Positions 1 through 64,000 of a stretch of DNA of 64,000 bases are shown one piece after another. The notes under the pieces are model-generated. The model did no database searches, was not told the origin of the DNA, and was given only the letters and a program-made list of their open reading frames with translations. The DNA comes from Methylobacterium sp. PvR107 (GTDB taxonomy: Bacteria > Pseudomonadota > Alphaproteobacteria > Rhizobiales > Beijerinckiaceae). The stretch covers positions 1,488,001-1,552,000 of the forward strand of contig NZ_JAFIBW010000001.1 in NCBI RefSeq assembly GCF_017833295.1. The letters are read 5' to 3'. Made by a program: the position numbers and the translations under genes. Every line of letters begins with the position of its first letter. The stretch's first letter is position 1.

Positions 1-2
1 AC

Positions 3-41
3 CGCATCACGACCTTCGCGGACGCCCTCGCCAAGCGGTGA
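3..41 (+). CDS. 3' end of an unidentified CDS (partial)
   Basis: The first bases read in one frame as a short alanine/leucine-containing tail (ITTFADALAKR) closed by TGA at 39-41. The codons end in G or C almost throughout, as in neighbouring genes, which suggests the C-terminus of a gene entering from the left. Too little is present to name a family. It is convergent with the small lipoprotein gene that follows. Confidence 0.4.
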   Translation, partial: RITTFADALAKR

Positions 42-60
42 GGCGCCCGCCGGTCCTCGC

Positions 61-276
61 TCACATGCCGCGGTTGCCGATCGTCGGCAGGCTCGGCTGC
101 GTGTAGGCGCGGTTCACGTCGCGGCGGGTCTGAGTGCCGTTGGTGTTGCTGGAGGCCCGGTAGTTGTCGAAGTTGAAGCTCTCGGCAAGCCCGCTGCGGG
201 AATCCGGGCCATCGGTCGCGCAGGCGCCGAGGCCGCCGATCGTCAGCACGGTAAGGGCGAGAAGGGTGAAGCGCAT
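61..276 (-). CDS. Small putative lipoprotein, 71 aa
   Basis: The protein starts MRFTLLALTVLTIGGLGAC: a short charged start, a hydrophobic core and a lipobox-like LGAC ending at Cys19. This predicts lipidation and anchoring in the envelope. The mature part is only about 52 residues, polar and rich in Asn, Ser, Thr and Arg, with no recognisable domain. Its family is not recognised. It faces a partial plus-strand gene on its left and has its own upstream region on its right. Confidence 0.6.
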   Translation of the reverse strand: MRFTLLALTVLTIGGLGACATDGPDSRSGLAESFNFDNYRASSNTNGTQTRRDVNRAYTQPSLPTIGNRGM

Positions 277-544
277 TCTGGATCCTGACAGGTGCCGGGT
301 CCGACGATGGACTGATATCGCCCGGCCGGTGCCAAAGTTGGGGACGTCGCCGCATGGTCAGGGCTCGGGAGGATCCGTCAAGGGCGGCCGCCAACCGTAA
401 ATTCGTTCTGCCGCCTCCGATGCGCAGCGGCCACGGAAAATCCACCTTGCCTGCGCTTAACCGCGGATAGAGGCCGGCAATCGTGTTGAGCAGCGCTCTC
501 CCCCTCTGGCGAATCCGGGCCTTTTCGGGCGACAACCCTCGGCA

Positions 545-793
545 ATGAGCAACGTCTTGCCCTTCCGACCGCGCCCGCCCGTCACCCGGCTCGCCCGCTG
601 CGAAGTCGTGACCGTAGCCGGTGATATGCTGAATCTTCTCGAGCAGCTCGAGGACGTCAGCGCCCGCGCCGCCGCGATGGGCCGTCCCGCGCTCGAGGTG
701 GAGCGCACGGTCCAGCATCTCCTCGACGCCGTCAGCGCCGTCGAGCGTGCCCTCGACTGCATCGGCGAAGGCGAGCAATCAGCTCCAGCCTAA
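545..793 (+). CDS. Hypothetical protein, 82 aa
   Basis: An ATG-started frame with strongly G/C-ending codons. The N-terminus is Pro/Arg-rich (SNVLPFRPRPP). It is followed by a mainly helical segment (about residues 28-75) with heptad-like Leu/Val spacing (LNLLEQLEDV and LLDAVSAVERAL), compatible with a short coiled coil. No signal peptide or membrane segment is visible. No clear Shine-Dalgarno sequence precedes the ATG. Function unknown; codon bias is the main support. Confidence 0.5.
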   Translation: MSNVLPFRPRPPVTRLARCEVVTVAGDMLNLLEQLEDVSARAAAMGRPALEVERTVQHLLDAVSAVERALDCIGEGEQSAPA

Positions 794-977
794 GGCGGAT
801 CGATCGCGCAACGCTGCCGATCTAGCACAATCGATCGACGATCCGAGCTGTCGAATACCCGACTGTCGGCGCAACATCTCTTCGGCCCCAGCAGAGCGCC
901 AATATTCCGGAACCCGATCGCGCAGCTTGCGGTTGAAGGTCGGATGCTCGCGTCGGGCGTCGTATCCGGAGGACGCT

Positions 978-1622
978 ATGAGGCTACGCACGGGCAGCAT
1001 GCTGGCTGTCATCGCCGCTGCCGGGCTTCTGGCCGGGTCCGCGATCCGCGCCGAGGCGGCCGAGCTTGGCTTTCTTGAAATGCTGTTCGGCGCACGACCG
1101 GCTCCGCAGCAGGCGCAGGAGGCGCAGCCGGTGCCGTCGCACGCCCCGGCCTATGCCCCCGCCTACGGACGTCGTTACACGCCGCGGCTCGGCGCAGCCC
1201 GGCGGCGCTTCCAGACCCGTTACGCGGCATTGCCGGTTCGCATCCATGTCAAGGAGGCCGACACCAGCCCGCGGCAGGTGTCGATCGACATGAAGGGGGG
1301 CGCCACGGCAGCTTTGCTGAAGGACGAGACGCTGCGGCCCGGCGATATCGTGGTGCTGAATTCCGGCGCCCGGGTGTTCACCGGCGATCCCGACAGGCGT
1401 CACGCGATCCGGGATTTCGAGCCGGTCCAGACCTCGCGCTACGTCAGCAAGGGAACCCGGAAGGTCCTGGCCGGTCTGTTCACGCCGATCGGCGCGACGC
1501 CGTCTCAGGTGGCCCGCCGCATGGTGGCACAGGCGAGCAAGGTCGCGGCACCGGTCGCGACGCCGATCCCCACCGAGAAGACGGCGATGCGGGTGATCAA
1601 CCCGTGGCAGAGCGCGCAGTGA
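978..1622 (+). CDS. Hypothetical secreted protein, 214 aa
   Basis: The ATG at 978 was chosen because GGAGGA lies just upstream (968-973) and because a signal peptide starts there (MRLRTGSMLAVIAAAGLLAG, cleavage probably after AEA). The frame stays open further upstream, but that extension has poor codon bias and hides the signal peptide. The mature protein has a Pro/Gln/Ala-rich linker (residues about 42-72), then a basic region. From about residue 95 there is a compact stretch with RPGDIVVLNSGARVF, which looks like a small beta-rich domain. Family not recognised. Periplasmic or exported location is inferred from the signal peptide. Confidence 0.7.
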   Translation: MRLRTGSMLAVIAAAGLLAGSAIRAEAAELGFLEMLFGARPAPQQAQEAQPVPSHAPAYAPAYGRRYTPRLGAARRRFQTRYAALPVRIHVKEADTSPRQVSIDMKGGATAALLKDETLRPGDIVVLNSGARVFTGDPDRRHAIRDFEPVQTSRYVSKGTRKVLAGLFTPIGATPSQVARRMVAQASKVAAPVATPIPTEKTAMRVINPWQSAQ

Positions 1623-1638
1623 TCCGACCGGGCGTCGC

Positions 1639-2226
1639 TCAGAAGAACCGCTCCTTGATGACGATCGTGTCGCCCGGGCGGACCGGGTAGGTCATCGGCA
1701 CGATGCCGGAGGCGAGGTTTCCGCTCGTATCGCGGGTCAGGACGGCGTAGTCCCTGGCCGCCCGCGGCCCGAAACCCGCTGCGATCGCGACCGCGGTCTC
1801 CACGGTCATGCCGTTCACGAACGGGTATTGGCCGGAGGTGGTCACCTCCCCGAGGATGTAGAACGGCCGGTAGCCGTCGACCTCCACGGTCACGTGCGGC
1901 TCCCTGACGAAGCCGGAGGCCAGCTTGGCCTCGATCGCCTTCGCGGCCTGACCGGTTGTCTGTCCGCCGACCTGAACGGTGCCGATCAGCGGCATCGCGA
2001 TGCGTCCCGCGCCGTCGACCGCGTAGATGTTCGACAGGTTGTCCTGCCCGAAGACGATGACGCGCAGCTTGTCGCCGGCAGCTAGCGTGTAGCGCGCGGC
2101 GATGGACCCGGTGCCAGTGGCGTCGAGTTCATCGGTGCGGAAGGTCGGGCGCAGGCAGCCGCCGAGCGCCAGGGTCGTGCCGAGTGTGAGGAGCAGAGCG
2201 CGCCGGTTCATCACCATCGCCGTCAT
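1639..2226 (-). CDS. Polysaccharide export lipoprotein, Wza/GumB-like
   Basis: This 195-aa protein has a lipoprotein signal (LLLTLGTTLALGGC) and a Poly_export domain (GDKLRVIVFGQDNLS, residues about 50-65, the usual start of Wza/BexD/GumB proteins). A SLBB-like segment follows (YILGEVTTSGQYPFVNG). Such proteins form the outer-membrane pore for capsule or exopolysaccharide. It is short for the family, like the single-SLBB alphaproteobacterial type. It is transcribed away from the Wzz-like gene across a 179-bp gap, and the two probably act together. An ATG at 2211 (MNRRALLL) is an equally good start. Confidence 0.85.
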   Translation of the reverse strand: MTAMVMNRRALLLTLGTTLALGGCLRPTFRTDELDATGTGSIAARYTLAAGDKLRVIVFGQDNLSNIYAVDGAGRIAMPLIGTVQVGGQTTGQAAKAIEAKLASGFVREPHVTVEVDGYRPFYILGEVTTSGQYPFVNGMTVETAVAIAAGFGPRAARDYAVLTRDTSGNLASGIVPMTYPVRPGDTIVIKERFF

Positions 2227-2405
2227 GGATGCAGTTGAAGCGTGGTGTAGGACGTTAAGGTTAATGAAACTTGATCAAGCCGCCGGCCTCGACCGCATCG
2301 GGTCGTCCGAGTGGCGCCTTAACTCTTGAGCAACCTTAACATCCACTAATAGCGGCGGATGGCTTCGATGGCCGCCCGGCCTGCCTCCGTGTCCAGAGCG
2401 TCCGC

Positions 2406-4631
2406 ATGTCCCGTATCCGTCAACGCTCGATCCACGTCGTTCCGGGGGCGCAGCCCGGCGCGGAGGAAGGTCTGAGCCTCGCTCAGGTGCCGCGCGTCCT
2501 GCGCCGCTCGATCGGATGGATCCTGGGACCGACCCTCGTGGTGGCCCTGGGGGCCAGCGTCTTCGTCAATGTCGTGAGCCCGCGCTACACCGGCGAATCG
2601 AAGCTGCTCCTCGAGAGCCGCGATCCGGCCTTCGCCCGCACGACGCAGGAGCGCGGCGAGCAGCTGGCGCCGATCGACGAGCAGGCGGTGGCGAGCCAGG
2701 TTCAGGTGGTGATGTCGCGCGACCTCGCCCGGGAGGCGATCCGCCGCCTGAAGCTGGTCGGCAATCCGGAATTCGATCCGGGCGCTGACAGCATCGGGCC
2801 GGTGAAGCGTGTCATGATGATGCTCGGCGTCGGCGCCAATCCCCTCGACCGTCCGGCCGAGGACCGTGTCCTCGACGCCTATTTCGACCATCTTCTGGTC
2901 TACCCTGCCGGCAAGTCACGCATCCTGGCCATCGAGTTCCGGTCGAAGGATGCGAAGCTCGCCGCGGACGGCGCCAACACCATCGCCCAGCTCTATATCG
3001 GCTCGCTCGAGGCCGATAAGGTCGATACCGCCCGGTATGCCTCGACGTGGCTCGGCGGCAACATCGACGGGTTGCGCAAGCGCGTGGCCGAGGCTGAGGC
3101 GAAGGTTGAGACGTTCCGCGCCAAGAACGGCCTCGTGGGCAGCACCGGTTCGACCGGTCGGCCGCTGACCGGCCAGCAGCTCGGGGAGCTGTCCAGCCAG
3201 CTCTCCACGGCGCGGATCCTCAAGGCCGATCTCGCCGGCAAGGTGAAGGCCATCAAGGACCTGATCAAGGATGGACGCGCCTTCGAGATCCCGGATGTCG
3301 CCAACAACGAGGTGATCCGGCGCATCGTCGAGAACCGAATCTCGGTGCGCGCGCAGCTCGCCCTGGAGTCGCGCACGCTGCTGCCGGCCCACCCGCGCAT
3401 CAAGGAGCTGAACGCGCAGCTCGAGGATCTCGACGCGCAGATCAAGGCGTCCGCCGAGCGCGTCGTGCGCACGATGGACAACGACGCGAAGATCGCCGGT
3501 GCCCGGGTCGAGAGCCTCCAGGCTGCCGTGGACGGTCAGCAGGAGGTTGTCGTGCGCGGCAACGCCAACGAGATCCAGCTCCGCGCGCTCGAGCGCGAGG
3601 CCAAGGCCCAGCGTGATCAGCTCGAATCCTATCTGTCGCGCTACCGCGAGGCGGCGGCGCGCGACGGCGAGAGCGCCACGCCGGCCGATGCCCGCATCGT
3701 GTCGCGGGCGGTGACCCCGGAGCTGCCGTCCTTCCCGAAGAAGCTGCCGATTATCGGCTTCGCCACGCTGCTGACCCTCATGCTCGCGGCTGGCGGCGTC
3801 CTCGCCCGCGCCCTGCTGGCCGAGTCGGCTCGCAACGCGGTCGGCCGCGACGGCGCTTTCGAACCCTCGGAAGACCATGCGCGGCGGGAGCCGGTCATGG
3901 AGCGCCCGGACTTCGCGTTCCCGGAGGCAATGCCGCTGGCGCGCTGGTCGGGGAAGGCGGACGGCAGCCAGGCCACCGCGGCGCATCCGAAAGCGCCCGC
4001 TCCTCCCGCGGCCGGCTTCGACCTGGCCCCGCTGGTCGGGCGGATCACGTCCGGTCCGCGGCGCGAGGAAGCGCGCTCCGGTCGCCTGATCCTGATCATG
4101 GAGACCGAGGAGATGCGTGGGGCGCAGGGGCTCCCCGACGCCCTGATCCGGGCCTTCGGCGAGGCCGGCAGCCTCGTCGCGGTCGATCTGAACAGACCGG
4201 CCGGCGCGGATCCGAAGCGCGGCTTCAGTGACCTCGTCGCCGGAGAGGCCGCCTTCCTCGATGTCATTCAGGCGCGGCGCGACAGGGGCATCCACCGCAT
4301 CGAGGCCGGGGAACGCGCCATGGCGGTGCTCTTCGAGGAACCCGATGCCCTGGCGCTGACCTTCGAGGCCATGGCGGAGGCCTATGACTGGGTCGTCTGC
4401 CAAATCCACGCCGCTCCGGGCGCCGTCGATCTGCTGGAACTCGTTGCCGGCTACATGGACAGCGTGGTCATCGCCTCGAATGCCTCGGCCGAGGATCCGG
4501 TCCTGGGCGATCTCTACGCCATCGCCGATGAGGCCGGCGCCGGGCAGATCCTGGTGGCCCAGGATCGTCCCGCAGCGCAGGACGTGGCCGCCGACGATCC
4601 GCGGGCCGAACTGCGCCTCAACGCCGCCTAG
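2406..4631 (+). CDS. Wzz/GumC-like chain-length protein with degenerate BY-kinase domain
   Basis: 741 aa. A Wzz-type N-terminus has a transmembrane segment at about 36-57 and a long periplasmic region. The latter contains coiled-coil stretches (about 210-420) and ends in the proline motif TPELPSFPKKLP, directly before the second transmembrane segment (about 447-470). A Pro/Ala-rich cytoplasmic linker leads to a C-terminal domain that follows the BY-kinase layout (RLILIMETEE, then AGSLVAVDLN). The Walker A lysine motif GxxGxGKS/T is absent, and the C-terminus carries no tyrosine cluster. It should control polymer length or export with the Wza-like lipoprotein but is unlikely to be an active kinase. 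Confidence 0.85.
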   Translation: MSRIRQRSIHVVPGAQPGAEEGLSLAQVPRVLRRSIGWILGPTLVVALGASVFVNVVSPRYTGESKLLLESRDPAFARTTQERGEQLAPIDEQAVASQVQVVMSRDLAREAIRRLKLVGNPEFDPGADSIGPVKRVMMMLGVGANPLDRPAEDRVLDAYFDHLLVYPAGKSRILAIEFRSKDAKLAADGANTIAQLYIGSLEADKVDTARYASTWLGGNIDGLRKRVAEAEAKVETFRAKNGLVGSTGSTGRPLTGQQLGELSSQLSTARILKADLAGKVKAIKDLIKDGRAFEIPDVANNEVIRRIVENRISVRAQLALESRTLLPAHPRIKELNAQLEDLDAQIKASAERVVRTMDNDAKIAGARVESLQAAVDGQQEVVVRGNANEIQLRALEREAKAQRDQLESYLSRYREAAARDGESATPADARIVSRAVTPELPSFPKKLPIIGFATLLTLMLAAGGVLARALLAESARNAVGRDGAFEPSEDHARREPVMERPDFAFPEAMPLARWSGKADGSQATAAHPKAPAPPAAGFDLAPLVGRITSGPRREEARSGRLILIMETEEMRGAQGLPDALIRAFGEAGSLVAVDLNRPAGADPKRGFSDLVAGEAAFLDVIQARRDRGIHRIEAGERAMAVLFEEPDALALTFEAMAEAYDWVVCQIHAAPGAVDLLELVAGYMDSVVIASNASAEDPVLGDLYAIADEAGAGQILVAQDRPAAQDVAADDPRAELRLNAA

Positions 4632-5073
4632 AGTGGGCAGATCGCGCGCCGGTCGTGCGATCCCCCCGTCAGGCATGTGGCACGCGGTGCGATCAGTGTC
4701 GCACGATCCCTGAATCGGGCCGACGCGGCATCGCTCCCGCCGTGCACGTCAAATCCGGGCTCGCTTGCGGCGCCGGACGGAACGGGCAGCCCGTCGAGAG
4801 CCGCGCCGGCCAGGCCATGTCCCATCCCTGGCCTCATCCTGAGGTGCCCGCGCCCGCGGGCCTCGAAGGAGGGATTCAGGGATCGCTTGGCTGGCCGCCG
4901 GCCGCCTTCGACGCGGCTGCTGCCTGCCCGCACCGCAGGATGTGGTCGAGGGTGGGAAGGCCCTACCGGACGCCACGACCTGGGTGCTGCCGTCGACCGT
5001 CTTGAATACGATCGGCGACGACTTCCGGGAGGTCTTGCACGGAGCCCTTTCCCGGCATCTGCAATCGCGGCTT
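4632..5073. other. 442-bp gene-free interval with one copy of a dispersed repeat
   Basis: This lies between the convergent ends of the Wzz-like gene and the acetyltransferase gene. Open frames cross it on both strands, but none has a convincing start, and codon bias is weak. Its main content is the repeat at 4832-4960. No transposase remnant or RNA gene was seen. Confidence 0.6.
4832..4960 (+). repeat. Dispersed intergenic repeat, copy A
   Basis: It begins CCTCATCCTGAGGTG and contains CTCGAAGG, ATCGC and AGGATG at fixed spacing. The reverse complement of 47398-47526 matches without gaps: 75 of the first 110 aligned bases are identical by hand count, and 40 of the first 50. Both copies lie between genes. 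In one frame each reads PHPEV...LEGG, a spurious peptide often seen in annotations of such repeats. Confidence 0.8.
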
Positions 5074-6258
5074 TCAGGACCGCCGCAGGGACCGCAGGCG
5101 CTGGACGGCCGCGTATAGCCGCGGGTCGCGCTTGATCCGACGCTTCGTGCGCGTGAGGCTCTGCCGCGCGGCGGCGTAGGTTCGCCCGACGAGGGTGACG
5201 GGTATCATCGACTCCATGAGGCTGATCGTCTCGTCGCAGATGCTGGCCTTGTACCGGGCCTCGCCAACGCCGAGATCGAAGCCCTGCCGGCCGCGCGCCG
5301 TCTGATCGCGCACCAGATGCTGCAGAAGCAGGTCGCCCGGACTGCATCGGGCAATCTCCGGATCGGCATCGAACGCTGTCATCATGCCGCTGAACCGTCT
5401 GTCGTTCACGGCGCCCCCGAAAGTCGCGAGCACCCGGCCGCTCTCGGCCAGGCACAGCGCATGAACTTCGATCGCCGGGTGCGCACCGGACGCAGCTGCC
5501 GCCAGAAAGGCCTGGATCGACGGGTCGGCGTAGGGATCGGCGATGCCCATCCCGCCGAACCGTGCCGCTTTCTGGGCGTAGAACGCCGCCAGAAAGCGAG
5601 CTGCCTCCTCGGCCGTCTCGGCACGTCGATACACGACCGCGCCTTTGGTCTCGACGAGGCGCTTCTCCTTCGAGCGCAACTTCTTGCGGGCATCGGCGCT
5701 GAAAACGCGGCGGACAGTGGCTTCCGGATCGGGTCCGAGCATCAGCCCGTACGCGTCGCTCGCCTCCGGCTCGGCCCCAACCGCCAACGGATTGGCCACA
5801 GCCTCCCACATGCGGGGCTGATGCCGCAGGGCATAGACATCGATGCCGGCTTGCCGTCCGGCTCGGATCAAGGCCGTGACGATCTCATCCTGCGGGATCG
5901 CCGCCGCGTCGCGGGTCGCGAACAGCGGCATGTGGTAGTTCGCGTGCGTGTCGCCGACGGTTTGCGCCACGCAGACACCGAGCCTGCGCTGCAACGTCAG
6001 TGGCAGGAGGATCCGCGCCCGGCCGGCCGCGTCGCGCAGGACCGCGACGCGCGCCGTGTCGAGCTGTCCGGTCCCGCGAAGATAGGCGCTCGTCCAGTCG
6101 AACCGTTGGTAAGGCGTCTGGAGACTGGCCGGATCGGTTTCGAGGCGGCGCCAGAGCGCCTCGGCCGCTGCCAGATCGGGGATGATCTCGGCGAGCAGCG
6201 CGCCGCCCGTTCGCGCCTCGCGCATGCCCGTTCCCGTCGCCTGGACGCCGACCGCCAT
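5074..6258 (-). CDS. GNAT acetyltransferase, CelD/BcsL (FemAB-like) family
   Basis: 394 aa from the ATG at 6258. The frame is open to 6426, but the extra residues are basic and low in structure. The protein resembles the 'acetyltransferase involved in cellulose biosynthesis' group. It has an N-terminal WRRLE...TPYQRFDWTSAYL segment, then a C-terminal GNAT-like half with KKLRSKEKRL and DLGVGEARYKASICDE, the last being typical of the family end. Such cytoplasmic enzymes are often encoded with exopolysaccharide genes and are thought to decorate sugars or lipid-linked precursors. It is divergent from a polysaccharide deacetylase gene, which fits that setting. The substrate cannot be read from the sequence. 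Confidence 0.8.
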   Translation of the reverse strand: MAVGVQATGTGMREARTGGALLAEIIPDLAAAEALWRRLETDPASLQTPYQRFDWTSAYLRGTGQLDTARVAVLRDAAGRARILLPLTLQRRLGVCVAQTVGDTHANYHMPLFATRDAAAIPQDEIVTALIRAGRQAGIDVYALRHQPRMWEAVANPLAVGAEPEASDAYGLMLGPDPEATVRRVFSADARKKLRSKEKRLVETKGAVVYRRAETAEEAARFLAAFYAQKAARFGGMGIADPYADPSIQAFLAAAASGAHPAIEVHALCLAESGRVLATFGGAVNDRRFSGMMTAFDADPEIARCSPGDLLLQHLVRDQTARGRQGFDLGVGEARYKASICDETISLMESMIPVTLVGRTYAAARQSLTRTKRRIKRDPRLYAAVQRLRSLRRS

Positions 6259-6518
6259 GGTGCCGATCCCTTGTCGGACCGCGCACGATCCATCCACGAT
6301 CCATTGTCGCGCCTGGATCCTGCGCGGGCTGCGCTGAACAGGCCGTGACCTCGAGCCGAGGAAGCCGGTTTCAAGAAGTGCAAGGCTCGAATAAATGGCC
6401 CTTTGGCTAATAACTCCTTCCGGCAAGAAGCGCGGCCCAGCGGTGATTTCGGGTTTCTTTACTGCGCTGCGCCAAGGCTTCGCGGATCCGGGCCGCTCCG
6501 CCCGATCGGTTCAGGACC

Positions 6519-7580
6519 ATGCTGTCGGCGCGTACCAAGCATCGGGTCTTCGCGACCGGGTTCCGCACCATCCAGGCCCTCGGGGCGGATCGGTGGCTGT
6601 CCCCGGCAGCCCGCGGTCTCGGCCTGATCCTGACGTTCCATCATGTCAGCCCCGACCCGGCTCCGGCCTTCGCGCCCAATCGGCTGCTCGGCATCACACC
6701 CGATTTCCTCGACCTGACCCTGCGCGAGCTCGACGCGCGCGGCTTCGAGGTGATCGGCCTCGACGCCGTGCCGGAGCGTCTCGCCGAGCCGGATTACGGG
6801 CCTCCCTTCGCTGTGCTGACGTTCGACGACGGCTATCGCGACAATGTCGAGCACGCGCGTCCGGTGCTCGCGCGCCACGGCGTGCCGTGGACCCTGTTCG
6901 TGACCAGCGCCTTCGCGGACCAGAGCGGGCGCCTGTGGTGGATCGAGTTGGAGCGGGCCATCGCGCGTCTTGATCACGTGCGGATCGGGATCGGGTCGCG
7001 CGCGGTGGATCTTTCGGCGCGGAGCCCGGAGGAGAAGGCGCTCGCCTTCGACGCGATCTACCGCGATCTGCGCCGGGGTAGCGAGGCCGACCTCCTCGAG
7101 CGCATCGCCGACCTCTGCCACCAGGCCGGTTTCCCGCCGGGCAGCGTCGCATCCGAGCTATGCCTGTCCTGGACGGAACTGCGCGATCTGGCGCGCGATC
7201 CGGCCGTCACGATCGGTGCCCACACGGTCAGCCACCCGATGCTGGCCAAGCACGAGGCCGAGACCGCCGCGCGGGAAATCGCCGACGGCCGTGCCCGCAT
7301 CGAGATGGAGCTGGGACGGTCCGTGCGGCACCTGTCGTTTCCGGTCGGGGATCCGGGTTCGGCCGGGCCGCGGGAATTCGTGCTGGCCCGGGACCTGGGC
7401 TTCGCGACAGCGGTGACCACCCGGCCGGGCCATCTCTTCGCCGCGCATGCCGGTCACCTGCACGCTCTGCCGCGTGTGTCGGTGAACGGGTGTCATCAGA
7501 CGCGCGCGGCGCTGGCGGGCCTCTTGTCCGGTGTGCCGTTTCTGGCGTGGAACCGCGGCCGGCGCCTGAACGTCGCCTGA
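6519..7580 (+). CDS. Polysaccharide deacetylase (NodB/CE4 family)
   Basis: 353 aa. The CE4 motif 1 TFDDGYRDN (about residues 101-109) supplies the catalytic Asp and the metal Asp. Motif 2, GAHTVSHP (about 233-240), supplies the two metal-binding His. The chain begins with a GLILTFHHV strand typical of the group that trims cell-surface polymers. No cleavable signal peptide is obvious, so the enzyme may work on lipid-linked or cytoplasmic precursors. Neighbours (acetyltransferase, GT4, WcaJ-like transferase, Wza/Wzz) support a role in an exopolysaccharide pathway. The region 6259-6518 is the shared divergent promoter interval. Confidence 0.88.
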   Translation: MLSARTKHRVFATGFRTIQALGADRWLSPAARGLGLILTFHHVSPDPAPAFAPNRLLGITPDFLDLTLRELDARGFEVIGLDAVPERLAEPDYGPPFAVLTFDDGYRDNVEHARPVLARHGVPWTLFVTSAFADQSGRLWWIELERAIARLDHVRIGIGSRAVDLSARSPEEKALAFDAIYRDLRRGSEADLLERIADLCHQAGFPPGSVASELCLSWTELRDLARDPAVTIGAHTVSHPMLAKHEAETAAREIADGRARIEMELGRSVRHLSFPVGDPGSAGPREFVLARDLGFATAVTTRPGHLFAAHAGHLHALPRVSVNGCHQTRAALAGLLSGVPFLAWNRGRRLNVA

Positions 7581-7595
7581 GGCGTGCCGCCCCCG

Positions 7596-7958
7596 TTACC
7601 GACGGCGCCGATGCCGGTAGCCCGTGGAGAACGAGGCGTATTGCCGGCCGCGATGCGAGCGGTAGCGCCGCCGGCCGGACGTGCTCGTCTCGGCTGCCTC
7701 GTCGATCTGCGGGATCGGCTCCGCCATCGCGGCAGCGGGTGTCGCTGCGGTTGACACGGCAGGTGCCGCGGCGAAATCCGCCGAGGCGTAGCCGCCAGCC
7801 ACGTTCTTGGCGGCCGGGCCGAACATCGCGAGGCACTGGTTGTAGGCGAGGTCGTTCTTCAGCCTCTCGCACTCACCGATCGAACGGGGCGTGCCCTGCG
7901 CCAGGGCCGGCAGGGGTGCGAGCAGCACGACGAGGGCAGCCAGTGGCTTGAGGCGCAT
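7596..7958 (-). CDS. Hypothetical secreted basic protein, 120 aa
   Basis: A signal peptide (MRLKPLAALVVLLAPLPALAQ) is followed by a short segment with two cysteines (GECERLKNDLAYNQCLAMF) that could form a disulfide or a helical hairpin. Then comes an Ala/Pro linker and a very basic tail (RRRYRSHRGR and a final RHRRRR). The same frame is open to a GTG at 7973. The arginine tail suggests binding to an anionic surface. No family recognised. Confidence 0.6.
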   Translation of the reverse strand: MRLKPLAALVVLLAPLPALAQGTPRSIGECERLKNDLAYNQCLAMFGPAAKNVAGGYASADFAAAPAVSTAATPAAAMAEPIPQIDEAAETSTSGRRRYRSHRGRQYASFSTGYRHRRRR

Positions 7959-8042
7959 GGAGCGGCGGTACACGGGGAAAGGTCTCGGAGGCGGACCGAC
8001 AGCCTTGTGGCGCCTGAGTGCGGCAAAATCGAGTTGTCCGGC

Positions 8043-8249
8043 TCAGCGATCCGGCCGCTCCATCCACCGGATCAGCGGCATCAGCGGGAAGATCCAGGCG
8101 ATCCCCAGGATCGAGTAAAGCAGCGCCTGAACGGCCGCCGGTGTCTCGGAGATCCGGCTGTCGGCCAGCGCCATCGCCAGGGGCCCGTAGAGGCAGACGA
8201 AGGCCAGGATCGCGAGGGTGCCGATGAGGGTACGGGTGCGGCGGCGCAT
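8043..8249 (-). CDS. DUF2842 family membrane protein, 68 aa
   Basis: The ATG at 8249 gives MRRRTRTLIG followed by two hydrophobic segments (about 9-28 and 38-58), separated by a short polar turn and closed by RWMERPDR. This is the usual size and layout of the alphaproteobacterial DUF2842 family, an inner-membrane protein of unknown role. The upstream extension to 8423 is Arg/Gly-rich and looks like noncoding read-through. It is divergent from ctaA. Confidence 0.75.
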   Translation of the reverse strand: MRRRTRTLIGTLAILAFVCLYGPLAMALADSRISETPAAVQALLYSILGIAWIFPLMPLIRWMERPDR

Positions 8250-8434
8250 GGCAGGTTCCGGAATCTCGCGACCGGCGCGGCGGCGCTGAGGCTCGACGGC
8301 TATCGTTCCGCAGCCCGGTTGGCAACGCGCCCGCTGCCGCGGGCTGCGGCGCCGTTGACGTTGCTGGCGCGGCGCGCATCCCCTAACCGGGGCGTTGCGG
8401 CCGGGGCGTCCCGGTATCCGCAAAAGGATTCCGG

Positions 8435-9538
8435 ATGGTCATGAGAGGCGCAGGCGATCAGCGATCGGGGGCGGTGCGGACCTGGCTCTACATCGTCGCG
8501 GCTCTCGTGGTCGCCATGGTGGCGGTGGGCGGAGCCACGCGTCTGACCGGGTCGGGCCTGTCGATCACCGAGTGGCGTCCCGTCACGGGGGCCATCCCGC
8601 CGCTTTCGGAGGCGAATTGGGCCGCCGAATTCGCCAAGTACAAGGACACGCCGCAATACAGCATCCTCAACCAGGGGATCGGCCTCTCCGCCTTCAAAGT
8701 GCTCTACGGCTGGGAGTGGGGCCACCGCCTGCTCGGCCGGCTGATCGGCCTCGTGTTCTTCCTGCCGCTGATCGTGTTCTGGTGGCAGGGTCGGATCAGC
8801 CGGCGCCTCGGCCTCGGCCTGATCGGCCTCGGCGTGCTCGGCGGATTGCAGGGCGCGATCGGCTGGATCATGGTCGCGTCAGGTCTCCAGCCCGGCATGA
8901 CCGCGGTGGCGCCGATCAAGCTCGCCCTGCATCTGACGACCGCCAGCCTGATCCTGGCCGGCCTCGTCTGGCTCGCGGCCGGCGAGCGCGGCGGCGTCCT
9001 GGCGCCGGCCGCGCCGCGCCTCCGCGCCTCCGCCGCGCTGCTGCCGGTCCTGATCCTGCTGCAGATCTTCCTGGGCGGACTCGTGGCAGGATCGCATGCA
9101 GGCCTCGTCTACAACACGTGGCCGACGATGGACGGCAATCTGGTGCCGCCGATGGACAGCCTGTTCGCCATCCGTCCGTGGATCGAGAACTTCGTCGACA
9201 ATCACGCGCTGGTGCAGTTCGACCACCGGATGACGGCCTATCTCGTCATCCTCGTCGCGATCGTGCACGCGATCGATGCTCGGTTGGCGGGCCCGGGCGG
9301 CATGGCCCGCCGGGCGACGGGCGTGGCGGTCCTGGCGCTGGCGCAGGCCGCCCTCGGGATCGCAACGCTTCTGCTCGCCGTGCCGCTCTGGGCGGCCCTC
9401 GCCCATCAGATCCTCGCGATGGCGATCCTGACGATGGCCACCGTTCACGCCTGCCTCAGCCGCGGAAGCGGGCGGGTTCAGCCCGCCGCGGCCGGGCTGC
9501 CGCTCGGGTTCGAAGGTTTGGCCGTGCGGGGCATCTAG
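8435..9538 (+). CDS. ctaA: Heme A synthase (COX15/CtaA type)
   Basis: 367 aa, eight hydrophobic segments. It converts heme O to heme A for aa3-type cytochrome oxidases, in the inner membrane. Family signatures are GGATRLTGSGLSITEWRP (about 32-49), the heme-ligand region EWGHRLLGRLIG (about 93-104), FDHRMTAYLVI (about 263-273) and HQILAMAIL (about 324-332). The length matches type 2 alphaproteobacterial CtaA. Start ATG at 8435; a second ATG lies two codons on. It stands alone here, apart from cytochrome oxidase subunit genes, and is followed by a strong terminator. Confidence 0.96.
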   Translation: MVMRGAGDQRSGAVRTWLYIVAALVVAMVAVGGATRLTGSGLSITEWRPVTGAIPPLSEANWAAEFAKYKDTPQYSILNQGIGLSAFKVLYGWEWGHRLLGRLIGLVFFLPLIVFWWQGRISRRLGLGLIGLGVLGGLQGAIGWIMVASGLQPGMTAVAPIKLALHLTTASLILAGLVWLAAGERGGVLAPAAPRLRASAALLPVLILLQIFLGGLVAGSHAGLVYNTWPTMDGNLVPPMDSLFAIRPWIENFVDNHALVQFDHRMTAYLVILVAIVHAIDARLAGPGGMARRATGVAVLALAQAALGIATLLLAVPLWAALAHQILAMAILTMATVHACLSRGSGRVQPAAAGLPLGFEGLAVRGI

Positions 9539-9543
9539 GCTTT

Positions 9544-9584
9544 CGTGCGGCGCAGCAGAGACGTTGCGTCGCACGAGACTTTTA
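9544..9584 (+). terminator. Rho-independent terminator after ctaA
   Basis: CGTGCGGCGCA (9544-9554) pairs with TGCGTCGCACG (9565-9575): eleven base pairs with one G-U, around a ten-base loop. GAC and four T's follow. It sits six bases beyond the ctaA stop codon. Confidence 0.8.
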
Positions 9585-9688
9585 CCCAAAGGACAGAAAC
9601 TCTGGGAAAACTCCATCTCCGCATTCCGCGCATGGAACGATCAAGACTTCTCAGGCCTTAAGCTGCACGCGTTGCAGGAGGCTTCAAG

Positions 9689-10372
9689 ATGTCTCTCGCG
9701 GATGATGGGCGGCCACTCTCCCTGACCTGGCACTACACGCCCCGGGAGATCGTGGCCGACGGCGTGATACACGGGCTGGGCGTCGTGCTCGGCCTCGCGG
9801 GTGCGGTGGCGCTCGTGGCCACGGCGGTCACGGCGCATCTCGGTCTCGGCGAGCGGGCTGCGGTCGTGGTCTACGCCACCGCGCTCGTGCTGATGCTCGG
9901 CGTTTCAGCGCTCTACAACCTCTACCCGGTCAGCCCGCGCAAGTGGCTGCTGCGCCGCGCCGACCACGCTCTGATCTACCTGATGATCGCCGGCACCTAC
10001 ACGCCGCTCGTCGCCCTCGTCGGATCGGGACCCCGCGCCTACGCGCTGCTGGCGATGATCTGGGCCGTGGCCCTCGTCGGCATCGTCGTGAAGCTGCTCC
10101 TCCCGGGCCGCTTCGATCGCCTCTCGATCGGGCTCTACCTGGTGCTCGGCTGGAGCGGCCTCTTCGCTTATGAATCCGTTATCGCGGCGCTTCAGCCGAC
10201 GGCTCTGTGGCTGCTGGCGATCGGTGGAGCGCTCTACTCGGTCGGCGTACTGTTCCATGTCTGGCGGACGCTGCCGTTCCAGAACGCGATCTGGCATGGC
10301 TTCGTGCTGGCTGCGACGGCTTGCCATTACGGAACCATCTGGGCCAGCCTGAACGGAATGTCTGTGGCGTAA
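9689..10372 (+). CDS. Hemolysin III / PAQR-like membrane protein
   Basis: 227 aa with seven hydrophobic segments. The hemolysin III (YqfA/YplQ) signatures are present: an N-terminal EIVADGVIHGLGVV with a conserved His, SALYNLYP, and DHALIYLMIAGTYTP in the middle. The end is LPFQNAIWHGFVLAATACHY, where two further His complete the likely metal site of this superfamily. AGGAGG at 9677-9682 fixes the ATG start. The biological role of bacterial members is uncertain; membrane homeostasis is suggested for some. Confidence 0.88.
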   Translation: MSLADDGRPLSLTWHYTPREIVADGVIHGLGVVLGLAGAVALVATAVTAHLGLGERAAVVVYATALVLMLGVSALYNLYPVSPRKWLLRRADHALIYLMIAGTYTPLVALVGSGPRAYALLAMIWAVALVGIVVKLLLPGRFDRLSIGLYLVLGWSGLFAYESVIAALQPTALWLLAIGGALYSVGVLFHVWRTLPFQNAIWHGFVLAATACHYGTIWASLNGMSVA

Positions 10373-10503
10373 ATTGAAATTCGTCCGGTAGAATTCCGGT
10401 TACCGTTCCGAGGAAAAGGTCGAAGCGATCCGTTTTCCTTTAAGTCCTCATCGACATCCGGTGGCGCATTGTTCTCAGGAGCGATCGTGCCGGGAGCGAC
10501 AAC

Positions 10504-11703
10504 GTGGAACCCACAACGAACGACGCCCGCAGCACGCAGCGTTATCGAATTCTCCACGTGTTCCGGGCGCCCGTCGGCGGATTGTTCCGGCACGTCGTCG
10601 ATCTTGCCCGTCTCCAGGCGGGATCGGGGCACGCCGTCGGCATCGTGTGCGACTCGACCACCGGCGGTGAGCGCGGCGCGCGCGCCCTTGCGGAGCTGAT
10701 GCCCAGCCTCGAACTCGGCCTGATCCGGATCCCGATGCAGCGCAATCCGCACCTGACGGACTGGGCCTGTCTCCGCACGGTCGGGAAGCGGGCCGCAGAG
10801 GTGGGCGCTGACGTCCTGCACGGACACGGCGCGAAGGGCGGTGCCTATGCTCGGCTCGCCGCAGCCGGCTCGACGATCCGTGCCTATACCCCGCACGGCG
10901 GCAGCTACAATTACCGGCCCGGCAGCCTGCTCCATCGCCTCTACATGGGCGCCGAAGGCGTGCTCGCCCGACGTACGGACGCCTTTCTGTTCGAAAGCGA
11001 GTACGTCGCTGGTCGGCACAGGGCCTTCGTGGGCGGCCCCGAGCGTGTGACGCGAATCGTTCACAACGGCATCTCGGAGGCCGAATTCGAACCGGTTGAA
11101 CGGGTGAAGGATCCGTTCGACCTGCTGTATGTCGGCGAATTGCGGGAGGCCAAGGGCCTGCCCTACCTGCTCGAGGCTCTGGTTCGGTTGCGGGCCGAGG
11201 GCCGGGCGCTGCGTCTGCTTTTGGTCGGCTCGGGTCCGGACGCCGAGATCCTGCGCGAGACGGTCGCGCGCCTCGGGCTTACCGGCGCGGTCTCCTTCGA
11301 GCCTCCGCAGGCGATCCGTTCCGTGCTGGCGCGGGGGCGCATCCTAGTCGTCCCGTCGCTCGCGGAATCGCTGCCCTACGTTGTCCTGGAAGCCGCTGCT
11401 GCGGCCCAGCCCCTCGTCGCCACGCGGGTCGGTGGCATTCCGGAAATCTTCGGCCCGGCCGCGCACGATCTCGTCCCCGCCCGGGATTCGGAGGCGCTCG
11501 CATCCGGCATCCGGACGGTGCTGGACGACGCGCCCGAGAGGCTTGCCGCCAAGGTCGGTGGTCTCAGCGAGTCGATCCGGCAGCGTTTCTCCCTGGAGCG
11601 GATGGGCAGCGAGGTCGTCTCCGGCTACGCGGCGGCGTTCCAGGCTCGGTCGGGCCACCGCAGCGCCGCGCATCGCGGGATCGCCGGGCCGCGGACCGCC
11701 TGA
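10504..11703 (+). CDS. Glycosyltransferase family 4
   Basis: 399 aa from a GTG start. GT-B fold: the N-terminal acceptor domain begins with YRILHVFRAPVGGLFRHV, and the C-terminal donor domain begins near LLYVGELREAKGLPYLLEAL. The EX7E motif lies at about 288-296 (ESLPYVVLE), followed by VATRVGGIPEIF, all typical of retaining GT4 enzymes that use nucleotide sugars on the cytoplasmic membrane face. It lies 143 bp before the priming glucose-phosphotransferase gene and probably adds a later sugar of the same repeat unit. Donor and acceptor are unknown. Confidence 0.9.
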   Translation: MEPTTNDARSTQRYRILHVFRAPVGGLFRHVVDLARLQAGSGHAVGIVCDSTTGGERGARALAELMPSLELGLIRIPMQRNPHLTDWACLRTVGKRAAEVGADVLHGHGAKGGAYARLAAAGSTIRAYTPHGGSYNYRPGSLLHRLYMGAEGVLARRTDAFLFESEYVAGRHRAFVGGPERVTRIVHNGISEAEFEPVERVKDPFDLLYVGELREAKGLPYLLEALVRLRAEGRALRLLLVGSGPDAEILRETVARLGLTGAVSFEPPQAIRSVLARGRILVVPSLAESLPYVVLEAAAAAQPLVATRVGGIPEIFGPAAHDLVPARDSEALASGIRTVLDDAPERLAAKVGGLSESIRQRFSLERMGSEVVSGYAAAFQARSGHRSAAHRGIAGPRTA

Positions 11704-11846
11704 GCCCGGTGGCGGGAACGTGATCGCCACCGCTCCGCACGCCGCGCTGAATGCGCGGCGGTCGGCTCGCCCTTAAGTCTTCCGACAACGCTCCGTGCCA
11801 AGCTGCAGGTGAAGCAACCGCAGAGCGGCGCGGGGGGAGCCAATCG

Positions 11847-13367
11847 ATGAGCGCGTTCGACATCCGCGATCTTCTCGACGCGACGGGACCCCTCGAAGCG
11901 CGGCCGGGTGCGGTTCGCGCGGGGGCCGTGCCGCTCGCCGAGACCTCTGCGCCGGAAGCGGCGGCGATCTCACCTGTGGTGGTCGCCGGCCTCGTGCGGG
12001 CGCTCGAAGGCGCGCTGATCTTCGGTCTCGGCTCGCTGCTGCACCTGCTGATGCTGCAAGGGCGGGTCCCTTTCGGGCTGACCTATGCCGGGGCCATCGG
12101 CCTGATCGCCGTGACGACGGTTACGCTGACCCAGGCAGTGGGCGGCTACCGGATCGCCGCATTCCGGGCCTTCTTCAAGACCGCGATCCGGCTGATCGCC
12201 GCCTGGTCGATGACCTTCCTGATGGTGGCCGCCGGTCTGGTCCTCGCCAAGGTGGCGGACCATTACTCGCGGCTGTGGCTCGGGACGTTCTTCGCCACCG
12301 GGCTCGGCGCCCTTCTCGTCGGCCGCTTCGTCCTGTTCCGGATCATCGACGCACAGACCCGCGCCGGCCGTTTCGATCGGCGCACCGCGATCGTGGGCGG
12401 CGGCCAGCCGGCCGAGGATCTGATCGCCGCCCTGGAGACGCAGAGCGACAGCGGCATCCGCATCGTCGGCGTGTTCGATGACCGCAACACCGATCGCTCG
12501 TCGGATGTGGTGGCCGGCCACCCGAAGCTCGGCAACGTCGACGATCTGGTCGCCTACGCGCGGCATGCCCGCCTGGACCTGATCGTCTTCACCATCCCGA
12601 TTACGGCCGAGGCGCGTATCCTGCAGATGCTCGCGAAGCTCTGGGTCCTGCCGATCGACATCCGCCTCTCGGCGCACGCCGCCAAGCTGCGCCTGCGCCC
12701 GCGCAGCTACTCGTATCTGGGCTCTGTGCCGGTGCTCGACGTCTTCGACAGGCCGATCGCCGACTGGGATGTGGTGGTGAAGGCGCTGTTCGATCGCGGC
12801 GTCGGCCTGCTGATGCTCCTCGCGCTGTCGCCGATCATGCTGGCCGTCGCGCTCGCCGTTGGCCTCACCTCGCGCGGTCCGATCCTGTTCCGGCAGAAGC
12901 GTCACGGCTTCAACAACGAGCTGATCGAAGTCTACAAGTTCCGCTCGATGTACGTCGATCAGTGCGATGCCGGCGCGGCCAAGATGGTCACCAAGGGCGA
13001 TCCGCGCGTGACGCCGGTCGGCCGCTTCATCCGCAAGACCTCGCTCGACGAGCTGCCGCAGCTGTTCAACGTGCTGAAGGGCGATCTTTCCCTTGTCGGG
13101 CCCCGGCCTCACGCCCTGCAGGCGAAGGCGGCCAACACCCTGTACGACCAAGTCGTCGATGGCTATTTCGCCCGGCACAAGGTCAAGCCCGGCATCACCG
13201 GCTGGGCGCAGATCAACGGCTGGCGCGGCGAGACTGACACGTCCGAGAAGCTGCAGCGGCGCGTGGAACACGATCTCTATTACATCGAGAACTGGTCGGT
13301 CCTGCTCGACCTCCAGATCCTGCTGACCACGCCGTTCGCCCTGCTCAAGACCGAGAACGCGTACTGA
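11847..13367 (+). CDS. Undecaprenyl-phosphate glucose phosphotransferase (WcaJ type)
   Basis: 506 aa. It transfers glucose-1-phosphate to undecaprenyl phosphate to start exopolysaccharide repeat-unit assembly. The N-terminus has four hydrophobic segments (about 40-165). A CoA-binding-like Rossmann segment follows ([14 protein letters not shown]). The C-terminal bacterial sugar transferase domain begins with a membrane segment near 320 and carries [34 protein letters not shown] and [13 protein letters not shown]. The start at 11847 was chosen because GGGGGGAG lies just upstream; the frame extends to 11751 without support. Confidence 0.93.
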
Positions 13368-13377
13368 GCCGGTCTTC

Positions 13378-13403
13378 GGCCGGCGCCCGTCGGGACGCCG
13401 GCC
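13378..13403. terminator. Hairpin between convergent genes
   Basis: GGCCGGCG (13378-13385) pairs perfectly with CGCCGGCC (13396-13403) around a ten-base loop. It lies 11 bases past the glucose-phosphotransferase stop and 12 bases before the end of the opposing gene. There is no T-run, so termination is inferred from position and stem strength. Confidence 0.5.
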
Positions 13404-13415
13404 GCCGCGCACCGC

Positions 13416-13769
13416 CTACGGCAGGGCGCCGGCCTTCTCCTTGGCCTTCATGATCGTATCGCGGCAGCCCTGGGCGTCGCCGCCCTTGTCCTGCTCCCGG
13501 GCCTGGGCGACGAGCTTCTTGGCCTCCTCCACGCCCGCGGCGGTGGGCTTCACGTCAGCGTCCGACTTGGTGAGGGCCGGCGGCTTGTCGAGCGCCTTCG
13601 GAGAATTCGACGAGGTCGGGCCGCCCGGCGGCGTCGTGCCCGTCACGGAGGCGGCACCGGCACTGTCGAGACGCCGCTGCAGGGTGTCGACCTCGTCGGC
13701 GCATGGGGTCGCCAGGGCCGGCGTGGCTGCGGCGAGGGCCAGGGCTGCGAGGGCGAATCTGATCATCAT
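13416..13769 (-). CDS. Small secreted protein with a cysteine pair, lut-associated
   Basis: 117 aa with a clear signal peptide (MMIRFALAALALAAATPALA). The mature protein has Cys near its start (TPCADEV) and a second Cys in a C-terminal helix (GCRDTIMKAKEKAG). Between them is a low-complexity Gly/Pro/Thr/Ser linker. The last 33 residues align without gaps to the end of LutD at the same cysteine, with 9 identities, including KK, G, C, D and the final AxxxxG pattern. It lies downstream of lutH on the same strand, where lanmodulin is remembered to lie in M. extorquens AM1, but it has no EF-hand. Function unknown; an envelope role linked to the lut system is inferred. Confidence 0.7.
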   Translation of the reverse strand: MMIRFALAALALAAATPALATPCADEVDTLQRRLDSAGAASVTGTTPPGGPTSSNSPKALDKPPALTKSDADVKPTAAGVEEAKKLVAQAREQDKGGDAQGCRDTIMKAKEKAGALP

Positions 13770-13933
13770 TGAGGCGTTTCTCCACTGCACCTGAGCGCGA
13801 TCGGCTCCGGCTGCCCGCGATGCGGCGGGCCGCCACGTCCGGATGCGACTACCGTGGAGACGCCGGGCGCATCGGGCCGTTCCCGAGACAGGAGGCCGCA
13901 CCGCGCACTGGGAAACGGAAGCGGGCGCCCCCG

Positions 13934-13951
13934 GGCGGCCTGGAAGCCGCC
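13934..13951 (-). terminator. Hairpin downstream of lutH
   Basis: GGCGGC (13934-13939) and GCCGCC (13946-13951) form a six-bp stem with a six-base loop, about 30 bases past the lutH stop codon. No T-run follows, so it is only a candidate. Confidence 0.35.
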
Positions 13952-13981
13952 GAGAGCGCCCACAGCGGGTCGTGTCGTCCG

Positions 13982-16552
13982 TCAGTACTTGCGGATGATC
14001 GGCTCCGGCGACATCGGCACCGGGTCGGCGCCGAAGGCGTAGCGGATGCCGGCGTAGACCGAGAACGGCTGCGCCAGGGTCGTGGTCCGCGAATCGCTGA
14101 TCCGCAGGTTGCCGGCCACCGGGCCTGGCTCCGCGAAGGTGCCGAAGGTCGCGTAGCGGTTGTTGGTCAGGTTGGTAATCAGCCCGAAGACCTCGAGGTT
14201 TTTCGTCACCTGATATTTGGTCTGCAGGTTCATCGTGTAATAGGCCGGGAGCTTGCGGTTCAGGTTCGACTCGTCGCCGCGGAAGTAGGACGAGGAGAAG
14301 GCCTGGAGGTAGAGCCCAAGCTGCCAGTCTGGTGTGATGAAGTAGTCGAAGCCGGCCTTGATCTGGTGCGCCGGCACCAGCGGCACGATGTTGCCCTTGC
14401 GGACCTGGATCGCCCCATCATCGGCGAGCGGATTGTTGGGCGACGACAGGGTGCCGTTGAACTGGAAGGTCGCGTCGACCAGCGCGTAATTGGCGTAGAC
14501 CCGCAGGTAATCGGCCGTGTACTCGCTGCCGACCTCGATCCCCTGCCGCTGCGTCGAGGGCACGTTCACGAAATAGGCGCGCGCCGTGTTGCCGGGCGTC
14601 GCGAGCGACAGGATGTCGTTGCTGAGATCCGTGCGGAACGCACCGATCTTGTAGGTGATGACGCCGCCGTCATAGGTGTTCGGCAGCTGGCCCCGGAAGC
14701 CGACCTCGTAGGTCCGCGCCGTCACCTGCTTCAGCGGCGGATCGGCGACCAGCGAGTTCGGCAGGAGGCACGGCCGGTCCGGGTTGGCGCAAGCCAGTTC
14801 CAGCGGGGTCGGGGCGCGGTTCGACTCCGAGTAGCTGCCGTAGAGGTTCAGCGCGTCGAAGAAGCGGTAGGTCAGGCCGGCGACCGGGTTGATCTTGTTG
14901 TAGTAATGCGTGCCCGTCACGTCCGGAGAGAAGCCGGTGAGATCCTCGCTCTGGATGCGCGCGAAGTTGAGGCGTGCGCCGGCCGTCAGCGACAGCCGGT
15001 CGGTCACGTCGAGCGTATCGAGGGTGTAGAGGCCCATGTAGACATTCGAGCCGTTGACCGAGCTCGGCGCGATGCCGAGAGCGCCGGCTGTCCGCAATTG
15101 CGGCGTGCCGAGGCCCGGGATGTTGCCGTAATAGGGGTTGCTCGGGTTGGTGGTGATCGACAGGTCGGGGTTGATGACTCCGAGGGTGCTGGACGACTTG
15201 AACGAGTAGTTCGCCGTGTCGATGCTGCCGCCGACCACGAAGGTGTTGGGCAGGCCGAACACCCGGTCGCGGTTCGAGGCCTGGAGCGAGCCGCCGAAGC
15301 CCGTGGCCTCGGTCCGGGTCGTGTCCAGGGTGCCGTAGGGGATGTTGGCCCGGAACGGGATGCGCTGGTTCTGCTGGCCCAGGATCAGGAACTGATTGCG
15401 GAACGCGAGCTGCGACTGGCCGGCGGACGGGCTGAACCCGTCATCCTGGTAGCAGAGATTGCCGCGGAAGCTGGAGCGCGTGCTGCAATTCTCGAAGTTG
15501 CCGTCGTTGCCATCCACGTAGGTCTGGCTGAAGCGGCGGAAATAGGCGTTGCCGGCCAGATCCCAGGTCGGCGAGATGTCGACGCGGCCGGTGAGCTGAA
15601 GCGAGCCGACCTCGGTGGTGGTGGTCTGCGGGAAGGTGAAGATCGCCCGCGGGTCGCGATGGGTGAAGTCGACCGGCGTCGCGGCGGCGGCACCGTAGAA
15701 GCTGCGGGCCGCGAGACCGATCAGGTGGAACTCGGAATCCTGCGAGCGGTAGCCGAGATCGGCGTAGAGCCGGCCGATCGTGCTCGGGCTCTCGTAGCGC
15801 CAGCCGCGGTCATTCAGCCCGTCGCCGGTGAAGTACACGCTCCAATTGTCGACGACCTTGCCATATTGCAGGTAGCCGGCGGTGCGGGCATCGGAGCCGC
15901 CCCAGGCGGCGATCTCGGTGCCCTGCCAGGTGAAGCCGTTCTTCATCTGGATGTTGACTGCGCCGCCCAGCGCGTTGAGGCCGAAGACCGGGTTGCCGGT
16001 GACCACGTCGATCCGCTGGATCGCCTGCTGCGGGATCAGGTCGAAATTGACGACGTCGCCGAAGGCCTCGTTGATGCGCACGCCGTTCTGGTAGACGGCG
16101 AGCCCCTGCGGCACGCCCTGAACCGGCGAGGCCGTGAAGCCGCGATAGGTCACGTCCACGCGGTTGTTGTTGCCCTGCGAGTCGGAGATGTTGAAGCCGG
16201 GCGTGCGCCTTGCCAGCGTCGTGACCAGATTGCCGCTGGCCTGATCGATGGCGAGGTCGCTCGCGGTGACCGACTCGACCGTGCTCGGGATCTTATCGAG
16301 GGGCTGCTCGCTGCCGCGCAGGCGGGTCAGGCCGGTCGGCGGCACGGACCCGTTCGGCGGCACCGGGCCGGGACCGTTGAAGGTCTGCGCCTGGCTCGAA
16401 CTTCCGCCCCCTGAGCCAACCGGCGTCGTGGACACCACGCTGATCTCGCCCAGCGTCACCGATTGCTGAGCCTGAACGCTCCCCGACAGGACCGTTCCGG
16501 CGAGCACCGATGCAGACGCGACCAAGCTGCTCCGCAACGCGCGAAGTGACAT
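13982..16552 (-). CDS. lutH: TonB-dependent receptor, LutH-like (lanthanide chelate uptake)
   Basis: 856 aa from the ATG at 16552, which starts a signal peptide (MSLRALRSSLVASASVLAGT) ending at QAQQ. Next come a possible TonB box (GEISVVS) and a linker rich in Gly, Ser and Pro. The plug domain shows DVTYRGFTASPVQG, INEAFGDVVNFDLIP and NALGGAVNIQMKNG. A long beta-barrel has repeated aromatic strands and the family end ANYALVDATFQF...YAGIRYAF, plus a 16-residue tail. In AM1 the homolog at the end of the lut operon is needed for lanthanide uptake; the ligand here is inferred from synteny. A 257-bp gap with a hairpin separates it from lutG. Confidence 0.88.
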   Translation of the reverse strand: MSLRALRSSLVASASVLAGTVLSGSVQAQQSVTLGEISVVSTTPVGSGGGSSSQAQTFNGPGPVPPNGSVPPTGLTRLRGSEQPLDKIPSTVESVTASDLAIDQASGNLVTTLARRTPGFNISDSQGNNNRVDVTYRGFTASPVQGVPQGLAVYQNGVRINEAFGDVVNFDLIPQQAIQRIDVVTGNPVFGLNALGGAVNIQMKNGFTWQGTEIAAWGGSDARTAGYLQYGKVVDNWSVYFTGDGLNDRGWRYESPSTIGRLYADLGYRSQDSEFHLIGLAARSFYGAAAATPVDFTHRDPRAIFTFPQTTTTEVGSLQLTGRVDISPTWDLAGNAYFRRFSQTYVDGNDGNFENCSTRSSFRGNLCYQDDGFSPSAGQSQLAFRNQFLILGQQNQRIPFRANIPYGTLDTTRTEATGFGGSLQASNRDRVFGLPNTFVVGGSIDTANYSFKSSSTLGVINPDLSITTNPSNPYYGNIPGLGTPQLRTAGALGIAPSSVNGSNVYMGLYTLDTLDVTDRLSLTAGARLNFARIQSEDLTGFSPDVTGTHYYNKINPVAGLTYRFFDALNLYGSYSESNRAPTPLELACANPDRPCLLPNSLVADPPLKQVTARTYEVGFRGQLPNTYDGGVITYKIGAFRTDLSNDILSLATPGNTARAYFVNVPSTQRQGIEVGSEYTADYLRVYANYALVDATFQFNGTLSSPNNPLADDGAIQVRKGNIVPLVPAHQIKAGFDYFITPDWQLGLYLQAFSSSYFRGDESNLNRKLPAYYTMNLQTKYQVTKNLEVFGLITNLTNNRYATFGTFAEPGPVAGNLRISDSRTTTLAQPFSVYAGIRYAFGADPVPMSPEPIIRKY

Positions 16553-16746
16553 TCCCAACCCCCGTGGCCCGAGACCCATGCTCGTTGTCGACGAGCTTGT
16601 GATCACTCATGCCGAGTGGCGGGGATGCGCACAATTGTCCGTGAACCGCGATCGCGCTGTTTTGGCGGTCTTTCCCCCGCCGCGCCGCGGATGCCGGCTC
16701 GACGTGATGAAACCGCAACAGTTTCTTGAGCGCGATCAAGCACTTA

Positions 16747-16767
16747 GGGAGCATTCGGCAAGCTCCC
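16747..16767 (-). terminator. Hairpin between lutG and lutH
   Basis: GGGAGC (16747-16752) and GCTCCC (16762-16767) form a six-bp stem with a nine-base loop, 43 bases beyond the lutG stop codon on the transcribed strand. It could attenuate read-through so that the receptor gene is expressed differently from the ABC genes. There is no T-run, so this is weak evidence. Confidence 0.35.
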
Positions 16768-16809
16768 CGGGATGATGTGGCAAAAGGCGTCTGTATCCGC
16801 AGAACGGCT

Positions 16810-17463
16810 TCAGAGCCGTGCCTGGATCATCCGCGCGATCTCACCCAGACGTTGCTCGAGGAGCTGGGGAACCTCGCAGACATAGGTGAGGGACTGGCTG
16901 CGCTCCTGGAAGATGCGGCGGTCCCAGGCGAACTTCGTCTCCAGCTCCGACTGATCCTTGGGGAGCTCCGTCGCATCGGAGGCGCTCGGCGCATCCTTGA
17001 CCTGGCTGATCTTGTCGGCCTCGTCGCGGATCCGCTCCGCCATCCGGCGCTGGCCCTGGGCGTAGCGGGCGATGCCGCCGACCACCTTGTCGCGCTCGCC
17101 GTTGATCACCTCGAACACGCCGGCGTAGACCCGGGTCAGGGCCTTGTCCTTGGCGTCCTTGTCGGTGCCGGCCTTTCCGGTGAACTCGTCGAGGAGCGGT
17201 CCGACCTGCGAAAGCTCGGTGCGCCGAGAGGCGATCTTCTGGGCGAGCACCGCGGCATCGTTGTCGCTGCCCCAATCGCCGGCCGCGGCGATGTCCGGGC
17301 CCGTCCAGAACTGGCCGGGGCTCAGGGTTGCGACCTTACGCTGGACACAGGGCCAGTCCGGATCTTGGCGCGGCTGCGCCAGCGCCGGTCCCGCGAGGAG
17401 GCTCAGCCCGAGCGCGGTGCCGAGGATGCGGAAGTCAAGAGGGTTCATCGGAACGGGCTCCAT
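16810..17463 (-). CDS. lutG: LutG-like exported protein
   Basis: 217 aa. The start ATG at 17463 shares one base with the lutF stop codon. An internal ATG at 17448 (MNPLDFRIL) also begins the signal peptide, which ends at ALAQ. The mature protein is mostly helical and charged, with predicted coiled-coil character over about 70-190. It has two cysteines, C39 near the mature start (DWPCVQRKV) and C196 near the end (TYVCEVP), which could close a helical bundle. No known domain is recognised. Periplasmic location and a part in lanthanide handling are inferred from its place in the operon. An Asp-rich stretch near residue 98 is not a proper EF-hand loop. Confidence 0.8.
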   Translation of the reverse strand: MEPVPMNPLDFRILGTALGLSLLAGPALAQPRQDPDWPCVQRKVATLSPGQFWTGPDIAAAGDWGSDNDAAVLAQKIASRRTELSQVGPLLDEFTGKAGTDKDAKDKALTRVYAGVFEVINGERDKVVGGIARYAQGQRRMAERIRDEADKISQVKDAPSASDATELPKDQSELETKFAWDRRIFQERSQSLTYVCEVPQLLEQRLGEIARMIQARL

Positions 17464-18356
17464 CAGGGGGTCTCGCCAGCCGGGCCACCGCGCCGGGCCA
17501 TGATGCCGCGGCCGGGATCGTAGGCCACGACGGCGGCGCCGAAGAAGGCGAGCGTCACGCCCACCACGACCGCGCAGGCGACCGGCTCGAACTGGATGTA
17601 GAGGGCGTAGCGGACGAGCTGCACAGCGTGGCTGAACGGATTGAGCTCGCAGATCCAGTACAGCGTCTCCGAGGATTCCCGGATCCGCCATAGCGGGTAG
17701 AGGGCCGAGGAGGCGAAGAACATCGGGAAGATCACGAAGTTCATCACGCTGGCGAAGTTCTCGAGCTGGCGCACCAGCGAGGACAGGAACAGCCCAATCG
17801 CCCCGAGCATCAGGCCCGAGGCCAGGAAGGCCGGGAGCGCGGTCAGGTAGCCGAGCGGCGGGATGTCCGTCTCCCAGAAATAGGCCACCGCCAGGAAGGC
17901 ATAGGCCTGCACGATCGACACGGCGACGCCCGCGATCAGCTTGGCGAGCAGCAGCAGCCAGCGCGGGTAGGGCGAGGTCAGCAGCACCTTCATCGACCCC
18001 ACCTCGCGGTCGTAGACCATCGAGAGCGACGACTGCATGCCGTTGAACAGCTGGATCATCACCGCCAGCCCCGGCACCACGTAGACTTCGTAGAGCACGT
18101 AGGTCTGGTAGGGCGGCTCGATGGAGACGCCCAGCGTGTTGCGGAAGCCCGCCGCGAAGATGAATAGCCAGACGAGCGGACGGACCAGGGCCGAGAAGAA
18201 CCGCTCCTTCTGATTGAAGAAGCGCAGCAATTCCCGGCGGACGATGCCGCCGAGGCAGATCAGGTAGCCGACCGCGTCGAGGCGACCGATCCGGGGCTGT
18301 GCGACGCGCGCCGGCACAGCGCCAGGAGGCGAAGAAACCTGTATCGGCGCGCTCAT
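17463..18356 (-). CDS. lutF: ABC transporter permease, LutF-like
   Basis: 297 aa, ABC-2 type permease with six hydrophobic segments. The N-terminus (GYLICLGGIVRRELLRFFNQ) has the amphipathic entry helix of the family, and the middle holds SLSMVYDREVGSMKVLLTSP, a typical ABC-2 contact loop. It forms the inner-membrane part of the transporter with LutE and the substrate-binding protein LutA. Related permeases occur in PQQ-dependent alcohol dehydrogenase gene clusters, including the Pseudomonas ped system. Its ATG overlaps the lutE stop (ATGA), which implies coupled translation and fixed stoichiometry. Confidence 0.9.
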   Translation of the reverse strand: MSAPIQVSSPPGAVPARVAQPRIGRLDAVGYLICLGGIVRRELLRFFNQKERFFSALVRPLVWLFIFAAGFRNTLGVSIEPPYQTYVLYEVYVVPGLAVMIQLFNGMQSSLSMVYDREVGSMKVLLTSPYPRWLLLLAKLIAGVAVSIVQAYAFLAVAYFWETDIPPLGYLTALPAFLASGLMLGAIGLFLSSLVRQLENFASVMNFVIFPMFFASSALYPLWRIRESSETLYWICELNPFSHAVQLVRYALYIQFEPVACAVVVGVTLAFFGAAVVAYDPGRGIMARRGGPAGETP

Positions 18357-19102
18357 GCCGCGGCCCTCCCCGGCTCGGCCACGAGGCGGCGGAAGGCATC
18401 GGCCAGGGACTCGCCGGGGCCGCCGATATCCCCGGCCCGGCCGCGGGCGATGATCCGGCCCCGGTGCAGAACGACAGCGTCGTCCTCGGGCGCAATCTCC
18501 TCGAAGATGTGGGTCGCCCAGAGAACCGAGAGTCCCTCCTCCCGTACCAGGGCGCGTACGATCGCCACGATGTCGGCGCGGGATTCGAGGTCCAGCCCGA
18601 CGGTCGGCTCATCGAGGAGCAGCAGGTCCGGGCGATGGATCAGCGAGCGGGCGATCTCGATGCGCCGCGACTGGCCGCCCGATAGGGTGCGGACCTTGTC
18701 GTGCCGCCGGTCGGCAAGGCCGACCCGGTCGAGCAGTGTCCCGACGCGGGCCTTCCCGGCACCGCGGGCGATACCGTGAAGGCTCGCGTGATACAGGAGG
18801 TTCTGCTCGACGGTGAGGTCGGTATCGAGGGTCCGCGCCTGGAACACGACACCGAGCCGCGCGAGCGCCCGCGAGGGCTCCCGGTCGAGCCCGTGGCCGA
18901 AGATCGCGACCCGGCCGGTCTGGTTGTTGTAGAGCCGGGTGATCACCGAGAACAACGTCGTCTTGCCGGCGCCGTTCGGCCCGAGCAGGGCGGCGAAGCG
19001 CCCGCGCGCCACCGTGATCGAGACGTCGTCGAGCGCCGTCCGTGCCCCGAACCGATGCCCGACCTGCTCGACCTGCAGGGCAGCAGCCTCCACCGCGCTC
19101 AT
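18353..19102 (-). CDS. lutE: ABC transporter ATP-binding protein, LutE-like
   Basis: 249 aa from the ATG at 19102, which overlaps the lutD stop as ATGA. It is a complete nucleotide-binding domain: Walker A GPNGAGKTT (41-49), Q-loop VVFQARTLD (about 85-93), signature LSGGQSRRIEIARSL (140-154), Walker B LLLLDEP (160-166) and H-loop ATH. It powers the LutF permease on the cytoplasmic side. The ABC-2 partner is of a type more often linked to export, so the direction of transport should not be assumed from sequence alone, although the AM1 system is described as import. Confidence 0.93.
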   Translation of the reverse strand: MSAVEAAALQVEQVGHRFGARTALDDVSITVARGRFAALLGPNGAGKTTLFSVITRLYNNQTGRVAIFGHGLDREPSRALARLGVVFQARTLDTDLTVEQNLLYHASLHGIARGAGKARVGTLLDRVGLADRRHDKVRTLSGGQSRRIEIARSLIHRPDLLLLDEPTVGLDLESRADIVAIVRALVREEGLSVLWATHIFEEIAPEDDAVVLHRGRIIARGRAGDIGGPGESLADAFRRLVAEPGRAAA

Positions 19103-19344
19103 CGCCCGAGCACCTTTCGGGCATCGGCGACGGCGTCGAGGCACTCGTCGAACTCGCCCTCCTTCTGCTCTCGCTCGGCGACCCGCAGGGCCTTCTTGAG
19201 CTTCGGCAATGCGGGTTCGGGCGGGTTCAGCGCGAGCGCGTCACGAATCATCGTGATGCCCTCCGCGCAGGCGGAGGCATCATCGGCGGCGAGCGCCGGT
19301 CCGGCGAGGAGAAGGCCTGAGACGAGGAACAGGACGCGCATCAT
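19099..19344 (-). CDS. lutD: LutD-like small periplasmic protein, 81 aa
   Basis: The ATG at 19344 overlaps the lutC stop codon (ATGA). A second ATG follows at once, so the two starts differ by one residue. A signal peptide (MRVLFLVSGLLLAGPALA) leaves a mature chain of about 60 residues. This has two cysteines (ASACAEG and FDECLDAVADARK) on what look like two antiparallel helices, probably disulfide-linked. The C-terminal 33 residues align with the secreted protein at 13416-13769. The role is unknown; it may be a metal- or ligand-relay protein for the LutEF transporter (inference from the operon). Confidence 0.8.
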   Translation of the reverse strand: MMRVLFLVSGLLLAGPALAADDASACAEGITMIRDALALNPPEPALPKLKKALRVAEREQKEGEFDECLDAVADARKVLGR

Positions 19345-19775
19345 TTCACCGTCAGCGTGCCGGTCATGCCTTTCGCTTCCAGGCCGCGCGCTTCCCACTT
19401 GTAGGTGCCGGGCTTGATGGCGACGAACTCGATGGCGATCTCGCCGGGATCGTCGAATTCCAGGTGGTCGGGTGGGCCGCCGCCGTGGATCTCCTTGTGC
19501 TCGATCACGATCTGATTGAACCAGATGTATCGGAAGAAGTCCGGCGCGTAGAATTTGTATTCCTGGCGGCCCTTGGCGACGATGCGCAGCCTGTAGGCCT
19601 TGCCGGATTCGAGCGTGATGTCCTTGTTCTCGACGGCGAAGTCGTTGCCCTGGTCGTCACCCAGGACGAGGTCGGGCAGGTTCTCCCGCTTCTTGGTGAG
19701 GTCCAGGGCCAGCACTGGACCGGCCGCGAGCAGCCCCACCAGGGCGAGGGCTGCCGTTCGAAACTTGAGCGTCAT
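19341..19775 (-). CDS. lutC: LutC-like cupredoxin-fold periplasmic protein lacking copper ligands
   Basis: 144 aa with a signal peptide (MTLKFRTAALALVGLLAAG, cleaved near ALA). The mature part reads like a single cupredoxin domain: VENKDITLESGKAYRLRIV early, and the last strands PGTYKWEARG and KGMTGTLTV. In blue copper proteins the same last segment carries Cys and His before the Met (PGxYxFxC...H...M). Here Cys and His are absent and only Met remains, and the early His position (QEYKFYA) holds no His. It is therefore unlikely to hold type 1 copper. AGGAAG precedes the ATG. Acidic patches (HLEFDDPGE) could bind a hard cation, but this is only a suggestion. Confidence 0.82.
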   Translation of the reverse strand: MTLKFRTAALALVGLLAAGPVLALDLTKKRENLPDLVLGDDQGNDFAVENKDITLESGKAYRLRIVAKGRQEYKFYAPDFFRYIWFNQIVIEHKEIHGGGPPDHLEFDDPGEIAIEFVAIKPGTYKWEARGLEAKGMTGTLTVK

Positions 19776-19831
19776 GTCGCTTCCTACCCTTGGGCGCAAC
19801 GCCCGGTGCCCGATTCGACTCGGATCTTGGA

Positions 19832-20815
19832 TCAGTTCGGCGAGATCGCCACGCCCCAGGGCAGCAGTCCGACCGGGATGCTCTTGACCACCTTCTCGGC
19901 GGCGACGTCGATCACCGAGACGTCGTTCGACGTGCCGTTCGTTGTGAAGAGCTGCTTCTGGTCCGGCGTGAAGGCGAGCTGCCAGACGCGCTGGCCGACC
20001 GGCAGGTACTTCTCGACCTCGTAGGTCTTCGCGTCGATGACCGCGACCCGGTTGGCCGGGCCCAGCGCCACGAAGGCTTTGGTTCCGTCCTTGGTGATCC
20101 GGATGCCGACGGGCTGGATCGCCTCGTCGTTCACGCTCGGAATCTTGAAGCTGATCTTCTTGATCAACCGGCGCTGCGCCACGTCGATCACGCTCACCGT
20201 GCCGCCGACCTCCGCGGAGACCCACAGGAACTTTCCGTCCGCGGTGAACTCGGCGAAGCGCGGGCGTGCATCGACCAGCACGTTGTCGATGACCTGGAAA
20301 GTCTTCGTGTCGATGAAATGGGCCATGTTGGTCGTTTCAGAGGTATTGACCAGGATCTTCCCGTCAGGCGACAGGCCCATCCCCTCCGGCTCGACCCCGA
20401 CCGGCACCTCGGCCAGAACCTTGTTCTTCTCGATATCGATGATGGTGACCTGGCTGTCATCCTCGTTGGCGACGTAGAGCGGGTTACCCGAGGAATCGAG
20501 AATGAACTGCTCCGGATCCGGGCCCGAGCGCAGGGAGCGCACCACCTTGCCGGAGCTCGTATCGAGCACGTCGATCCGGTCGTCGTCGCTCGCGCAGACG
20601 AACAGCTCCTTGCCGTCCTTCGACACGGTCACGCCCCGCGGGCGCCGGCCGACCTTCCAGGTCGCCGTCACCGCCATCGTGGTCGAGTCGATGACGCTGA
20701 CCGAATTGCCCTTCTCGTTGGTGACGTAGGCGGTGAAGGCGGCGGCTGGCCCGCATAGGGCGAACCACGCTCCGAGGGCGAACACACTCAGACCTGCCTC
20801 GACGCGGCGGTTCAT
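19832..20815 (-). CDS. lutB: LutB-like beta-propeller (PQQ-dependent catabolism-associated YVTN family)
   Basis: 327 aa from the ATG at 20815, preceded by a strong GGGAAGGGAA. A signal peptide ends near AAAF, and mature repeats begin at once with AYVTNEKGNSVSVID. About seven YVTN-type blades recur (LFVCASDDDRIDVLD, LYVANEDDSQVTIID, LWVSAEVGGTVSVID, LFTTNGTSNDVSVID). Proteins of this exact type accompany PQQ-dependent alcohol dehydrogenase gene sets. It should be a periplasmic scaffold or binding protein. A second, separate propeller of the same superfamily is encoded at 26882-27838 in the opposing operon. Confidence 0.88.
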   Translation of the reverse strand: MNRRVEAGLSVFALGAWFALCGPAAAFTAYVTNEKGNSVSVIDSTTMAVTATWKVGRRPRGVTVSKDGKELFVCASDDDRIDVLDTSSGKVVRSLRSGPDPEQFILDSSGNPLYVANEDDSQVTIIDIEKNKVLAEVPVGVEPEGMGLSPDGKILVNTSETTNMAHFIDTKTFQVIDNVLVDARPRFAEFTADGKFLWVSAEVGGTVSVIDVAQRRLIKKISFKIPSVNDEAIQPVGIRITKDGTKAFVALGPANRVAVIDAKTYEVEKYLPVGQRVWQLAFTPDQKQLFTTNGTSNDVSVIDVAAEKVVKSIPVGLLPWGVAISPN

Positions 20816-20936
20816 GCCATTCCCTTCCCTTGCGGCTTCCCGGCGTCCTCGAAGGACGTTCTCGGACGACAATTGTAGTGCGATGTCCGCGCGTTGCGAG
20901 AGCGTCGGCCGCTCACCAACGCCGCAGGCGGAGGCC

Positions 20937-22163
20937 TCACTTGAACTTGCAGGTGGTCTCCGGAAGATCCACGCCCAGCGTGTCGAGCGGGGTGCGCTGA
21001 TGCAGGAAGCCCTGCTCGGGGGCCACAGAGACCAGCGCCTTCGGCTGCACGACGATGATCGCCTGCCGGAGCTGGTGGTCCCAAGGCCGGAAGCTCAGCG
21101 GCACGCCCTTGTAGGCCGGCAGCGTGAAGTCCGGCTGAGCGAGATAGGGCCCGATCACGGCCGGATCGTTGGTCTTCTTGCCCGTCACCGCTTCCCCGAC
21201 GGTCCGCACCGCGGCCCAGACCTGATAGTCCAGTGGGCGCATCAGGCGTCCGGCGAGCCGCCGGAACCGGTTCTGCGCCTGGGCCGCCCCCCAGGTCTCC
21301 AGGACGGGCGACCACGTCGTGGGCGTCAGCGCCTGCGTGCCGCCGACCGGGCGCGGGTCGACGGTGCGGTAGGGAACGTAATCCCCCCAATCGCCCTCCT
21401 CGTCGGCCACGATCGCCATATCGTAGTCGAGCCCCCGGGTGAAGACCATCGCCTCGGCCCGGGTCGGGGTGTCGCCCCGCGCCTTCGCGAGCGGTCCGAA
21501 GGTCCAGGGCTTCTCGGCCGTGATCTTGAGCGCGAATTTCCGGGCCGAGTTGCGAACCGCGTCGGCATAAGCCTTGTCGGCGTCGGTGGGGCCGACGATC
21601 AGGAAGAGCTTCCGCCAGCGCATCACCGTCAGGTACTGCGCCAGTGCGTCGGCGAGCATGGCCCGCGACGGCAGGATGTGGAACACGTTGGCCCGGCAAT
21701 CGGCCCCGCGCAGGCGGTCGTCGGGCGCTCCGGCATTGAGAATGACGGCACCGGACTCCTTCACGGCATCCGCGACCGCCAGCACCGCGTCTGCCGGCAG
21801 TGCCAGGACGAGAAAGCGCACGCCCTTCGCGACCAGATCCTTGGCGGCCGCGACCGGGTCCGGCTTGTCGTCGGTCAGCGCGATCTCGTCGAGCGCGTAG
21901 GTCTGTTTGGTGAACCGGCCGGTCGTGTTGCTGTCGGCGATGCCCATTTTGGCGCCCGCCAGGCCCTCGTCCTCCGGCGCCGCCTCGGCATCGTAGGAGG
22001 ATGGGGCGGGCTGCGGCCGATAGATCAGGCCGATCTGCGTCTCGATCGGCTGCGCGGCGGCCTGCTGGGCCTGCGCGGAGAGCGGAAGCAGCACGAGCGC
22101 GGCCAGCGCGACGCGCAGCCATACCAGGCGCAGGACGACCGTGTCGGGTGCAGGATCTTGCAT
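20937..22163 (-). CDS. lutA: ABC transporter substrate-binding protein, LutA-like
   Basis: 408 aa, first gene of the lut operon. After the signal peptide (LRVALAALVLLPLSAQAQ) comes a type I periplasmic-binding fold of the branched-chain amino acid receptor class: ETQIGLIYRP, KGVRFLVLALPADAVLAVAD, and a C-terminal lobe with RPLDYQVWAAVRTVGEAV. This is the subgroup named for PQQ-dependent alcohol dehydrogenase systems. Two cysteines (GADCRAN and the C-terminal TTCKFK) could form a disulfide. It should deliver the lanthanide-containing ligand to LutEF in the periplasm. Its start is 183 bp from that of the divergent operon. Confidence 0.88.
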   Translation of the reverse strand: MQDPAPDTVVLRLVWLRVALAALVLLPLSAQAQQAAAQPIETQIGLIYRPQPAPSSYDAEAAPEDEGLAGAKMGIADSNTTGRFTKQTYALDEIALTDDKPDPVAAAKDLVAKGVRFLVLALPADAVLAVADAVKESGAVILNAGAPDDRLRGADCRANVFHILPSRAMLADALAQYLTVMRWRKLFLIVGPTDADKAYADAVRNSARKFALKITAEKPWTFGPLAKARGDTPTRAEAMVFTRGLDYDMAIVADEEGDWGDYVPYRTVDPRPVGGTQALTPTTWSPVLETWGAAQAQNRFRRLAGRLMRPLDYQVWAAVRTVGEAVTGKKTNDPAVIGPYLAQPDFTLPAYKGVPLSFRPWDHQLRQAIIVVQPKALVSVAPEQGFLHQRTPLDTLGVDLPETTCKFK

Positions 22164-22346
22164 GTGCGCGGCCTCTAACAGCTTCCGCTCCGACCGCTCA
22201 ACCGCGGCCTGTTGTCCCGACGTTCACGTTCCCGTCGTGGAATACGCAGGCCGCGAAGTACATTGCCAAATTGTCCCTTCGCCCGACCTATGCCGGCAGC
22301 GATGTCGCCGCACGCGGCGATCGGACCGTCGAGAGGAAGCCTGACG
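22164..22346. promoter_or_regulatory. Divergent control region between the lut operon and the cofactor operon
   Basis: 183 bp serve both operons. On the minus strand, TTGAGC (22201-22196) and TTAGAG (22178-22173) are 17 bases apart, a sigma-70-like pair lying very close to the lutA ATG. On the plus strand, TTGCCA (22263-22268) and CCTATG (22287-22292) are 18 apart. An imperfect inverted repeat, TTCACG...CGTGGAA, occupies 22223-22242 and could be an operator. These are visual matches only. Confidence 0.4.
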
Positions 22347-22874
22347 ATGCGCCCCCCGTCTCTCCGCGCCGCCACCGCGTGCGCGCTCGCCATTCTGGGG
22401 ACCACCCTGCCCGGCGCGGCTCGGGCGGCCGAGAAGGCCGCGGTGTTTCCCGTGGAGCTATTCGATCCCGGTGCCTCCTACGGCGCTCGTGCGCGGCCGG
22501 CCGACACCAAGAAGCTCACCCTGGTCACGGACGAGTTGCGCAAGGCACTCCACGATCAGGCCGGGCTGGAGATCGTCGATACGGCGCCGAAGGCCGACAC
22601 CGTGGCCAAGGACGGCCCACTCTACAAGTGCAACGGTTGCGCGGCGGACATCGGCAAGAGCCTGGGTGCGGACCTCGTCGTGACGGGTTATGTGGAGAAG
22701 GGGTCCGGTCAGATCTTCAACCTGAGCGTCGCCATCGCCGAGGCAGAGACCGGCAAGGTGGTGCGCGGCGGGCAGGTGACGATCCGGGCCGACACCGACG
22801 ATACCTGGGCCCACGCCATGCGTTGGGTGGTGAAGAACCGCCTGCTCGCCGAGCCGCTGCCCGGGAAGTCATAA
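22347..22874 (+). CDS. DUF3280 (DUF2380-like) exported protein
   Basis: 175 aa from the ATG at 22347; GAGAGGAAG lies 8 bases upstream, and a signal peptide starts there (MRPPSLRAATACALAILGT). The mature protein has an alpha/beta segment (KAAVFPVELFDPGASYG, ELRKALHDQAGLEIVD), a CxxC motif (YKCNGCAADIG) and SLGADLVVTGYVEKGSG, the pattern of DUF3280/DUF2380. This family is commonly found with PQQ-dependent dehydrogenase gene sets. It is first in the plus-strand operon, 28 bases before the mfnB-like gene. Its function is not established; the CxxC may bind metal or be redox-active. Confidence 0.78.
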   Translation: MRPPSLRAATACALAILGTTLPGAARAAEKAAVFPVELFDPGASYGARARPADTKKLTLVTDELRKALHDQAGLEIVDTAPKADTVAKDGPLYKCNGCAADIGKSLGADLVVTGYVEKGSGQIFNLSVAIAEAETGKVVRGGQVTIRADTDDTWAHAMRWVVKNRLLAEPLPGKS

Positions 22875-22902
22875 GGCCTGCCGTCGAAATCCCGAGTCAT
22901 CC

Positions 22903-23604
22903 GTGTCCGCGTCCTCTGCCCGAGCCACTCCCCTGCCCCGCCTGCTCGTCAGCGTCCGTGATCCGGCCGAGGCCGAGGCTGCGCAGCTGGCCGGAGCCGA
23001 CCTGATCGACGCCAAGGATCCCGAGCGCGGGGCGCTCGGCGCGCTCGACACCCGGACAGTGCGGGAGATCGTCGCCCGGGTGTCCGGCGGTGCTGTGACC
23101 AGCGCGGTCGCCGAGCCGACGCCGCGCGACGTGGCCGCGATGGCGGCGGCGGGTGTGGATTGGGTCAAGACCGGCATCGGCGCGGCACGACGCGCGGATC
23201 GCGCGGCACTGGCGGCTCTCGCCGCCGCTTCGCCCGGACGCCTGATCGCCGTGCTGTTCGCCGAGGACGGCCCGGCCGCCGCCCTCGTTCCGCACCTCGC
23301 CGAAGCCGGCTTCGCGGGCGCGATGATCGATACGGCCGGCAAGCGGGGCGCGCGTCTGCCCGATCTCGCGGCGCCGCAGGATCTGGCGGCCTTCACCGCG
23401 GGCTGCCGCGCTCATGGGCTGATGAGCGGTCTTGCGGGCTCGCTGCGGGTCATCGATATCCCAAGCCTCAGCGCGCACGCGCCGGATTATCTGGGCTTCC
23501 GTGGCGGCCTATGCCGCGACTTTGATCGCCACAACGGCATCGATCCCCTGCGGGTCGCCGAGGCGCTGCGCGCCCTGCGGCCGAACCGGCGGGACGCCGC
23601 GTGA
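22903..23604 (+). CDS. mfnB: (5-formylfuran-3-yl)methyl phosphate synthase, MfnB-like
   Basis: 233 aa from a GTG start. In archaea MfnB condenses two glyceraldehyde-3-phosphate molecules to the furan core of methanofuran. Methylotrophs use a related cofactor in the formyltransferase/hydrolase complex. Catalytic lysines sit where expected: K38 in DAKDPERGALGA and K89 in DWVKTGIG. The C-terminal half keeps the TIM-barrel phosphate loop (SGLAGSLRVIDIP) and YLGFRGGLCRDFDRHNGID. The stop overlaps the next start as GTGA. The activity in this organism is inferred from archaeal homology. Confidence 0.88.
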   Translation: MSASSARATPLPRLLVSVRDPAEAEAAQLAGADLIDAKDPERGALGALDTRTVREIVARVSGGAVTSAVAEPTPRDVAAMAAAGVDWVKTGIGAARRADRAALAALAAASPGRLIAVLFAEDGPAAALVPHLAEAGFAGAMIDTAGKRGARLPDLAAPQDLAAFTAGCRAHGLMSGLAGSLRVIDIPSLSAHAPDYLGFRGGLCRDFDRHNGIDPLRVAEALRALRPNRRDAA

Positions 23605-24176
23605 CCGCCGTAGTCAAGGTCGGTGGCAGCCTCGAGGCGGATCCGCACCGTCGCCGCGCCCTGTTGATAGCGCTCGCCGACGGCGTGCTCGGGCGCTGCA
23701 TCGTCGTGCCGGGCGGCGGCACCTTCGCGAGCGCCGTGCGGGCCGCGCAGGTGCGCGAGGGTTTCAGCGACGCGGAAGCCCACCGCCGCGCGCTCGACGC
23801 GATGAGCGATGCGGCCGGCATCTTCCGCGGGATCGAGCCGCGCCTGGTGCAGAGCCTGGAGCCCTGGACGGAGGCTGCGCCGGCCCGGGCGCGGGTGTGG
23901 AACCCGCGCCGGCTGCGCGCGGGCCATCCGGACATCCCCGAGACCTGGGACGTCACCTCCGACAGCTTGGCGCTCTGGCTTGCCGCGCAGGTCGAGGCCG
24001 AACGCTGCGTGCTGATAAAGTCCGTCGATGCGCCCGGTCATCACGATGCCGCCGCCTTGGCGCGCGTCGGTCTGGTGGACGCTGCCTTCCCGGACTTCGC
24101 CGCGCGGTACGGCGGCCCGATCGAGATCTGGGGTCCGACCGACAAGGTGACGGTCGCCCTGAGGAACGCCGCGTGA
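23601..24176 (+). CDS. Amino acid kinase family enzyme (MfnE-like)
   Basis: 191 aa, GTG start overlapping the mfnB stop. It shows the amino acid kinase core: VVKVGGSLEADP at the N-terminus (phosphate-binding Lys and Gly-Gly), CIVVPGGGTFASAV, and the C-terminal nucleotide loop IEIWGPTDKVTV. The chain is short for aspartokinases but typical of the small group encoded with methanofuran or tetrahydromethanopterin genes. In archaea, MfnE phosphorylates aminomethylfuran-methyl phosphate. The same step here is likely, as the gene is coupled to mfnB, but it is not proven by sequence. Confidence 0.78.
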   Translation: MTAVVKVGGSLEADPHRRRALLIALADGVLGRCIVVPGGGTFASAVRAAQVREGFSDAEAHRRALDAMSDAAGIFRGIEPRLVQSLEPWTEAAPARARVWNPRRLRAGHPDIPETWDVTSDSLALWLAAQVEAERCVLIKSVDAPGHHDAAALARVGLVDAAFPDFAARYGGPIEIWGPTDKVTVALRNAA

Positions 24177-25735
24177 GCGCGCCCGAGCATATCGTGTTTG
24201 TTACCGGCCGCCTCGCGCGAGCGCGGCTGGAGAAGGTTGCGGCCGGCCTTCCCGATCGGTTCCGGTGGAGCATCGCCGATGCCGGCGTGAAGGTCGCCGC
24301 GCTGATGACCGAGGAGATCATCCGCCGCCGAGTCGTGCTGCCCGAGGGCGCGACCCGGGTGATCCTGCCGGGCCGGTGCCGGGCCAATCCCGAGCACCTG
24401 GCCGCGCATTTCGGCGTGCCGGTCGAGCGCGGCCCCGACGAGGTCGTGGATCTGCCCGCGTGGCTCGGCCTGACGGCCCGGAAGGTGGACCTCTCCCGGC
24501 ACGATCTGCGGATCTTCTCGGAGATCGTCGACGCCTCGAAGATGCGTGTCGACCAGATCCTGGCCAAGGGCCTCGACCTCGCCCGGCGCGGCGCCGATGT
24601 CATCGATCTGGGCGGACTGCCCGACACGCCGTTTCCCCACCTCGAGGATTCCGTTCAGGCGCTGAAGGGCGCCGGCCTCACGGTCAGCGTCGATTCCTTT
24701 TCCGGCGAGGAGTTGGCCCGGGGCGCGGGCGCCGGGGCCGACTACCTGCTGAGCCTCAACGAGGAGACACTTGATCTCGCCTTCGAGACCGACGCCGTGC
24801 CAATCCTCGTGCCTCTGCGGCCCGACGACCTGCCGTCCCTCGACCGGGCGATCGAGCGGATGCTGAAGGCCGGGCGGCCGTTCCTGGCGGATCCGATCCT
24901 GGAGCCGATCCATCACGGCTTCGTTGATTCGATCGCCCGCTATCGCGAGACTCGTGCCCGCTGGCCAGAGATCGAGATGATGATGGGCACCGGCAATCTC
25001 ACCGAGCTGACCGAGGCCGACTCCTTGGGCGTGACAGCCCTCCTCGTCGGCATGTGCTCAGAGCTTTCGATCCGCAACGTGCTGATCGTGCAGGTTTCGA
25101 ACCACACCCGCCGCACCGTCGAGGAACACGATGCGGCCCGCCGGGTGATGTACGCCGCCAAGGCCGATTCCGCGCTGCCCAAGGGGTATGGTCGCGCGCT
25201 GCTCGCCCTTCACGACAAGCGCCCCTACGTGCAGACCGCCGAGGAAGTGGCTCAGGGCGCTGCCGAGGTGCGCGATCCCAATTACCGGATCGCGGTCGCG
25301 GAGGACGGGATCCACGTCTACAACCGCGACATTCACAGGGTCGGCACCGACGCGATGGCCTTCTTCCCCGACCTCGATGTCGCCAGCGACGGCGCGCATG
25401 CCTTCTATCTCGGCGCGGAGCTCGCCAAAGCCGAGACCGCGTGGCGGCTCGGAAAGCGCTACGTGCAGGACGAGCCCCTCGATTGGGGGAGCGCGGCCGA
25501 CGCCGATGTCGAGGATGCCACCGCCTTCAAGAAGGCCGGTCACACGCGCCATTCCGGACCGGACGCGCCGCCGCCCGGAACGCGGGACGCCCGCCTCGTG
25601 AGGCCCGAGGCCGACGCTGGCGCGCCGGAGATCATTTCCGAAGAGGCCGCGCGCGCGGAGGCGGCGCCCGGTCCACCGCAGGATCCGAAGGCCAAGCTGG
25701 TCTGCGGGCGGCTCGTGCCGGCCGACAGGGCGTGA
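24173..25735 (+). CDS. DUF6513 dihydropteroate synthase-like protein
   Basis: 520 aa; the GTG at 24173 overlaps the preceding stop (GTGA). The frame is open much further upstream, but that part runs antisense-like through two genes. The N-terminal domain (about 1-110) begins IVFVTGRLARARLEKV. A TIM barrel follows with GADVIDLGGLPDTPFP and VSVDSFSGEE, which recall dihydropteroate synthase motifs. EIMMGTGNLTELTEAD-type residues come later, around 285. The last 90 residues are Asp/Glu/Pro/Ala-rich and end KLVCGRLVPADRA. Homologs occur in methanogens and in methylotrophs that make tetrahydromethanopterin, which suggests a pterin or methanofuran step, still undefined. Confidence 0.82.
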   Translation: MSAPEHIVFVTGRLARARLEKVAAGLPDRFRWSIADAGVKVAALMTEEIIRRRVVLPEGATRVILPGRCRANPEHLAAHFGVPVERGPDEVVDLPAWLGLTARKVDLSRHDLRIFSEIVDASKMRVDQILAKGLDLARRGADVIDLGGLPDTPFPHLEDSVQALKGAGLTVSVDSFSGEELARGAGAGADYLLSLNEETLDLAFETDAVPILVPLRPDDLPSLDRAIERMLKAGRPFLADPILEPIHHGFVDSIARYRETRARWPEIEMMMGTGNLTELTEADSLGVTALLVGMCSELSIRNVLIVQVSNHTRRTVEEHDAARRVMYAAKADSALPKGYGRALLALHDKRPYVQTAEEVAQGAAEVRDPNYRIAVAEDGIHVYNRDIHRVGTDAMAFFPDLDVASDGAHAFYLGAELAKAETAWRLGKRYVQDEPLDWGSAADADVEDATAFKKAGHTRHSGPDAPPPGTRDARLVRPEADAGAPEIISEEAARAEAAPGPPQDPKAKLVCGRLVPADRA

Positions 25736-25739
25736 GCCG

Positions 25740-26330
25740 ATGCCGCTGATCCTCGAGACGATCGTCACGACTCTGTCGCCCGCGGGTGAGCTGCACCTCG
25801 TGCCGTTCGGCCTGATCGGCGAGGATGAGGGCTACGTGCTGGCGCCGTTCCGGCCGTCGCCGACCATCGTCAATCTGGAGGCCAATCCGTTCTTCGCGGC
25901 GTCGAGCCCCCGCGATATCCGGGTCATCGCCGGTGCGGTGACGGGCCGGCGCGAATGGCCGACGGAGGCGTGCACGGCGATTCCGGGGCGCCGACTCGCC
26001 GACAGTTTCGGACATGCCGAGTTCGCGGTCGCGGCGGTGGAGCCGCACGCGACGCGCCCGCGCTTTCGCGGGCGCCTGGTTCACAGTGCCGCGCACGCGC
26101 CGTTCATCGGCTACAACCGCGCGCAGGCCGCCATCCTGGAGGCCGCCATTCTTTCGACCCGGCTGCACATGCTCGAGCCGGACAAGGTGTTGACGGAGAT
26201 GGCCTACCTCGCCATCGCCATCGGCAAGACCGCGGGACCCCGCGAGCGCGAGGCCTGGGGCTGGATCGAGGACAAGGTCGCGGCGGCGCTCGGCCCCGAG
26301 GCGCGCGTTCTCGATCGTGATGACCGCTGA
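25740..26330 (+). CDS. DUF447 family protein (flavin reductase-like split barrel)
   Basis: 196 aa, 4 bases after the DUF6513 gene. DUF447 signatures: N-terminal LILETIVTTLSPAGELHLVPFG, then SPTIVNLEANPFF, and a C-terminal helical part with HAPFIGYNRAQAAILEAAILSTRL. The fold is an FMN-binding split barrel. In genomes the family tracks with tetrahydromethanopterin-dependent C1 metabolism in archaea and methylotrophs. Its operon with mfnB, a kinase and DUF6513 places it in C1 cofactor biosynthesis. The reaction is not known to me. Confidence 0.82.
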   Translation: MPLILETIVTTLSPAGELHLVPFGLIGEDEGYVLAPFRPSPTIVNLEANPFFAASSPRDIRVIAGAVTGRREWPTEACTAIPGRRLADSFGHAEFAVAAVEPHATRPRFRGRLVHSAAHAPFIGYNRAQAAILEAAILSTRLHMLEPDKVLTEMAYLAIAIGKTAGPREREAWGWIEDKVAAALGPEARVLDRDDR

Positions 26331-26351
26331 CGGCGGGAGGAGAAGGACAAG

Positions 26352-26885
26352 ATGAAGAAAATTACCCTGGCCTTGGCGGCCACCGCGGCACTCGTGGCCG
26401 CGACGGCACAGGCTCACGGCCCGACTCGGCGGAAGATCACCGAATCGATCGAGATCAACGCGCCGGCCGACAAGGTCTGGGCCGTGGTCGGCGACGTGAA
26501 GAACGCCGACTGGGTTCAGAACGTTACCAAGACCGACTTCACCGGCGATCCGGCGGGCAAGTTCAAGCGTGTGCTGACGCTCAAGAACGGCGATCAGATC
26601 TCGGAGACCAGCAACAAGCTGAAGCCCGACGACAAGCTGTTCTCGTATTACATCGACAAAGTCGACGTGAAGGACCTGCCGGCCAACGACTACTCTGCGA
26701 CGATCACGGTCGAGCCCGCGGGCGACGCCAAGTCGAAGGTCGAGTGGAAGGCGGCCTTCTACCGGGGCTACATGAACAATGACCCGCCGCCCGAGCTGAA
26801 CGACGAGGCGTCCGAGAAGGGCGTCGGCAACTGGATCAAGGCCAGCCTCGCGAACCTGAAGGCCAAGGTCGAGAAGGGCTCGTGA
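26352..26885 (+). CDS. MxaD-like periplasmic SRPBCC protein
   Basis: 177 aa; GGGAGGAGAAGGA upstream makes a strong ribosome site. A signal peptide (MKKITLALAATAALVAATAQA) precedes an SRPBCC/polyketide-cyclase domain: ITESIEINAPADKVWAVVGD at its start, then KRVLTLKNGDQISE, and a long final helix (EKGVGNWIKASLANLKAKVE). The AHGPT mature N-terminus and export signal recall MxaD, a periplasmic protein reported to help methanol dehydrogenase meet its cytochrome. A true mxa cluster is not in this window, so a partner such as XoxF is possible. Its stop overlaps the next gene's GTG. Confidence 0.75.
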   Translation: MKKITLALAATAALVAATAQAHGPTRRKITESIEINAPADKVWAVVGDVKNADWVQNVTKTDFTGDPAGKFKRVLTLKNGDQISETSNKLKPDDKLFSYYIDKVDVKDLPANDYSATITVEPAGDAKSKVEWKAAFYRGYMNNDPPPELNDEASEKGVGNWIKASLANLKAKVEKGS

Positions 26886-27838
26886 CGTCGCATCGGGGTC
26901 GCGCGGCGCTCGCCGCCGGCCTCACCCTCCTCGCGTCGGCTGCCTCGGCCGAGCCGGCGCGGGAGGCGATCGTCACGGCTCAGCTGGGCGGCGCGGTCGA
27001 GATCATCGACCTCGCCGCCGGCACGGTCCTGCGGCGCGTACCGGTGGACGGGGCGCCGGCCGGGATCGCGTTGTCGACCGACCGCAAGCGCGCCTACGTG
27101 ACGCGTCCCGAGGGGCATGGGATCGCGATCATCGACCTCGATTCGGGGCAAATCCTGTCGGAGGTCGCGCTGCCCGGTGGTCCGCTCGGCATCGCGGCGG
27201 ACCCGCGCGGCGGCACGGTCTACGTGGCCGACTGGTACGGCCACCGCCTGTTCGTGCTCACCGAGCACAACGGAACGCTGAGCCCGGACGGCGAGATCGG
27301 CGTCGGAGCCTCGCCCTCCGGCTTTGCCGTGAGTCCCGACGGGGCGACACTCTATGTGGCGAACCGCGAAGCCGACACGATTTCGGTGGTGGACGCCAAA
27401 AATCGCCGCGAGACGAAGGTCATTCCGGTGGGGCAACACCCGTTCGGCCTCACCCTGGATGCCGCCGCGGGCCGGGCCTATACGGCCAACGTGACCGGGG
27501 ACGACGTCTCCGTCATCGATCTCAGCGCGGGGCGCGAGATCGGCCGGGTCCCGACGGGTCGAAGGCCCTACGTGATCGCACTGACGCAGGGACGCGGCTT
27601 CGTCACCGATCAATATGCCGGCAGCGTTACCGCCTTCGACCTCGCGACGCTGAAGCCGATCGCCGACATCGACGTCGGTGACCACCCGGAGGGCATCGCC
27701 GCCGATGAGGATGGGCGCCTCTACGTGGCGAATTGGGGCGACAACACGCTGAGCGTCCTCGACGCGCGGACGCTGACGGTGATCAAGACGATCCCCACCG
27801 GGAACGGCCCGCGCTCCTTCGGTGCCTTTCTGCGCTGA
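26882..27838 (+). CDS. YncE-type beta-propeller protein, exported
   Basis: 318 aa, GTG start within a GTGA overlap. The signal peptide (LAAGLTLLASAASA) is followed by about seven YVTN-like blades: EAIVTAQLGGAVEIID, AYVTRPEGHGIAIID, VYVADWYGHRLFVL, LYVANREADTISVVD, AYTANVTGDDVSVID, FVTDQYAGSVTAFD and LYVANWGDNTLSVLD. It is last in the seven-gene operon. It resembles LutB in architecture but not closely in residues. A periplasmic role beside the MxaD-like protein is inferred. Confidence 0.85.
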   Translation: MTSHRGRAALAAGLTLLASAASAEPAREAIVTAQLGGAVEIIDLAAGTVLRRVPVDGAPAGIALSTDRKRAYVTRPEGHGIAIIDLDSGQILSEVALPGGPLGIAADPRGGTVYVADWYGHRLFVLTEHNGTLSPDGEIGVGASPSGFAVSPDGATLYVANREADTISVVDAKNRRETKVIPVGQHPFGLTLDAAAGRAYTANVTGDDVSVIDLSAGREIGRVPTGRRPYVIALTQGRGFVTDQYAGSVTAFDLATLKPIADIDVGDHPEGIAADEDGRLYVANWGDNTLSVLDARTLTVIKTIPTGNGPRSFGAFLR

Positions 27839-27912
27839 CACGGGTTCAGCTGGGGGATGCCTCCCGCGAGACACGTCCCGATCGGGCTGGAGCCGGCGCG
27901 GCCCGAAAGCCG

Positions 27913-28113
27913 TCAGAAGGTCCGGCGGCTCGGGGCCCGGCGATATGCCACGCGCGCCAGCAACAAGGCCCCGCAGATCTGAAGGAGGCCGTTCTCGCCG
28001 AGATCGGACGGCGTGAGATGGGTCTGGATCAGAACGCGTGTCAGCGCGTTCAGCGCGAGCAAGGTGAGGCAGAAGGCCGCCGCGGCGAGCAGGCTGGCAA
28101 CGAACTCGGGCAT
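27913..28113 (-). CDS. Small membrane protein, 66 aa
   Basis: The ATG at 28113 gives MPEFVASLLAAAAFCLTLL and a second hydrophobic stretch (LLQICGALLLARVAY), predicting two transmembrane helices with a basic C-terminus (RRAPSRRTF). The same frame continues upstream to 28506, but that part runs through the next gene's C-terminal region and is a shadow. No family recognised. It lies 74 bp past the propeller gene, convergent to it. Confidence 0.55.
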   Translation of the reverse strand: MPEFVASLLAAAAFCLTLLALNALTRVLIQTHLTPSDLGENGLLQICGALLLARVAYRRAPSRRTF

Positions 28114-28217
28114 GGCTTGGCTTCCCGTGTCGAACGGGACCAGATTAGCAAGCCTTGAGCCAGGGCCAAGCTGCCCGGACGGCCAAGTCAGTAATCGGCA
28201 GCTCAGCGCCCGCCAGA

Positions 28218-29387
28218 TCAGCGCTTGCGTGTAGTGGCCGGCGGCGCACCGGCCTGGACGGCTGGCGCCGGGCGCGGCGTCTCCACCGCGAGTCGCTTCA
28301 CCGGCCAGCCGTCGCTCCACCGCTCCATGTCGGCGAGCCGCGGATTGTTCTTGAGCGCGGAAGCGTCCGAGCCCGCGAACGCAGCGGCGGCGGCCAGATC
28401 GAATGTCTTCCAGAACCCGAGGTAATCCAGGGCGTCGACGCGCCCGAGGTTGACCTGCGAGACGAGGGTCTGCTGCTCGCCTGACAGCGCCATGTCGGCG
28501 GACCACCGGAAGGGCGGCGGCTTCGGAGCGTCCTTCCCCGTATCCTTGGGTTCGGGGCCGGCTTTGATCGCGCCGCCGTCATAGGCCGTATCGAGGCCGG
28601 CGGGCGCCGCGAGGGTCGCGGTCAGGGCCGGGAAGCCGTGGTCGTCCGAGAGCGCCCGCACGAAGAGCTTCCGCTCCAGAGGCACCGCGCTGGCCTCGCG
28701 CAGGAGGCGCTTCGCGGCGAGGTCGGCGGCCCGGGTATCCTTGTCGCCGACCATGGTCACGATGAGCGTCGCGGGATCGATCGCCGACAATTCGCCGAGC
28801 GCGATGCCGCGCGATTTCGGCCCGCTGGCGATCCCGCCGGGCGTCACGGCGAAGATCAGCTTCGGCGTGGGCAGCCCATGTGTCTTGGCGTCGGCGGCCA
28901 GATCCATCGCGAGTGGAGCGCCGGCGAGGTGGCCGATCATGGCGACGCGGCCGAGATCCGGCTTGGCCTCGTTATCCCCGGTCAGATCGGCCAACGCCGC
29001 CTTCACGAGCGTTTCGGCGATGCCCGGCGCATCGGCCGGGCGCGTCCGATTCACCTCCTGAAAGCGCGGAAAGAGCACCAGCCAGCCCTGGCGCGCCAGA
29101 TGGTCGATCCAGGCGCCGTAGCTCTGCGGGTTCACGACGCCCCAACCGTGCAGGACGATCGCCACGGGCCTTCCAGCCTCCGGGGCAGCGCCGGCGGCGT
29201 AGAAGGCGAAGCTGCTGGCGGTGCCGCGCCCGAGCAGGCGCTTGGTGATCGTCATCTTGCGGTCGCCGATCCCACCAGGCCCGCCGGCGGGCTGAGGCGG
29301 TGGCGCGGCAGCCTGAGCCGAGACGAAGCCGGCAAGAGTGAAGAGCGCGGCCGCAGCGAGCGGTCTGCGGATGGGCGAGAGACGCAT
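28218..29387 (-). CDS. Exported alpha/beta-hydrolase-like protein with altered nucleophile elbow
   Basis: 389 aa with a signal peptide (LAAAALFTLAGFVSAQAAA). The alpha/beta-hydrolase core is clear: PVAIVLHGWGV (oxyanion region, about 75-84), QGWLVLFPRF, then VAMIGHLAGAPLAMDLA. The usual GxSxG reads G-H-L-A-G, so Leu154 replaces the catalytic Ser. A candidate Asp (MVGDKDTR) and His (SDDHGFPAL) remain. The C-terminal 110 residues are Pro/Lys-rich, then helical (DALDYLGFWKTFDLAAAAAF), and end in a basic tail. It is probably a binding or structural relative of dienelactone/lipase-type hydrolases rather than a normal serine hydrolase. Confidence 0.75.
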   Translation of the reverse strand: MRLSPIRRPLAAAALFTLAGFVSAQAAAPPPQPAGGPGGIGDRKMTITKRLLGRGTASSFAFYAAGAAPEAGRPVAIVLHGWGVVNPQSYGAWIDHLARQGWLVLFPRFQEVNRTRPADAPGIAETLVKAALADLTGDNEAKPDLGRVAMIGHLAGAPLAMDLAADAKTHGLPTPKLIFAVTPGGIASGPKSRGIALGELSAIDPATLIVTMVGDKDTRAADLAAKRLLREASAVPLERKLFVRALSDDHGFPALTATLAAPAGLDTAYDGGAIKAGPEPKDTGKDAPKPPPFRWSADMALSGEQQTLVSQVNLGRVDALDYLGFWKTFDLAAAAAFAGSDASALKNNPRLADMERWSDGWPVKRLAVETPRPAPAVQAGAPPATTRKR

Positions 29388-29531
29388 GAAGGGCTCGACA
29401 GAGAGACGCGATGCGTCAGCAGGTCAGGGAGCGCTGAATAGCAGATTCTGTCGTCTTGGCGACTCGCCGCGGCAATCTCCGCGCCCGGCACCCAGTTTCG
29501 AGGCTCGCGCAGCCAGCCGAGAGCGCAATGC

Positions 29532-29798
29532 TCAAGCGGAGACGCTCTGTCCCGTGTCCGGCCGGTCGAGCCGGCGCGCCAGCGCGGTCAGGTCTGCCGG
29601 GAGGTCATCGTCCGCGTCGCCGAAGACGCAACGGAGTTCATGACGCACCGTATCCAGCACGGCGGATTCAGCCGTGTTCCTTGAGCCGGATCGGCGTAAG
29701 GTATCGGCATAGTTGGCGGCGACAATATGCATGGCCAAGGTCGGGTTCGACTGTATTGCACGGTCCCGGACGCGACGGGCTCCGAGAGTGGCGTACAA
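29532..29798 (-). CDS. Hypothetical protein, 88 aa
   Basis: Begins at a GTG 13 bases after the response-regulator stop, on the same strand, which suggests co-transcription. The sequence is soluble and mainly helical (ANYADTLRRSG, AVLDTVRHELRCVFG, DLTALARRLDRP), with no signal or membrane segment. Codon bias is fair but less extreme than in neighbours. No family recognised. It may be an accessory of the receiver protein, by position only. Confidence 0.5.
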   Translation of the reverse strand: MYATLGARRVRDRAIQSNPTLAMHIVAANYADTLRRSGSRNTAESAVLDTVRHELRCVFGDADDDLPADLTALARRLDRPDTGQSVSA

Positions 29799-29811
29799 CT
29801 CGATCCGCGCG

Positions 29812-30267
29812 TCAGGTTTCCAATCCGGGAGTGATAATTTTTCCGCCTGGTCCGATCACGGCCGGTCCCTTGCCGACGTCGGGGCGTCCCGCGGCTTGCT
29901 CCAGCCACGCCAGGATATCCTCGGCGCGCCAAGGTTTGGGGATGAAGGTCGCCGAGACCCGCAGATCGCTCGGCTGGTCGCCGGCATCGCCCGAGGTCAG
30001 GAGCACACGCACCCGCGGCCATGTCACGCCGATGATCCGCGCGAGTTCGAAACCGCCGATAGGCCCGGGCGTCCGCACGTCCGAGAAGACGACGCTGACC
30101 TCGTCGCCGCGGTCATTAAGGATGGCGAGGGCCCGGTCCGCGGTCTCGGCCTCGATGACGGTGAAGCCGGTGTCTTCCAGCAAGGTGGCCGCGAGAAAGC
30201 GCTCGTCGGGTTGGTCCTCCACGACGAGGATCACGGGCTTCCGGCCGGGCTGCACCGAATCGCTCAT
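29812..30267 (-). CDS. Receiver-only response regulator (CheY-like)
   Basis: 151 aa from the ATG at 30267; an ATG four codons upstream is also possible. A single REC domain: acidic pair VVEDQPDE (16-22), phospho-acceptor D63 in VVFSDVRTPG, the T/S in LLTSGD, and the conserved Lys in FIPKPW. No output domain follows; the last 25 residues are Gly/Pro-rich and end in GKIITPGLET. Such proteins act through partner kinases or phosphotransfer proteins. No histidine kinase is encoded nearby, so the cognate kinase is elsewhere. Confidence 0.88.
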   Translation of the reverse strand: MSDSVQPGRKPVILVVEDQPDERFLAATLLEDTGFTVIEAETADRALAILNDRGDEVSVVFSDVRTPGPIGGFELARIIGVTWPRVRVLLTSGDAGDQPSDLRVSATFIPKPWRAEDILAWLEQAAGRPDVGKGPAVIGPGGKIITPGLET

Positions 30268-30455
30268 AGGCCAGGACACTCTACAGGGGCTGAACGGCGG
30301 CCACGGCGATCAGTTCAAGGACCGATCGCCGCGGTAGGCCGGACCCGCGCAGGCACAGATCCTCCCTGGATCCTTGCATAATCGGAAAGTTGTCGCCGTG
30401 TCTTGAGTAACACAGCCGGCCACGAACGTCCCGGACAGAAGCAAAAGCGGCTCAA

Positions 30456-31328
30456 TCAGCCGACGCCGTGTGCCTTCAGGAAGGCGAGCGCCCGTTTCCA
30501 CCCATCCTCGGCGGCCTCCTGGCGATAGCTCGGCCGGTAATCGGCGTGGAAGCCGTGCGGCGCATCGGGATAGATCATCAGCTCGACGATCTTGCCCGCG
30601 GCTTTTGCGCGGTCACGTGCCGCCTCGACGGCGGAAACCGGGATGCCCGTGTCGCTGCCGCCGTAGAGGCCGAGCAGCGGCGCGTTGATCTCCGCAGCAA
30701 CATCACCCGCCGTCCGCGGCTGGATGTCGGTGCGATCGCCGCCCACAGGGCCATACCAAGCGACCGCCGCCTTCAGATCGCGGCGATGCGCTGCATAGAG
30801 CCATACGTCTCGGCCGCCCCGGCACCAGCCCATGATGCCGAGCCGGCTTGTGTCGCCCTTCGCGGCCGATCCAGCCCAGGCCACGGTCGCATCGAGGTCG
30901 CCGATCCACTGCGCATCCGGCGTCTTCGAGATGACGTCCCGGATGATCAGCTTGGCATCGGTCATCGTCGAGAGATCGCCCTGCCGCGCGTACAGCTCGG
31001 GGGCGACCGCGCAGTAGCCGGCTTTGGCCAGGCGACGGCAGATGTCCTTGATGTAGTCGTGGACGCCGAAGATTTCCTCGACCACCAGCACGATCGGGAA
31101 GGGTCCCGCGCCGTCCGGTACAGCCCGGTAGGCCGGCATCGGCCCGTCGGCGGCCGGTATCTTCACCTCGCCAGCCTCGATGCCGTTGGTGTCCGTGTGG
31201 ATCACCTGCGCCTCGACCCGGGTCGTCGCCAGGGTCAGGCCGCTGATCAGGCTGGTCATCACGAAGCCCCGCCGCGATAGGGGCGGCGTGATCAGTCCAT
31301 CGAGCCCTGCCTGATCCTGGTCCGCCAT
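30456..31328 (-). CDS. Dienelactone hydrolase family protein, Tat-exported
   Basis: 290 aa. A twin-arginine signal (LSRRGFVMTSLISGLTLA, about 18-35) implies folded export by the Tat system, whose genes are also in this window. The catalytic set is intact: the Glu of VVEEIFGVHDY, Cys169 in GWCRGG, D226 in GGSDTGIP and H258 in APHGFH, as in dienelactone hydrolases. The family cleaves dienelactones and various esters; the substrate here is unknown. The length above 240 is explained by the N-terminal signal region. Confidence 0.9.
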   Translation of the reverse strand: MADQDQAGLDGLITPPLSRRGFVMTSLISGLTLATTRVEAQVIHTDTNGIEAGEVKIPAADGPMPAYRAVPDGAGPFPIVLVVEEIFGVHDYIKDICRRLAKAGYCAVAPELYARQGDLSTMTDAKLIIRDVISKTPDAQWIGDLDATVAWAGSAAKGDTSRLGIMGWCRGGRDVWLYAAHRRDLKAAVAWYGPVGGDRTDIQPRTAGDVAAEINAPLLGLYGGSDTGIPVSAVEAARDRAKAAGKIVELMIYPDAPHGFHADYRPSYRQEAAEDGWKRALAFLKAHGVG

Positions 31329-31409
31329 GATGCTCTCTCCCGCGCTGTGTCGCGGAGGGCTATCCGGGCAGGGGGCACGCGGTCAAATCGCCGTCGGGCC
31401 GTCAGGACG

Positions 31410-31811
31410 TTACGCCCCCGCGGCAACGAGCGTCCGTGCCGGGCGGGTGATGGCCCGGCCCACATCCGCGACCTCGCGCGGCTGCAGCATGTCGGCCAGC
31501 GTCACGAACGTGTCGGCGGCGGGCGCCACCACCGCGCGGATGCCGTAGCCCAGAGCGAACGAGCGGATCAGTTCCGCGTCCCGGGCAATGCCGAAGCGCT
31601 CCAGCGCAGCCAGGAACGCCTCGCGGAACAGGCTCGGCCGGCACCAGCGCTTCTCGGCCATCTGCAGCGGCCAATCCCACAGGCCTTCTCCCCGGCGCGC
31701 CGCAAGCAGGTCGCGGGCGATGAAGTAGCCCGTGTCGCGATGCTCGATACCGTCGGGCTGGACGGACCAGTCATCGTTGCCGAACAGTTCGGCCTCGGCC
31801 ACGTCGCTCAT
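31410..31811 (-). CDS. Hypothetical protein, 133 aa
   Basis: The ATG at 31811 has GGAGGA eight bases upstream, so it is preferred over the longer frame from 31889. The protein is soluble, with EAELFGNDDWSVQPDG and TGYFIARDLLAARRGEG near the start and a C-terminal half of helices and strands (LIRSFALGYGIRAVVAP). No domain recognised. It lies between the dienelactone hydrolase and DUF192 genes, on the same strand as both but with its own ribosome site. Confidence 0.65.
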   Translation of the reverse strand: MSDVAEAELFGNDDWSVQPDGIEHRDTGYFIARDLLAARRGEGLWDWPLQMAEKRWCRPSLFREAFLAALERFGIARDAELIRSFALGYGIRAVVAPAADTFVTLADMLQPREVADVGRAITRPARTLVAAGA

Positions 31812-31929
31812 CGGGTCCTCCGCACTGACCGGCGTCCCGGCGCACCGGAACATTGCCGGAACACTGGCGCGGAACGCGGCGGCGGTCAAGCGCTTGTTCC
31901 CGATGCGTTCGCGGTTGACCGAGGCGGGT

Positions 31930-32418
31930 TCAGCGCGCCTTGAACAGGGGATGTTCGATGCGGTCTCCCGGCTGGATGCCGAGCTTCGCGGCGGTACCGG
32001 CGTTGAGTTCCAGCACGGCGGAGACGGGGCTGCCCGACGGGATGATGGCGGTCGACAGCGGCTCGGTATTGGCCGCGATCCGGCTGATCGTGCCGTCCGG
32101 ACGAATGAAGACCATATCCAACGGAAGATAGGTGTTCTTCATCCACATCGTGACGGGCTCGTCGCGTTCGAAGTCGAACAGCATCCCGTGGTCGGCCGCC
32201 ATGTTCCGCCGGAACATCAGCCCACGGGAGCGCCCGGCATCGTCCTGCATGACCTCGACGTTGAACCGCTTCGGCCCCGCCTTGGTGACGATCGTCAAGG
32301 GCTCACCCGCCGCCGCAACGGCCCGGGCTGCCGCCTGCGCCCGGACGGCGGGAACGGGAGCGGCCGCGAGGATGAGGCATGCGGCGGCGGCTGCCGACAC
32401 GAAACGGGTCGAAAACAT
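31930..32418 (-). CDS. DUF192 family exported protein
   Basis: 162 aa. A signal peptide (MFSTRFVSAAAAACLILAA) precedes the DUF192 domain: FNVEVMQDDAGRSRGLMFRR, GMLFDFERDEPVTMWMKNT, LDMVFIRPDG and a final VLELNAGTAAKLGIQPGDRI. The family is a small beta barrel of unknown function, usually envelope-located. It is the second gene after a double cold-shock protein gene on the same strand, an arrangement often seen in alphaproteobacteria. Confidence 0.88.
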   Translation of the reverse strand: MFSTRFVSAAAAACLILAAAPVPAVRAQAAARAVAAAGEPLTIVTKAGPKRFNVEVMQDDAGRSRGLMFRRNMAADHGMLFDFERDEPVTMWMKNTYLPLDMVFIRPDGTISRIAANTEPLSTAIIPSGSPVSAVLELNAGTAAKLGIQPGDRIEHPLFKAR

Positions 32419-32559
32419 CACAGGCTCGTGCCTTTCAGGGGGACAGGCGCGCCGGTCGGGCCCGCCGCGCAGCCATAGACCAGGATGCGCGCCGTGGAAA
32501 TCGGGTCCTGAAATGCTTAGCTGCGACAGCGACATAGATGCGCTGCCGCACGCGGCCGT

Positions 32560-33165
32560 TCAGTGCGACGCCGGCAGGGCTCCGTCGACCAGCCGGATCT
32601 CGGCGGCCATGACGCCCTTCGAACCATCCCCGTAGCGCACCAGCACCGCCTCGCCCGGCTTCAGCTCCGCGATCCCATAGCGGCGCAGGGTCTCCATGTG
32701 CACGAAGATGTCCGGCGTTCCGTCGCCCCGCGTCAGGAAGCCAAAGCCGCGCAGCCGGTTGAACCATTTCACCACGGCGGTCTCGAGCCCGCTCGTTGGC
32801 GTCACGCTGACATGCGTGCGCGGCATCGGCATCTCGGAGGGATGCAGGGCCGTCGCCTGATCGAGCGAGATCACCCGGAACGCTTGCCAGCCCCGCGGAC
32901 GCTCCACGGCTTCCACCACGATGCGTGCGCCCTCGCTGGCCGCCTGGAAGCCGTCCCGCCGCAGGCAGGTCACGTGCAGCAGGACGTCCGGCGACCCGTC
33001 ATCCGGCACGATGAAGCCGAAGCCCTTCGATACGTCGAACCACTTGATGCGGCCTGCCACCTCGACGAGATCCAGGGCCTCGTCCTCGCGCGAGGCGGTT
33101 TCGCCGGTCCGAGGGCTCGTGGCCCGATCGGGGTCCTCCGGCCCGAAGCCGTGTTCGTCAGACAT
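32560..33165 (-). CDS. Cold-shock protein with two CSD domains
   Basis: 201 aa. Two cold-shock OB folds, at about 36-100 and 128-195. Each has the RNP1-type motif: [21 protein letters not shown] in the first (split here as KGFGFIV and DVLLHV) and [21 protein letters not shown] in the second (RGFGFL and DIFVHM). The N-terminus is acidic and disordered. Double-CSD proteins bind single-stranded RNA or DNA and are common in alphaproteobacteria. The DUF192 gene follows, separated by 141 bp. Confidence 0.93.
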
Positions 33166-33516
33166 GGCCGAGCAACCTACACCGAATCACGCCGCGCGCT
33201 CTCCCGGCAAGATTAACGAAGTCCTGATTCCCGGGAAGCCCATTTCACCGGCAGCCGAGCCCCGGCGAGATGCAATCTTGGGGCTGGGAGGCGAGCCGGC
33301 AACAGTCGATTGGTCGCAGCGACCGGCGAAAGCAGCGTTTAAGCGCTGCATCCAGCGCGCGGATTTTCCGCGGCGAGGGTCGATCGCGCCGGGTGTCGCG
33401 CGCAGGATAGCCAGGTTCACGTTTGCGAGAGCGCTGCAGCGCGGCATCGGCTGACCGCGTGAGGTGATGCCAATCGGTTGGCATGTCCGGCGCCGACGTG
33501 GTTTGGGTTCGGCATC
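33166..33516. other. Intergenic interval, 351 bp, between divergent genes
   Basis: Holds the promoters of the cold-shock gene (leftward) and the DUF1624 gene (rightward). One clean hairpin is visible: GCAGCG-TTTAAG-CGCTGC at 33332-33349. Open frames crossing it on both strands have no credible starts. The cold-shock mRNA leader probably lies in the left part. Confidence 0.5.
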
Positions 33517-34530
33517 ATGGCCATCGAACTCACGCAGAATCGTCCAGCCGCAACGCCGGATGCGACCGTTCCGCCGCGCCGCTTCCCTGTCATCGACGCG
33601 GCGCGCGCGGCGGCCCTCGCCGCGATGGCGAGCTATCACACGCTCTGGGATCTCGGGTTCCTGCGGTTGACGGCCGAGAACTACGCTCTGACCCCGGCCG
33701 GGCGGATCGCGGCCGAGATGATCGCCGGCAGCTTCCTCGTGCTTGTCGGCGTCGGGCTGGTCTTGATGAACGGTCGCGGCGTGCGGCCGAGACCAACGGT
33801 TCTGCGCCTCGCGCGGATCGGCGGCGCCGCCCTCCTCGTCACGCTCGGAACAAGGATCGCGTTTCCGGACGCGTTCGTGTTCTTCGGCGTTCTGCACTGC
33901 ATTGCGGTGGCAAGCCTGCTGGGCCTCCCGTTCCTGTTCGCGCCGATCGCCGTCACCGTGTTGGCGGCCGCAGCGATCGTCGCCGCGCCGCACGTGGTCC
34001 ACGCGCCCGTCCTCGATGCGCCGGCCCTCTACTTCCTCGGCCTCGGATCCGGGACGCCCCGGACCAACGACTACGTGCCGCTCTTTCCCTGGTTCGGGCT
34101 CGTCCTCGCCGGGATCGCGGTCGGCAGGATCGGCCTGCCCCGGCTCTCGCGCTCTGCCTTGGGCGCCTGGGTACCCCTTTCGGCGATCGGCCGGGGCGCG
34201 ACCTGGGCCGGACGCCACAGCCTGGCGATCTACCTGATCCACCAGCCCGTGCTGCTGGCGCTCCTCACCGGCGTCGTGGCGCTCACGGGCGCCAATCCGC
34301 GGGCGGGCCTGCGGGCATTCCGGGCGGATTACGTGGCGATCTGCACGCGGACGGGCGGCGAGCGGCCCTTGTGCCGGATCGCGGCCCGCTGCACCTCCGA
34401 CGCGCTGCTCCGCGAGGATCTCTTCCGTGAGGACGGACGACCGTTCAGCGGGCCTGAGCGCCTGCGGGCGCAGGAACTCTCACAGCAATGCTACGCGACC
34501 CTGGAGCAGGCCGCCCGGACGGAGCGCTGA
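33517..34530 (+). CDS. DUF1624 / heparan-alpha-glucosaminide N-acetyltransferase-like membrane protein
   Basis: 337 aa from the ATG at 33517; a TTG at 33478 in the same frame is less likely. Multiple hydrophobic segments with DUF1624 hallmarks: VIDAARAAALAAMASYHTLWD at the start, FVFFGVLHCIAVASLLGLP, YVPLFPWFGLVLAGIAVG, and HSLAIYLIHQPVLLALL near the last helix. The final 80 residues are soluble with four cysteines. The family includes acyl transferases that move acyl groups across membranes. The substrate is unknown. Confidence 0.82.
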   Translation: MAIELTQNRPAATPDATVPPRRFPVIDAARAAALAAMASYHTLWDLGFLRLTAENYALTPAGRIAAEMIAGSFLVLVGVGLVLMNGRGVRPRPTVLRLARIGGAALLVTLGTRIAFPDAFVFFGVLHCIAVASLLGLPFLFAPIAVTVLAAAAIVAAPHVVHAPVLDAPALYFLGLGSGTPRTNDYVPLFPWFGLVLAGIAVGRIGLPRLSRSALGAWVPLSAIGRGATWAGRHSLAIYLIHQPVLLALLTGVVALTGANPRAGLRAFRADYVAICTRTGGERPLCRIAARCTSDALLREDLFREDGRPFSGPERLRAQELSQQCYATLEQAARTER

Positions 34531-34569
34531 TACGCTCCGCGACCCACGCGACGCATTCCGAAGGTCCGC

Positions 34570-35136
34570 TCAGTCCTTGGCGCGCTCGACATAGGCGCCA
34601 TCGGCCGTCATGACGACGACACGGGTACCGGCGGCGATGTGCGGCGGCACGGTGGTCCGCACGCCATTCGAGAGCGTCGCAGGCTTGTAGGAGGACGAGG
34701 CGGTCTGCCCCTTCAGGACCGGCTCGGTCTCGGTAACCTCCAGCGTCACGCGCTGCGGCAGCTCCACGGTCAGCGGCACACCGTTGTGGACCGAGAGCAT
34801 CACGGCCATGCCCTCCTGAAGGTACGGGGCGGCATCGCCGACCACGTCCGGAGGCACGGCGATCTGCTCGTAATTCTCGGGATTCATGAAATGAAACCCT
34901 TCGCCGTCGCTGTACAGGAAGGTGTGCTCGCGATCCTCGACGAAGGCGCGCTCGACCTGCTCGGTCGTCCGGTAGCGCTCCGACACCTTCACGCCGTCGG
35001 TGATGCGGCGCATGTCCAGCTGGGTCACCGGCGTGCCCTTGCCGGGATGGATGTTCTCGGCGAACAGGATCACGTAGAGCTTGCCGTCCTTCTCGACGAC
35101 GTTGCCCTTACGGAGCGTTGAGGCGATAACCTTCAC
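34570..35136 (-). CDS. efp: Elongation factor P
   Basis: 188 aa, normal length for EF-P. It binds ribosomes stalled at proline runs. The N-terminal KOW-like domain has [11 protein letters not shown] with K33, the site of beta-lysylation (K34 in E. coli). The middle and C-terminal OB domains show [10 protein letters not shown] and the conserved end [18 protein letters not shown]. The gene is divergent from epmA-epmB, which encode the modification enzymes, across a 274-bp gap. Confidence 0.97.
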
Positions 35137-35410
35137 GGAATAGCGTCCTGCATTGACAAGGGGGGCGGCACGCGCCTAGCGCGGGCACTGCATCTCGGAC
35201 CACGCCACTATCGCATCTCCGTTCCGGTTGCCAGCGGGCCGGCGGGAACGGTCGTCCGAGTATACCCTCTTCCCGATCGCGACGCTTCATCCCGATGTCG
35301 AGGGCGGAACAGGGCCAGGGGATGCGTATGCTCCGGAACGAGCTGCCTGTGCGAAGCCGTGCACGCCGACGCCGACTGGCGTCACGTCGGTGCGATTTGC
35401 TGGGCCGGCC

Positions 35411-36466
35411 GTGACGGCGCAGGGTATCGATTGGTGGTCGCCCGAGCGCCATGCCGATCGCCGGCCGGCGCTTCTCATGCGCAACCGGATCCTGTCGGCG
35501 TTCCGGGATTGGTTCAGCGCGCGGGACTTCGTCGAGGCCGACGCGGCCTGCCTTCAGGTCTCACCGGGCAACGAGGCACATCTGTCGGCTTTCGCCACCG
35601 AGGCCATCGGGGCAAGCGGGACACGGACGCCCCTGTTTCTGCACACGTCGCCGGAATTCGCCTGCAAGAAGCTGCTGGCTGCCGGCGAGACGCGGCTGTT
35701 CAGTGTCGCACGCGTGTTCCGCAACCGTGAGCGCGGGCCGCTGCATCACCCAGAATTCACGATGGTGGAATGGTACCGCGTCGGCGCGCCCTACCGCGTG
35801 CTGATGGAGGACTGCGCCGATCTGCTGAAACTCGCGGCCGAGACGGCCGGCCTGCGCCGCTTCACCTATCGCGGCCGGGAGGCCGACCCGTTTGCCCAAC
35901 CGGAGCAATTGACGCTGGCCGAGGCGTTCGACCGTTTCGCCGGCATCGACCTCCTCGCCACCGTCGCGCGGAGCGGTGAGACGGACCGCGATGGACTCGC
36001 TGTCGCCGTGACGGGCGCGGACCTGCGAGTCGCCGCGGACGATACCTGGGCCGATCTGGTCTCCCGTGTGCTGGTCGCGCGGATCGAGCCGCATCTGGGC
36101 GTCGGGCGGCCGACCTTTCTGTGCGAATACCCGGTCAGCGAGGCGGCCCTCGCCCGGCCGGCCCCGCACGATCCCCGTGTCGCCGAGCGCTTCGAACTCT
36201 ACGCCTGCGGGGTCGAACTCGCCAACGCCTTCGGTGAGCTCACCGATCCGGTCGAGCAGCGGCGCCGCTTCGAGGCGGAGATGGCGGAGAAGCTCCGCGT
36301 CTACGGTGAGGCGTATCCGATCGACGACGAGTTTCTCGCCGCGCTGGCCGTCATGCCGGAGGCCTCCGGCATCGCGCTCGGATTCGACCGGCTGGCGATG
36401 CTGGCCTGCGGCCGGACCCGCGTTGAGGACGTGATCTGGACCCCTGTCGCGGAGACGGCGCCGTGA
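35411..36466 (+). CDS. epmA: EF-P--(R)-beta-lysine ligase
   Basis: 351 aa from the GTG at 35411, chosen because the protein then begins WWSPERHADRRPALL, matching the E. coli EpmA start; the frame upstream is unconserved. It is a class II LysRS catalytic core without an anticodon-binding domain: FLHTSPEFACKKLL, FSVARVFRNRERGPLHHPEFTMVEW (motif 2, split here), the DPRVAERFELYACGVELANAF region and the motif 3 end ASGIALGFDRLAML. It adenylates beta-lysine and attaches it to EF-P K33. Its stop overlaps the epmB start (GTGA). Confidence 0.95.
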   Translation: MTAQGIDWWSPERHADRRPALLMRNRILSAFRDWFSARDFVEADAACLQVSPGNEAHLSAFATEAIGASGTRTPLFLHTSPEFACKKLLAAGETRLFSVARVFRNRERGPLHHPEFTMVEWYRVGAPYRVLMEDCADLLKLAAETAGLRRFTYRGREADPFAQPEQLTLAEAFDRFAGIDLLATVARSGETDRDGLAVAVTGADLRVAADDTWADLVSRVLVARIEPHLGVGRPTFLCEYPVSEAALARPAPHDPRVAERFELYACGVELANAFGELTDPVEQRRRFEAEMAEKLRVYGEAYPIDDEFLAALAVMPEASGIALGFDRLAMLACGRTRVEDVIWTPVAETAP

Positions 36467-37506
36467 ACCGTGTTCTCCGGAGCGCCGAAGATCTGGCGGA
36501 AGCAGGCCTGATCTCGGCTGCTGAGACCGAGGCGTTGCGGGCGGTGCTCGCGCGCTACGCCGTCTCGGTGACGGCCGACATGGCCGAGCTGATCGACCCC
36601 GCTGATCCCGAAGACCCGATCGCCCGCCAGTTCATCCCGGATCCCCGGGAGTGCACGACGGTCCCGGAGGAGCGCGCCGACCCGATCGGCGACGCGGCCC
36701 ACGCGCCCGTGGCCGGCATCGTCCACCGCTACCCCGACCGCGTGCTCCTGAAGCCGCTGCATATCTGCCCGGTCTATTGCCGCTTCTGCTTCCGCCGGGA
36801 GATGGTCGGACCGGAGGGGCTCGGGACCTTGACCGAGGCCGAACTCGACGTGGCCCTGGCGTATATCGAGCGGGATCCGCGCATCTGGGAGGTGGTCCTC
36901 ACCGGCGGCGACCCGTTCGCGCTCTCGTGCCGGCGGCTCGGAACCATCGCGCAGCGCCTGTCGCGCATCGATCATGTGCGCGTGATGCGGCTTCACACGC
37001 GCGTGCCCGTGGTGAAGCCCGAACTGGTCACCGACACCCTCGTCCACGCGCTGCAACGCTTCGAGGGCGCGGTGTTCGTGGCCCTGCACGCCAACCACCC
37101 GCGCGAGTTCACATCCGCTGCCCGCGCAGCCTGTGCCAGGCTGGTTGATGCCGGCATCCCCATGGTCAGCCAATCCGTGCTGCTGCGCGGCATCAACGAC
37201 GACGCGGCGACACTTGAGGCTCTCATGCGGACCTTCGTGGAGAACCGGATCAAGCCCTACTACCTGCACCAGGGCGATCTCGCCCCGGGCACGGGACACA
37301 TGCGCACCGGCTTGGCGGAAGGGCAGGACCTGATGCGCGCGCTCCGCGGGCGCCTCTCGGGCCTCGCCCAACCGACCTACGTGCTCGACATCCCAGGCGG
37401 CCACGGCAAGGTGCCGGTCGGACCGAACTACCTGCGCGAGACCGGCGACGGCGCCCGGGTGACGGACCCGAACGGTTGCGAACATCCCTATCCACCGAAG
37501 GCGTAA
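36463..37506 (+). CDS. epmB: EF-P beta-lysylation protein EpmB (lysine 2,3-aminomutase family)
   Basis: 347 aa, GTG start overlapping the epmA stop. Radical SAM enzyme: the CX3CX2C cluster is C102, C106 and C109 in HICPVYCRFCFRREM. Then come TGGDPFALS, HTRVPVVKPELVT and the PLP-lysine region GGHGKVPVGPNY near the end. It converts (S)-lysine to (R)-beta-lysine for EpmA. The length matches E. coli EpmB and is shorter than catabolic lysine 2,3-aminomutase. No EpmC hydroxylase gene is nearby. Confidence 0.95.
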   Translation: MNRVLRSAEDLAEAGLISAAETEALRAVLARYAVSVTADMAELIDPADPEDPIARQFIPDPRECTTVPEERADPIGDAAHAPVAGIVHRYPDRVLLKPLHICPVYCRFCFRREMVGPEGLGTLTEAELDVALAYIERDPRIWEVVLTGGDPFALSCRRLGTIAQRLSRIDHVRVMRLHTRVPVVKPELVTDTLVHALQRFEGAVFVALHANHPREFTSAARAACARLVDAGIPMVSQSVLLRGINDDAATLEALMRTFVENRIKPYYLHQGDLAPGTGHMRTGLAEGQDLMRALRGRLSGLAQPTYVLDIPGGHGKVPVGPNYLRETGDGARVTDPNGCEHPYPPKA

Positions 37507-37522
37507 TGGAGATCGTTTGACG

Positions 37523-38134
37523 ATGCGCAGGCTTTGGGGACGCCTCACTTCGGTGAACGTGCAGAAGGCGGTCTGGGCGCTGGACGAGGCCGGGCTGGAT
37601 TACGAGCGCGTGGAGGCCGGCGGTGCCCATGGCGTGGTCGACGATCCCGCTTACCGCGCGATGAACCCGAACGGGCTCGTCCCGACCCTGGAGGAGGACG
37701 GCTTCGCTCTCTGGGAGTCGAACGCCATCCTGCGCTATCTGGCCGTCGTCGCCCCTGCCCTCGCGCTCCCGGCCGATCCGCATATGCGCGCCCATGTCGA
37801 GCAATGGGCCGATTGGCAGGCCACGAGCTTCACGCCCGCGATGCGCGACGCGTTCTGGCAGCTCTTCCGCGCGGCCGAACCCGATCGCGCGCTGGTTGCG
37901 AATTCGCTGAGGAAGAGCGAGGCGATGGCCGCGATCCTCGACGCCCATCTCGCCGATCGGACCTACGTGGTCGGCGAGCGGTTCGGTATCGCCGACATCG
38001 CCCTCGGCTGCGCGGCCCATCGCTGGTTGAACCTTCCTGCGGAGCGGGTCGAGCGCCCGGCCCTGCGCCGCTGGTACACGCGCATTGCAGCCCGGCCGGC
38101 CGCTGCCCGGGCACTCGGCGAACCCATCGGCTGA
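37523..38134 (+). CDS. Glutathione S-transferase
   Basis: 203 aa from the ATG at 37523; GGAG lies upstream. The thioredoxin-like N-domain starts RRLWGRLTSVNVQKAVWALDE, with Ser11 at the likely glutathione-activating position. It then has the cis-Pro region NPNGLVPTLEEDG and ALWESNAILRYLA for the glutathione gamma-glutamyl contact. The C-terminal helical domain ends GERFGIADIALG (N-capping box) and RPALRRWYTRIAARPA. It is a cytosolic detoxification or housekeeping enzyme, with specificity unknown. Confidence 0.92.
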   Translation: MRRLWGRLTSVNVQKAVWALDEAGLDYERVEAGGAHGVVDDPAYRAMNPNGLVPTLEEDGFALWESNAILRYLAVVAPALALPADPHMRAHVEQWADWQATSFTPAMRDAFWQLFRAAEPDRALVANSLRKSEAMAAILDAHLADRTYVVGERFGIADIALGCAAHRWLNLPAERVERPALRRWYTRIAARPAAARALGEPIG

Positions 38135-38221
38135 GATCGAGGCCGGGCTTGTCGAAGGGCCCGTGAGATCCACCTTGGCGGAGCGCCGCCGGAACGGGGG
38201 CTGCATTTCACGGAGTCCCTG

Positions 38222-38869
38222 ATGGCAATCGACCCGACCCTGCGCGACGCGCTATCCGCCGTGACGCCGGCGAGTCTCGCCCGGGCCCTGACTCGGGCCG
38301 GAGTGAAGGCCCATAGCGCCCAGGGGTTGACCGGACGTGGTGGGCGCGCGATCGGGACCGCCTACACGTTGCGGATGATCCCGGCGCGCGACGATGCCGT
38401 GGGCGATCTGGCGGCGGCGATCGACGCGATTCCCGAAGGCGCCATCGTGGTGATCGACGCGGCCAATTCCGGACTGGCCCTGCCGTTCGGATCCATCCTG
38501 GCGGCGCGTCTCGCGCAGGGTGGGGTCGCGGGCCTGGTGACCGACGGTGCCCTCCCGGCCGAGGTTGGGCTGCCCGTCTGGTCTATGCCTGAAGCCGCGA
38601 TCGGAACGCTCGCGCTGGTCGGCACGCAGCAGCCGGTCTCCTGCGGAGGTGCCGCGATCCATCCGGGCGACGTCGTGGTCTGCGCGGACGGTGGCATCGT
38701 CGCGGTACCCGCCAGGCTCGCCGAACAGATCGCCCTGGAGGCGGTGGAACAGCAGCGCCTCGATCTGTGGATCCAGCGCGAGGTCGAGAAGGGCGCGAGC
38801 CTCGCGACCCTGCTGCCGCCGGACGCCGCGGCCCGGGCCCGGTTCGAGGCCGAGACGAAGCCGGCCTGA
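38222..38869 (+). CDS. RraA-like protein lacking the usual metal/substrate motif
   Basis: 215 aa with the RraA/HMG-aldolase fold pattern: ITPASLARAL-type start, GRAIGTAYTLRM, GAIVVIDAANSG, PFGSILAARLAQGGVAGLVTDG and HPGDVVVCADGGIVAVP. In active class II aldolases of this fold the central motif is DGxxRD. Here residues 108-113 are DGALPA, so the substrate Arg and metal Asp are missing. It may bind a partner protein or small molecule rather than cleave HMG. The YdcF-like gene starts six bases beyond its stop codon. Confidence 0.8.
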   Translation: MAIDPTLRDALSAVTPASLARALTRAGVKAHSAQGLTGRGGRAIGTAYTLRMIPARDDAVGDLAAAIDAIPEGAIVVIDAANSGLALPFGSILAARLAQGGVAGLVTDGALPAEVGLPVWSMPEAAIGTLALVGTQQPVSCGGAAIHPGDVVVCADGGIVAVPARLAEQIALEAVEQQRLDLWIQREVEKGASLATLLPPDAAARARFEAETKPA

Positions 38870-38874
38870 CCGCA

Positions 38875-39696
38875 GTGTTCTTCCCGCTCTCGAAGGTGAT
38901 CTACTTCGTGATCACCCCGTCGAACGCCTTCATCTTCGCCGTTCTGGCCGGTCTTCTGCTGCTCGCAGCAACCCGCCTGCGCCGCACCGGGTTCGGCCTC
39001 GCCGTCGTCGGGGGCCTCGGCCTTGCGCTCGGTGGATTGTCGCCGCTGTCGGAAGCGATGCTGCTTCCGCTGGAGCAGCGCTTTCCCGCCTATCCGCCAG
39101 ACGGACCTGCCCCGGCCGGCATTATCGTCCTGGGCGGCGGCATCGAAGCCGGCCTGTCCGAGGCGCGCGATCAGATCGTCTTCAACGATGCGGCCGAGCG
39201 GCCGATCTACCTCGCCGACTTGGCGCGCCGCTTCCCGACAGCGCGGCTCGTCTTCTCGGGGGGCAGTGGCTTCATCCGTGGCGGCATCGCGGAAGCCGAC
39301 ATCCTCAGTCGCCAAGCGGATGTCATCGGCGTCCCGCGCACCCGCCTGATCCTGGAGAACCGCTCCCGCAACACCCAGGAGAACGCCGCCTTCTCGGCAT
39401 CCCTCGTCCAGCCGAAGCCCGGGGAGCGCTGGCTGCTCGTAACGTCGGCCTGGCACATGCCCCGCGCCGTCGGCTGCTTCCGGCAGGCCGGCTTCATAGT
39501 GGACGCCTTCCCGGTCGACTACCGGACACGCGGTTGGGGCGACCTGACGCGCTTCAACGGTTTTGCCTCGGACGGATTGTTTCAGCTCGATCTGGCCGTG
39601 AAGGAGTGGATCGGGCTCGTCGTCTATCGGTGGTCCGGCTACACGCCGGATTGGCTGCCGGGTCCCGAGGATCCGGCGGGCAGCGCCAACCGATAG
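38875..39696 (+). CDS. YdcF family (DUF218) membrane protein
   Basis: 273 aa from the GTG at 38875, chosen over an upstream ATG that would overlap the RraA-like gene by about 100 bases. Two N-terminal hydrophobic segments (about 4-28, 36-55) are followed by the DUF218 domain: GIIVLGGGIEAG, RFPTARLVFSGG, LILENRSRNTQENA, WLLVTSAWHMPRAVGCF and FPVDYRT. This is the ElyC/YdcF/SanA group, linked to envelope integrity. The 3' end overlaps the opposite-strand DUF3253 gene by 58 bases. Confidence 0.88.
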   Translation: MFFPLSKVIYFVITPSNAFIFAVLAGLLLLAATRLRRTGFGLAVVGGLGLALGGLSPLSEAMLLPLEQRFPAYPPDGPAPAGIIVLGGGIEAGLSEARDQIVFNDAAERPIYLADLARRFPTARLVFSGGSGFIRGGIAEADILSRQADVIGVPRTRLILENRSRNTQENAAFSASLVQPKPGERWLLVTSAWHMPRAVGCFRQAGFIVDAFPVDYRTRGWGDLTRFNGFASDGLFQLDLAVKEWIGLVVYRWSGYTPDWLPGPEDPAGSANR

Positions 39697-39941
39697 ATTC
39701 CGCGGAAATCGTCCGGATCCACGGGTTTGCCCTTCCGCAGGATCGCGATCCGGCCGGCATGGGCGAGGCGCACGGCGACCCGGCGCACCGGTTGCATCAG
39801 GGGCCCCCACCCGTCGGGATGCGGGCCGCCCAGAGCCCGGGCAACTTCCGAGGGGCAGACGGTCTTGTCCGCGCCACGCTCGGTCACCAGGCCGAGCATC
39901 GCAGTCTCGATGGCTGCGTCGTCGGGTTTCGTATCGGTCAT
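39639..39941 (-). CDS. DUF3253 family protein, 100 aa
   Basis: The ATG at 39941 overlaps the DUF599 stop codon (ATGA). Compact winged-helix-like sequence: AIETAMLGLVTERGADKTVCPSEVARAL, then WGPLMQPVRRVAVRLAHAGRIAILRKGKPVDP and FRGIYRLAL (each typical of DUF3253). It looks like a small DNA- or protein-binding domain of unknown role. It is translationally coupled to DUF599 and convergent with YdcF, sharing 58 bases. Confidence 0.82.
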   Translation of the reverse strand: MTDTKPDDAAIETAMLGLVTERGADKTVCPSEVARALGGPHPDGWGPLMQPVRRVAVRLAHAGRIAILRKGKPVDPDDFRGIYRLALPAGSSGPGSQSGV

Positions 39942-40699
39942 GTCCGTGCCTGTTCCGCCGAAGCTCCGAGGGGTCCCTCGTGCGGGCCTTCCCCGACTTC
40001 GAGCAACGTGTTGCGGATCTCCGAGGCGAACTGACGGCGCCACATGATGATCACGACCGCGGATGTCGAGACGATGAGCACGTAGGGACTGACGAACCAG
40101 CCGAGATAGGCAAGCGCGAAGAAGAAGGCCCGCTGTCCCCGCGCGAAATGCCGGCCGGCGCTGACATTCATCGCGGCCAGGCGTCGGACCGCCCGCAGCA
40201 TCTCGGCTTCGCTCGCGCCGGAACCCTTCGACGGCACGGTGCCCAGCAGGATCGCCGCGTAATTGAACAGCCTGTAGGCCCAGGCGAACTTGAAGAAGGC
40301 GTAGACGAAGACCAGCGCCAGCCCCGCGACCTTCAGCTCCCAGGTCAGCCGGTTCGCCATAGTCCCGAATGGGAGCGTCGCGAAGAGGTTCAGCACATCG
40401 TCGCCGGAGCGCGACAGGGTCAGAACCGATCCGAGGGCGATCAGGGAGGTCGATGCGAAGAAGGCGGTGCCGTTCTGCAGCGAGGCGTTGATCTGGGTGT
40501 CGACGACGCGGTTGTCGCGGCTGATCACCTGCCGCGCCCAGTTGGAGCGATGGCCGTTCATGATCTGGCTCAACGACACCATGCGCCCGCGAAGACGCCC
40601 GACGGAGAGCCCGTACGCCATCCAGGCCACGATGAAATAGACGAGGGCCCCGAGATCGAGGGGGGAGAAGGCGGCACTTCCGGCGGTCAGGTCGGGCAT
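39938..40699 (-). CDS. DUF599 family membrane protein
   Basis: 253 aa with four hydrophobic segments. Signatures: YFIVAWMAYGLSVGRL at the first helix, NGHRSNWARQVISRDNRVVD, QNGTAFFASTSLIALGSVL, LTWELKVAGLALVFVYAFFKFAW, and FARGQRAFFFALAYLGWFVSP. This is the usual pattern of DUF599, a proteobacterial inner-membrane family of unknown function. It is first of a two-gene unit with DUF3253. Confidence 0.85.
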   Translation of the reverse strand: MPDLTAGSAAFSPLDLGALVYFIVAWMAYGLSVGRLRGRMVSLSQIMNGHRSNWARQVISRDNRVVDTQINASLQNGTAFFASTSLIALGSVLTLSRSGDDVLNLFATLPFGTMANRLTWELKVAGLALVFVYAFFKFAWAYRLFNYAAILLGTVPSKGSGASEAEMLRAVRRLAAMNVSAGRHFARGQRAFFFALAYLGWFVSPYVLIVSTSAVVIIMWRRQFASEIRNTLLEVGEGPHEGPLGASAEQART

Positions 40700-40804
40700 G
40701 GTCTCCGGATCGCGGGCTCGACGGTGGGGCGCGATGCCATACCAGCCCGCATGCCGATGCAGAACCCGCCCGGTGCGGCCGTCAAGCCCGCCGAGACTTG
40801 GCCG

Positions 40805-41089
40805 TCAGCCGCGCAGGATCTCGAAGCCGCTCACGCTAGGGACGTCGTCGCACGTCCGAACCGTGACGTCGGTGACCCGGGCGCCGGGCGGCCCGGACCA
40901 GCACAGCGTCTCCATTTGTGCCACGGCCTCGCTCGGTCCGCGGAACACGGCCTCAACCGCACCGTCGTTGCGGTTGCGCACGGTGCCGACGAGATTGCGC
41001 GCACGGGCCTCGGCTTGGGTCCAGGCCCGGTACGACACGCCCTGCACGCGACCTGTGATGACGACGGCGACCGTCCGTATCTCGCTCAT
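40805..41089 (-). CDS. acyP: Acylphosphatase
   Basis: 94 aa, normal size. It hydrolyses acyl phosphates in the cytosol. The phosphate-binding loop GRVQGVSYRAWT contains the catalytic R21, and GTVRNRNDG contains the catalytic N39. The remaining ferredoxin-like fold is intact (VEAVFRGPSEAV, VTDVTVRTCDD). The start ATG is unambiguous. It stands between DUF599 and the FNT channel gene. Confidence 0.95.
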   Translation of the reverse strand: MSEIRTVAVVITGRVQGVSYRAWTQAEARARNLVGTVRNRNDGAVEAVFRGPSEAVAQMETLCWSGPPGARVTDVTVRTCDDVPSVSGFEILRG

Positions 41090-41146
41090 CCAAGCCTTTA
41101 CCTGCCGAACGGAGCCCGCGCGGCGAGCGCACGGGCCCGTGTCGTC

Positions 41147-41992
41147 CTATTCGGCTGCGATGGGGCGACGGAGCCCGGCATCGGCCACCGTCCGGGTCGC
41201 ACCGGTCCGGACGTGGGTGGAGTAGAGCATCAGACCCGTGAAGGCGATGCCGCCGACGATGTTTCCGATGAGCGTCGGGATCTCGTTCCAGAGCAGGTAG
41301 TCCATGACCGTCAGGTGGCCGCCCATGAGGATCGCCGACGGGAACAGAAACATGTTCACCACCGAGTGCTCGAAGGTCATGAAGAAGAACACGGTGATCG
41401 GCATCCACATCGCAATCACCTTACCGGGCACGGAGGTGGACAGCATGGCGCCGATGACGCCGGTCGACACCATCCAGTTGCACAGCATCGCGCGGATGAA
41501 GAGCGTCAGCATGCCCGACGCGCCGTACTTCTCGTAGCCGAGCGTCCGCGCCTCGCCGATCCCGGCGATCAGCTTGCCGACGGCGTTCGGCTCGGTGGCG
41601 AATCCGAAGGTGAAGACGATCGACATCATGACCGCCGTGGTCAGCGCGCCGGCGAAGTTGCCGAAGAAGACCAGAACCCAGTTGCGGGCGATCCCCGCTA
41701 CCGTCACGCCGGGGCGCTTGTCGATCAGGGCGAGCGGCGTGAGCACGCAGACGCCGGTGAACAGATCGTAGCCCAGCAGGTAGAGCATCGAGAAGCCGAC
41801 CGGGAACAGCAGGGCTGCAACCAGCGGTTGGCCGGTGGTCTGGTTGATGGTCACCGCGAAGGCGGCGGCGAGCGCCAGGATCGCCCCGGCCATGTAGGCT
41901 CTGATGAAGGTGTCCTTGGTCGCCATGAAGACCTTCGCCTCACCGGCATCGACGGCCTTCTTCACGAAATCGGCGGGCGCCAGATACGACAT
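41147..41992 (-). CDS. Formate/nitrite transporter family channel
   Basis: 281 aa from the ATG at 41992, preceded by GAGGGAGAG. FNT fold with six hydrophobic segments in an inverted repeat. FNT features include LGYDLFTGVCVLTPLALID and NWVLVFFGNFAGALTTAVM in the first half, NWMVSTGVIGAM in the second, and the central His in MTFEHSVVNMFLFPSAI. The family conducts formate, nitrite or related monovalent anions across the inner membrane. For a methylotroph formate is a sensible substrate, but the residues do not settle it. Confidence 0.92.
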   Translation of the reverse strand: MSYLAPADFVKKAVDAGEAKVFMATKDTFIRAYMAGAILALAAAFAVTINQTTGQPLVAALLFPVGFSMLYLLGYDLFTGVCVLTPLALIDKRPGVTVAGIARNWVLVFFGNFAGALTTAVMMSIVFTFGFATEPNAVGKLIAGIGEARTLGYEKYGASGMLTLFIRAMLCNWMVSTGVIGAMLSTSVPGKVIAMWMPITVFFFMTFEHSVVNMFLFPSAILMGGHLTVMDYLLWNEIPTLIGNIVGGIAFTGLMLYSTHVRTGATRTVADAGLRRPIAAE

Positions 41993-42137
41993 GCACAACT
42001 CTCCCTCGCAGGCGGCCGGCAATCGTCGTTGACCGACGGGCGCGCTGCGCTATCGCGGATCGCCGCAGGACGCGGTGCTGCCCGCCGCCCTCCAGCTCGG
42101 TCGTGCCCAAGCATGTCGCGTACCAGTTGGCCGCCGA

Positions 42138-42569
42138 TCAGGCCGGGAGGCCACGCGACCAAGTGCGGAGTTCCCGGACATAGGCTGGCGGTAGCTGCGC
42201 CGCGCGTGCCGCCGCGACGACGGCTTCCAAGTAGCCCGGCCGCGGGCGGCCCGGTGCGGCCGAGCATCCGCGATAGATCAGGGCGCGCTTCACGCCGCCC
42301 GTGGTCCGGACCGGGAGGCTGGCTTTCGTGTACAGGCCCCCTGCCACGCCCTCATAGCGATCGAGAGCCGGGATGTCGTCGAGAGCCAAGTCCCAGACCA
42401 CGCCCCGGACGAGGCGGCCGGGGGCGCGCACCACCGAGGCGTAGCCTTCGCGCATGATGATGAAGCGATAGCCTGGAAGATGGCCGCCGCCGATCAGCCG
42501 CGAAACCGGGCACCGCAGCGCCATCGCGGCGGCATCCATGTTGGCGCCGTAGGCGAAGTAGAGGGGCAC
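42138..42569 (-). CDS. Gamma-glutamylcyclotransferase family protein
   Basis: 143 aa from the GTG at 42569, chosen because the family starts with YFAYGANMD, which then lies at residues 4-12. The catalytic Glu is E73 in LDRYEGVAGGLY. The rest fits the GGCT/AIG2 fold (FIIMREGYASVV, RGVVWDLALDDIP). Members release 5-oxoproline from gamma-glutamyl amino acids or peptides. It is last in a run of small genes downstream of pccA. Confidence 0.85.
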   Translation of the reverse strand: MPLYFAYGANMDAAAMALRCPVSRLIGGGHLPGYRFIIMREGYASVVRAPGRLVRGVVWDLALDDIPALDRYEGVAGGLYTKASLPVRTTGGVKRALIYRGCSAAPGRPRPGYLEAVVAAARAAQLPPAYVRELRTWSRGLPA

Positions 42570-42588
42570 GCAGCGGCGACGAAAACGG

Positions 42589-42711
42589 TCACCCGCCCGC
42601 GGGCGGATCGAGGCGTCGGGCGGCGCGATGGTTCGCACGCACGGCGGCATAGGCAATCACCACGGTGTTTGCCGGGATGCCGAACGTGACGAAGAGCCAA
42701 TCGTAATTCAC
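42589..42711 (-). CDS. Very small membrane protein, 40 aa
   Basis: GTG start at 42711, in a GTGA overlap with the stop codon that closes the restored frame of the upstream small gene; CCGGAG lies 8-13 bases upstream. The peptide is NYDWLFVTFGIPANTVVIAY followed by a basic, Pro-ending tail: one transmembrane helix with the basic end likely in the cytoplasm. Too short for a family call. Support comes from the coupling and from the 19-base spacing to the next gene. Confidence 0.45.
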   Translation of the reverse strand: MNYDWLFVTFGIPANTVVIAYAAVRANHRAARRLDPPAGG

Positions 42712-42937
42712 GACTTCATGCTCCGGAGGGCACGCCTTGCGCCGTAAGGTAAGATGCAACCCGTCCACAGCCAAACCAGCGTGAACACCGCATTCTCGAA
42801 CCGCAGGGCCGTGCGTTCGGGACACCGAAGTTGGCTGGGGTCATTGGCGTCACGAAGCCGATGGCGACGTAGGCGACGGCGACGTTGTTCAGCGCCGTCG
42901 CCAGCAGCTTGGTCTGCTCGTTGTGGACTGCGCTCAC
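42708..42937 (-). pseudogene. Small membrane protein gene, frameshifted
   Basis: The frame starting at the GTG at 42937 reads SAVHNEQTKLLATALNNVAV AYVAIGFVTP-like sequence (shown here as two parts) and should form a first membrane helix. After about residue 44 it becomes Cys/Arg/Ser-rich nonsense. The adjacent frame instead continues LRFENAVFTLVWLWTGCI and PYGARRALRSMKS, a second helix and basic end, closing with TGA at 42710-42708. Moving between them needs a net loss of one base (or gain of two) near 42855. Such about 70-residue two-helix proteins with a HNEQTK start are familiar in alphaproteobacteria. It is either a real disruption or a sequencing error. Confidence 0.65.
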
Positions 42938-42955
42938 GCCGAACGCCCGTCGGCC

Positions 42956-44959
42956 TCAGGCGAATTCGAGGATCACCGCATCCACCGCGAGGCTGTCGCC
43001 CTCCTTGGCGTGGATCTTACTGACCGTGGCATCGCGCTCGGCGCGGAGCACGTTCTCCATCTTCATGGCCTCGACGACCGCGATCGGCTCGCCGTTCTTC
43101 ACCTCCTGGCCCTCGGCGACCAGGATCTGCTTCACGAGGCCCGGCATCGGGCAGAGTACCTGCTTGCCCGAGCCGGCCTGCTCCTTGACCGGCATCAGAG
43201 CGGCGAGTTCGGCTTCGCGGCGCGTGTAGACCCGGGCCTCGGCGGCCGCGCCGGCGTGCTGCAGGAACACACCGTTGAGGAGGCTGCGCACCTGGATCGC
43301 CACACGCTCCGACCCGATCGTGCCGATCCAGACCGGCTCGCCCGGGCGCCACGTGCTGGCTACCGTGAGGGCCGTGCCGTCGGGCTGGGTGACCAGCAGG
43401 TCACCGGCCTCCGGCTCCACGGTGACGGAATAGGATTCACCCGCCAGGATTACGACGCGGTCGCGCTCGAAGGCGAACAGGCCCGGCGCGCGCATCTGGC
43501 CGGAGATCCCGCGCTTGCGCTGGTTGAGCTTATGATCGATCGCGGCCGCCGCCGCCATCATGCGGACCGCCACAGGTCCGGCAGGCTCGGGCGGGACGAA
43601 GCCATTCGGAAACTCCTCGGCGATGAAACCCGTGGAGAGTCGTCCCTCCTGCCAGCGCGGATGCGCCATCAAGGCCGACAGGAACGGGATGTTGTGGCGG
43701 ATTCCGTCAATGGCGAAGGCATCCAGCGCCTCGCCCTGCGCGGCGATCGCTGCGGCGCGGGTCGGCGCCCAGGTCACGAGCTTGGCGATCATCGGGTCGT
43801 AGTGGATCGCGATCTCGCCGCCCTCCTCCACGCCGGTATCGTTGCGCACGATGGCCGCGCCCTGCTGGCCCTCCTCCGGCGGACGGTAGGTGGTCAGCCG
43901 GCCGATCGAGGGCAGGAAGTTGCGGGTCGGGTCCTCGGCGTAGACGCGGCTCTCCACCGCCCAGCCGTTGAGCTTCACGTCGTCCTGGGAGATCGGCAGC
44001 TTCTCGCCGGCCGCGACCCGGATCATCAGCTCGACGAGGTCGAGGCCGGTGATCATCTCGGTCACCGGGTGCTCCACCTGCAGGCGGGTGTTCATCTCCA
44101 GGAAGTAGAACGACTTGTCCTGACCGGCGACGAACTCGACCGTGCCGGCCGAATCGTAATTCACCGCCTTCGCCAGCGCGACGGCCTGCTCGCCCATCTT
44201 CCGGCGGGTCTTCTTGTCGAGAAGTGGCGACGGCGCCTCCTCGATCACCTTCTGGTTACGCCGCTGAATCGAGCACTCGCGCTCGCCGAGATACACGACG
44301 TTGCCGTGCTTATCGCCGATCAGCTGGATCTCGATGTGCCGCGGATCGGTGATGAACTTCTCGATGAAGACCCGGTCGTCGCCGAAGGAGGACGACGCCT
44401 CCGACTTGGCGCGGGCGAAGCCTTCGGCGACCTCGTCGCTTGAGAAAGCGATTCGCATGCCCTTGCCGCCGCCGCCTGCGGAAGCCTTGATCATCACCGG
44501 ATAGCCGATCTCGTCGGCGATCTTCTTGGCGTGCTCAGGGGACTCGATCACGCCGAGGAAGCCCGGAACGGTCGAGACCTCCGCGGCGGCCGCAGCCTTC
44601 TTCGATTCGATCTTGTCGCCCATCGCGGCGATGGCGCCCGGATTCGGGCCGATGAACACGATGCCGGCGGCCTCGAGCGCCTTCGGGAAGGCCTCGCGCT
44701 CGGAGAGGAAGCCGTAGCCGGGATGGACGGCCTGGGCGCCGGTCTGCTTGCAGGCCTCGACGATCTTCTCGATCACGAGGTACGATTCGGACGCTGCGGC
44801 GGGGCCGATATGGACCGCCTCGTCGGCCATGGCGACGTGGACGGCGTCGCGGTCGGCATCGGAGTAGACCGCAACGGTCCTGATGCCCATTCTCCGGGCG
44901 GTCTTGATGACCCGGCAGGCGATCTCGCCGCGGTTGGCAATCAGGATCTTATCGAACAT
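42956..44959 (-). CDS. pccA: Propionyl/acetyl-CoA carboxylase alpha (biotin) subunit
   Basis: 667 aa from the ATG at 44959 (MFDKILIANRGEIACRVI). Biotin carboxylase domain: HPGYGFLSER, the ATP-grasp glycine loop KASAGGGGKGMR, ERECSIQRRNQKVIEEAPSP, and EMNTRLQVEHPVTE. The BT-type linker follows from about 460, and the C-terminal biotinyl domain carries EAMKMEN with K633. It carboxylates biotin for propionyl-CoA carboxylase. In Methylobacterium this serves the ethylmalonyl-CoA pathway, which recovers glyoxylate during C1 and C2 growth. The beta subunit gene is not in the window. Confidence 0.94.
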   Translation of the reverse strand: MFDKILIANRGEIACRVIKTARRMGIRTVAVYSDADRDAVHVAMADEAVHIGPAAASESYLVIEKIVEACKQTGAQAVHPGYGFLSEREAFPKALEAAGIVFIGPNPGAIAAMGDKIESKKAAAAAEVSTVPGFLGVIESPEHAKKIADEIGYPVMIKASAGGGGKGMRIAFSSDEVAEGFARAKSEASSSFGDDRVFIEKFITDPRHIEIQLIGDKHGNVVYLGERECSIQRRNQKVIEEAPSPLLDKKTRRKMGEQAVALAKAVNYDSAGTVEFVAGQDKSFYFLEMNTRLQVEHPVTEMITGLDLVELMIRVAAGEKLPISQDDVKLNGWAVESRVYAEDPTRNFLPSIGRLTTYRPPEEGQQGAAIVRNDTGVEEGGEIAIHYDPMIAKLVTWAPTRAAAIAAQGEALDAFAIDGIRHNIPFLSALMAHPRWQEGRLSTGFIAEEFPNGFVPPEPAGPVAVRMMAAAAAIDHKLNQRKRGISGQMRAPGLFAFERDRVVILAGESYSVTVEPEAGDLLVTQPDGTALTVASTWRPGEPVWIGTIGSERVAIQVRSLLNGVFLQHAGAAAEARVYTRREAELAALMPVKEQAGSGKQVLCPMPGLVKQILVAEGQEVKNGEPIAVVEAMKMENVLRAERDATVSKIHAKEGDSLAVDAVILEFA

Positions 44960-45059
44960 CGCTGGCGCACTGCTTTCGAGATCGCCGGATTGCACACCGG
45001 CTTGACTGTCCCGATAAATCAGTTGCGCCGCGGACGGAAGCTGCGCCTTTGTCGGAGAC

Positions 45060-45500
45060 TCAGGCCGCGAGGGCGAAGGACATGCGGGTCGGCTGAACCG
45101 CGTCGCGGATCCAGCGGTTGGCCGCGAGGGCGAAGGCCATCAGCGACTCGGCGCTGCCCTGTGCCTCGCGGACGACTTCCATGGCGATCCGGGCGCCGAC
45201 CGGGCTCGGGCCGTCGCGGCCGCTGAGCGAAGACGCGAGCCAGGTGGCGACGTCGCGGTCAATGTAGCCCGTCGGACGGGTGCCCCACACGGCGAAGTCG
45301 ACGACCGATGCCACGAGGAAGTCGGCGAAGGCGTCCGAGCCGATCACCGCGCGCTCCAGGGCGATCAGCATGTCGGCGTCCTCGCGGTTCATCAGGCCAT
45401 CGGCCAGAACCTCGCGCTTCAGGACCAGCAGGTCCTCGTCGCTGATCGTACCGGCCGAGACCGCATGGTTGCAGAACTGTTGAACGGAAATCATGGTCAT
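45060..45500 (-). CDS. Hypothetical protein, 146 aa
   Basis: The ATG at 45500 is preceded by GGAGGAG; a second ATG lies two codons later. The protein is soluble, largely helical, and starts MISVQQFCNHAVSAGTISDE. Acidic and hydrophobic helices follow (DADMLIALERAVIGSDAFAD, FLVASVVDFAVWG). A C-terminal part (FALAANRWIRDAVQPTRMSF) completes it. No domain recognised; it resembles small alphaproteobacterial proteins of unknown role. It is transcribed toward pccA from its own upstream region. Confidence 0.7.
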   Translation of the reverse strand: MTMISVQQFCNHAVSAGTISDEDLLVLKREVLADGLMNREDADMLIALERAVIGSDAFADFLVASVVDFAVWGTRPTGYIDRDVATWLASSLSGRDGPSPVGARIAMEVVREAQGSAESLMAFALAANRWIRDAVQPTRMSFALAA

Positions 45501-45662
45501 GGTCGCCTGCTCCTCCGGCCTTTGCTGCGGCCGGTGCTTGTCCCTGTGTGTCCTCAACTTACGGGACGGCTTCCCTGCCAGAAGTTAATGGCCAGATCTG
45601 AACGGAAGTTCAGGTAAACACCCCACGAGCAAGCAGGCTTATTGGGACGTTGACCGGTTGCG

Positions 45663-46241
45663 TTACCGGACGATGACCGACGCCCCGACCGGGACGCGGT
45701 TGTAGAGGTCAACGACGTCGATGTTGCGCATGCGGATGCAGCCCGAGGAGACCGCCTGCCCAATCTTCTCGGGCTCGTTGGTGCCGTGAATCCGGTACAG
45801 CGTGTCCTTGCCGTGATCCGACAGGTAGAGGGCGCGGGCGCCGAGAGGGTTCATCGGGCCGCCCTGCATGGCGTGGACGTGCGGCCAGCGCTTGATCATC
45901 TCGGCCGGCGGATTCCACGCCGGCCACTCGGCCTTGCGGTCAATCCGGGCCGTGCCGGTCCAGCCATAGGCCTCGTCGCCTACGGAGACCCCATACCGGA
46001 TCGCCTTCCCGTCCGGCAGGACGAGGTAGAGCTGACGCTCCTTCGTCTCGACGACGATCGTGCCGGGCGGCTCATGCGTCGGATCGCTCACTTGGTAGCG
46101 GGCGAAGTGCGGGTCGAATTCGGCGTTCGGGACCAGCGCCATGAATTCCGCATCGCGCGCCGAGAGCGCCGGATCAGGCACGCCCTTGAAATTGCAGCCC
46201 GTCAGCAGCAGCGCGCAGGCAAGAACCGGTGTGATGCGCAT
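45663..46241 (-). CDS. L,D-transpeptidase (YkuD) lipoprotein
   Basis: 192 aa from the ATG at 46241. A lipobox (CALLLTGC) anchors it in the envelope. The YkuD domain starts TIVVETKERQLYLVLPDGKA and contains the invariant IHGTNEPEKIGQAVSSGCIRM (split: IHGTN and SSGCIRMRN), with the catalytic Cys at 168. Such enzymes form 3-3 cross-links in peptidoglycan or attach outer-membrane proteins to it. The longer frame to 46430 lacks support. It is divergent from the deacetylase-family gene. Confidence 0.92.
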   Translation of the reverse strand: MRITPVLACALLLTGCNFKGVPDPALSARDAEFMALVPNAEFDPHFARYQVSDPTHEPPGTIVVETKERQLYLVLPDGKAIRYGVSVGDEAYGWTGTARIDRKAEWPAWNPPAEMIKRWPHVHAMQGGPMNPLGARALYLSDHGKDTLYRIHGTNEPEKIGQAVSSGCIRMRNIDVVDLYNRVPVGASVIVR

Positions 46242-46422
46242 GCCCGCTCTCCGGGTTCGGTTCGCGAGGCCGGACAGGCGAAAGGCCCGGCCTCGTCGTT
46301 GAGAAGATTCGGTGAACCATAGGCATGGTGGGCACCGCGCCGTAGTCCGCGCGTTGCGCCCATGGCACATTGCCGGCTCCTGTTGCAGGCGCGCGACAGG
46401 ACCGCATCCGGGAGCGACCGTC

Positions 46423-47352
46423 GTGACCACCCTCTACGTGAGCCATCCCGCCAGCTTCGACCACGAGGTTCCGGAAGGGCATCCTGAGCGGCCGGCGCGG
46501 ATGCGCGCGGTCGAGCGCGCACTCGAAGACGAGCGCTTCGCCGGACTTGTGCGCGCCTCGGCACCACGGGCCGAGCTCGAGACCGCCACGCTCGCCCATC
46601 CGCGCGAATACGTCGACGCCCTCGCTGCGGCGATCCCGGAGAGCGGGATGGTCGGAATCGACTCCGACACGATCCTGTCTCCGGGCAGCCTGGAGGCGAC
46701 CCTGCGGGCGATCGGCGGGGCCAACCACGCCCTCGACGCCGTCATCGCGGGCGAGTGTCGCAACGCCTTCGTGGCGATGCGGCCGCCGGGTCACCACGCC
46801 GAACGCACCCGGTCGATGGGGTTCTGCCTGTTCAACCACGCCGCCATTGCGGCCCGCTACGCCCAGGAAAAGCATGGGGCGGAGCGCGTGGCCCTCGTGG
46901 ACTGGGACGTCCACCACGGCAACGGCAGCCAGGACATCTTCTGGGACGATTCGACGGTGCTCTACTGCTCGACGCACCAGATGCCGCTTTTCCCGGGCAC
47001 GGGGTCTGCCTCCGAACGGGGCGACAAGAACACCATCGTCAACGTGCCGCTGCGGCCGAACGACGACGGCGAGGTGTTTCGCGAAGCCTTTGAGACCGGC
47101 ATCCTGTCGCGTCTGGAGGCCTTCCGGCCCGACGTGATCGTGATTTCCGCGGGCTTCGATGCCCACCGCCTGGATCCGCTGGCGAACCTGCGGCTCGAGG
47201 CGGAGGATTTCGGCTGGGCGACCCGCCGGCTGATGGACCTGGCCGATCGCTGCGCCGAGGGCCGGATCGTTTCGGTCCTGGAGGGTGGCTACAGTCTCGA
47301 AGGCCTGGCCAAGTCGGTGGCCGCGCATGTCGATGCACTGATGGGTCGGTAG
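46423..47352 (+). CDS. Histone deacetylase family protein (AcuC-like)
   Basis: 309 aa from the GTG at 46423, with GGGAG upstream. Class II HDAC-like fold: GHPERPARMRAVERAL near the start, MRPPGHHAERTRSMGFC (active-site His pair), DWDVHHGNGSQDIF (zinc ligands), ISAGFDAHRLDPLA (zinc Asp) and LEGGYSLEGLA (Tyr). Bacterial members deacetylate acetyl-lysine proteins, acetylpolyamines or other amides. The substrate is not evident. All metal ligands are present, so it should be active. Confidence 0.93.
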   Translation: MTTLYVSHPASFDHEVPEGHPERPARMRAVERALEDERFAGLVRASAPRAELETATLAHPREYVDALAAAIPESGMVGIDSDTILSPGSLEATLRAIGGANHALDAVIAGECRNAFVAMRPPGHHAERTRSMGFCLFNHAAIAARYAQEKHGAERVALVDWDVHHGNGSQDIFWDDSTVLYCSTHQMPLFPGTGSASERGDKNTIVNVPLRPNDDGEVFREAFETGILSRLEAFRPDVIVISAGFDAHRLDPLANLRLEAEDFGWATRRLMDLADRCAEGRIVSVLEGGYSLEGLAKSVAAHVDALMGR

Positions 47353-47686
47353 GCGGCTCTCCCGGATGGGGCATCGCCGGCACACGCACGAGAGCACCGT
47401 CCCATCCAATCCCAGCATCCTGAAAGGCCGGAGTATGGCGCTGGCCTCGAATGAGCCCTCCAGCCAGCGCTGCGATCTCTGGAAACCGCCTTCGAGGCTT
47501 GCTGACGCGGTCACCTCAGGATGAGGGGTTGAGCGGGATGTCCGTAGACGGTTCAACTGTCATGTACCGCGCGGTTTGCCAACGCGGATCGGTTTCGCGC
47601 CTGTCCAAGCCTGGGGTCGGAATGATGACGGCATGCATCCGCGCTACCTCTCCCGCGCTGAATGATGATGTCTCGGATTTCGGCCG
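47353..47686. other. 334-bp gene-free interval with the second repeat copy
   Basis: It lies between the deacetylase-family and LysE genes, both on the plus strand. Its main content is the inverted copy of the dispersed repeat (47398-47526). The last 70 bases should contain the LysE promoter. No RNA gene or intact small ORF with a credible start was seen. Confidence 0.6.
47398..47526 (-). repeat. Dispersed intergenic repeat, copy B
   Basis: Reverse complement of the element at 4832-4960. Landmarks CCTCATCCTGAGGTG, CTCGAAGG, ATCGC, TTCGA and AGGATG occur at identical spacing (105 bases from first base to AGGATG in both). By hand count 75 of 110 bases match, with no gap. Confidence 0.8.
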
Positions 47687-48304
47687 GTGACGCAGGCGAG
47701 TTTTTTGGCCTACGCCCTGGCGCTGGGTGTCGCTGCCGCGATCCCCGGCCCCGGCGTTGTGGCACTCGTCGCCCGGTCGCTGGCTTCGGGCTTCTGGGCC
47801 GGCATGGCATTCGCCGTGGGGCTGATACTGGGTGACCTGACCTTCCTCGCGGCCGCCGTGTTCGGGCTGACCCGCGCGGCCGAGGCGCTCGGCGACGTGT
47901 TCGTTGTGGTCCGGTTCGGCGCCGGCCTGTATCTCGGCTACCTCGCTGTCCAGCTCTGGCGCACCGCGGCGCGCACGCAGCCCGTTGCGGGCCGCGAAGC
48001 CGATAGCCCCTTGGCGAGCTTCCTGGCCGGGCTCACCGTGACGCTCGCCAACCCCAAGACGATCGTCTTCTATCTCGCGGTGCTGCCGACTCTCCTGGAC
48101 CTGCGGACCGTCTCGCAGAGTGACTTCGCGACGCTCGTCGCCGTCACCACCCTCGTCCTGGTTGCCGTGATGACACCATACGCGGCCCTGGCGTCGCGGG
48201 CGCGGCATGCCCTGCAGAGTTCGGCGTTCCATCGGCGGCTGAATCGCAGCGCCGCCGCGATCATGGCCGGCGCCGCGATCTGGACGGTCGCGCGCCGCGC
48301 CTGA
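47687..48304 (+). CDS. LysE family transporter
   Basis: 205 aa from a GTG. LysE/RhtB exporter pattern: N-terminal AAIPGPGVVALVARSLASGF, then GLILGDLTFLAAAVFG, LYLGYLAVQLWRTA, and FLAGLTVTLANPKTIVFYLA (the conserved NPK motif). Five or six transmembrane helices. The family exports amino acids or related small molecules from the cytoplasm. Its specific substrate is not known. It converges on ribB. Confidence 0.9.
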   Translation: MTQASFLAYALALGVAAAIPGPGVVALVARSLASGFWAGMAFAVGLILGDLTFLAAAVFGLTRAAEALGDVFVVVRFGAGLYLGYLAVQLWRTAARTQPVAGREADSPLASFLAGLTVTLANPKTIVFYLAVLPTLLDLRTVSQSDFATLVAVTTLVLVAVMTPYAALASRARHALQSSAFHRRLNRSAAAIMAGAAIWTVARRA

Positions 48305-48313
48305 TCACGCTCG

Positions 48314-49396
48314 TTACGCCTCCAGCGGCTCGTCGCCCAAGTGCTCGATGCCGAAGCCCGACAGGCCGACATAGGCCCGCGACGAGGTGGCCAGATTGCG
48401 GAACGACACCACGCCGAGGTCGCGCAGGATCTGGGCGCCCAGCCCAATTTCGCGCCACTGACGCGCGCGCTGCGCCTCGGTGCCTTCCTCGGTGACGCTC
48501 TTCATCGGCACGCCAGCCGTGCCGTCCCGGAGATAGACCAGCACCCCGCGCCCGGCCGCGGCGAACCGCGTCAGGACGGCATCGATTTGCTTGCCGCCGC
48601 CGATCACGTCGGCGACGACGTTGGAGCGGTGCAGGCGCACGAGGACGTCCCGGCCGTCGCCGATTTCGCCGACCACGAAGGCGAATTGCTGGATCGTCTC
48701 GAAGGGCGTCGAGAACACGTAGGCCGTGACGTCGCCGTGCTTCGTCTGGACGGGGAAGTGCCCGACACGCTCCACCAGCCTGTCGCGGGCCTGCCGGTAG
48801 GCGATCAGATCGGCCACCGAGACCCGCTTGAGATTGTGCGTCTCGGCGAACGCGTCGATCTGCGGCCCCTTCATGACGGTGCCGTCGTCGTTGGCGAGCT
48901 CGCAGATCACGCCCACCGGCGGCAGCTCGGCGAGGCGGCAGAGATCCACCGCGGCCTCGGTGTGGCCCGAGCGCATGAGCACTCCGCCGTCCCGGGCGAT
49001 CAGCGGAAAGACGTGGCCCGGCCGGACGAAGTCGCCGGCGCCCATGTTGCCGTTGGCGAGCGCCCGGACCGTGTTGCAGCGCTGCTCCGCGGAGATGCCG
49101 GTGGTCAGGCCGTGCTTGACGTCCACCGTCACCGTGAAGGCGGTCCCCAGCGGCGCGTCGTTGGAGGCCACCATCGGGTCGAGATGCAGGCGCCGCGCCT
49201 CGGCCAAGGTGAGCGGCGCACAGACGATGCCGCAGGTGTTGCGGATGATGAACGCCATCTTCTCCGGCGTGCAGAGCGAGGCGGCGACGACGAGATCGCC
49301 CTCGTTCTCACGATCGTCGTCATCGGTGACGACGACGATCTCACCTTTGGCGAAGGCCGCGATGGCCTCGGTGACGGTGCAATGGGGCACGGGCAT
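48314..49396 (-). CDS. ribB: 3,4-dihydroxy-2-butanone 4-phosphate synthase with degenerate GTP cyclohydrolase II domain
   Basis: 360 aa. The N-terminal RibB domain is intact: TDDDDRENEGDLVVAA (metal Glu and acidic loop), GDFVRPGHVFPL and RSGHTEAAVDL. It makes the four-carbon riboflavin precursor from ribulose 5-phosphate. The C-terminal 150 residues follow the GTP cyclohydrolase II fold, but the zinc cysteines of the CxxGDxFxSxxCxC motif are absent (VLVRLHRSNVVADVIGGGK instead). That half is therefore probably inactive, as in other alphaproteobacterial RibBA-like fusions. It lies 28 bases downstream of aroC. Confidence 0.92.
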   Translation of the reverse strand: MPVPHCTVTEAIAAFAKGEIVVVTDDDDRENEGDLVVAASLCTPEKMAFIIRNTCGIVCAPLTLAEARRLHLDPMVASNDAPLGTAFTVTVDVKHGLTTGISAEQRCNTVRALANGNMGAGDFVRPGHVFPLIARDGGVLMRSGHTEAAVDLCRLAELPPVGVICELANDDGTVMKGPQIDAFAETHNLKRVSVADLIAYRQARDRLVERVGHFPVQTKHGDVTAYVFSTPFETIQQFAFVVGEIGDGRDVLVRLHRSNVVADVIGGGKQIDAVLTRFAAAGRGVLVYLRDGTAGVPMKSVTEEGTEAQRARQWREIGLGAQILRDLGVVSFRNLATSSRAYVGLSGFGIEHLGDEPLEA

Positions 49397-49424
49397 TCTC
49401 GAGATGTTGGAGCCGGGACCGGGA

Positions 49425-50525
49425 TCAGGGCTGCTGCCCGACCTGTCCGCGATGGCGCAGATAGTGATCGGCCAGCACGCAGGCCATCATGGCCTCCGCC
49501 ACCGGCACGGCGCGGATGCCGACGCAGGGATCGTGGCGGCCCTTGGTGACGAGGTCCACCTCGGTGCCGTCGCGCGTCACCGAGCGACGCGGGGTCAGGA
49601 TCGAGGAGGTCGGCTTCACCGCGAAGCGCACCACGACGGGCTCGCCGTTGGAGATTCCGCCCAGGATGCCGCCCGCATGGTTGGCAAGGAATCGCGGGCG
49701 GCCCCCATTGCCGGCGCGCATCTCGTCGGCGTTGTCCTCGCCGCGGAGCGCGGCTGCCGCGAAGCCGTCGCCGATCTCGACGCCTTTGACGGCGTTGATC
49801 GACATCATCGCGGCGGCGAGATCCGCGTCGAGCTTGCCGTAGACCGGCGCGCCGAGACCCGGCGGGACGCCCTCGGCCACGACCTCGATCACGGCGCCTA
49901 CCGAGGAGCCGTCCTTGCGGATCGCGTCGAGATAGGTCTCGTAGAACGCCGCCGTCTCGGCGTCGGGGCAGAAGAACGGGTTGTTGCCGATCTCGGCCCA
50001 ATTCCAGCGCGTGCGGTCGATGGCGTGCGGGCCCATCTGGACCAGGGCCGCCCGGATGGAGACGCCCGGGATCACCTTGCGCGCAACGGCGCCGGCGGCG
50101 ACGCGCGCCGCGGTCTCCCGTGCCGAGGAGCGCCCGCCGCCGCGATAATCGCGGATGCCGTACTTGGCGTCGTAGGTGTAATCGGCGTGGCCGGGACGGT
50201 AGCTGTCGCGGATCTCCGAATAATCCTTCGAGCGCTGATCCGTGTTCTCGATCATCAGCGCGATCGGCGTGCCGGTGGTGAGCTGGCGGCCGGCGGTCCG
50301 GTCGTCGGCGAAGACGCCGGACAGGATCCGAACCTGATCGGGCTCGCGGCGTTGCGTTGTGAAGCGCGACTGACCGGGCTTGCGCCGGTCGAGCTCCGCC
50401 TGGATCTCCTCGGCTTCGAGGGGCAGGCCCGGCGGGCAGCCATCGACGACGCAGCCGAGCGCGACCCCGTGGCTCTCGCCGAAGGTCGTGACGCGGAACA
50501 GATGGCCGAAGCTGTTGTGGGACAT
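49425..50525 (-). CDS. aroC: Chorismate synthase
   Basis: 366 aa. It removes phosphate from EPSP to give chorismate, using reduced FMN. Signatures: N-terminal [18 protein letters not shown], then [36 protein letters not shown] and the C-terminal [20 protein letters not shown]. All three family patterns are present and the length is normal. ribB follows on the same strand. Confidence 0.97.
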
Positions 50526-50722
50526 GGCGCCGCTGCCTTAGCGCGGGAGCGCCGAGGGCACAAACGCGGCCGGTGCAGAGCGGAACGGCGGACGCGATGG
50601 GTCCGCATGACCGCGCCGTCCTTGCGAACGCAGCGAAGCAAACCCGGGCGGCGGCACATGGATCGCCGCCGCTGGATCGCTTCGCTGCGCGCGCACCCCG
50701 ACCGGGGGAGCGATCTGCGGCG

Positions 50723-51337
50723 TCAGGCGCCTCGGCCGGAGCCGGGCAGATCCAGCCCGCCCCGCGCCTTCAAGGCTCGATAGGCCGCAACGGCTGCGGC
50801 GAGATCGCGGCGCAGCCGATGCTCGTCGCCGAGATCCGCGAGATCGTAGCTGAGCCCGAGGATATGTGCGGCCTCGTAGCCCTCCGGCAGCGCGCCGGCG
50901 CTGCCCAGGGTGATCGCGTCATTCGGCAGAAAGCCGGCGACATCCGACAGGCGCGCCCGCAGGGCCGCGCCGCTGGCCCTGAGATAGGCTTCGGCGCCTG
51001 GACCATGCTGGCGGATCGCCGCGACGGTCCCTTGAGCCAGCGACAGGTGAACCGCCTGGCGGTGCGCCGGAAACAGGTAGACGAGGTAATAGCCGCGGGT
51101 CGCGCTGGTGGTAATGGCCGGGTCGAAGATCGCGACCCACGGAACGGCCGCCCATCTGCTGCCGCGTCCCGGGCTGCCCTTGACTAAGAACGGGCCGTCG
51201 ATCGGCTCGAGGGCGCTGCGCAGCTCGTCGGGGATGCCCTTGCGGATGACTGCGGCCAGGGGGTGTCCGGCTGGCGGGTCCAGTCGGGCAAGCGGATATT
51301 CCTCGACGACCCGCCGCAGCGCGTAGCCGAGGCTCAC
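50723..51337 (-). CDS. Stand-alone McrB-N-like (DUF3578) domain protein
   Basis: 204 aa, GTG start in a GTGA overlap with the anmK stop. It matches the N-terminal domain of McrB-like restriction proteins (DUF3578): LVKGSPGRGSRWAAVPWVAIF, then TSATRGYYLVYLFPAHRQAV and HLSLAQGTVAAI, with GYEAAHILGLSYDLADL later. In McrBC systems this module reads modified cytosine, with an AAA+ GTPase following. No P-loop or nuclease domain is present here, nor an mcrC gene beside it. A DNA-reading role is possible but unproven. Coupling to a cell-wall recycling kinase is unusual. Confidence 0.75.
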   Translation of the reverse strand: MSLGYALRRVVEEYPLARLDPPAGHPLAAVIRKGIPDELRSALEPIDGPFLVKGSPGRGSRWAAVPWVAIFDPAITTSATRGYYLVYLFPAHRQAVHLSLAQGTVAAIRQHGPGAEAYLRASGAALRARLSDVAGFLPNDAITLGSAGALPEGYEAAHILGLSYDLADLGDEHRLRRDLAAAVAAYRALKARGGLDLPGSGRGA

Positions 51338-52467
51338 GGGCGCGCCAGCACCCCGCCGGTCATCTCTTCCCGCACTCCGGTGGTCGACGGGAAGGTGATC
51401 GGCAGGCCCTGGAGCGAGCGCACCGCCAGGTAGGCGAAGGCCTGGGCCTCAAGATAGGCGGAGGACCAGCCGATGGCGTCCGCGGTCGTGATCTCGGACC
51501 GCAGGTGGTAGTTCAGCAGTCGCACCAATTCGCCGTTGCGGGCGCCGCCGCCGGCCACGATCCAGCGGGTCGGGACCTCCGGCGCATGGTCGAGGGCCCG
51601 CGACACCGCTCGGGCCGTGAAGGCCGTGAGCGTCGCGGCGCCGTCCTCGGTGGAGAGCTGCCCGGCGAGCTTGTGCGAGAACCAGTTCCGGTCCAGCGAT
51701 TTCGGCGGCTTCCGAAAGAAGAACGGGTGGGTCAGAAGCCAGGCGAGGAGCTGCTCGTCGGGCCGCCCGCGCGCGGCGGTGCGGCCGCCATCGTCGAGAT
51801 TCTTGCCCTCGCGCTCCTGCATCCACTCGTCGATCAGGGCGTTGCCCGGGCCGGTGTCGAAGGCGATGACGCCGCCCTTGGAATCGATCAGGGTTGCGTT
51901 CGCGACGCCGCCGATGTTGAGGATGCCGAAGGGTCCGTCGAAACCCGAAGCCGCGGCGAGCGCCTTGTGGAATACCGGTACCAGCGGAGCGCCCTGCCCG
52001 CCCGCCTCGATGTCGGCCCGCCGCAAATCGGAGACCACGGGGATGCCGAGCCGGGTCGCAAGGGCCTGACCGTCGCCGATCTGGATCGAGATGCGCTGGT
52101 CCGGCCGGTGAATCACCGTCTGGCCGTGGAAGCCGATGACGTCGATCTCGGACGCCCGCAGCCCGTGCTCCGCCAGAAAACGCTCGACAGCCTCGGCATG
52201 GGCCTGCGTGACGAACGCTTCCGCCTCGGGCAAACGGCCCGGCCGGTCGCCGGGATGAAGGACCGACTCGGCATCCTTCGTGGCTGCGCGCAGGAGCGCC
52301 TTCTCGTCGTCCGAATAACCGCGGTAGCCGGTCGGCCCCAGCGGTTCCAGGAAGTTGTTGTGGCCCTTGACCACGTGAACCCGGTCGCCGTCGGTCTCGA
52401 TCAGGGCGATGTCCACGCCGTCCAGCGAGGTGCCGCTCATCAACCCGATCGCGCGCATCATCGCCAT
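51334..52467 (-). CDS. anmK: Anhydro-N-acetylmuramic acid kinase
   Basis: 377 aa. It opens and phosphorylates 1,6-anhydro-MurNAc during peptidoglycan recycling. ASKHA fold signatures: GLMSGTSLDGVDIALIETDG at the N-terminus, IGFHGQTVIHRP, GGQGAPLVPVFHKAL, FGILNIGGVANATLI, FDTGPGNALIDEWM and WIVAGGGARNGELVRLL. Normal length. The DUF3578 gene is coupled behind it. nagZ, which produces its substrate, lies 4 kb away on the same strand. Confidence 0.96.
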   Translation of the reverse strand: MAMMRAIGLMSGTSLDGVDIALIETDGDRVHVVKGHNNFLEPLGPTGYRGYSDDEKALLRAATKDAESVLHPGDRPGRLPEAEAFVTQAHAEAVERFLAEHGLRASEIDVIGFHGQTVIHRPDQRISIQIGDGQALATRLGIPVVSDLRRADIEAGGQGAPLVPVFHKALAAASGFDGPFGILNIGGVANATLIDSKGGVIAFDTGPGNALIDEWMQEREGKNLDDGGRTAARGRPDEQLLAWLLTHPFFFRKPPKSLDRNWFSHKLAGQLSTEDGAATLTAFTARAVSRALDHAPEVPTRWIVAGGGARNGELVRLLNYHLRSEITTADAIGWSSAYLEAQAFAYLAVRSLQGLPITFPSTTGVREEMTGGVLARP

Positions 52468-52582
52468 GCCGACCTGCCCCGTGCCTTTCGGCCAACGCCC
52501 TGCTAAGAGCGCGCCGTATCCTGAACCCAGCGCGAGCTAGCACGCCGAGCCTCGGCCTGTCGCGCGACGCCCGCGACCCGAG

Positions 52583-53863
52583 ATGGCATCCATGACCGCC
52601 GAGAGCTTCGCGCCGAAATCCGACTTCCTCCGGATCCTGACCGAGCGCGGCTATATCCACCAGACTTCGGACCTCGCCGGGATCGACGCGGCCGCGCGCG
52701 AAGGCCGCCTGACGACCTATGTCGGCTACGATTGCACGGCACCCTCGCTGCATGTCGGGCACCTGCTGTCGATCATGATGCTGCACTGGCTGCAGGCCAC
52801 CGGGGGCAAGCCGATCGCCCTGATGGGCGGGGGCACCACCCGCGTCGGCGACCCGTCGGGCCGCGACGAGACGCGCAAGATCCTGACCGTGGAGCAGATC
52901 GACGCCAACAAGGCCGAGATCCGCAAGACCTTCGACCGGTTCCTGCGCTTCGGCGAAGCGGCCGGCGACGCGGTCATGGTCGACAATGCCGAGTGGCTGA
53001 CGAAGCTCAACTACATCGAGATGCTGCGCGACGTCGGCCGGCATTTCTCGGTGAACCGCATGCTGTCGATGGACAGCGTCCGCCTGCGCTTGGAGCGCGA
53101 CCAGGAACTCTCGTTCCTGGAGTTCAATTACATGATTCTGCAATCCTACGACTTCGTGGAGCTGAACCGCCGCTACGGCTGCGTGATGCAGATGGGCGGA
53201 TCGGATCAGTGGGGCAACATCGTCAACGGCATCGATCTCGGCCGCCGCATGGGCACGCCGCAGCTCTATGCCCTGACCTGCCCGCTGCTCACCACCGCGT
53301 CCGGCGCCAAGATGGGCAAGACCGCTGCCGGCGCCGTCTGGCTGAACCCGGACATGCTGAAGCCCTACGATTACTGGCAGTTCTGGCGGAATACCGAGGA
53401 TGCCGACGTCGCCCGCTTCCTCAAGCTGTTCACGCTGCTGCCGATGGCGGAGATCGACCGTCTGGCGGCGCTGGCCGGCTCCGAGATCAACGCGGCCAAG
53501 ATGGTGCTGGCCACCGAGGCCACGGCTCTGATGCACGGCCGCGAGGCCGCGGAGGCCGCCGCCGAGACCGCGCGCAAGACGTTCGTCGAAGGCACGCTGG
53601 CCACGGATCTGCCGAGCGTCACGGTGCCGGTGGCGGTTCTGGACGCCGGTCTCGGTGTCCTCACCGCCTTCGGCCCGGACGTCGCCAAGCTGGTCCCCTC
53701 GACCAGCGAAGCGCGGCGCCAGATCAAGGGCGGCGGTCTGCGGGTCAACGACGTGCCGGTCACCGACGAGAAAGCGCTGCTCGGACGGGGTGATCTCAGC
53801 GGCGACGGTGTGATCAAGCTGTCGTTCGGCAAGAAGCGGCACGTGCTGCTGCGGGCGGAATGA
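52583..53863 (+). CDS. tyrS: Tyrosyl-tRNA synthetase
   Basis: 426 aa from the ATG at 52583; an ATG three codons on is possible. Class I synthetase: HIGH-type HVGHL (about 57-61), the tyrosine pocket [23 protein letters not shown] and [11 protein letters not shown], and KMSKS-type KMGKT. The C-terminal S4 RNA-binding domain includes [16 protein letters not shown]. It charges tRNA-Tyr in the cytosol. It is divergent from anmK. Confidence 0.97.
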
Positions 53864-53904
53864 CCCGGGCTTGAAGCGATGCCGCCAGTCCGGCAACTGA
53901 CAGC

Positions 53905-54588
53905 GTGAGCGCGGCGCGCATCCTGGTGATCGACGATGAGCCGCCGATCCGTCGGCTGCTGCGGACCGGCCTCGGGACGCAGGACTATGCCGTCGTCGAG
54001 GCCGCTGACGGCGCCGCGGCGCTCGCCGCGCTGGACGCGGACGGCATCGATCTGGCGATCCTCGATCTCGGCCTGCCCGATATCGGCGGCCACGCGCTGC
54101 TGGCGACGATCCGAGAACGCTGGCCGGATTTGCCGGTTCTCGTCCTCTCGAGCCGGGATGACGAGCGCGGCAAGGTCGAGGCGCTGGATCTCGGGGCGGA
54201 CGATTACGTCACCAAGCCCTTCAGCATGAACGAGCTTCTGGCCCGGATCCGGGCTGCCCTGCGCCACCGGCTTGCCATGCAGGGCGAGCGGCCGATCTTC
54301 CGGCTCGATGATCTGTCCGTCGACCTGGTGCGCCGGATCGTGCGCGTCGGTGAGCGCGAGGTGAAGCTGTCGCCGCGCGAATACGAGTTCCTGCGCGTTC
54401 TGGTGCAGCATGCCGGCAAGGTCCTCACGCATGCGCAGCTCATGCGCCATGCGCCGTCCTCGTCGGACCCGCAATACCTGCGCGTCTACATGCGCCAATT
54501 GCGCCAGAAGCTCGAGCCGGACCCGGAGCGTCCGCGCTACCTGCTCACCGAGACGGGTTTGGGCTACCGCCTGCGCGCGCCGGACTGA
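53905..54588 (+). CDS. KdpE-like OmpR-family response regulator (orphan)
   Basis: 227 aa from a GTG. Receiver domain: acidic pair VIDDEPPIRR, phospho-acceptor D54 in AILDLGLPD, and Lys in DYVTKPFSM. The C-terminal winged helix reads EVKLSPREYEFLRVLVQHAG and YLRVYMRQLRQKLEPDP, then TETGLGYRL, very close to KdpE. No kdpD sensor kinase or kdpFABC pump gene is near; it lies between tyrS and tatC. The target genes are unknown. Confidence 0.88.
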   Translation: MSAARILVIDDEPPIRRLLRTGLGTQDYAVVEAADGAAALAALDADGIDLAILDLGLPDIGGHALLATIRERWPDLPVLVLSSRDDERGKVEALDLGADDYVTKPFSMNELLARIRAALRHRLAMQGERPIFRLDDLSVDLVRRIVRVGEREVKLSPREYEFLRVLVQHAGKVLTHAQLMRHAPSSSDPQYLRVYMRQLRQKLEPDPERPRYLLTETGLGYRLRAPD

Positions 54589-54602
54589 GCCGGCGCTATG
54601 GC

Positions 54603-55403
54603 CTAGGGGTCAAGACCTTCCTGGGACCGCCGCGCGGCGCGCAGCTTCTCGACGCGAGCCACCGAGAACACGGACGCCTCGTAGAGAAGCAGCATCGGGA
54701 TCGCCAGCGAGAGCTGGGAGATCACGTCCGGCGGCGTCAGCACGGCGGCGGCCACGAAGACCAGCACGATCGCGTAGCGCCGTTTCTCGCGCAGGAAGGC
54801 GGCGTCGATGATCCCGATCTGGCCGAGCAGCGTCAGGATGACCGGCAGCTGGAACGCGATGCCGAAGGCGAAGATCAGCGTCATGATCAGCGACAGGTAC
54901 TCGTCGACCTTGGGCAGCAGCTTGATCGTCGGCTCCCCGGCCACGCCCACCTGCTGGAGCGACACCGAGAACTTGATCAGCAGCGGCATCGCCAGGAAGA
55001 ACACGACCAGCGCGCCGAGGATGAAGAAGATGGGCGTGGCCACGAGGTAGGGCAGGAACGCCTTGCGCTCGTTCCGGTAGAGCCCCGGCGCCACGAACGC
55101 GTAGATCTGTGTCGCGATCACCGGAAATGCCAGGAAGGCTGCGCCGAACACGCTGAGCTTGATGTTGGTGAAGACCTGCTCGAGGAAGTGCGTCGCGATC
55201 AGCTCGGCATTCTGGGCACCGACGATCGAGACGTAAGGATAGACGAGAATGTTGTAGATATCGCGTGAAAAGAAGAAGCAGGCGAAAAACATCAAGACGA
55301 ACGCAATCAACGACTTGATGAGCCGTGACCGCAATTCGATCAGATGCTCGAGCAGTGGCGCCCGCGACGCCTCGATATCGGCCTCGTCCGCCTCGCTGAT
55401 CAT
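54603..55403 (-). CDS. tatC: Sec-independent protein translocase TatC
   Basis: 266 aa, six transmembrane segments. It is the receptor for twin-arginine signal peptides in the inner membrane. The N-terminal motif [19 protein letters not shown] has the conserved Glu, and the later region has [20 protein letters not shown]. The ATG overlaps the tatB stop (ATGA). It is last of tatABC here and convergent with the KdpE-like gene across 14 bases. Confidence 0.97.
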
Positions 55404-55984
55404 CGGGCAGCCGTGCCGTTCTTCGAGTCTGTGGAATCGTGATGTGGGACCGGTGGCTCGGGCGACCCGAACGGATCGTCCACCGAGCCCGGGATCGGCA
55501 GCGGAACATCGGCTGGCGCGTGCGGCGCAGGATCCTGCGACGACTCGGCGGCGTGCGGGTTGATCGACGGCTCGGCGACCGCGGTCTGCGTCGCAGCGTC
55601 CTGCTCAGCCTTCAGCTGGGCGGTGGCGTCGGCAAGCGAACGGGTCTCCGCCGCGGGCATCTCGGGGCCGAGCTTCTCGGTTGCGACCTTGGCACGGCCC
55701 TCGACCGCGCCCTTCAGCTCGTCCCGGATGGTCTGAACGGGGTTGAAGGTCGAGCTCGCCGTCCGGACGGTGTTGCGGATGCCGTCGACCTCGCGCCGGA
55801 CGTCGTCCAGTTCGGCTTCGCGGATCGCCTCGTTGAACTGCATCTGGAACTCGCCCGCCATGCGGCGCAGCTTCGACGTGATCTGCCCGACGGTGCGGAG
55901 CGCCTTCGGCAAATCCTTCGGTCCGATGACGATGAGGGCGACGCCGCCGATCAGCATCACCTCGCCCCAACTCATGTCCAGCAT
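55400..55984 (-). CDS. tatB: Sec-independent protein translocase TatB
   Basis: 194 aa. The N-terminal transmembrane helix [20 protein letters not shown] carries the conserved Glu and Pro hinge, followed by an amphipathic helix ([20 protein letters not shown]). A long Ala/Pro/Asp-rich tail makes it longer than E. coli TatB, as in many alphaproteobacteria. It pairs with TatC in the substrate receptor complex. tatA is 103 bp upstream. Confidence 0.95.
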
Positions 55985-56087
55985 GTCGTCGACGGTCCTG
56001 CTGCCCTGAGATCCGCACCTGCGTCCGGATCCCGTCAGGCTCTACACGAGCGCGCGCGCCCTGACAGTCCCCGAGACCATCTCGCCG

Positions 56088-56360
56088 TCAGACCGGCTTG
56101 CGTTCGCCGCCGGGCAGGTGGCTCGCCGGGATTGCGGTCCCGGGGCTGGTCTCGGCGGTGTGTGGGATCGTCCGGACCGGCTCACTCGGCGTGGTCACGG
56201 TCGGGCTGGCCGGAGGCGTTTCGTCCTCGGCCATACCCTTCTTGAACGCCTTGATGCCCTTGGCGACGTCGCCCATCAGGTCGGAGACCTTACCGCGACC
56301 GAAGAGCAGCATCACGATGACCGCGACGATGACCCAGTGCCAGATACTCATGCTGCCCAT
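56088..56360 (-). CDS. tatA: Sec-independent protein translocase TatA
   Basis: 90 aa from the ATG at 56360, chosen because AGGAGG lies five bases upstream; another ATG follows three codons later. One transmembrane helix ([20 protein letters not shown]) is followed by the hinge and amphipathic helix ([19 protein letters not shown]) that line the Tat pore, with a Pro/Thr-rich tail. Together with TatB and TatC it would export the Tat-signal dienelactone hydrolase encoded at 30456-31328. Confidence 0.95.
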
Positions 56361-56505
56361 GGCAACCTCCTGCGTGCGCCCCCAGCTGCGAGAGCGTGAC
56401 GCCACGTCCGGTTGAGGATTTCCGGGCGAACCTAGGGATCGCGCCGCCCGAACACAAGCAGAGGCGGTGCCACGGCCGGTGGAATGCCGCAGGGACGGCT
56501 GTGGA

Positions 56506-57510
56506 TCAGGCGGCGGCCAGCGCGGCGGCGAACTGCGCCCGCGCCTGCGGGACGTCGAGGCCGTCGCCTACGCGATCGAGACGGGCCAGGGCTGCCGCGG
56601 CCCGCTCGGCCGCCCGGCCGGCCAGCAGCGGCGCCGCCTCGGCAACGGCGCGCATCTCGTCCATGACACCGTTGCAATGCAGACCGACATCGATCCCCGC
56701 CTCAAAGGCGAGCCGCGTGCGGTCGCGGAACGTGCCCGTGAGGGCGTGCATCGACAGATCGTCGGTCATCAGCAGACCGTCGAACCCGATCGCGCCCCGG
56801 ATCACCGTGCTGATGACCTCCCGCGACTGCGTCGCGGGGCGCTCGGGATCGATGGCGGTAAAGACAACGTGTGCGCTCATGGCCATCGGCATGTCGGCCA
56901 GCGCCCGGAAGGGACGGAAATCCTGCGCCGCGAGGGAGTCCAGGCTCGCCTCGACGATCGGCAGGTCGTGATGGCTGTCGCAGGCCGCGCGGCCATGGCC
57001 AGGCATATGTTTCACTACCGGAAGCACGCCGCCGGCCATCAGGCCCTCGGCGACCGCACGCCCGATCTCGGCGACGGCGTCGGGGTCCGTGCCGTAGGCA
57101 CGGTCGCCGACGATGTCGTGCGAGCCAGGTGCGGGAACGTCGAGCACCGGCGCGCAATCGACGTTGATGCCGACCTCGGCAAGATCGTGCGCCATGAGCC
57201 GGGCGCCGAGCCGGGCGATGGTCGCGGCGCTTCCGTCGAGCCGACCGTACCGGCCCCCCGCCGGATAGGCAGGCCAGTGCGGCGGCCCCATCCGCTGGAC
57301 CCGGCCGCCCTCTTGGTCGATCAGGATCGGCGCCGCGTCCGAGCCGAGACAGCCGCGGAGCGAGTCCGTGAGGGCGCGGACTTCCGCAGGCGTTCCGATG
57401 TTGCGCTTGAACAGGATGAATCCCCAGGGCCGCAGGTCGCGGAAGAAGGCGACCTCCTCGGCGGAGAGCGACTTGCCGGCGCAGCCGAGGATCAGGGCAC
57501 GGGAGGTCAT
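56506..57510 (-). CDS. nagZ: Beta-N-acetylhexosaminidase NagZ
   Basis: 334 aa from the ATG at 57510. GH3 enzyme of the cytosol that removes GlcNAc from muropeptides, producing the anhydro-MurNAc used by AnmK. Motifs: [25 protein letters not shown] (phosphate/substrate His and Gly), DSHHDLP (the His-Asp general acid/base of NagZ), and [12 protein letters not shown] (catalytic nucleophile Asp). Its only neighbour toward tatA is a 145-bp gap. Confidence 0.95.
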
Positions 57511-57781
57511 CGGGACGTCTCGGGGACTTCTTGGTGGCTGCGCGACAGACGTGTCACGCACTTTAGGCGGTCCGGATCCGTGCCGGCAGAGTCGGGCGGG
57601 ATCGGGGAGTCGGCAAGACCAAACCGCGGCTCAGAACGTCGGATCGGCAGCGTGGCAGCCCGGTTTTGCAAACGGAGATCGGCGCTCTGTCACCCGTCCG
57701 TTGCGCGCCGCCCGGTCGGTCCCACCGGATCGCCTGAGGCTGATCTGGCGGGCGACTCGCAAGCTGATGATTGGCCGCCGA

Positions 57782-59143
57782 TCAGTTCTTGGCCACGAAA
57801 CACTGGCCGCCCTGGCCCTGAAGGGCGCTGCAGAGGCTCGCAGCCTCGGTCTTGTCCAGCGGCCCGACACGGACGCGGTAGATGGTCTTGCCGTTGACCT
57901 CCGCCTGGCGGATGAGTTCGGGCTTGCCGGCGAGCTGGGTGTACTTGGCCTGCATCTGTCGGAACGCCGCCTTCGCATCGGCGGCGGAATTGCGCACGCC
58001 GAGCTGCACCGAGAAGCCGCTGACGGGGCCGTTGCTGACGGCGACGTCGTCGGACTTGGACGTGCTGGCGGTCGTGTCCGGTGCGGCCGCACCGGCCGGA
58101 GCCACGGCCGCGACCCGCTGGGCAGCCTTCGGCGGCGGCTTCACGGCGACGGGCTTCGGCGTCTGTGTGTCGACGGGCGCGGCCTCGATTGGCGCGGGAA
58201 TGGCCGGCGGCAGGCTGGCCGCGGCTTGCCGGACCGGCTTCGCCTTGGTCGGCGCAGGTTCGTCGCCGGGCAACACCATGGTGGGGATCGGGGCTGGACC
58301 CGCGTCGGCCGGAGCCGCGTCACGGGCCGGCTGGGCGGGCGGGGCCTCCGGCTTGACCGCGACGGTCCGGACCCGGCGAGGCTCGCCGAACGCTTCGAAG
58401 GGGCCGTTGCCCGGCGTCGTGCCGCCCTGGGCGCTGCCGGCGAGCGAGGGACCCTGTGCCGCGCGAGCGGCCTCGCCGACGTCCAGCGGCTGCTCCTCGC
58501 GGTTCACGATCTTGATCTGACCGTCCTTCTTACCCTTGGGATCGTAGATCTGGCGATTCTGGTCCGGAATCTCGACGCCGTCGGCGACCTTCGGCGCCAC
58601 CTTGAGCGGGGTCGTGTCGGCCTGAACGACGGGTACGCCGCCGTGCCCCGAATTGCTCAGGCCCTTGTAGGTGAGCGCACCGGTGACCGCGACCGCGACC
58701 ACGGCAATGCCCGCGCCCACCGAGATCAGGCGACGGCGCGGGTTCACGCGGCGCAGCGCCCGGCCATCCTCAAAGGCGCCGTCGGTACCGTCCTGCGGCT
58801 CGAGGCCGCCCTGCGTGTAGGGCCCGGCATCCTGGTGCGTGTCCTGGTCGACCGAGGCGAGATACTGATCGAACGCGTCGGCCGGCGTCGCCTTGGGGGT
58901 CTCGTGCGCGAAGCTGGGCTCGACCCGGCCGTTCCAGCCGGGTTGCATCTGGGCGTTGGGCTCCGTCCGCATCTCGTCGCGGGCGGCAAGGAGTGCCCGA
59001 AACGGGTCGTCCTGGCCGACGATGCGGGCGAGTTCGGCCAGCGGGTCCGCCTTGCCCGCGGTTTGCGGCGCACGGGTACCGTCCTGACGCAGATCGCGCG
59101 CGAGGGCGTCGAGATCGACCTGAGCGCGCGAAGCGTTCGTCAT
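57782..59143 (-). CDS. SPOR domain protein
   Basis: 453 aa. A cytoplasmic N-terminal part of about 130 residues, one transmembrane helix (LISVGAGIAVVAVAVTGALT, about 140-159), and a long Pro/Ala-rich periplasmic linker follow one another. The C-terminal SPOR domain is about 75 residues (FSVQLGVRNSAADAKAAFRQ, YRVRVGPLDKTEAASLC, QCFVAKN). SPOR domains bind glycan strands lacking stem peptides at the septum, so a division role is likely. It lies just downstream of argS and ahead of nagZ, a conserved alphaproteobacterial neighbourhood. Confidence 0.92.
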   Translation of the reverse strand: MTNASRAQVDLDALARDLRQDGTRAPQTAGKADPLAELARIVGQDDPFRALLAARDEMRTEPNAQMQPGWNGRVEPSFAHETPKATPADAFDQYLASVDQDTHQDAGPYTQGGLEPQDGTDGAFEDGRALRRVNPRRRLISVGAGIAVVAVAVTGALTYKGLSNSGHGGVPVVQADTTPLKVAPKVADGVEIPDQNRQIYDPKGKKDGQIKIVNREEQPLDVGEAARAAQGPSLAGSAQGGTTPGNGPFEAFGEPRRVRTVAVKPEAPPAQPARDAAPADAGPAPIPTMVLPGDEPAPTKAKPVRQAAASLPPAIPAPIEAAPVDTQTPKPVAVKPPPKAAQRVAAVAPAGAAAPDTTASTSKSDDVAVSNGPVSGFSVQLGVRNSAADAKAAFRQMQAKYTQLAGKPELIRQAEVNGKTIYRVRVGPLDKTEAASLCSALQGQGGQCFVAKN

Positions 59144-59191
59144 GGCAGCATCCTCACATCAGCGCCGGTAACCGGCCCGATGCTCCCGGGC

Positions 59192-60943
59192 CTATCGCAT
59201 CTCGTCCGGCGCGGTCACACCGAGAACCGCAAGGCCGCTGGCTAGCGTGCTCCTGAGAGCTTCGACGAGCGCCAGCCGTGCCCAGGTCGACTTTCGGTCG
59301 GTTGCATTAACAAACCGTAATTGCGGCAAGTCTTTGCCCTTGTTCCAGAAACTATGAAGCGAGGAGGCAAGTTCATAGAGGTGAAACGCGATTCTGTGGG
59401 GCTCGTGCGCCACGGCGGCGGATTCGAGGATCCGCGGGTACTGGGCGATCAGGCGCATCATCTCGATCTCGCCGGCATCAATCAGGATGCCGAGATCCGC
59501 ATCCTGCACCAGGGCGGCGGCGGACAGATTCGCATCGGGGAACGCCTCACGGGCCTGCCGTTGGACCGATCGGGCGCGGGCATGGGCGTATTGAACGTAG
59601 AAGACCGGGTTGTCCTTGGATTGCTCGACCACCTTGGCGAGATCGAAATCCAGAGTCGCGTCGTTCTTGCGGTAGAGCATCATGAAGCGGATCGCGTCGC
59701 GGCCGACCTCGTCGATGACGTCGCGCAGGGTCACGAACTCGCCCGCGCGCTTCGACATCTTCACGGGCTCGCCTGCGCGCAACAGCCGCACGAGCTGGCA
59801 CAGCTTGACGTCGAGCGTCGCCCGACCGTCGCTGACCGCCTTCACCGCCGCCTGCATGCGCTTCACGTAGCCGCCGTGGTCGGCGCCGAGGACGTCGATC
59901 AGCTCCGTGGCCCCTGCGAGATACTTCGCCCGGTGATAAGCGATGTCGGAAGCGAAGTAAGTGTAGGAGCCGTCCGATTTGAGGAGAGGCCGGTCGCTGT
60001 CGTCACCGAATTCCCGGGTGCGGAACAGCGTCTGCTCGCGATCCTCCCAATCCTCGGGCAGCTGGCCCTTCGGCGGCGGAAGACGGCCCTCGTAGACCAG
60101 ACCTTTCTCGCGAAGCTCCTGCAGCAGCGCCTTCACGGCGCCGCTCTGCTGCAGAGTCCGCTCGGAGAAGAACACGTCGTGCCGGATCCCGATCGCCGCG
60201 AGATCGGCCCGGATCATGTCCATCATCATGCCGAGCGCCGTCTCGCGCACCGCAGGCAGCCAGTCCGCCTCCGGCAGGTCAAGCAGGGCGCGGCCGTGAG
60301 CCTGCGCGAGCTTGGTGCCCACCGGCTTGAGGTAATCGCCGGGATAGAGTCCCTCGGCGATGGCGAAGGGCTCGCCGAGCGCCTCGCGGTAGCGCTGGAA
60401 GGCAGAGCGGGCGAGCACATCGACCTGGGCGCCGGCATCGTTGATGTAGTATTCCCGCGTCACCTGCCGGCCGGCGGCGACCAGAAGGTTGCAAAGCGCG
60501 TCGCCGAAGACCGCCCCACGGCCGTGGCCGACATGCATCGGCCCGGTGGGGTTGGCCGACACGTACTCGACATTGATCGGCCCGCCGGGCAGATGCGCGC
60601 GGCCGAACTTTTCGGGCTCCGTCAGTGCGCTGCGCAGGACCGACTGGAAGATCTCCGGCACAAGACGCAGGTTGATGAAGCCTGGACCTGCGACGCTGAC
60701 CTCGGCGATCCGCGGATCCGCCCGCAGCTCCGCCGCCAGCGCTTCGCCGAGCGCCTTTGGGTTCGTCCGGGCCTCCTTGGAAAGCACCAGGGCCGCGTTG
60801 GTCGCGAGATCACCATGGGACGGATCGCGGGGCGGCTCGACGACCACGCGGCCGAGGTCGAGGCCTTCCGGCAGTTGGCCGGCGCGCGTCAGCGCTTCCA
60901 CGGCCTCGCGCACGCGCGCCTCGAACAGGGCGAAGATGTTCAT
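59192..60943 (-). CDS. argS: Arginyl-tRNA synthetase
   Basis: 583 aa from the ATG at 60943 ([18 protein letters not shown]); the frame continues upstream without support. N-terminal Arg-tRNA-binding domain, the HIGH motif within [24 protein letters not shown] in [18 protein letters not shown], and the C-terminal DALR anticodon-binding domain ([20 protein letters not shown]). Charges tRNA-Arg. It is 48 bases upstream of the SPOR gene and may be co-transcribed with it. Confidence 0.97.
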
Positions 60944-61212
60944 CGGTCTCGGTCTCGCTCGCGCGGGGATCTCGTCGGCTGGCCCACCCGGCCTGCGCCC
61001 GCCCGGGTGCTCTAGCAAGGGGGCGGAGGGGTGTCACGGCATCGAAGGAGCCGCGTCCGATGCGCGAACCGAAGGCCCGGTTAACCGAGCGGCGTGCGGC
61101 GGCACGTTATCCCGTGCGATGAGTACTGATCCCTATAGACGTGGCTTGTCTTGAGGAAAATCAGACGGTGTCCTGACCGACGATCGTAAGATCCTCGATG
61201 ACGGAGAGACTG

Positions 61213-61599
61213 ATGAAGACCTTGATGATCGCAGGAGCGGCGCTCGGCGCCGTGATCCTGGCTGCTCCCTGCGCGGAAGCCCGCGGCTTCCGCTACGGTG
61301 GCGTCTACGGTGGCGGGTTCCACGGCGGCGGCTACGGCTATCGCGGGTTCGCGGGGCGCGGATTCTACGGGCGCGGCTATGGCGGCTACGGGTACGGGCG
61401 CGGCCTCGGCTACGGACTTGCCGGCGCCGGCATCGGGCTGGGTCTCGGCCTCGCTGCAGGCAGCCTCTACGGGGCCTACGGCTATGGCGGATACGGTGGC
61501 TACGGTTATGGCTACGGCTATCCCGCCGCCTATGGCGGCTACAGCTACAGCTATCCGGCCGGCTATTACGGCGGCTACGGATACGGCTGCGGCTGCTGA
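61213..61599 (+). CDS. Gly/Tyr-rich secreted protein, 128 aa
   Basis: The ATG at 61213 is preceded by GGAGAG and begins a signal peptide (MKTLMIAGAALGAVILAAPC, ending near AEA). An upstream ATG (61198) adds five residues. The mature part is built of GGGY, GYGYG and YGGYG units, with a central Gly/Leu-rich stretch (GLAGAGIGLGLGLAAGSLYG) that may associate with membranes, and ends YGYGCGC. Low-complexity Gly/Tyr proteins of this type occur widely in Rhizobiales as possible envelope or matrix components. Function unknown. Confidence 0.75.
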   Translation: MKTLMIAGAALGAVILAAPCAEARGFRYGGVYGGGFHGGGYGYRGFAGRGFYGRGYGGYGYGRGLGYGLAGAGIGLGLGLAAGSLYGAYGYGGYGGYGYGYGYPAAYGGYSYSYPAGYYGGYGYGCGC

Positions 61600-61608
61600 G
61601 CCCGATGT

Positions 61609-61638
61609 CCCTCGCCCGGCCTCACGGCTCGGCGAGGG
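61609..61638. terminator. Hairpin between convergent genes
   Basis: CCCTCGCC (61609-61616) pairs with GGCGAGGG (61631-61638) around a 14-base loop. It overlaps the dgt stop codon and lies 10 bases past the Gly/Tyr-rich gene. It is a likely two-way terminator, but without a T-run. Confidence 0.45.
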
Positions 61639-62869
61639 GCAAGCCCCGACTCGGCAATGCCCAGTGCAGATCAGGCGTCGAATCGTAGAGCTTCCGGTGG
61701 GCCAGTACCGCGTAGGTGTCGGTCATGCCGGCGATGTAGTCCGCGACCCTGCGCGCCACGCGCGCCTCGCTGGCGCCGTCGAGGCTGGTGCTCCACTCCT
61801 CGGACATGCGCGACGGATCCGCCGTGAAGGCGGCGAACAGATCGCGGACGATGGCGTCAGCCTTCCTGCGCACCGCAACGACGCCCGGATGCCGGTACAT
61901 CCGCCCCCAAAGAAAGTGCATGATTTCGGCGTCGGCTGCCGCGATTTCCGGCGAGAACGCGATGACCGGCTCGCGCGCGCCACGAATATCCTCGACGCCG
62001 CGTGGATCGAGCGCCGCGATTCGGCGCCCGCCTTCGCGGATCACGTCCTCGACGAAGCGCGTGATCACGCGCCGTGCCAATTCGTGGATCTTTCGCGACG
62101 GTTCCAGACCGGGATGAAGCCGGTCGATCTCGTCGAGGAGGCCAGCCAGGAACGGCACGGCGCGCAGATCCGGGATCTCGAACAGGCCGGCCCGTAATCC
62201 GTCATCGAGGTCGTGGGCCGCGTAGGCGATATCGTCGGCGAGCGACGCGGCCTGCGCCTCCGGGCCGGCTTGGCTCCACAGGTCCAGGGGATTCAGCGCG
62301 TCATATTCGAGGATGGCGGCCGGGATACCGCGCTCGACGTAGCGCGGGGTTGGCCGTCCGTCGGCGGTAAGCAGCGGCCCGTTGTGCTTGACGAGACCTT
62401 CCAGCGACTCCCAGGCGAGGTTGAGCCCGTCGAAACCGGCGTAGCGCCGCTCCAGGCGCGTGACGATCCGCAGAGCCTGCGCGTTGTGGTCGAACCCACC
62501 ATGGGCGGCCATGCAGGCGTCCAGGGCGTCCTCGCCGGTATGGCCGAAGCAGGTGTGGCCGAGATCATGGCTCAGCGCCAAAGCCTCCGCGAGGTCTTCG
62601 TCGAGGCCCAGGGCCCGGGCAAGGGCACGGCCGATCTGGCTCACCTCGAGGGTATGCGTAAGCCGGGTGCGGTAATGATCCCCCTCGTGATGCACGAAGA
62701 CCTGCGTCTTGTGCTTGAGGCGCCGGAAGGCCGTCGAGTGGATGATCCGGTCCCGGTCGCGCTGGAAATCGCTGCGCGTGGGCGATTCCGCTTCGGGGAT
62801 GTGTCGGCCGCGGGTCCGGGCCGGATCCGTGGCGTAGGGCGCGCGCCAGCGCTCACCGTTCGGTCGCAC
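61622..62869 (-). CDS. dgt: Deoxyguanosinetriphosphate triphosphohydrolase-like protein
   Basis: 415 aa from a GTG. HD-domain dNTP triphosphohydrolase: [24 protein letters not shown] at the N-terminus (split: [18 protein letters not shown]), [38 protein letters not shown] (metal HD pair) and [18 protein letters not shown] (final metal Asp). Type 2 members of this family hydrolyse dNTPs to deoxynucleosides and triphosphate and help control the dNTP pool. It is divergent from erpA, as is common in alphaproteobacteria. Confidence 0.95.
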
Positions 62870-63022
62870 GATGTCCGCTCGCCTGTGCCCGCAGCCTAGT
62901 CATGACCCCTCCCCGTCGGGCGCGTTGCAGCGCGGGCCCGCGCCTCATATCTTGTGGGCGAAGGCGTCCGCGGCAACACGCGCACGTCGCCGTCCACCGA
63001 ACGAATGCGTGGCCCGAGATCG

Positions 63023-63349
63023 ATGACTGATATCACTCTGACCGCCCGCGCGGCCAAGCGCATCAACGAGATCATGGGATCCGAGCCATCCGGCTCGTCA
63101 TTGCGGATCAGCGTCAACGGCGGCGGCTGCTCGGGCTTCTCCTATGCCTTCGACATCGCCCGGGATCGGGCGGCTCAGGACATCGCGATCGAGCGCGACG
63201 GCGCCACCGTCATCGTCGATCCGGTCTCGCTGGAATATATGAGCGGCTCGACCATCGATTTCGTGAACGATCTGATCGGCCAGTCCTTCAAGATCGAGAA
63301 CCCGCTGGCGACCGCCTCCTGCGGCTGCGGTACGTCCTTCTCCCTCTAG
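63023..63349 (+). CDS. erpA: Iron-sulfur cluster insertion protein, A-type carrier
   Basis: 108 aa from the ATG at 63023; the frame is open to 62954 without support. HesB/IscA/ErpA fold: ITLTARAAKRINEIM, SLRISVNGGGCSGFSYAF (C36), and the C-terminal NPLATASCGCGTSFSL (C100, C102). The three cysteines carry an Fe-S cluster for delivery to client proteins. The position opposite dgt favours ErpA over other A-type carriers. Confidence 0.93.
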   Translation: MTDITLTARAAKRINEIMGSEPSGSSLRISVNGGGCSGFSYAFDIARDRAAQDIAIERDGATVIVDPVSLEYMSGSTIDFVNDLIGQSFKIENPLATASCGCGTSFSL

Positions 63350-63486
63350 GCGGCCTACCGCGAGCCGTTGCGCTCTTACGACACCCGCCCCGGCACGGAA
63401 GCCCGACCCGGCCCGCGCGATTGCCAGGTCCGGCAAAACGCGGCACCCCTACGGGATCCTCCAAAAGCCCCGGTCCTGAGACGGTC

Positions 63487-64000
63487 ATGATCCATCCGAA
63501 GGCCTGCTTCCGCCTCCGGTCGGCCTTGGCGGCGGCTGGCGCGATGGCCCTGCTCGGCCTCGGCGCGCCCCTTGCACCGGTCGCCGCGCAGGAGGGCGCC
63601 GCCGCCGTTCAGGACATCACCGTCACCGACGTGGTGTTGCCGCTCGGCGGAACGCTGCTCAAGGCGCCGAAGCTGACGGCGAGCGGCACGCGCCTCTCCA
63701 AGGACGACCTCGCCGGGATCCTCCGGCCGGACTCGCCCGTTCCCTGGGAAACGCGGCTTGCCCAGCTCGACGCAGCGAGCCTCACGGTCCCGGTTCTCAC
63801 GTCGGAAAATATCGGGCCGGGCGACAACCGCCAGATCGTCACGTACCGCGACGTCATCGCGCGCGATGTTCGGGCGGGCCGCGTCGGTGAGCTGACCGCC
63901 GCGGGTGCAACGATCAGCGTCGTCGCGGGTCCGAACCGCAGTTCCGGCACCTACGGTCAAGTGCGGGCGACGGATCTCGATCTCGCGGCACTGAACCGTC
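63487..64000 (+). CDS. Exported protein, 5' part only
   Basis: An ATG at 63487 opens a frame that runs off the right edge, giving 171 residues. A signal peptide (LRSALAAAGAMALLGLGAPL, cleavage near VAAQ) is clear. The mature part has QDITVTDVVLPLGGTLLKAP and LTASGTRLSKDDLAGIL, a pattern of short beta strands; TYRDVIARDVRAGRVGELTA follows. Codons end in G/C throughout. No family recognised. It is presumably periplasmic or outer-membrane located. Confidence 0.75.
   Translation, partial: MIHPKACFRLRSALAAAGAMALLGLGAPLAPVAAQEGAAAVQDITVTDVVLPLGGTLLKAPKLTASGTRLSKDDLAGILRPDSPVPWETRLAQLDAASLTVPVLTSENIGPGDNRQIVTYRDVIARDVRAGRVGELTAAGATISVVAGPNRSSGTYGQVRATDLDLAALNR

Follow-up and report, generated by a model that had tools for sequence, protein, structure and literature searches.

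The seven rightward genes that face the lanthanide-uptake (lut) cluster of Methylobacterium sp. PvR107 belong to three modules that occur apart in other genomes, and are not one functional unit. The likely reading is that the locus is a lut cluster facing a composite operon. DUF3280, which usually pairs divergently with lutA, would act in the periplasm as a component of the lanthanide/PQQ-dehydrogenase system; mfnB-mfnE-DUF6513-DUF447 would make C1 carrier cofactors for cytoplasmic formaldehyde oxidation; an MxaD-like protein and a beta-propeller would act as an exported two-protein helper of the lanthanide PQQ-methanol dehydrogenase. In Methylobacterium, the three would be joined as one probable transcription unit. 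Positions below refer to the window, the whole stretch of 64,000 nucleotides that was analysed.

13416–13769, minus strand: small secreted protein at the lutI position (open reading frame without Pfam match, named by position only)
13982–16606, minus: TonB-dependent receptor at the lutH position (PF00593/PF07715)
16810–17448, minus: lutG, exported protein (open reading frame and family profile)
17463–18356, minus: lutF, ABC permease (TIGR03861, 382 bits, cut-off 241)
18353–19102, minus: lutE, ABC ATPase (TIGR03864, 342 bits, cut-off 302)
19099–19344, minus: lutD, small exported protein (open reading frame and family profile)
19341–19775, minus: lutC, exported protein (open reading frame and family profile)
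19832–20815, minus: lutB, beta-propeller (TIGR03866, 529 bits, above cut-off)
20937–22163, minus: lutA, ABC substrate-binding protein (TIGR03863, 473 bits, above cut-off)
22164–22346, no strand: divergent control region between lutA and DUF3280 (183 bp)
22347–22874, plus: DUF3280, exported (PF11684, 128 bits)
22903–23604, plus: MfnB (orf22), furan-phosphate synthase of methylofuran synthesis (PF04476, 172 bits; named after PMC8141765)
23601–24176, plus: MfnE-type kinase (orf21; PF00696, 39 bits)
24173–25735, plus: DUF6513 protein, at the orf20 place (PF20123, 83 bits)
25740–26330, plus: DUF447 protein, at the orf19 place (PF04289, 53 bits; PF20766, 64 bits)
26352–26885, plus: MxaD-like SRPBCC protein, exported (PF10604, 97 bits)
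26882–27838, plus: YVTN/YncE-type beta-propeller, exported (PF21783, 47 bits; PF01436)

Export of the three rightward proteins was judged by eye from their signal peptides, not by a predictor. The layout given in the original prediction was exact to the base, with every named gene on its strand: the seven rightward genes are separated by 28, −4, −4, 4, 21 and −4 bases, the divergent gap is 183 bp, and the last two genes share overlapping codons. No terminator-like site was found on the plus strand within the row. Spacing and the lack of terminators support the proposed operon structure and make a single transcription unit probable.

The leftward row is a lut cluster, as the LutA, LutB, LutE and LutF families of its ABC transporter all exceed their NCBIfam cut-offs. 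The receptor at the lutH position shares 38% identity with the clade B receptor found at the same place in Methylorubrum aminovorans, the reference used here in place of AM1, and lies below the 50% limit for a clade B (AM1-type) LutH. In the search for lanmodulin, no EF-hand match was found among the scanned operon proteins, and PF13202, the sole EF-hand model used on the whole genome, gave one match, inside a 2102-residue frame. LutD and LutI were considered as paralogs and rejected for want of a BLAST match; LutB and the rightward propeller (31% identity over 208 residues) were rejected as recent duplicates.

Conservation was examined in 297 genomes of the order, matches below set score limits being ignored. 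All seven rightward genes were present in 17 of 18 loci from Methylobacterium, Methylorubrum and two close MAGs, the exception (L042) stopping at a contig edge, and lutA to lutG adjoined the row in all 18, so the association is not due to chance. Other genomes of the genus in the whole-genome sample had all seven genes in 6/6 cases and an adjoining lut cluster in 5/6. The fixed linkage that the survey had been proposed to reveal thus holds within the genus; elsewhere the rightward row splits into three modules, and its composition differs between families. The mfnB-mfnE-DUF6513-DUF447 module stands without lut nearby in families f10 and f29, and outside the genus the row with the MxaD-like/propeller pair was seen in 4/4 genomes of f25 and 1/4 of f46. 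Of the 74 mfnB genomes, regions of 70 were read (left out were the window itself, G000, and G039, G268 and G289).

Such variation in row composition is what one would expect if the modules merely adjoined, each with its own promoters and no shared regulation, methylotrophy islands being gathered by transfer and by selection for linkage. Upstream of DUF3280, a conserved element (ATTGCCAA...GTCC, 22262–22276) is found at the same place in 16 of 16 loci (the window and L032–L046). Its core, ATTGCC-N5-GTCC, has 14 exact matches in the genome, against 3 for a reversed control, and was rejected as a shared regulatory motif, since it does not mark a regulon. Near 1.179 Mb, with xoxF about 1 kb downstream, two of these matches are arranged as an inverted repeat; since it sits just past the end of another gene, it is probably a hairpin rather than a promoter. 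The search for sigma-70-type promoters gave none in 13300–28300, where 1.0 was expected by shuffling. Nor was a common lanthanum response borne out by RNA-seq of M. extorquens AM1: xox genes are named as La-induced, genes of the H4MPT pathway are reported as not differentially expressed, and no META1p177x/178x gene appears in the main text of that paper, its table included (PMC6414531). In a second study, several lut genes changed in an evolved strain, and the main text mentions no META1_17xx tag (PMC8969499). Against separate promoters, the genes are spaced by −4 to 28 bp, with no terminator-like site on the plus strand inside the row, which leaves little room for internal ones. We consider adjacency without shared regulation unlikely, and prefer the composite operon.

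The first module of this composite operon, DUF3280, tracks lut and not the cofactor genes. Counting lutA only where its match exceeded the family cut-off, it was present in 68 of the 72 genomes with DUF3280. The two genes lie side by side in 45 genomes from 14 families, all 45 in the same divergent arrangement, and 13 of these genomes lack mfnB. In the four genomes without lutA, DUF3280 adjoins pqqE-pqqCD. An association of DUF3280 with mfnB was seen as well when only lutA-bearing genomes were counted (odds ratio 3.9, p 0.002; these presence/absence statistics ignore phylogeny). On a tree of DUF3280, mapping the lut label took 8 changes and shuffled labels took 23.9, the bootstrap being unsettled; every DUF3280 from a survey region was labelled lut, including those of L050 and L056, whose nearest lut genes are 9 and 7 kb away, and that of G197 was labelled solo. 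DUF3280, a family without studied function, therefore probably belongs to the rare-earth system, and the survey gives it a testable role.

DUF3280 is not exclusive to lut: of the 68 genomes carrying both families, 23 have no copy within 3 kb of lutA, and many genomes contain extra copies, two of them in PvR107 (3.465 and 1.209 Mb). Among the 23, G125 has it inside the lut cluster, at a distance of 3.0 kb, G194 has it 7.6 kb away, and in G197 it adjoins mfnB; at the remaining sites a recurrent partner was seen only among close relatives (20 of the 23 genomes read, leaving out G175, G195 and G244). These scattered sites would suit a general, LpoB/PelC-like envelope protein that has nothing to do with lanthanides and is linked to lutA only incidentally. 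The 175-residue protein carries a CxxC motif, and its predicted model has a fold like that of the TolB N-terminal domain, a fold class that serves many unrelated roles. In contrast, the single divergent arrangement kept across 14 families, and the PQQ genes beside DUF3280 in all four lutA-less genomes, argue for a specific link; incidental linkage is rather doubtful.

A role in the lanthanide/PQQ-dehydrogenase system is thus retained for DUF3280. It is not TolB itself, as it has no fused C-terminal propeller; it differs from the TolB N-terminal domain/LpoB/PelC/CsgG fold group in this, in its CxxC and in an identity of about 15%. A bolder idea, which we regard as quite improbable, is that DUF3280 and a LutB-type propeller make up a split TolB-like periplasmic machine. 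DUF3280 would give the TolB N-domain fold and a redox or metal-binding CxxC, and LutB the propeller; the machine would join the TonB-dependent lanthanide receptor to the LutA-ABC importer, or pass lanthanide/PQQ to the dehydrogenase. If so, DUF3280 would be an overlooked core component of lanthanide trafficking, and its flagging as Calvin-cycle-associated would be accounted for. Literature searches found no report joining TolB with lanthanides and methylotrophs, and no expression or mutant data on DUF3280, the propeller or this strain.

The Calvin-cycle flag comes from a study in which DUF3280 ranks 13th among linked Pfam families, as of "possible special interest" (PMC7895386). With RuBisCO scored only for matches above 400 bits (79 genomes), the link was found in our sample (odds ratio 2.8), and it vanished there once lutA was accounted for (odds ratio 0.88, p 0.70 within lutA-bearing genomes). 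The DUF3280-lutA link was strong both with and without RuBisCO. Methanol growth by XoxF and the Calvin cycle, reported in Bradyrhizobium and Sinorhizobium (PMC12628762), would explain both links.

The second module is a cofactor cassette that matches the long-known orf22-21-20-19: the four genes are adjacent, in one direction, and all exceed their Pfam cut-offs. In the archaeal-like cluster of methylotrophs, MfnB and MfnE are the names given to Orf22 and Orf21 (PMC8141765, PMC3615186), and DUF6513 and DUF447 occupy the orf20 and orf19 places here. We assign the cassette by Pfam, synteny and these papers; its scores fall short of the equivalog-level NCBIfam cut-offs (MfnB, 192 against 297 bits; MfnE, NF040622, 48 against 300; DUF6513, TIGR00284, 187 against 257). 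In the window, the cassette is flanked by exported genes; that of M. trichosporium includes afpA (PMC3615186). Fold comparison of the predicted DUF6513 model shows a dihydropteroate-synthase-type TIM barrel at residues about 110–333; no solved relative was found by sequence at E 0.001, and a literature search gave no paper linking dihydropteroate synthase and MJ0107 to methanopterin. DUF447 is a relative of the solved structure 3b5m. MfnB and MfnE would lead to methylofuran, and DUF6513 would probably carry out the pterin condensation of tetrahydromethanopterin synthesis. DUF6513 and DUF447 had been put forward as missing parts of methanol oxidation, which they probably are not, since they accompany MfnB and MfnE even where lut genes are not nearby, and DUF6513 has a dihydropteroate-synthase-like domain.

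In the third module, the exported SRPBCC protein and the propeller stood together at all 14 other sites read in new regions, out of 46 MxaD-like matches (weak ones left out), and also in mfnB-less genomes. The protein is called MxaD-like, and not MxaD, because no mxa genes adjoin it and no MxaF-type enzyme above the TIGR03075 cut-off was found in the genome. The three enzymes above the PQQ-alcohol-dehydrogenase cut-off are all lanthanide-type. Among solved structures only weak matches were obtained, the best being 3cnw (E 0.0008). By synteny, the family corresponds to the META1p1771 position of AM1, where this MxaD homolog is reported as required only with La, its growth defect being La-specific (PMC7391723); that an exported gene of the row serves lanthanide-dependent methanol oxidation thus found support. 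By analogy with MxaD, the pair might help the enzyme to mature or act at the step between dehydrogenase and cytochrome. Direct knockout targets are this fixed helper pair and the candidate periplasmic lanthanide-trafficking component.

That the seven genes form one lanthanide-responsive unit, cytoplasmic and periplasmic, for the path from methanol to formate is very improbable: their constancy in the genus, their recurrence with the pair in f25 and f46 and their overlapping start and stop codons speak for it, but the cofactor module without lut in f10 and f29, DUF3280-lutA in the 13 mfnB-less genomes, the pair away from both other modules and the AM1 H4MPT genes reported as not La-responsive (PMC6414531) speak against it.

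The layout of the locus is largely known and not new in kind. As a place to look for missing parts it is less novel than predicted, lutA-H, META1p1771 and the homologs of orf19-22 in the AM1 region having already been named or tested. Substrate-binding protein, propeller, ATPase and permease are shared with the ABC system of PQQ-dependent alcohol dehydrogenases (TIGR03861–TIGR03866) and PedA1A2BC of Pseudomonas putida (PMC6839425); DUF3280 is absent from the descriptions consulted. The uptake genes are likewise shared with the META1p1771–1785 region of AM1 (PMC7391723). As differences from that region, no lanmodulin gene was recognised among the proteins scanned in this cluster, and about 330 kb separate the block from xoxFGJ and fae, so a chromosomal tie to these was rejected for PvR107. 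In AM1, lutA is META1p1778, seven locus tags from the MxaD homolog (PMC7391723), and a Methylorubrum aminovorans locus (L047) holds exactly the genes that would fill this interval.

Gene calling, Pfam and NCBIfam searches bore out all the genes, strands and gaps of the original prediction for this window, at 1,488,001–1,552,000 within the 6.36-Mb PvR107 genome, its nearest named relatives being Methylobacterium. The locus is real, conserved and largely known. What is new is that it divides into three modules, that DUF3280 is assigned to the lut/PQQ systems, that the MxaD-like gene and the propeller form a pair, and that the receptor in the lutH place is divergent. On the left stands the lut cluster, in which LutA, LutB, LutE and LutF scored above the NCBIfam cut-offs for PQQ-dependent alcohol dehydrogenase ABC system families, and no terminator-like sites were found on the + strand within the right row.

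13982–16606, TonB receptor in the lutH position
22164–22346, control region of 183 bp between lutA and DUF3280
+ strand, right row, in order: DUF3280, MfnB, amino-acid-kinase-family protein (mfnE), DUF6513, DUF447, exported SRPBCC (MxaD-like) protein, exported propeller

In M. extorquens AM1, lutA–lutH are META1p1778–1785, and META1p1771 is a MxaD homolog found in a XoxF1 screen; on La-supplemented methanol its deletion strain grew at 0.11 per h, versus 0.16 for the wild type, and the discussion of that report describes the requirement as seen only with La supplied (PMC7391723). Outward from lutA, the Methylorubrum aminovorans locus (L047) carries DUF3280, mfnB, mfnE, DUF6513, DUF447, two MxaD-like genes and the propeller, a set that, as we infer from this locus, would fit the seven-tag interval from META1p1778 to 1771. 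Orf22 is MfnB and Orf21 is MfnE (PMC8141765), and since the published order is orf19-orf20-afpA-orf21-orf22 (PMC3615186), DUF6513 takes the place of orf20 and DUF447 that of orf19. In kind, then, the arrangement is a known one.

The original prediction proposed a synteny survey for fixed linkage, and within the genus the full right row proved fixed: of the 18 named loci, 16 from Methylobacterium or Methylorubrum and two from MAGs, 17 have it and the remaining one is cut by a contig end. In the order, MfnB (PF04476) was present in 74 of 297 genomes, and neighbourhoods of 16–20 kb were read for 70 of them. Two or more of the genes mfnE, DUF6513 and DUF447 were close to mfnB in 60 of the 70, at least two lut genes in 32 (families f1, f2, f5, f22, f25, f32, f42 and f46; no case in f10, f26, f29 or f33), DUF3280 in 27, and the MxaD-like/propeller pair in 11 (f1, 6; f25, 4; f46, 1). 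Over whole genomes, mfnB and lutA above cut-off occur together in 63 (PvR107 counted), and in 35 of these no more than 15 kb separates them. In f2 (loci L066–L083 and others), about 3 kb of other genes, including an ABC ATPase-like gene, separate DUF3280 from mfnB, and in L064 permease-like and substrate-binding-like genes lie there too (by eye).

DUF3280 belongs to lut. LutA was present in 68 of the 72 genomes with PF11684 (DUF3280), and the two genes were at most 3 kb apart in 45 genomes from 14 families, divergent in every one; this proximity was found in 32/49 genomes with mfnB and 13/19 without. DUF3280 shares its strand with lutE and lutF in five genomes (G117, G221, G054, G086, G125), and in the four DUF3280 genomes without lutA, all f28, it adjoins pqqE and pqqCD. 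Lut and mfn genes are at least 15 kb apart in 28 genomes, five of which have DUF3280 within 3 kb of either: beside lutA in four, beside mfnB in one (G197). On the DUF3280 protein tree the lut label was clustered (8 changes versus a shuffled mean of 23.9), with bootstrap unsettled. Against this tie, 23 of the 68 genomes with both families do not have the two within 3 kb of each other, two of them just past the limit (G125 at 3.0 kb, G194 at 7.6 kb); among the other non-adjacent genomes read, no recurrent DUF3280 partner was found except in close relatives, neighbours being judged by eye.

DUF3280 has also been ranked 13th among Calvin-cycle-linked families, with function unknown (PMC7895386). 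With RuBisCO counted from matches above 400 bits (79 genomes), and phylogeny ignored throughout, the two were associated in our sample (odds ratio 2.8); within lutA-bearing genomes there was no such association (odds ratio 0.88, p 0.70). DUF3280 and lutA were associated where RuBisCO was present (odds ratio 14.9), and where it was absent lutA occurred in 41/41 DUF3280 genomes. Within lutA-bearing genomes DUF3280 was also associated with mfnB (odds ratio 3.9).

Inspection of single loci gave further observations. In f28 (L162, L230, L231, L232) DUF3280 is convergent with pqqE-pqqCD, and its far side is occupied in L162 by a class III alcohol dehydrogenase-like frame (by eye). G197 (L122, L146), of the same genus, has lutA on a separate contig and retains the whole right row, DUF3280 included. 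Additional DUF3280 copies are common; the two in PvR107, at 3,465,186 and 1,209,383 (L144, L145), have no lut near either, and by eye transposase-like genes neighbour one and a HlyD-like gene the other.

With the MxaD-like protein as query, 25 of 33 chosen genomes had matches (E up to 1e-5), 19 of them at E <1e-20. The propeller lay directly behind the MxaD-like gene at all 14 sites read outside the mfn row, two of them in genomes without mfnB (G032, G229), and a PQQ dehydrogenase was in the region at six; the f46 genomes G110, G136 and G180 each have a weak MxaD-like match within the lut cluster itself. PvR107 has three enzymes above the TIGR03075 cut-off (1,176,444; 5,056,885; 563,044), all with the lanthanide-type D-Y-D and none MxaF-type; the typing covered these three, and PQQ-domain matches at 0.855 and 6.20 Mb were weaker. 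Clade A species without mxaF are reported to need La for growth on methanol (PMC8561711), and PvR107 is, from its gene content, possibly a strain needing lanthanides for methanol. Since all three enzymes are lanthanide-type, and given that report, the MxaD-like protein of the window probably does not serve MxaFI.

By BLAST, the lutH-position receptor is 38% identical to that of M. aminovorans; LutA, B, C, E, F and G are 65–85% identical, and lutD gave no match. According to PMC8561711, no LutH above 50% is present in most clade A strains, where a different receptor may be in use; the window's protein is an obvious candidate for it. The receptor of G106, of the same genus, is likewise just 38% like it, and therefore the genus has at least two receptor types.

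In the control region, ATTGCCAA...GTCC was kept in 16/16 compared loci, 140–253 bases upstream of the point where the alignment of mature DUF3280 starts; in most of them a CTAT box comes after it. This element is a possible promoter for the right row. As a regulon marker it was rejected, for it does not mark one in a search of PvR107. In the La RNA-seq report on AM1 (PMC6414531), xox genes are given as induced, the main-text table holds no META1p177x or 178x gene, and H4MPT-pathway genes are described as not differentially expressed; for AM1 at least, these published data argue against a joint response triggered by La. Two 15-base ATTGCC...GTCC copies face each other in an inverted repeat elsewhere in PvR107 (region L165, 19137–19168; genome position near 1,179,150), about 1 kb upstream of xoxF and behind the end of another gene.
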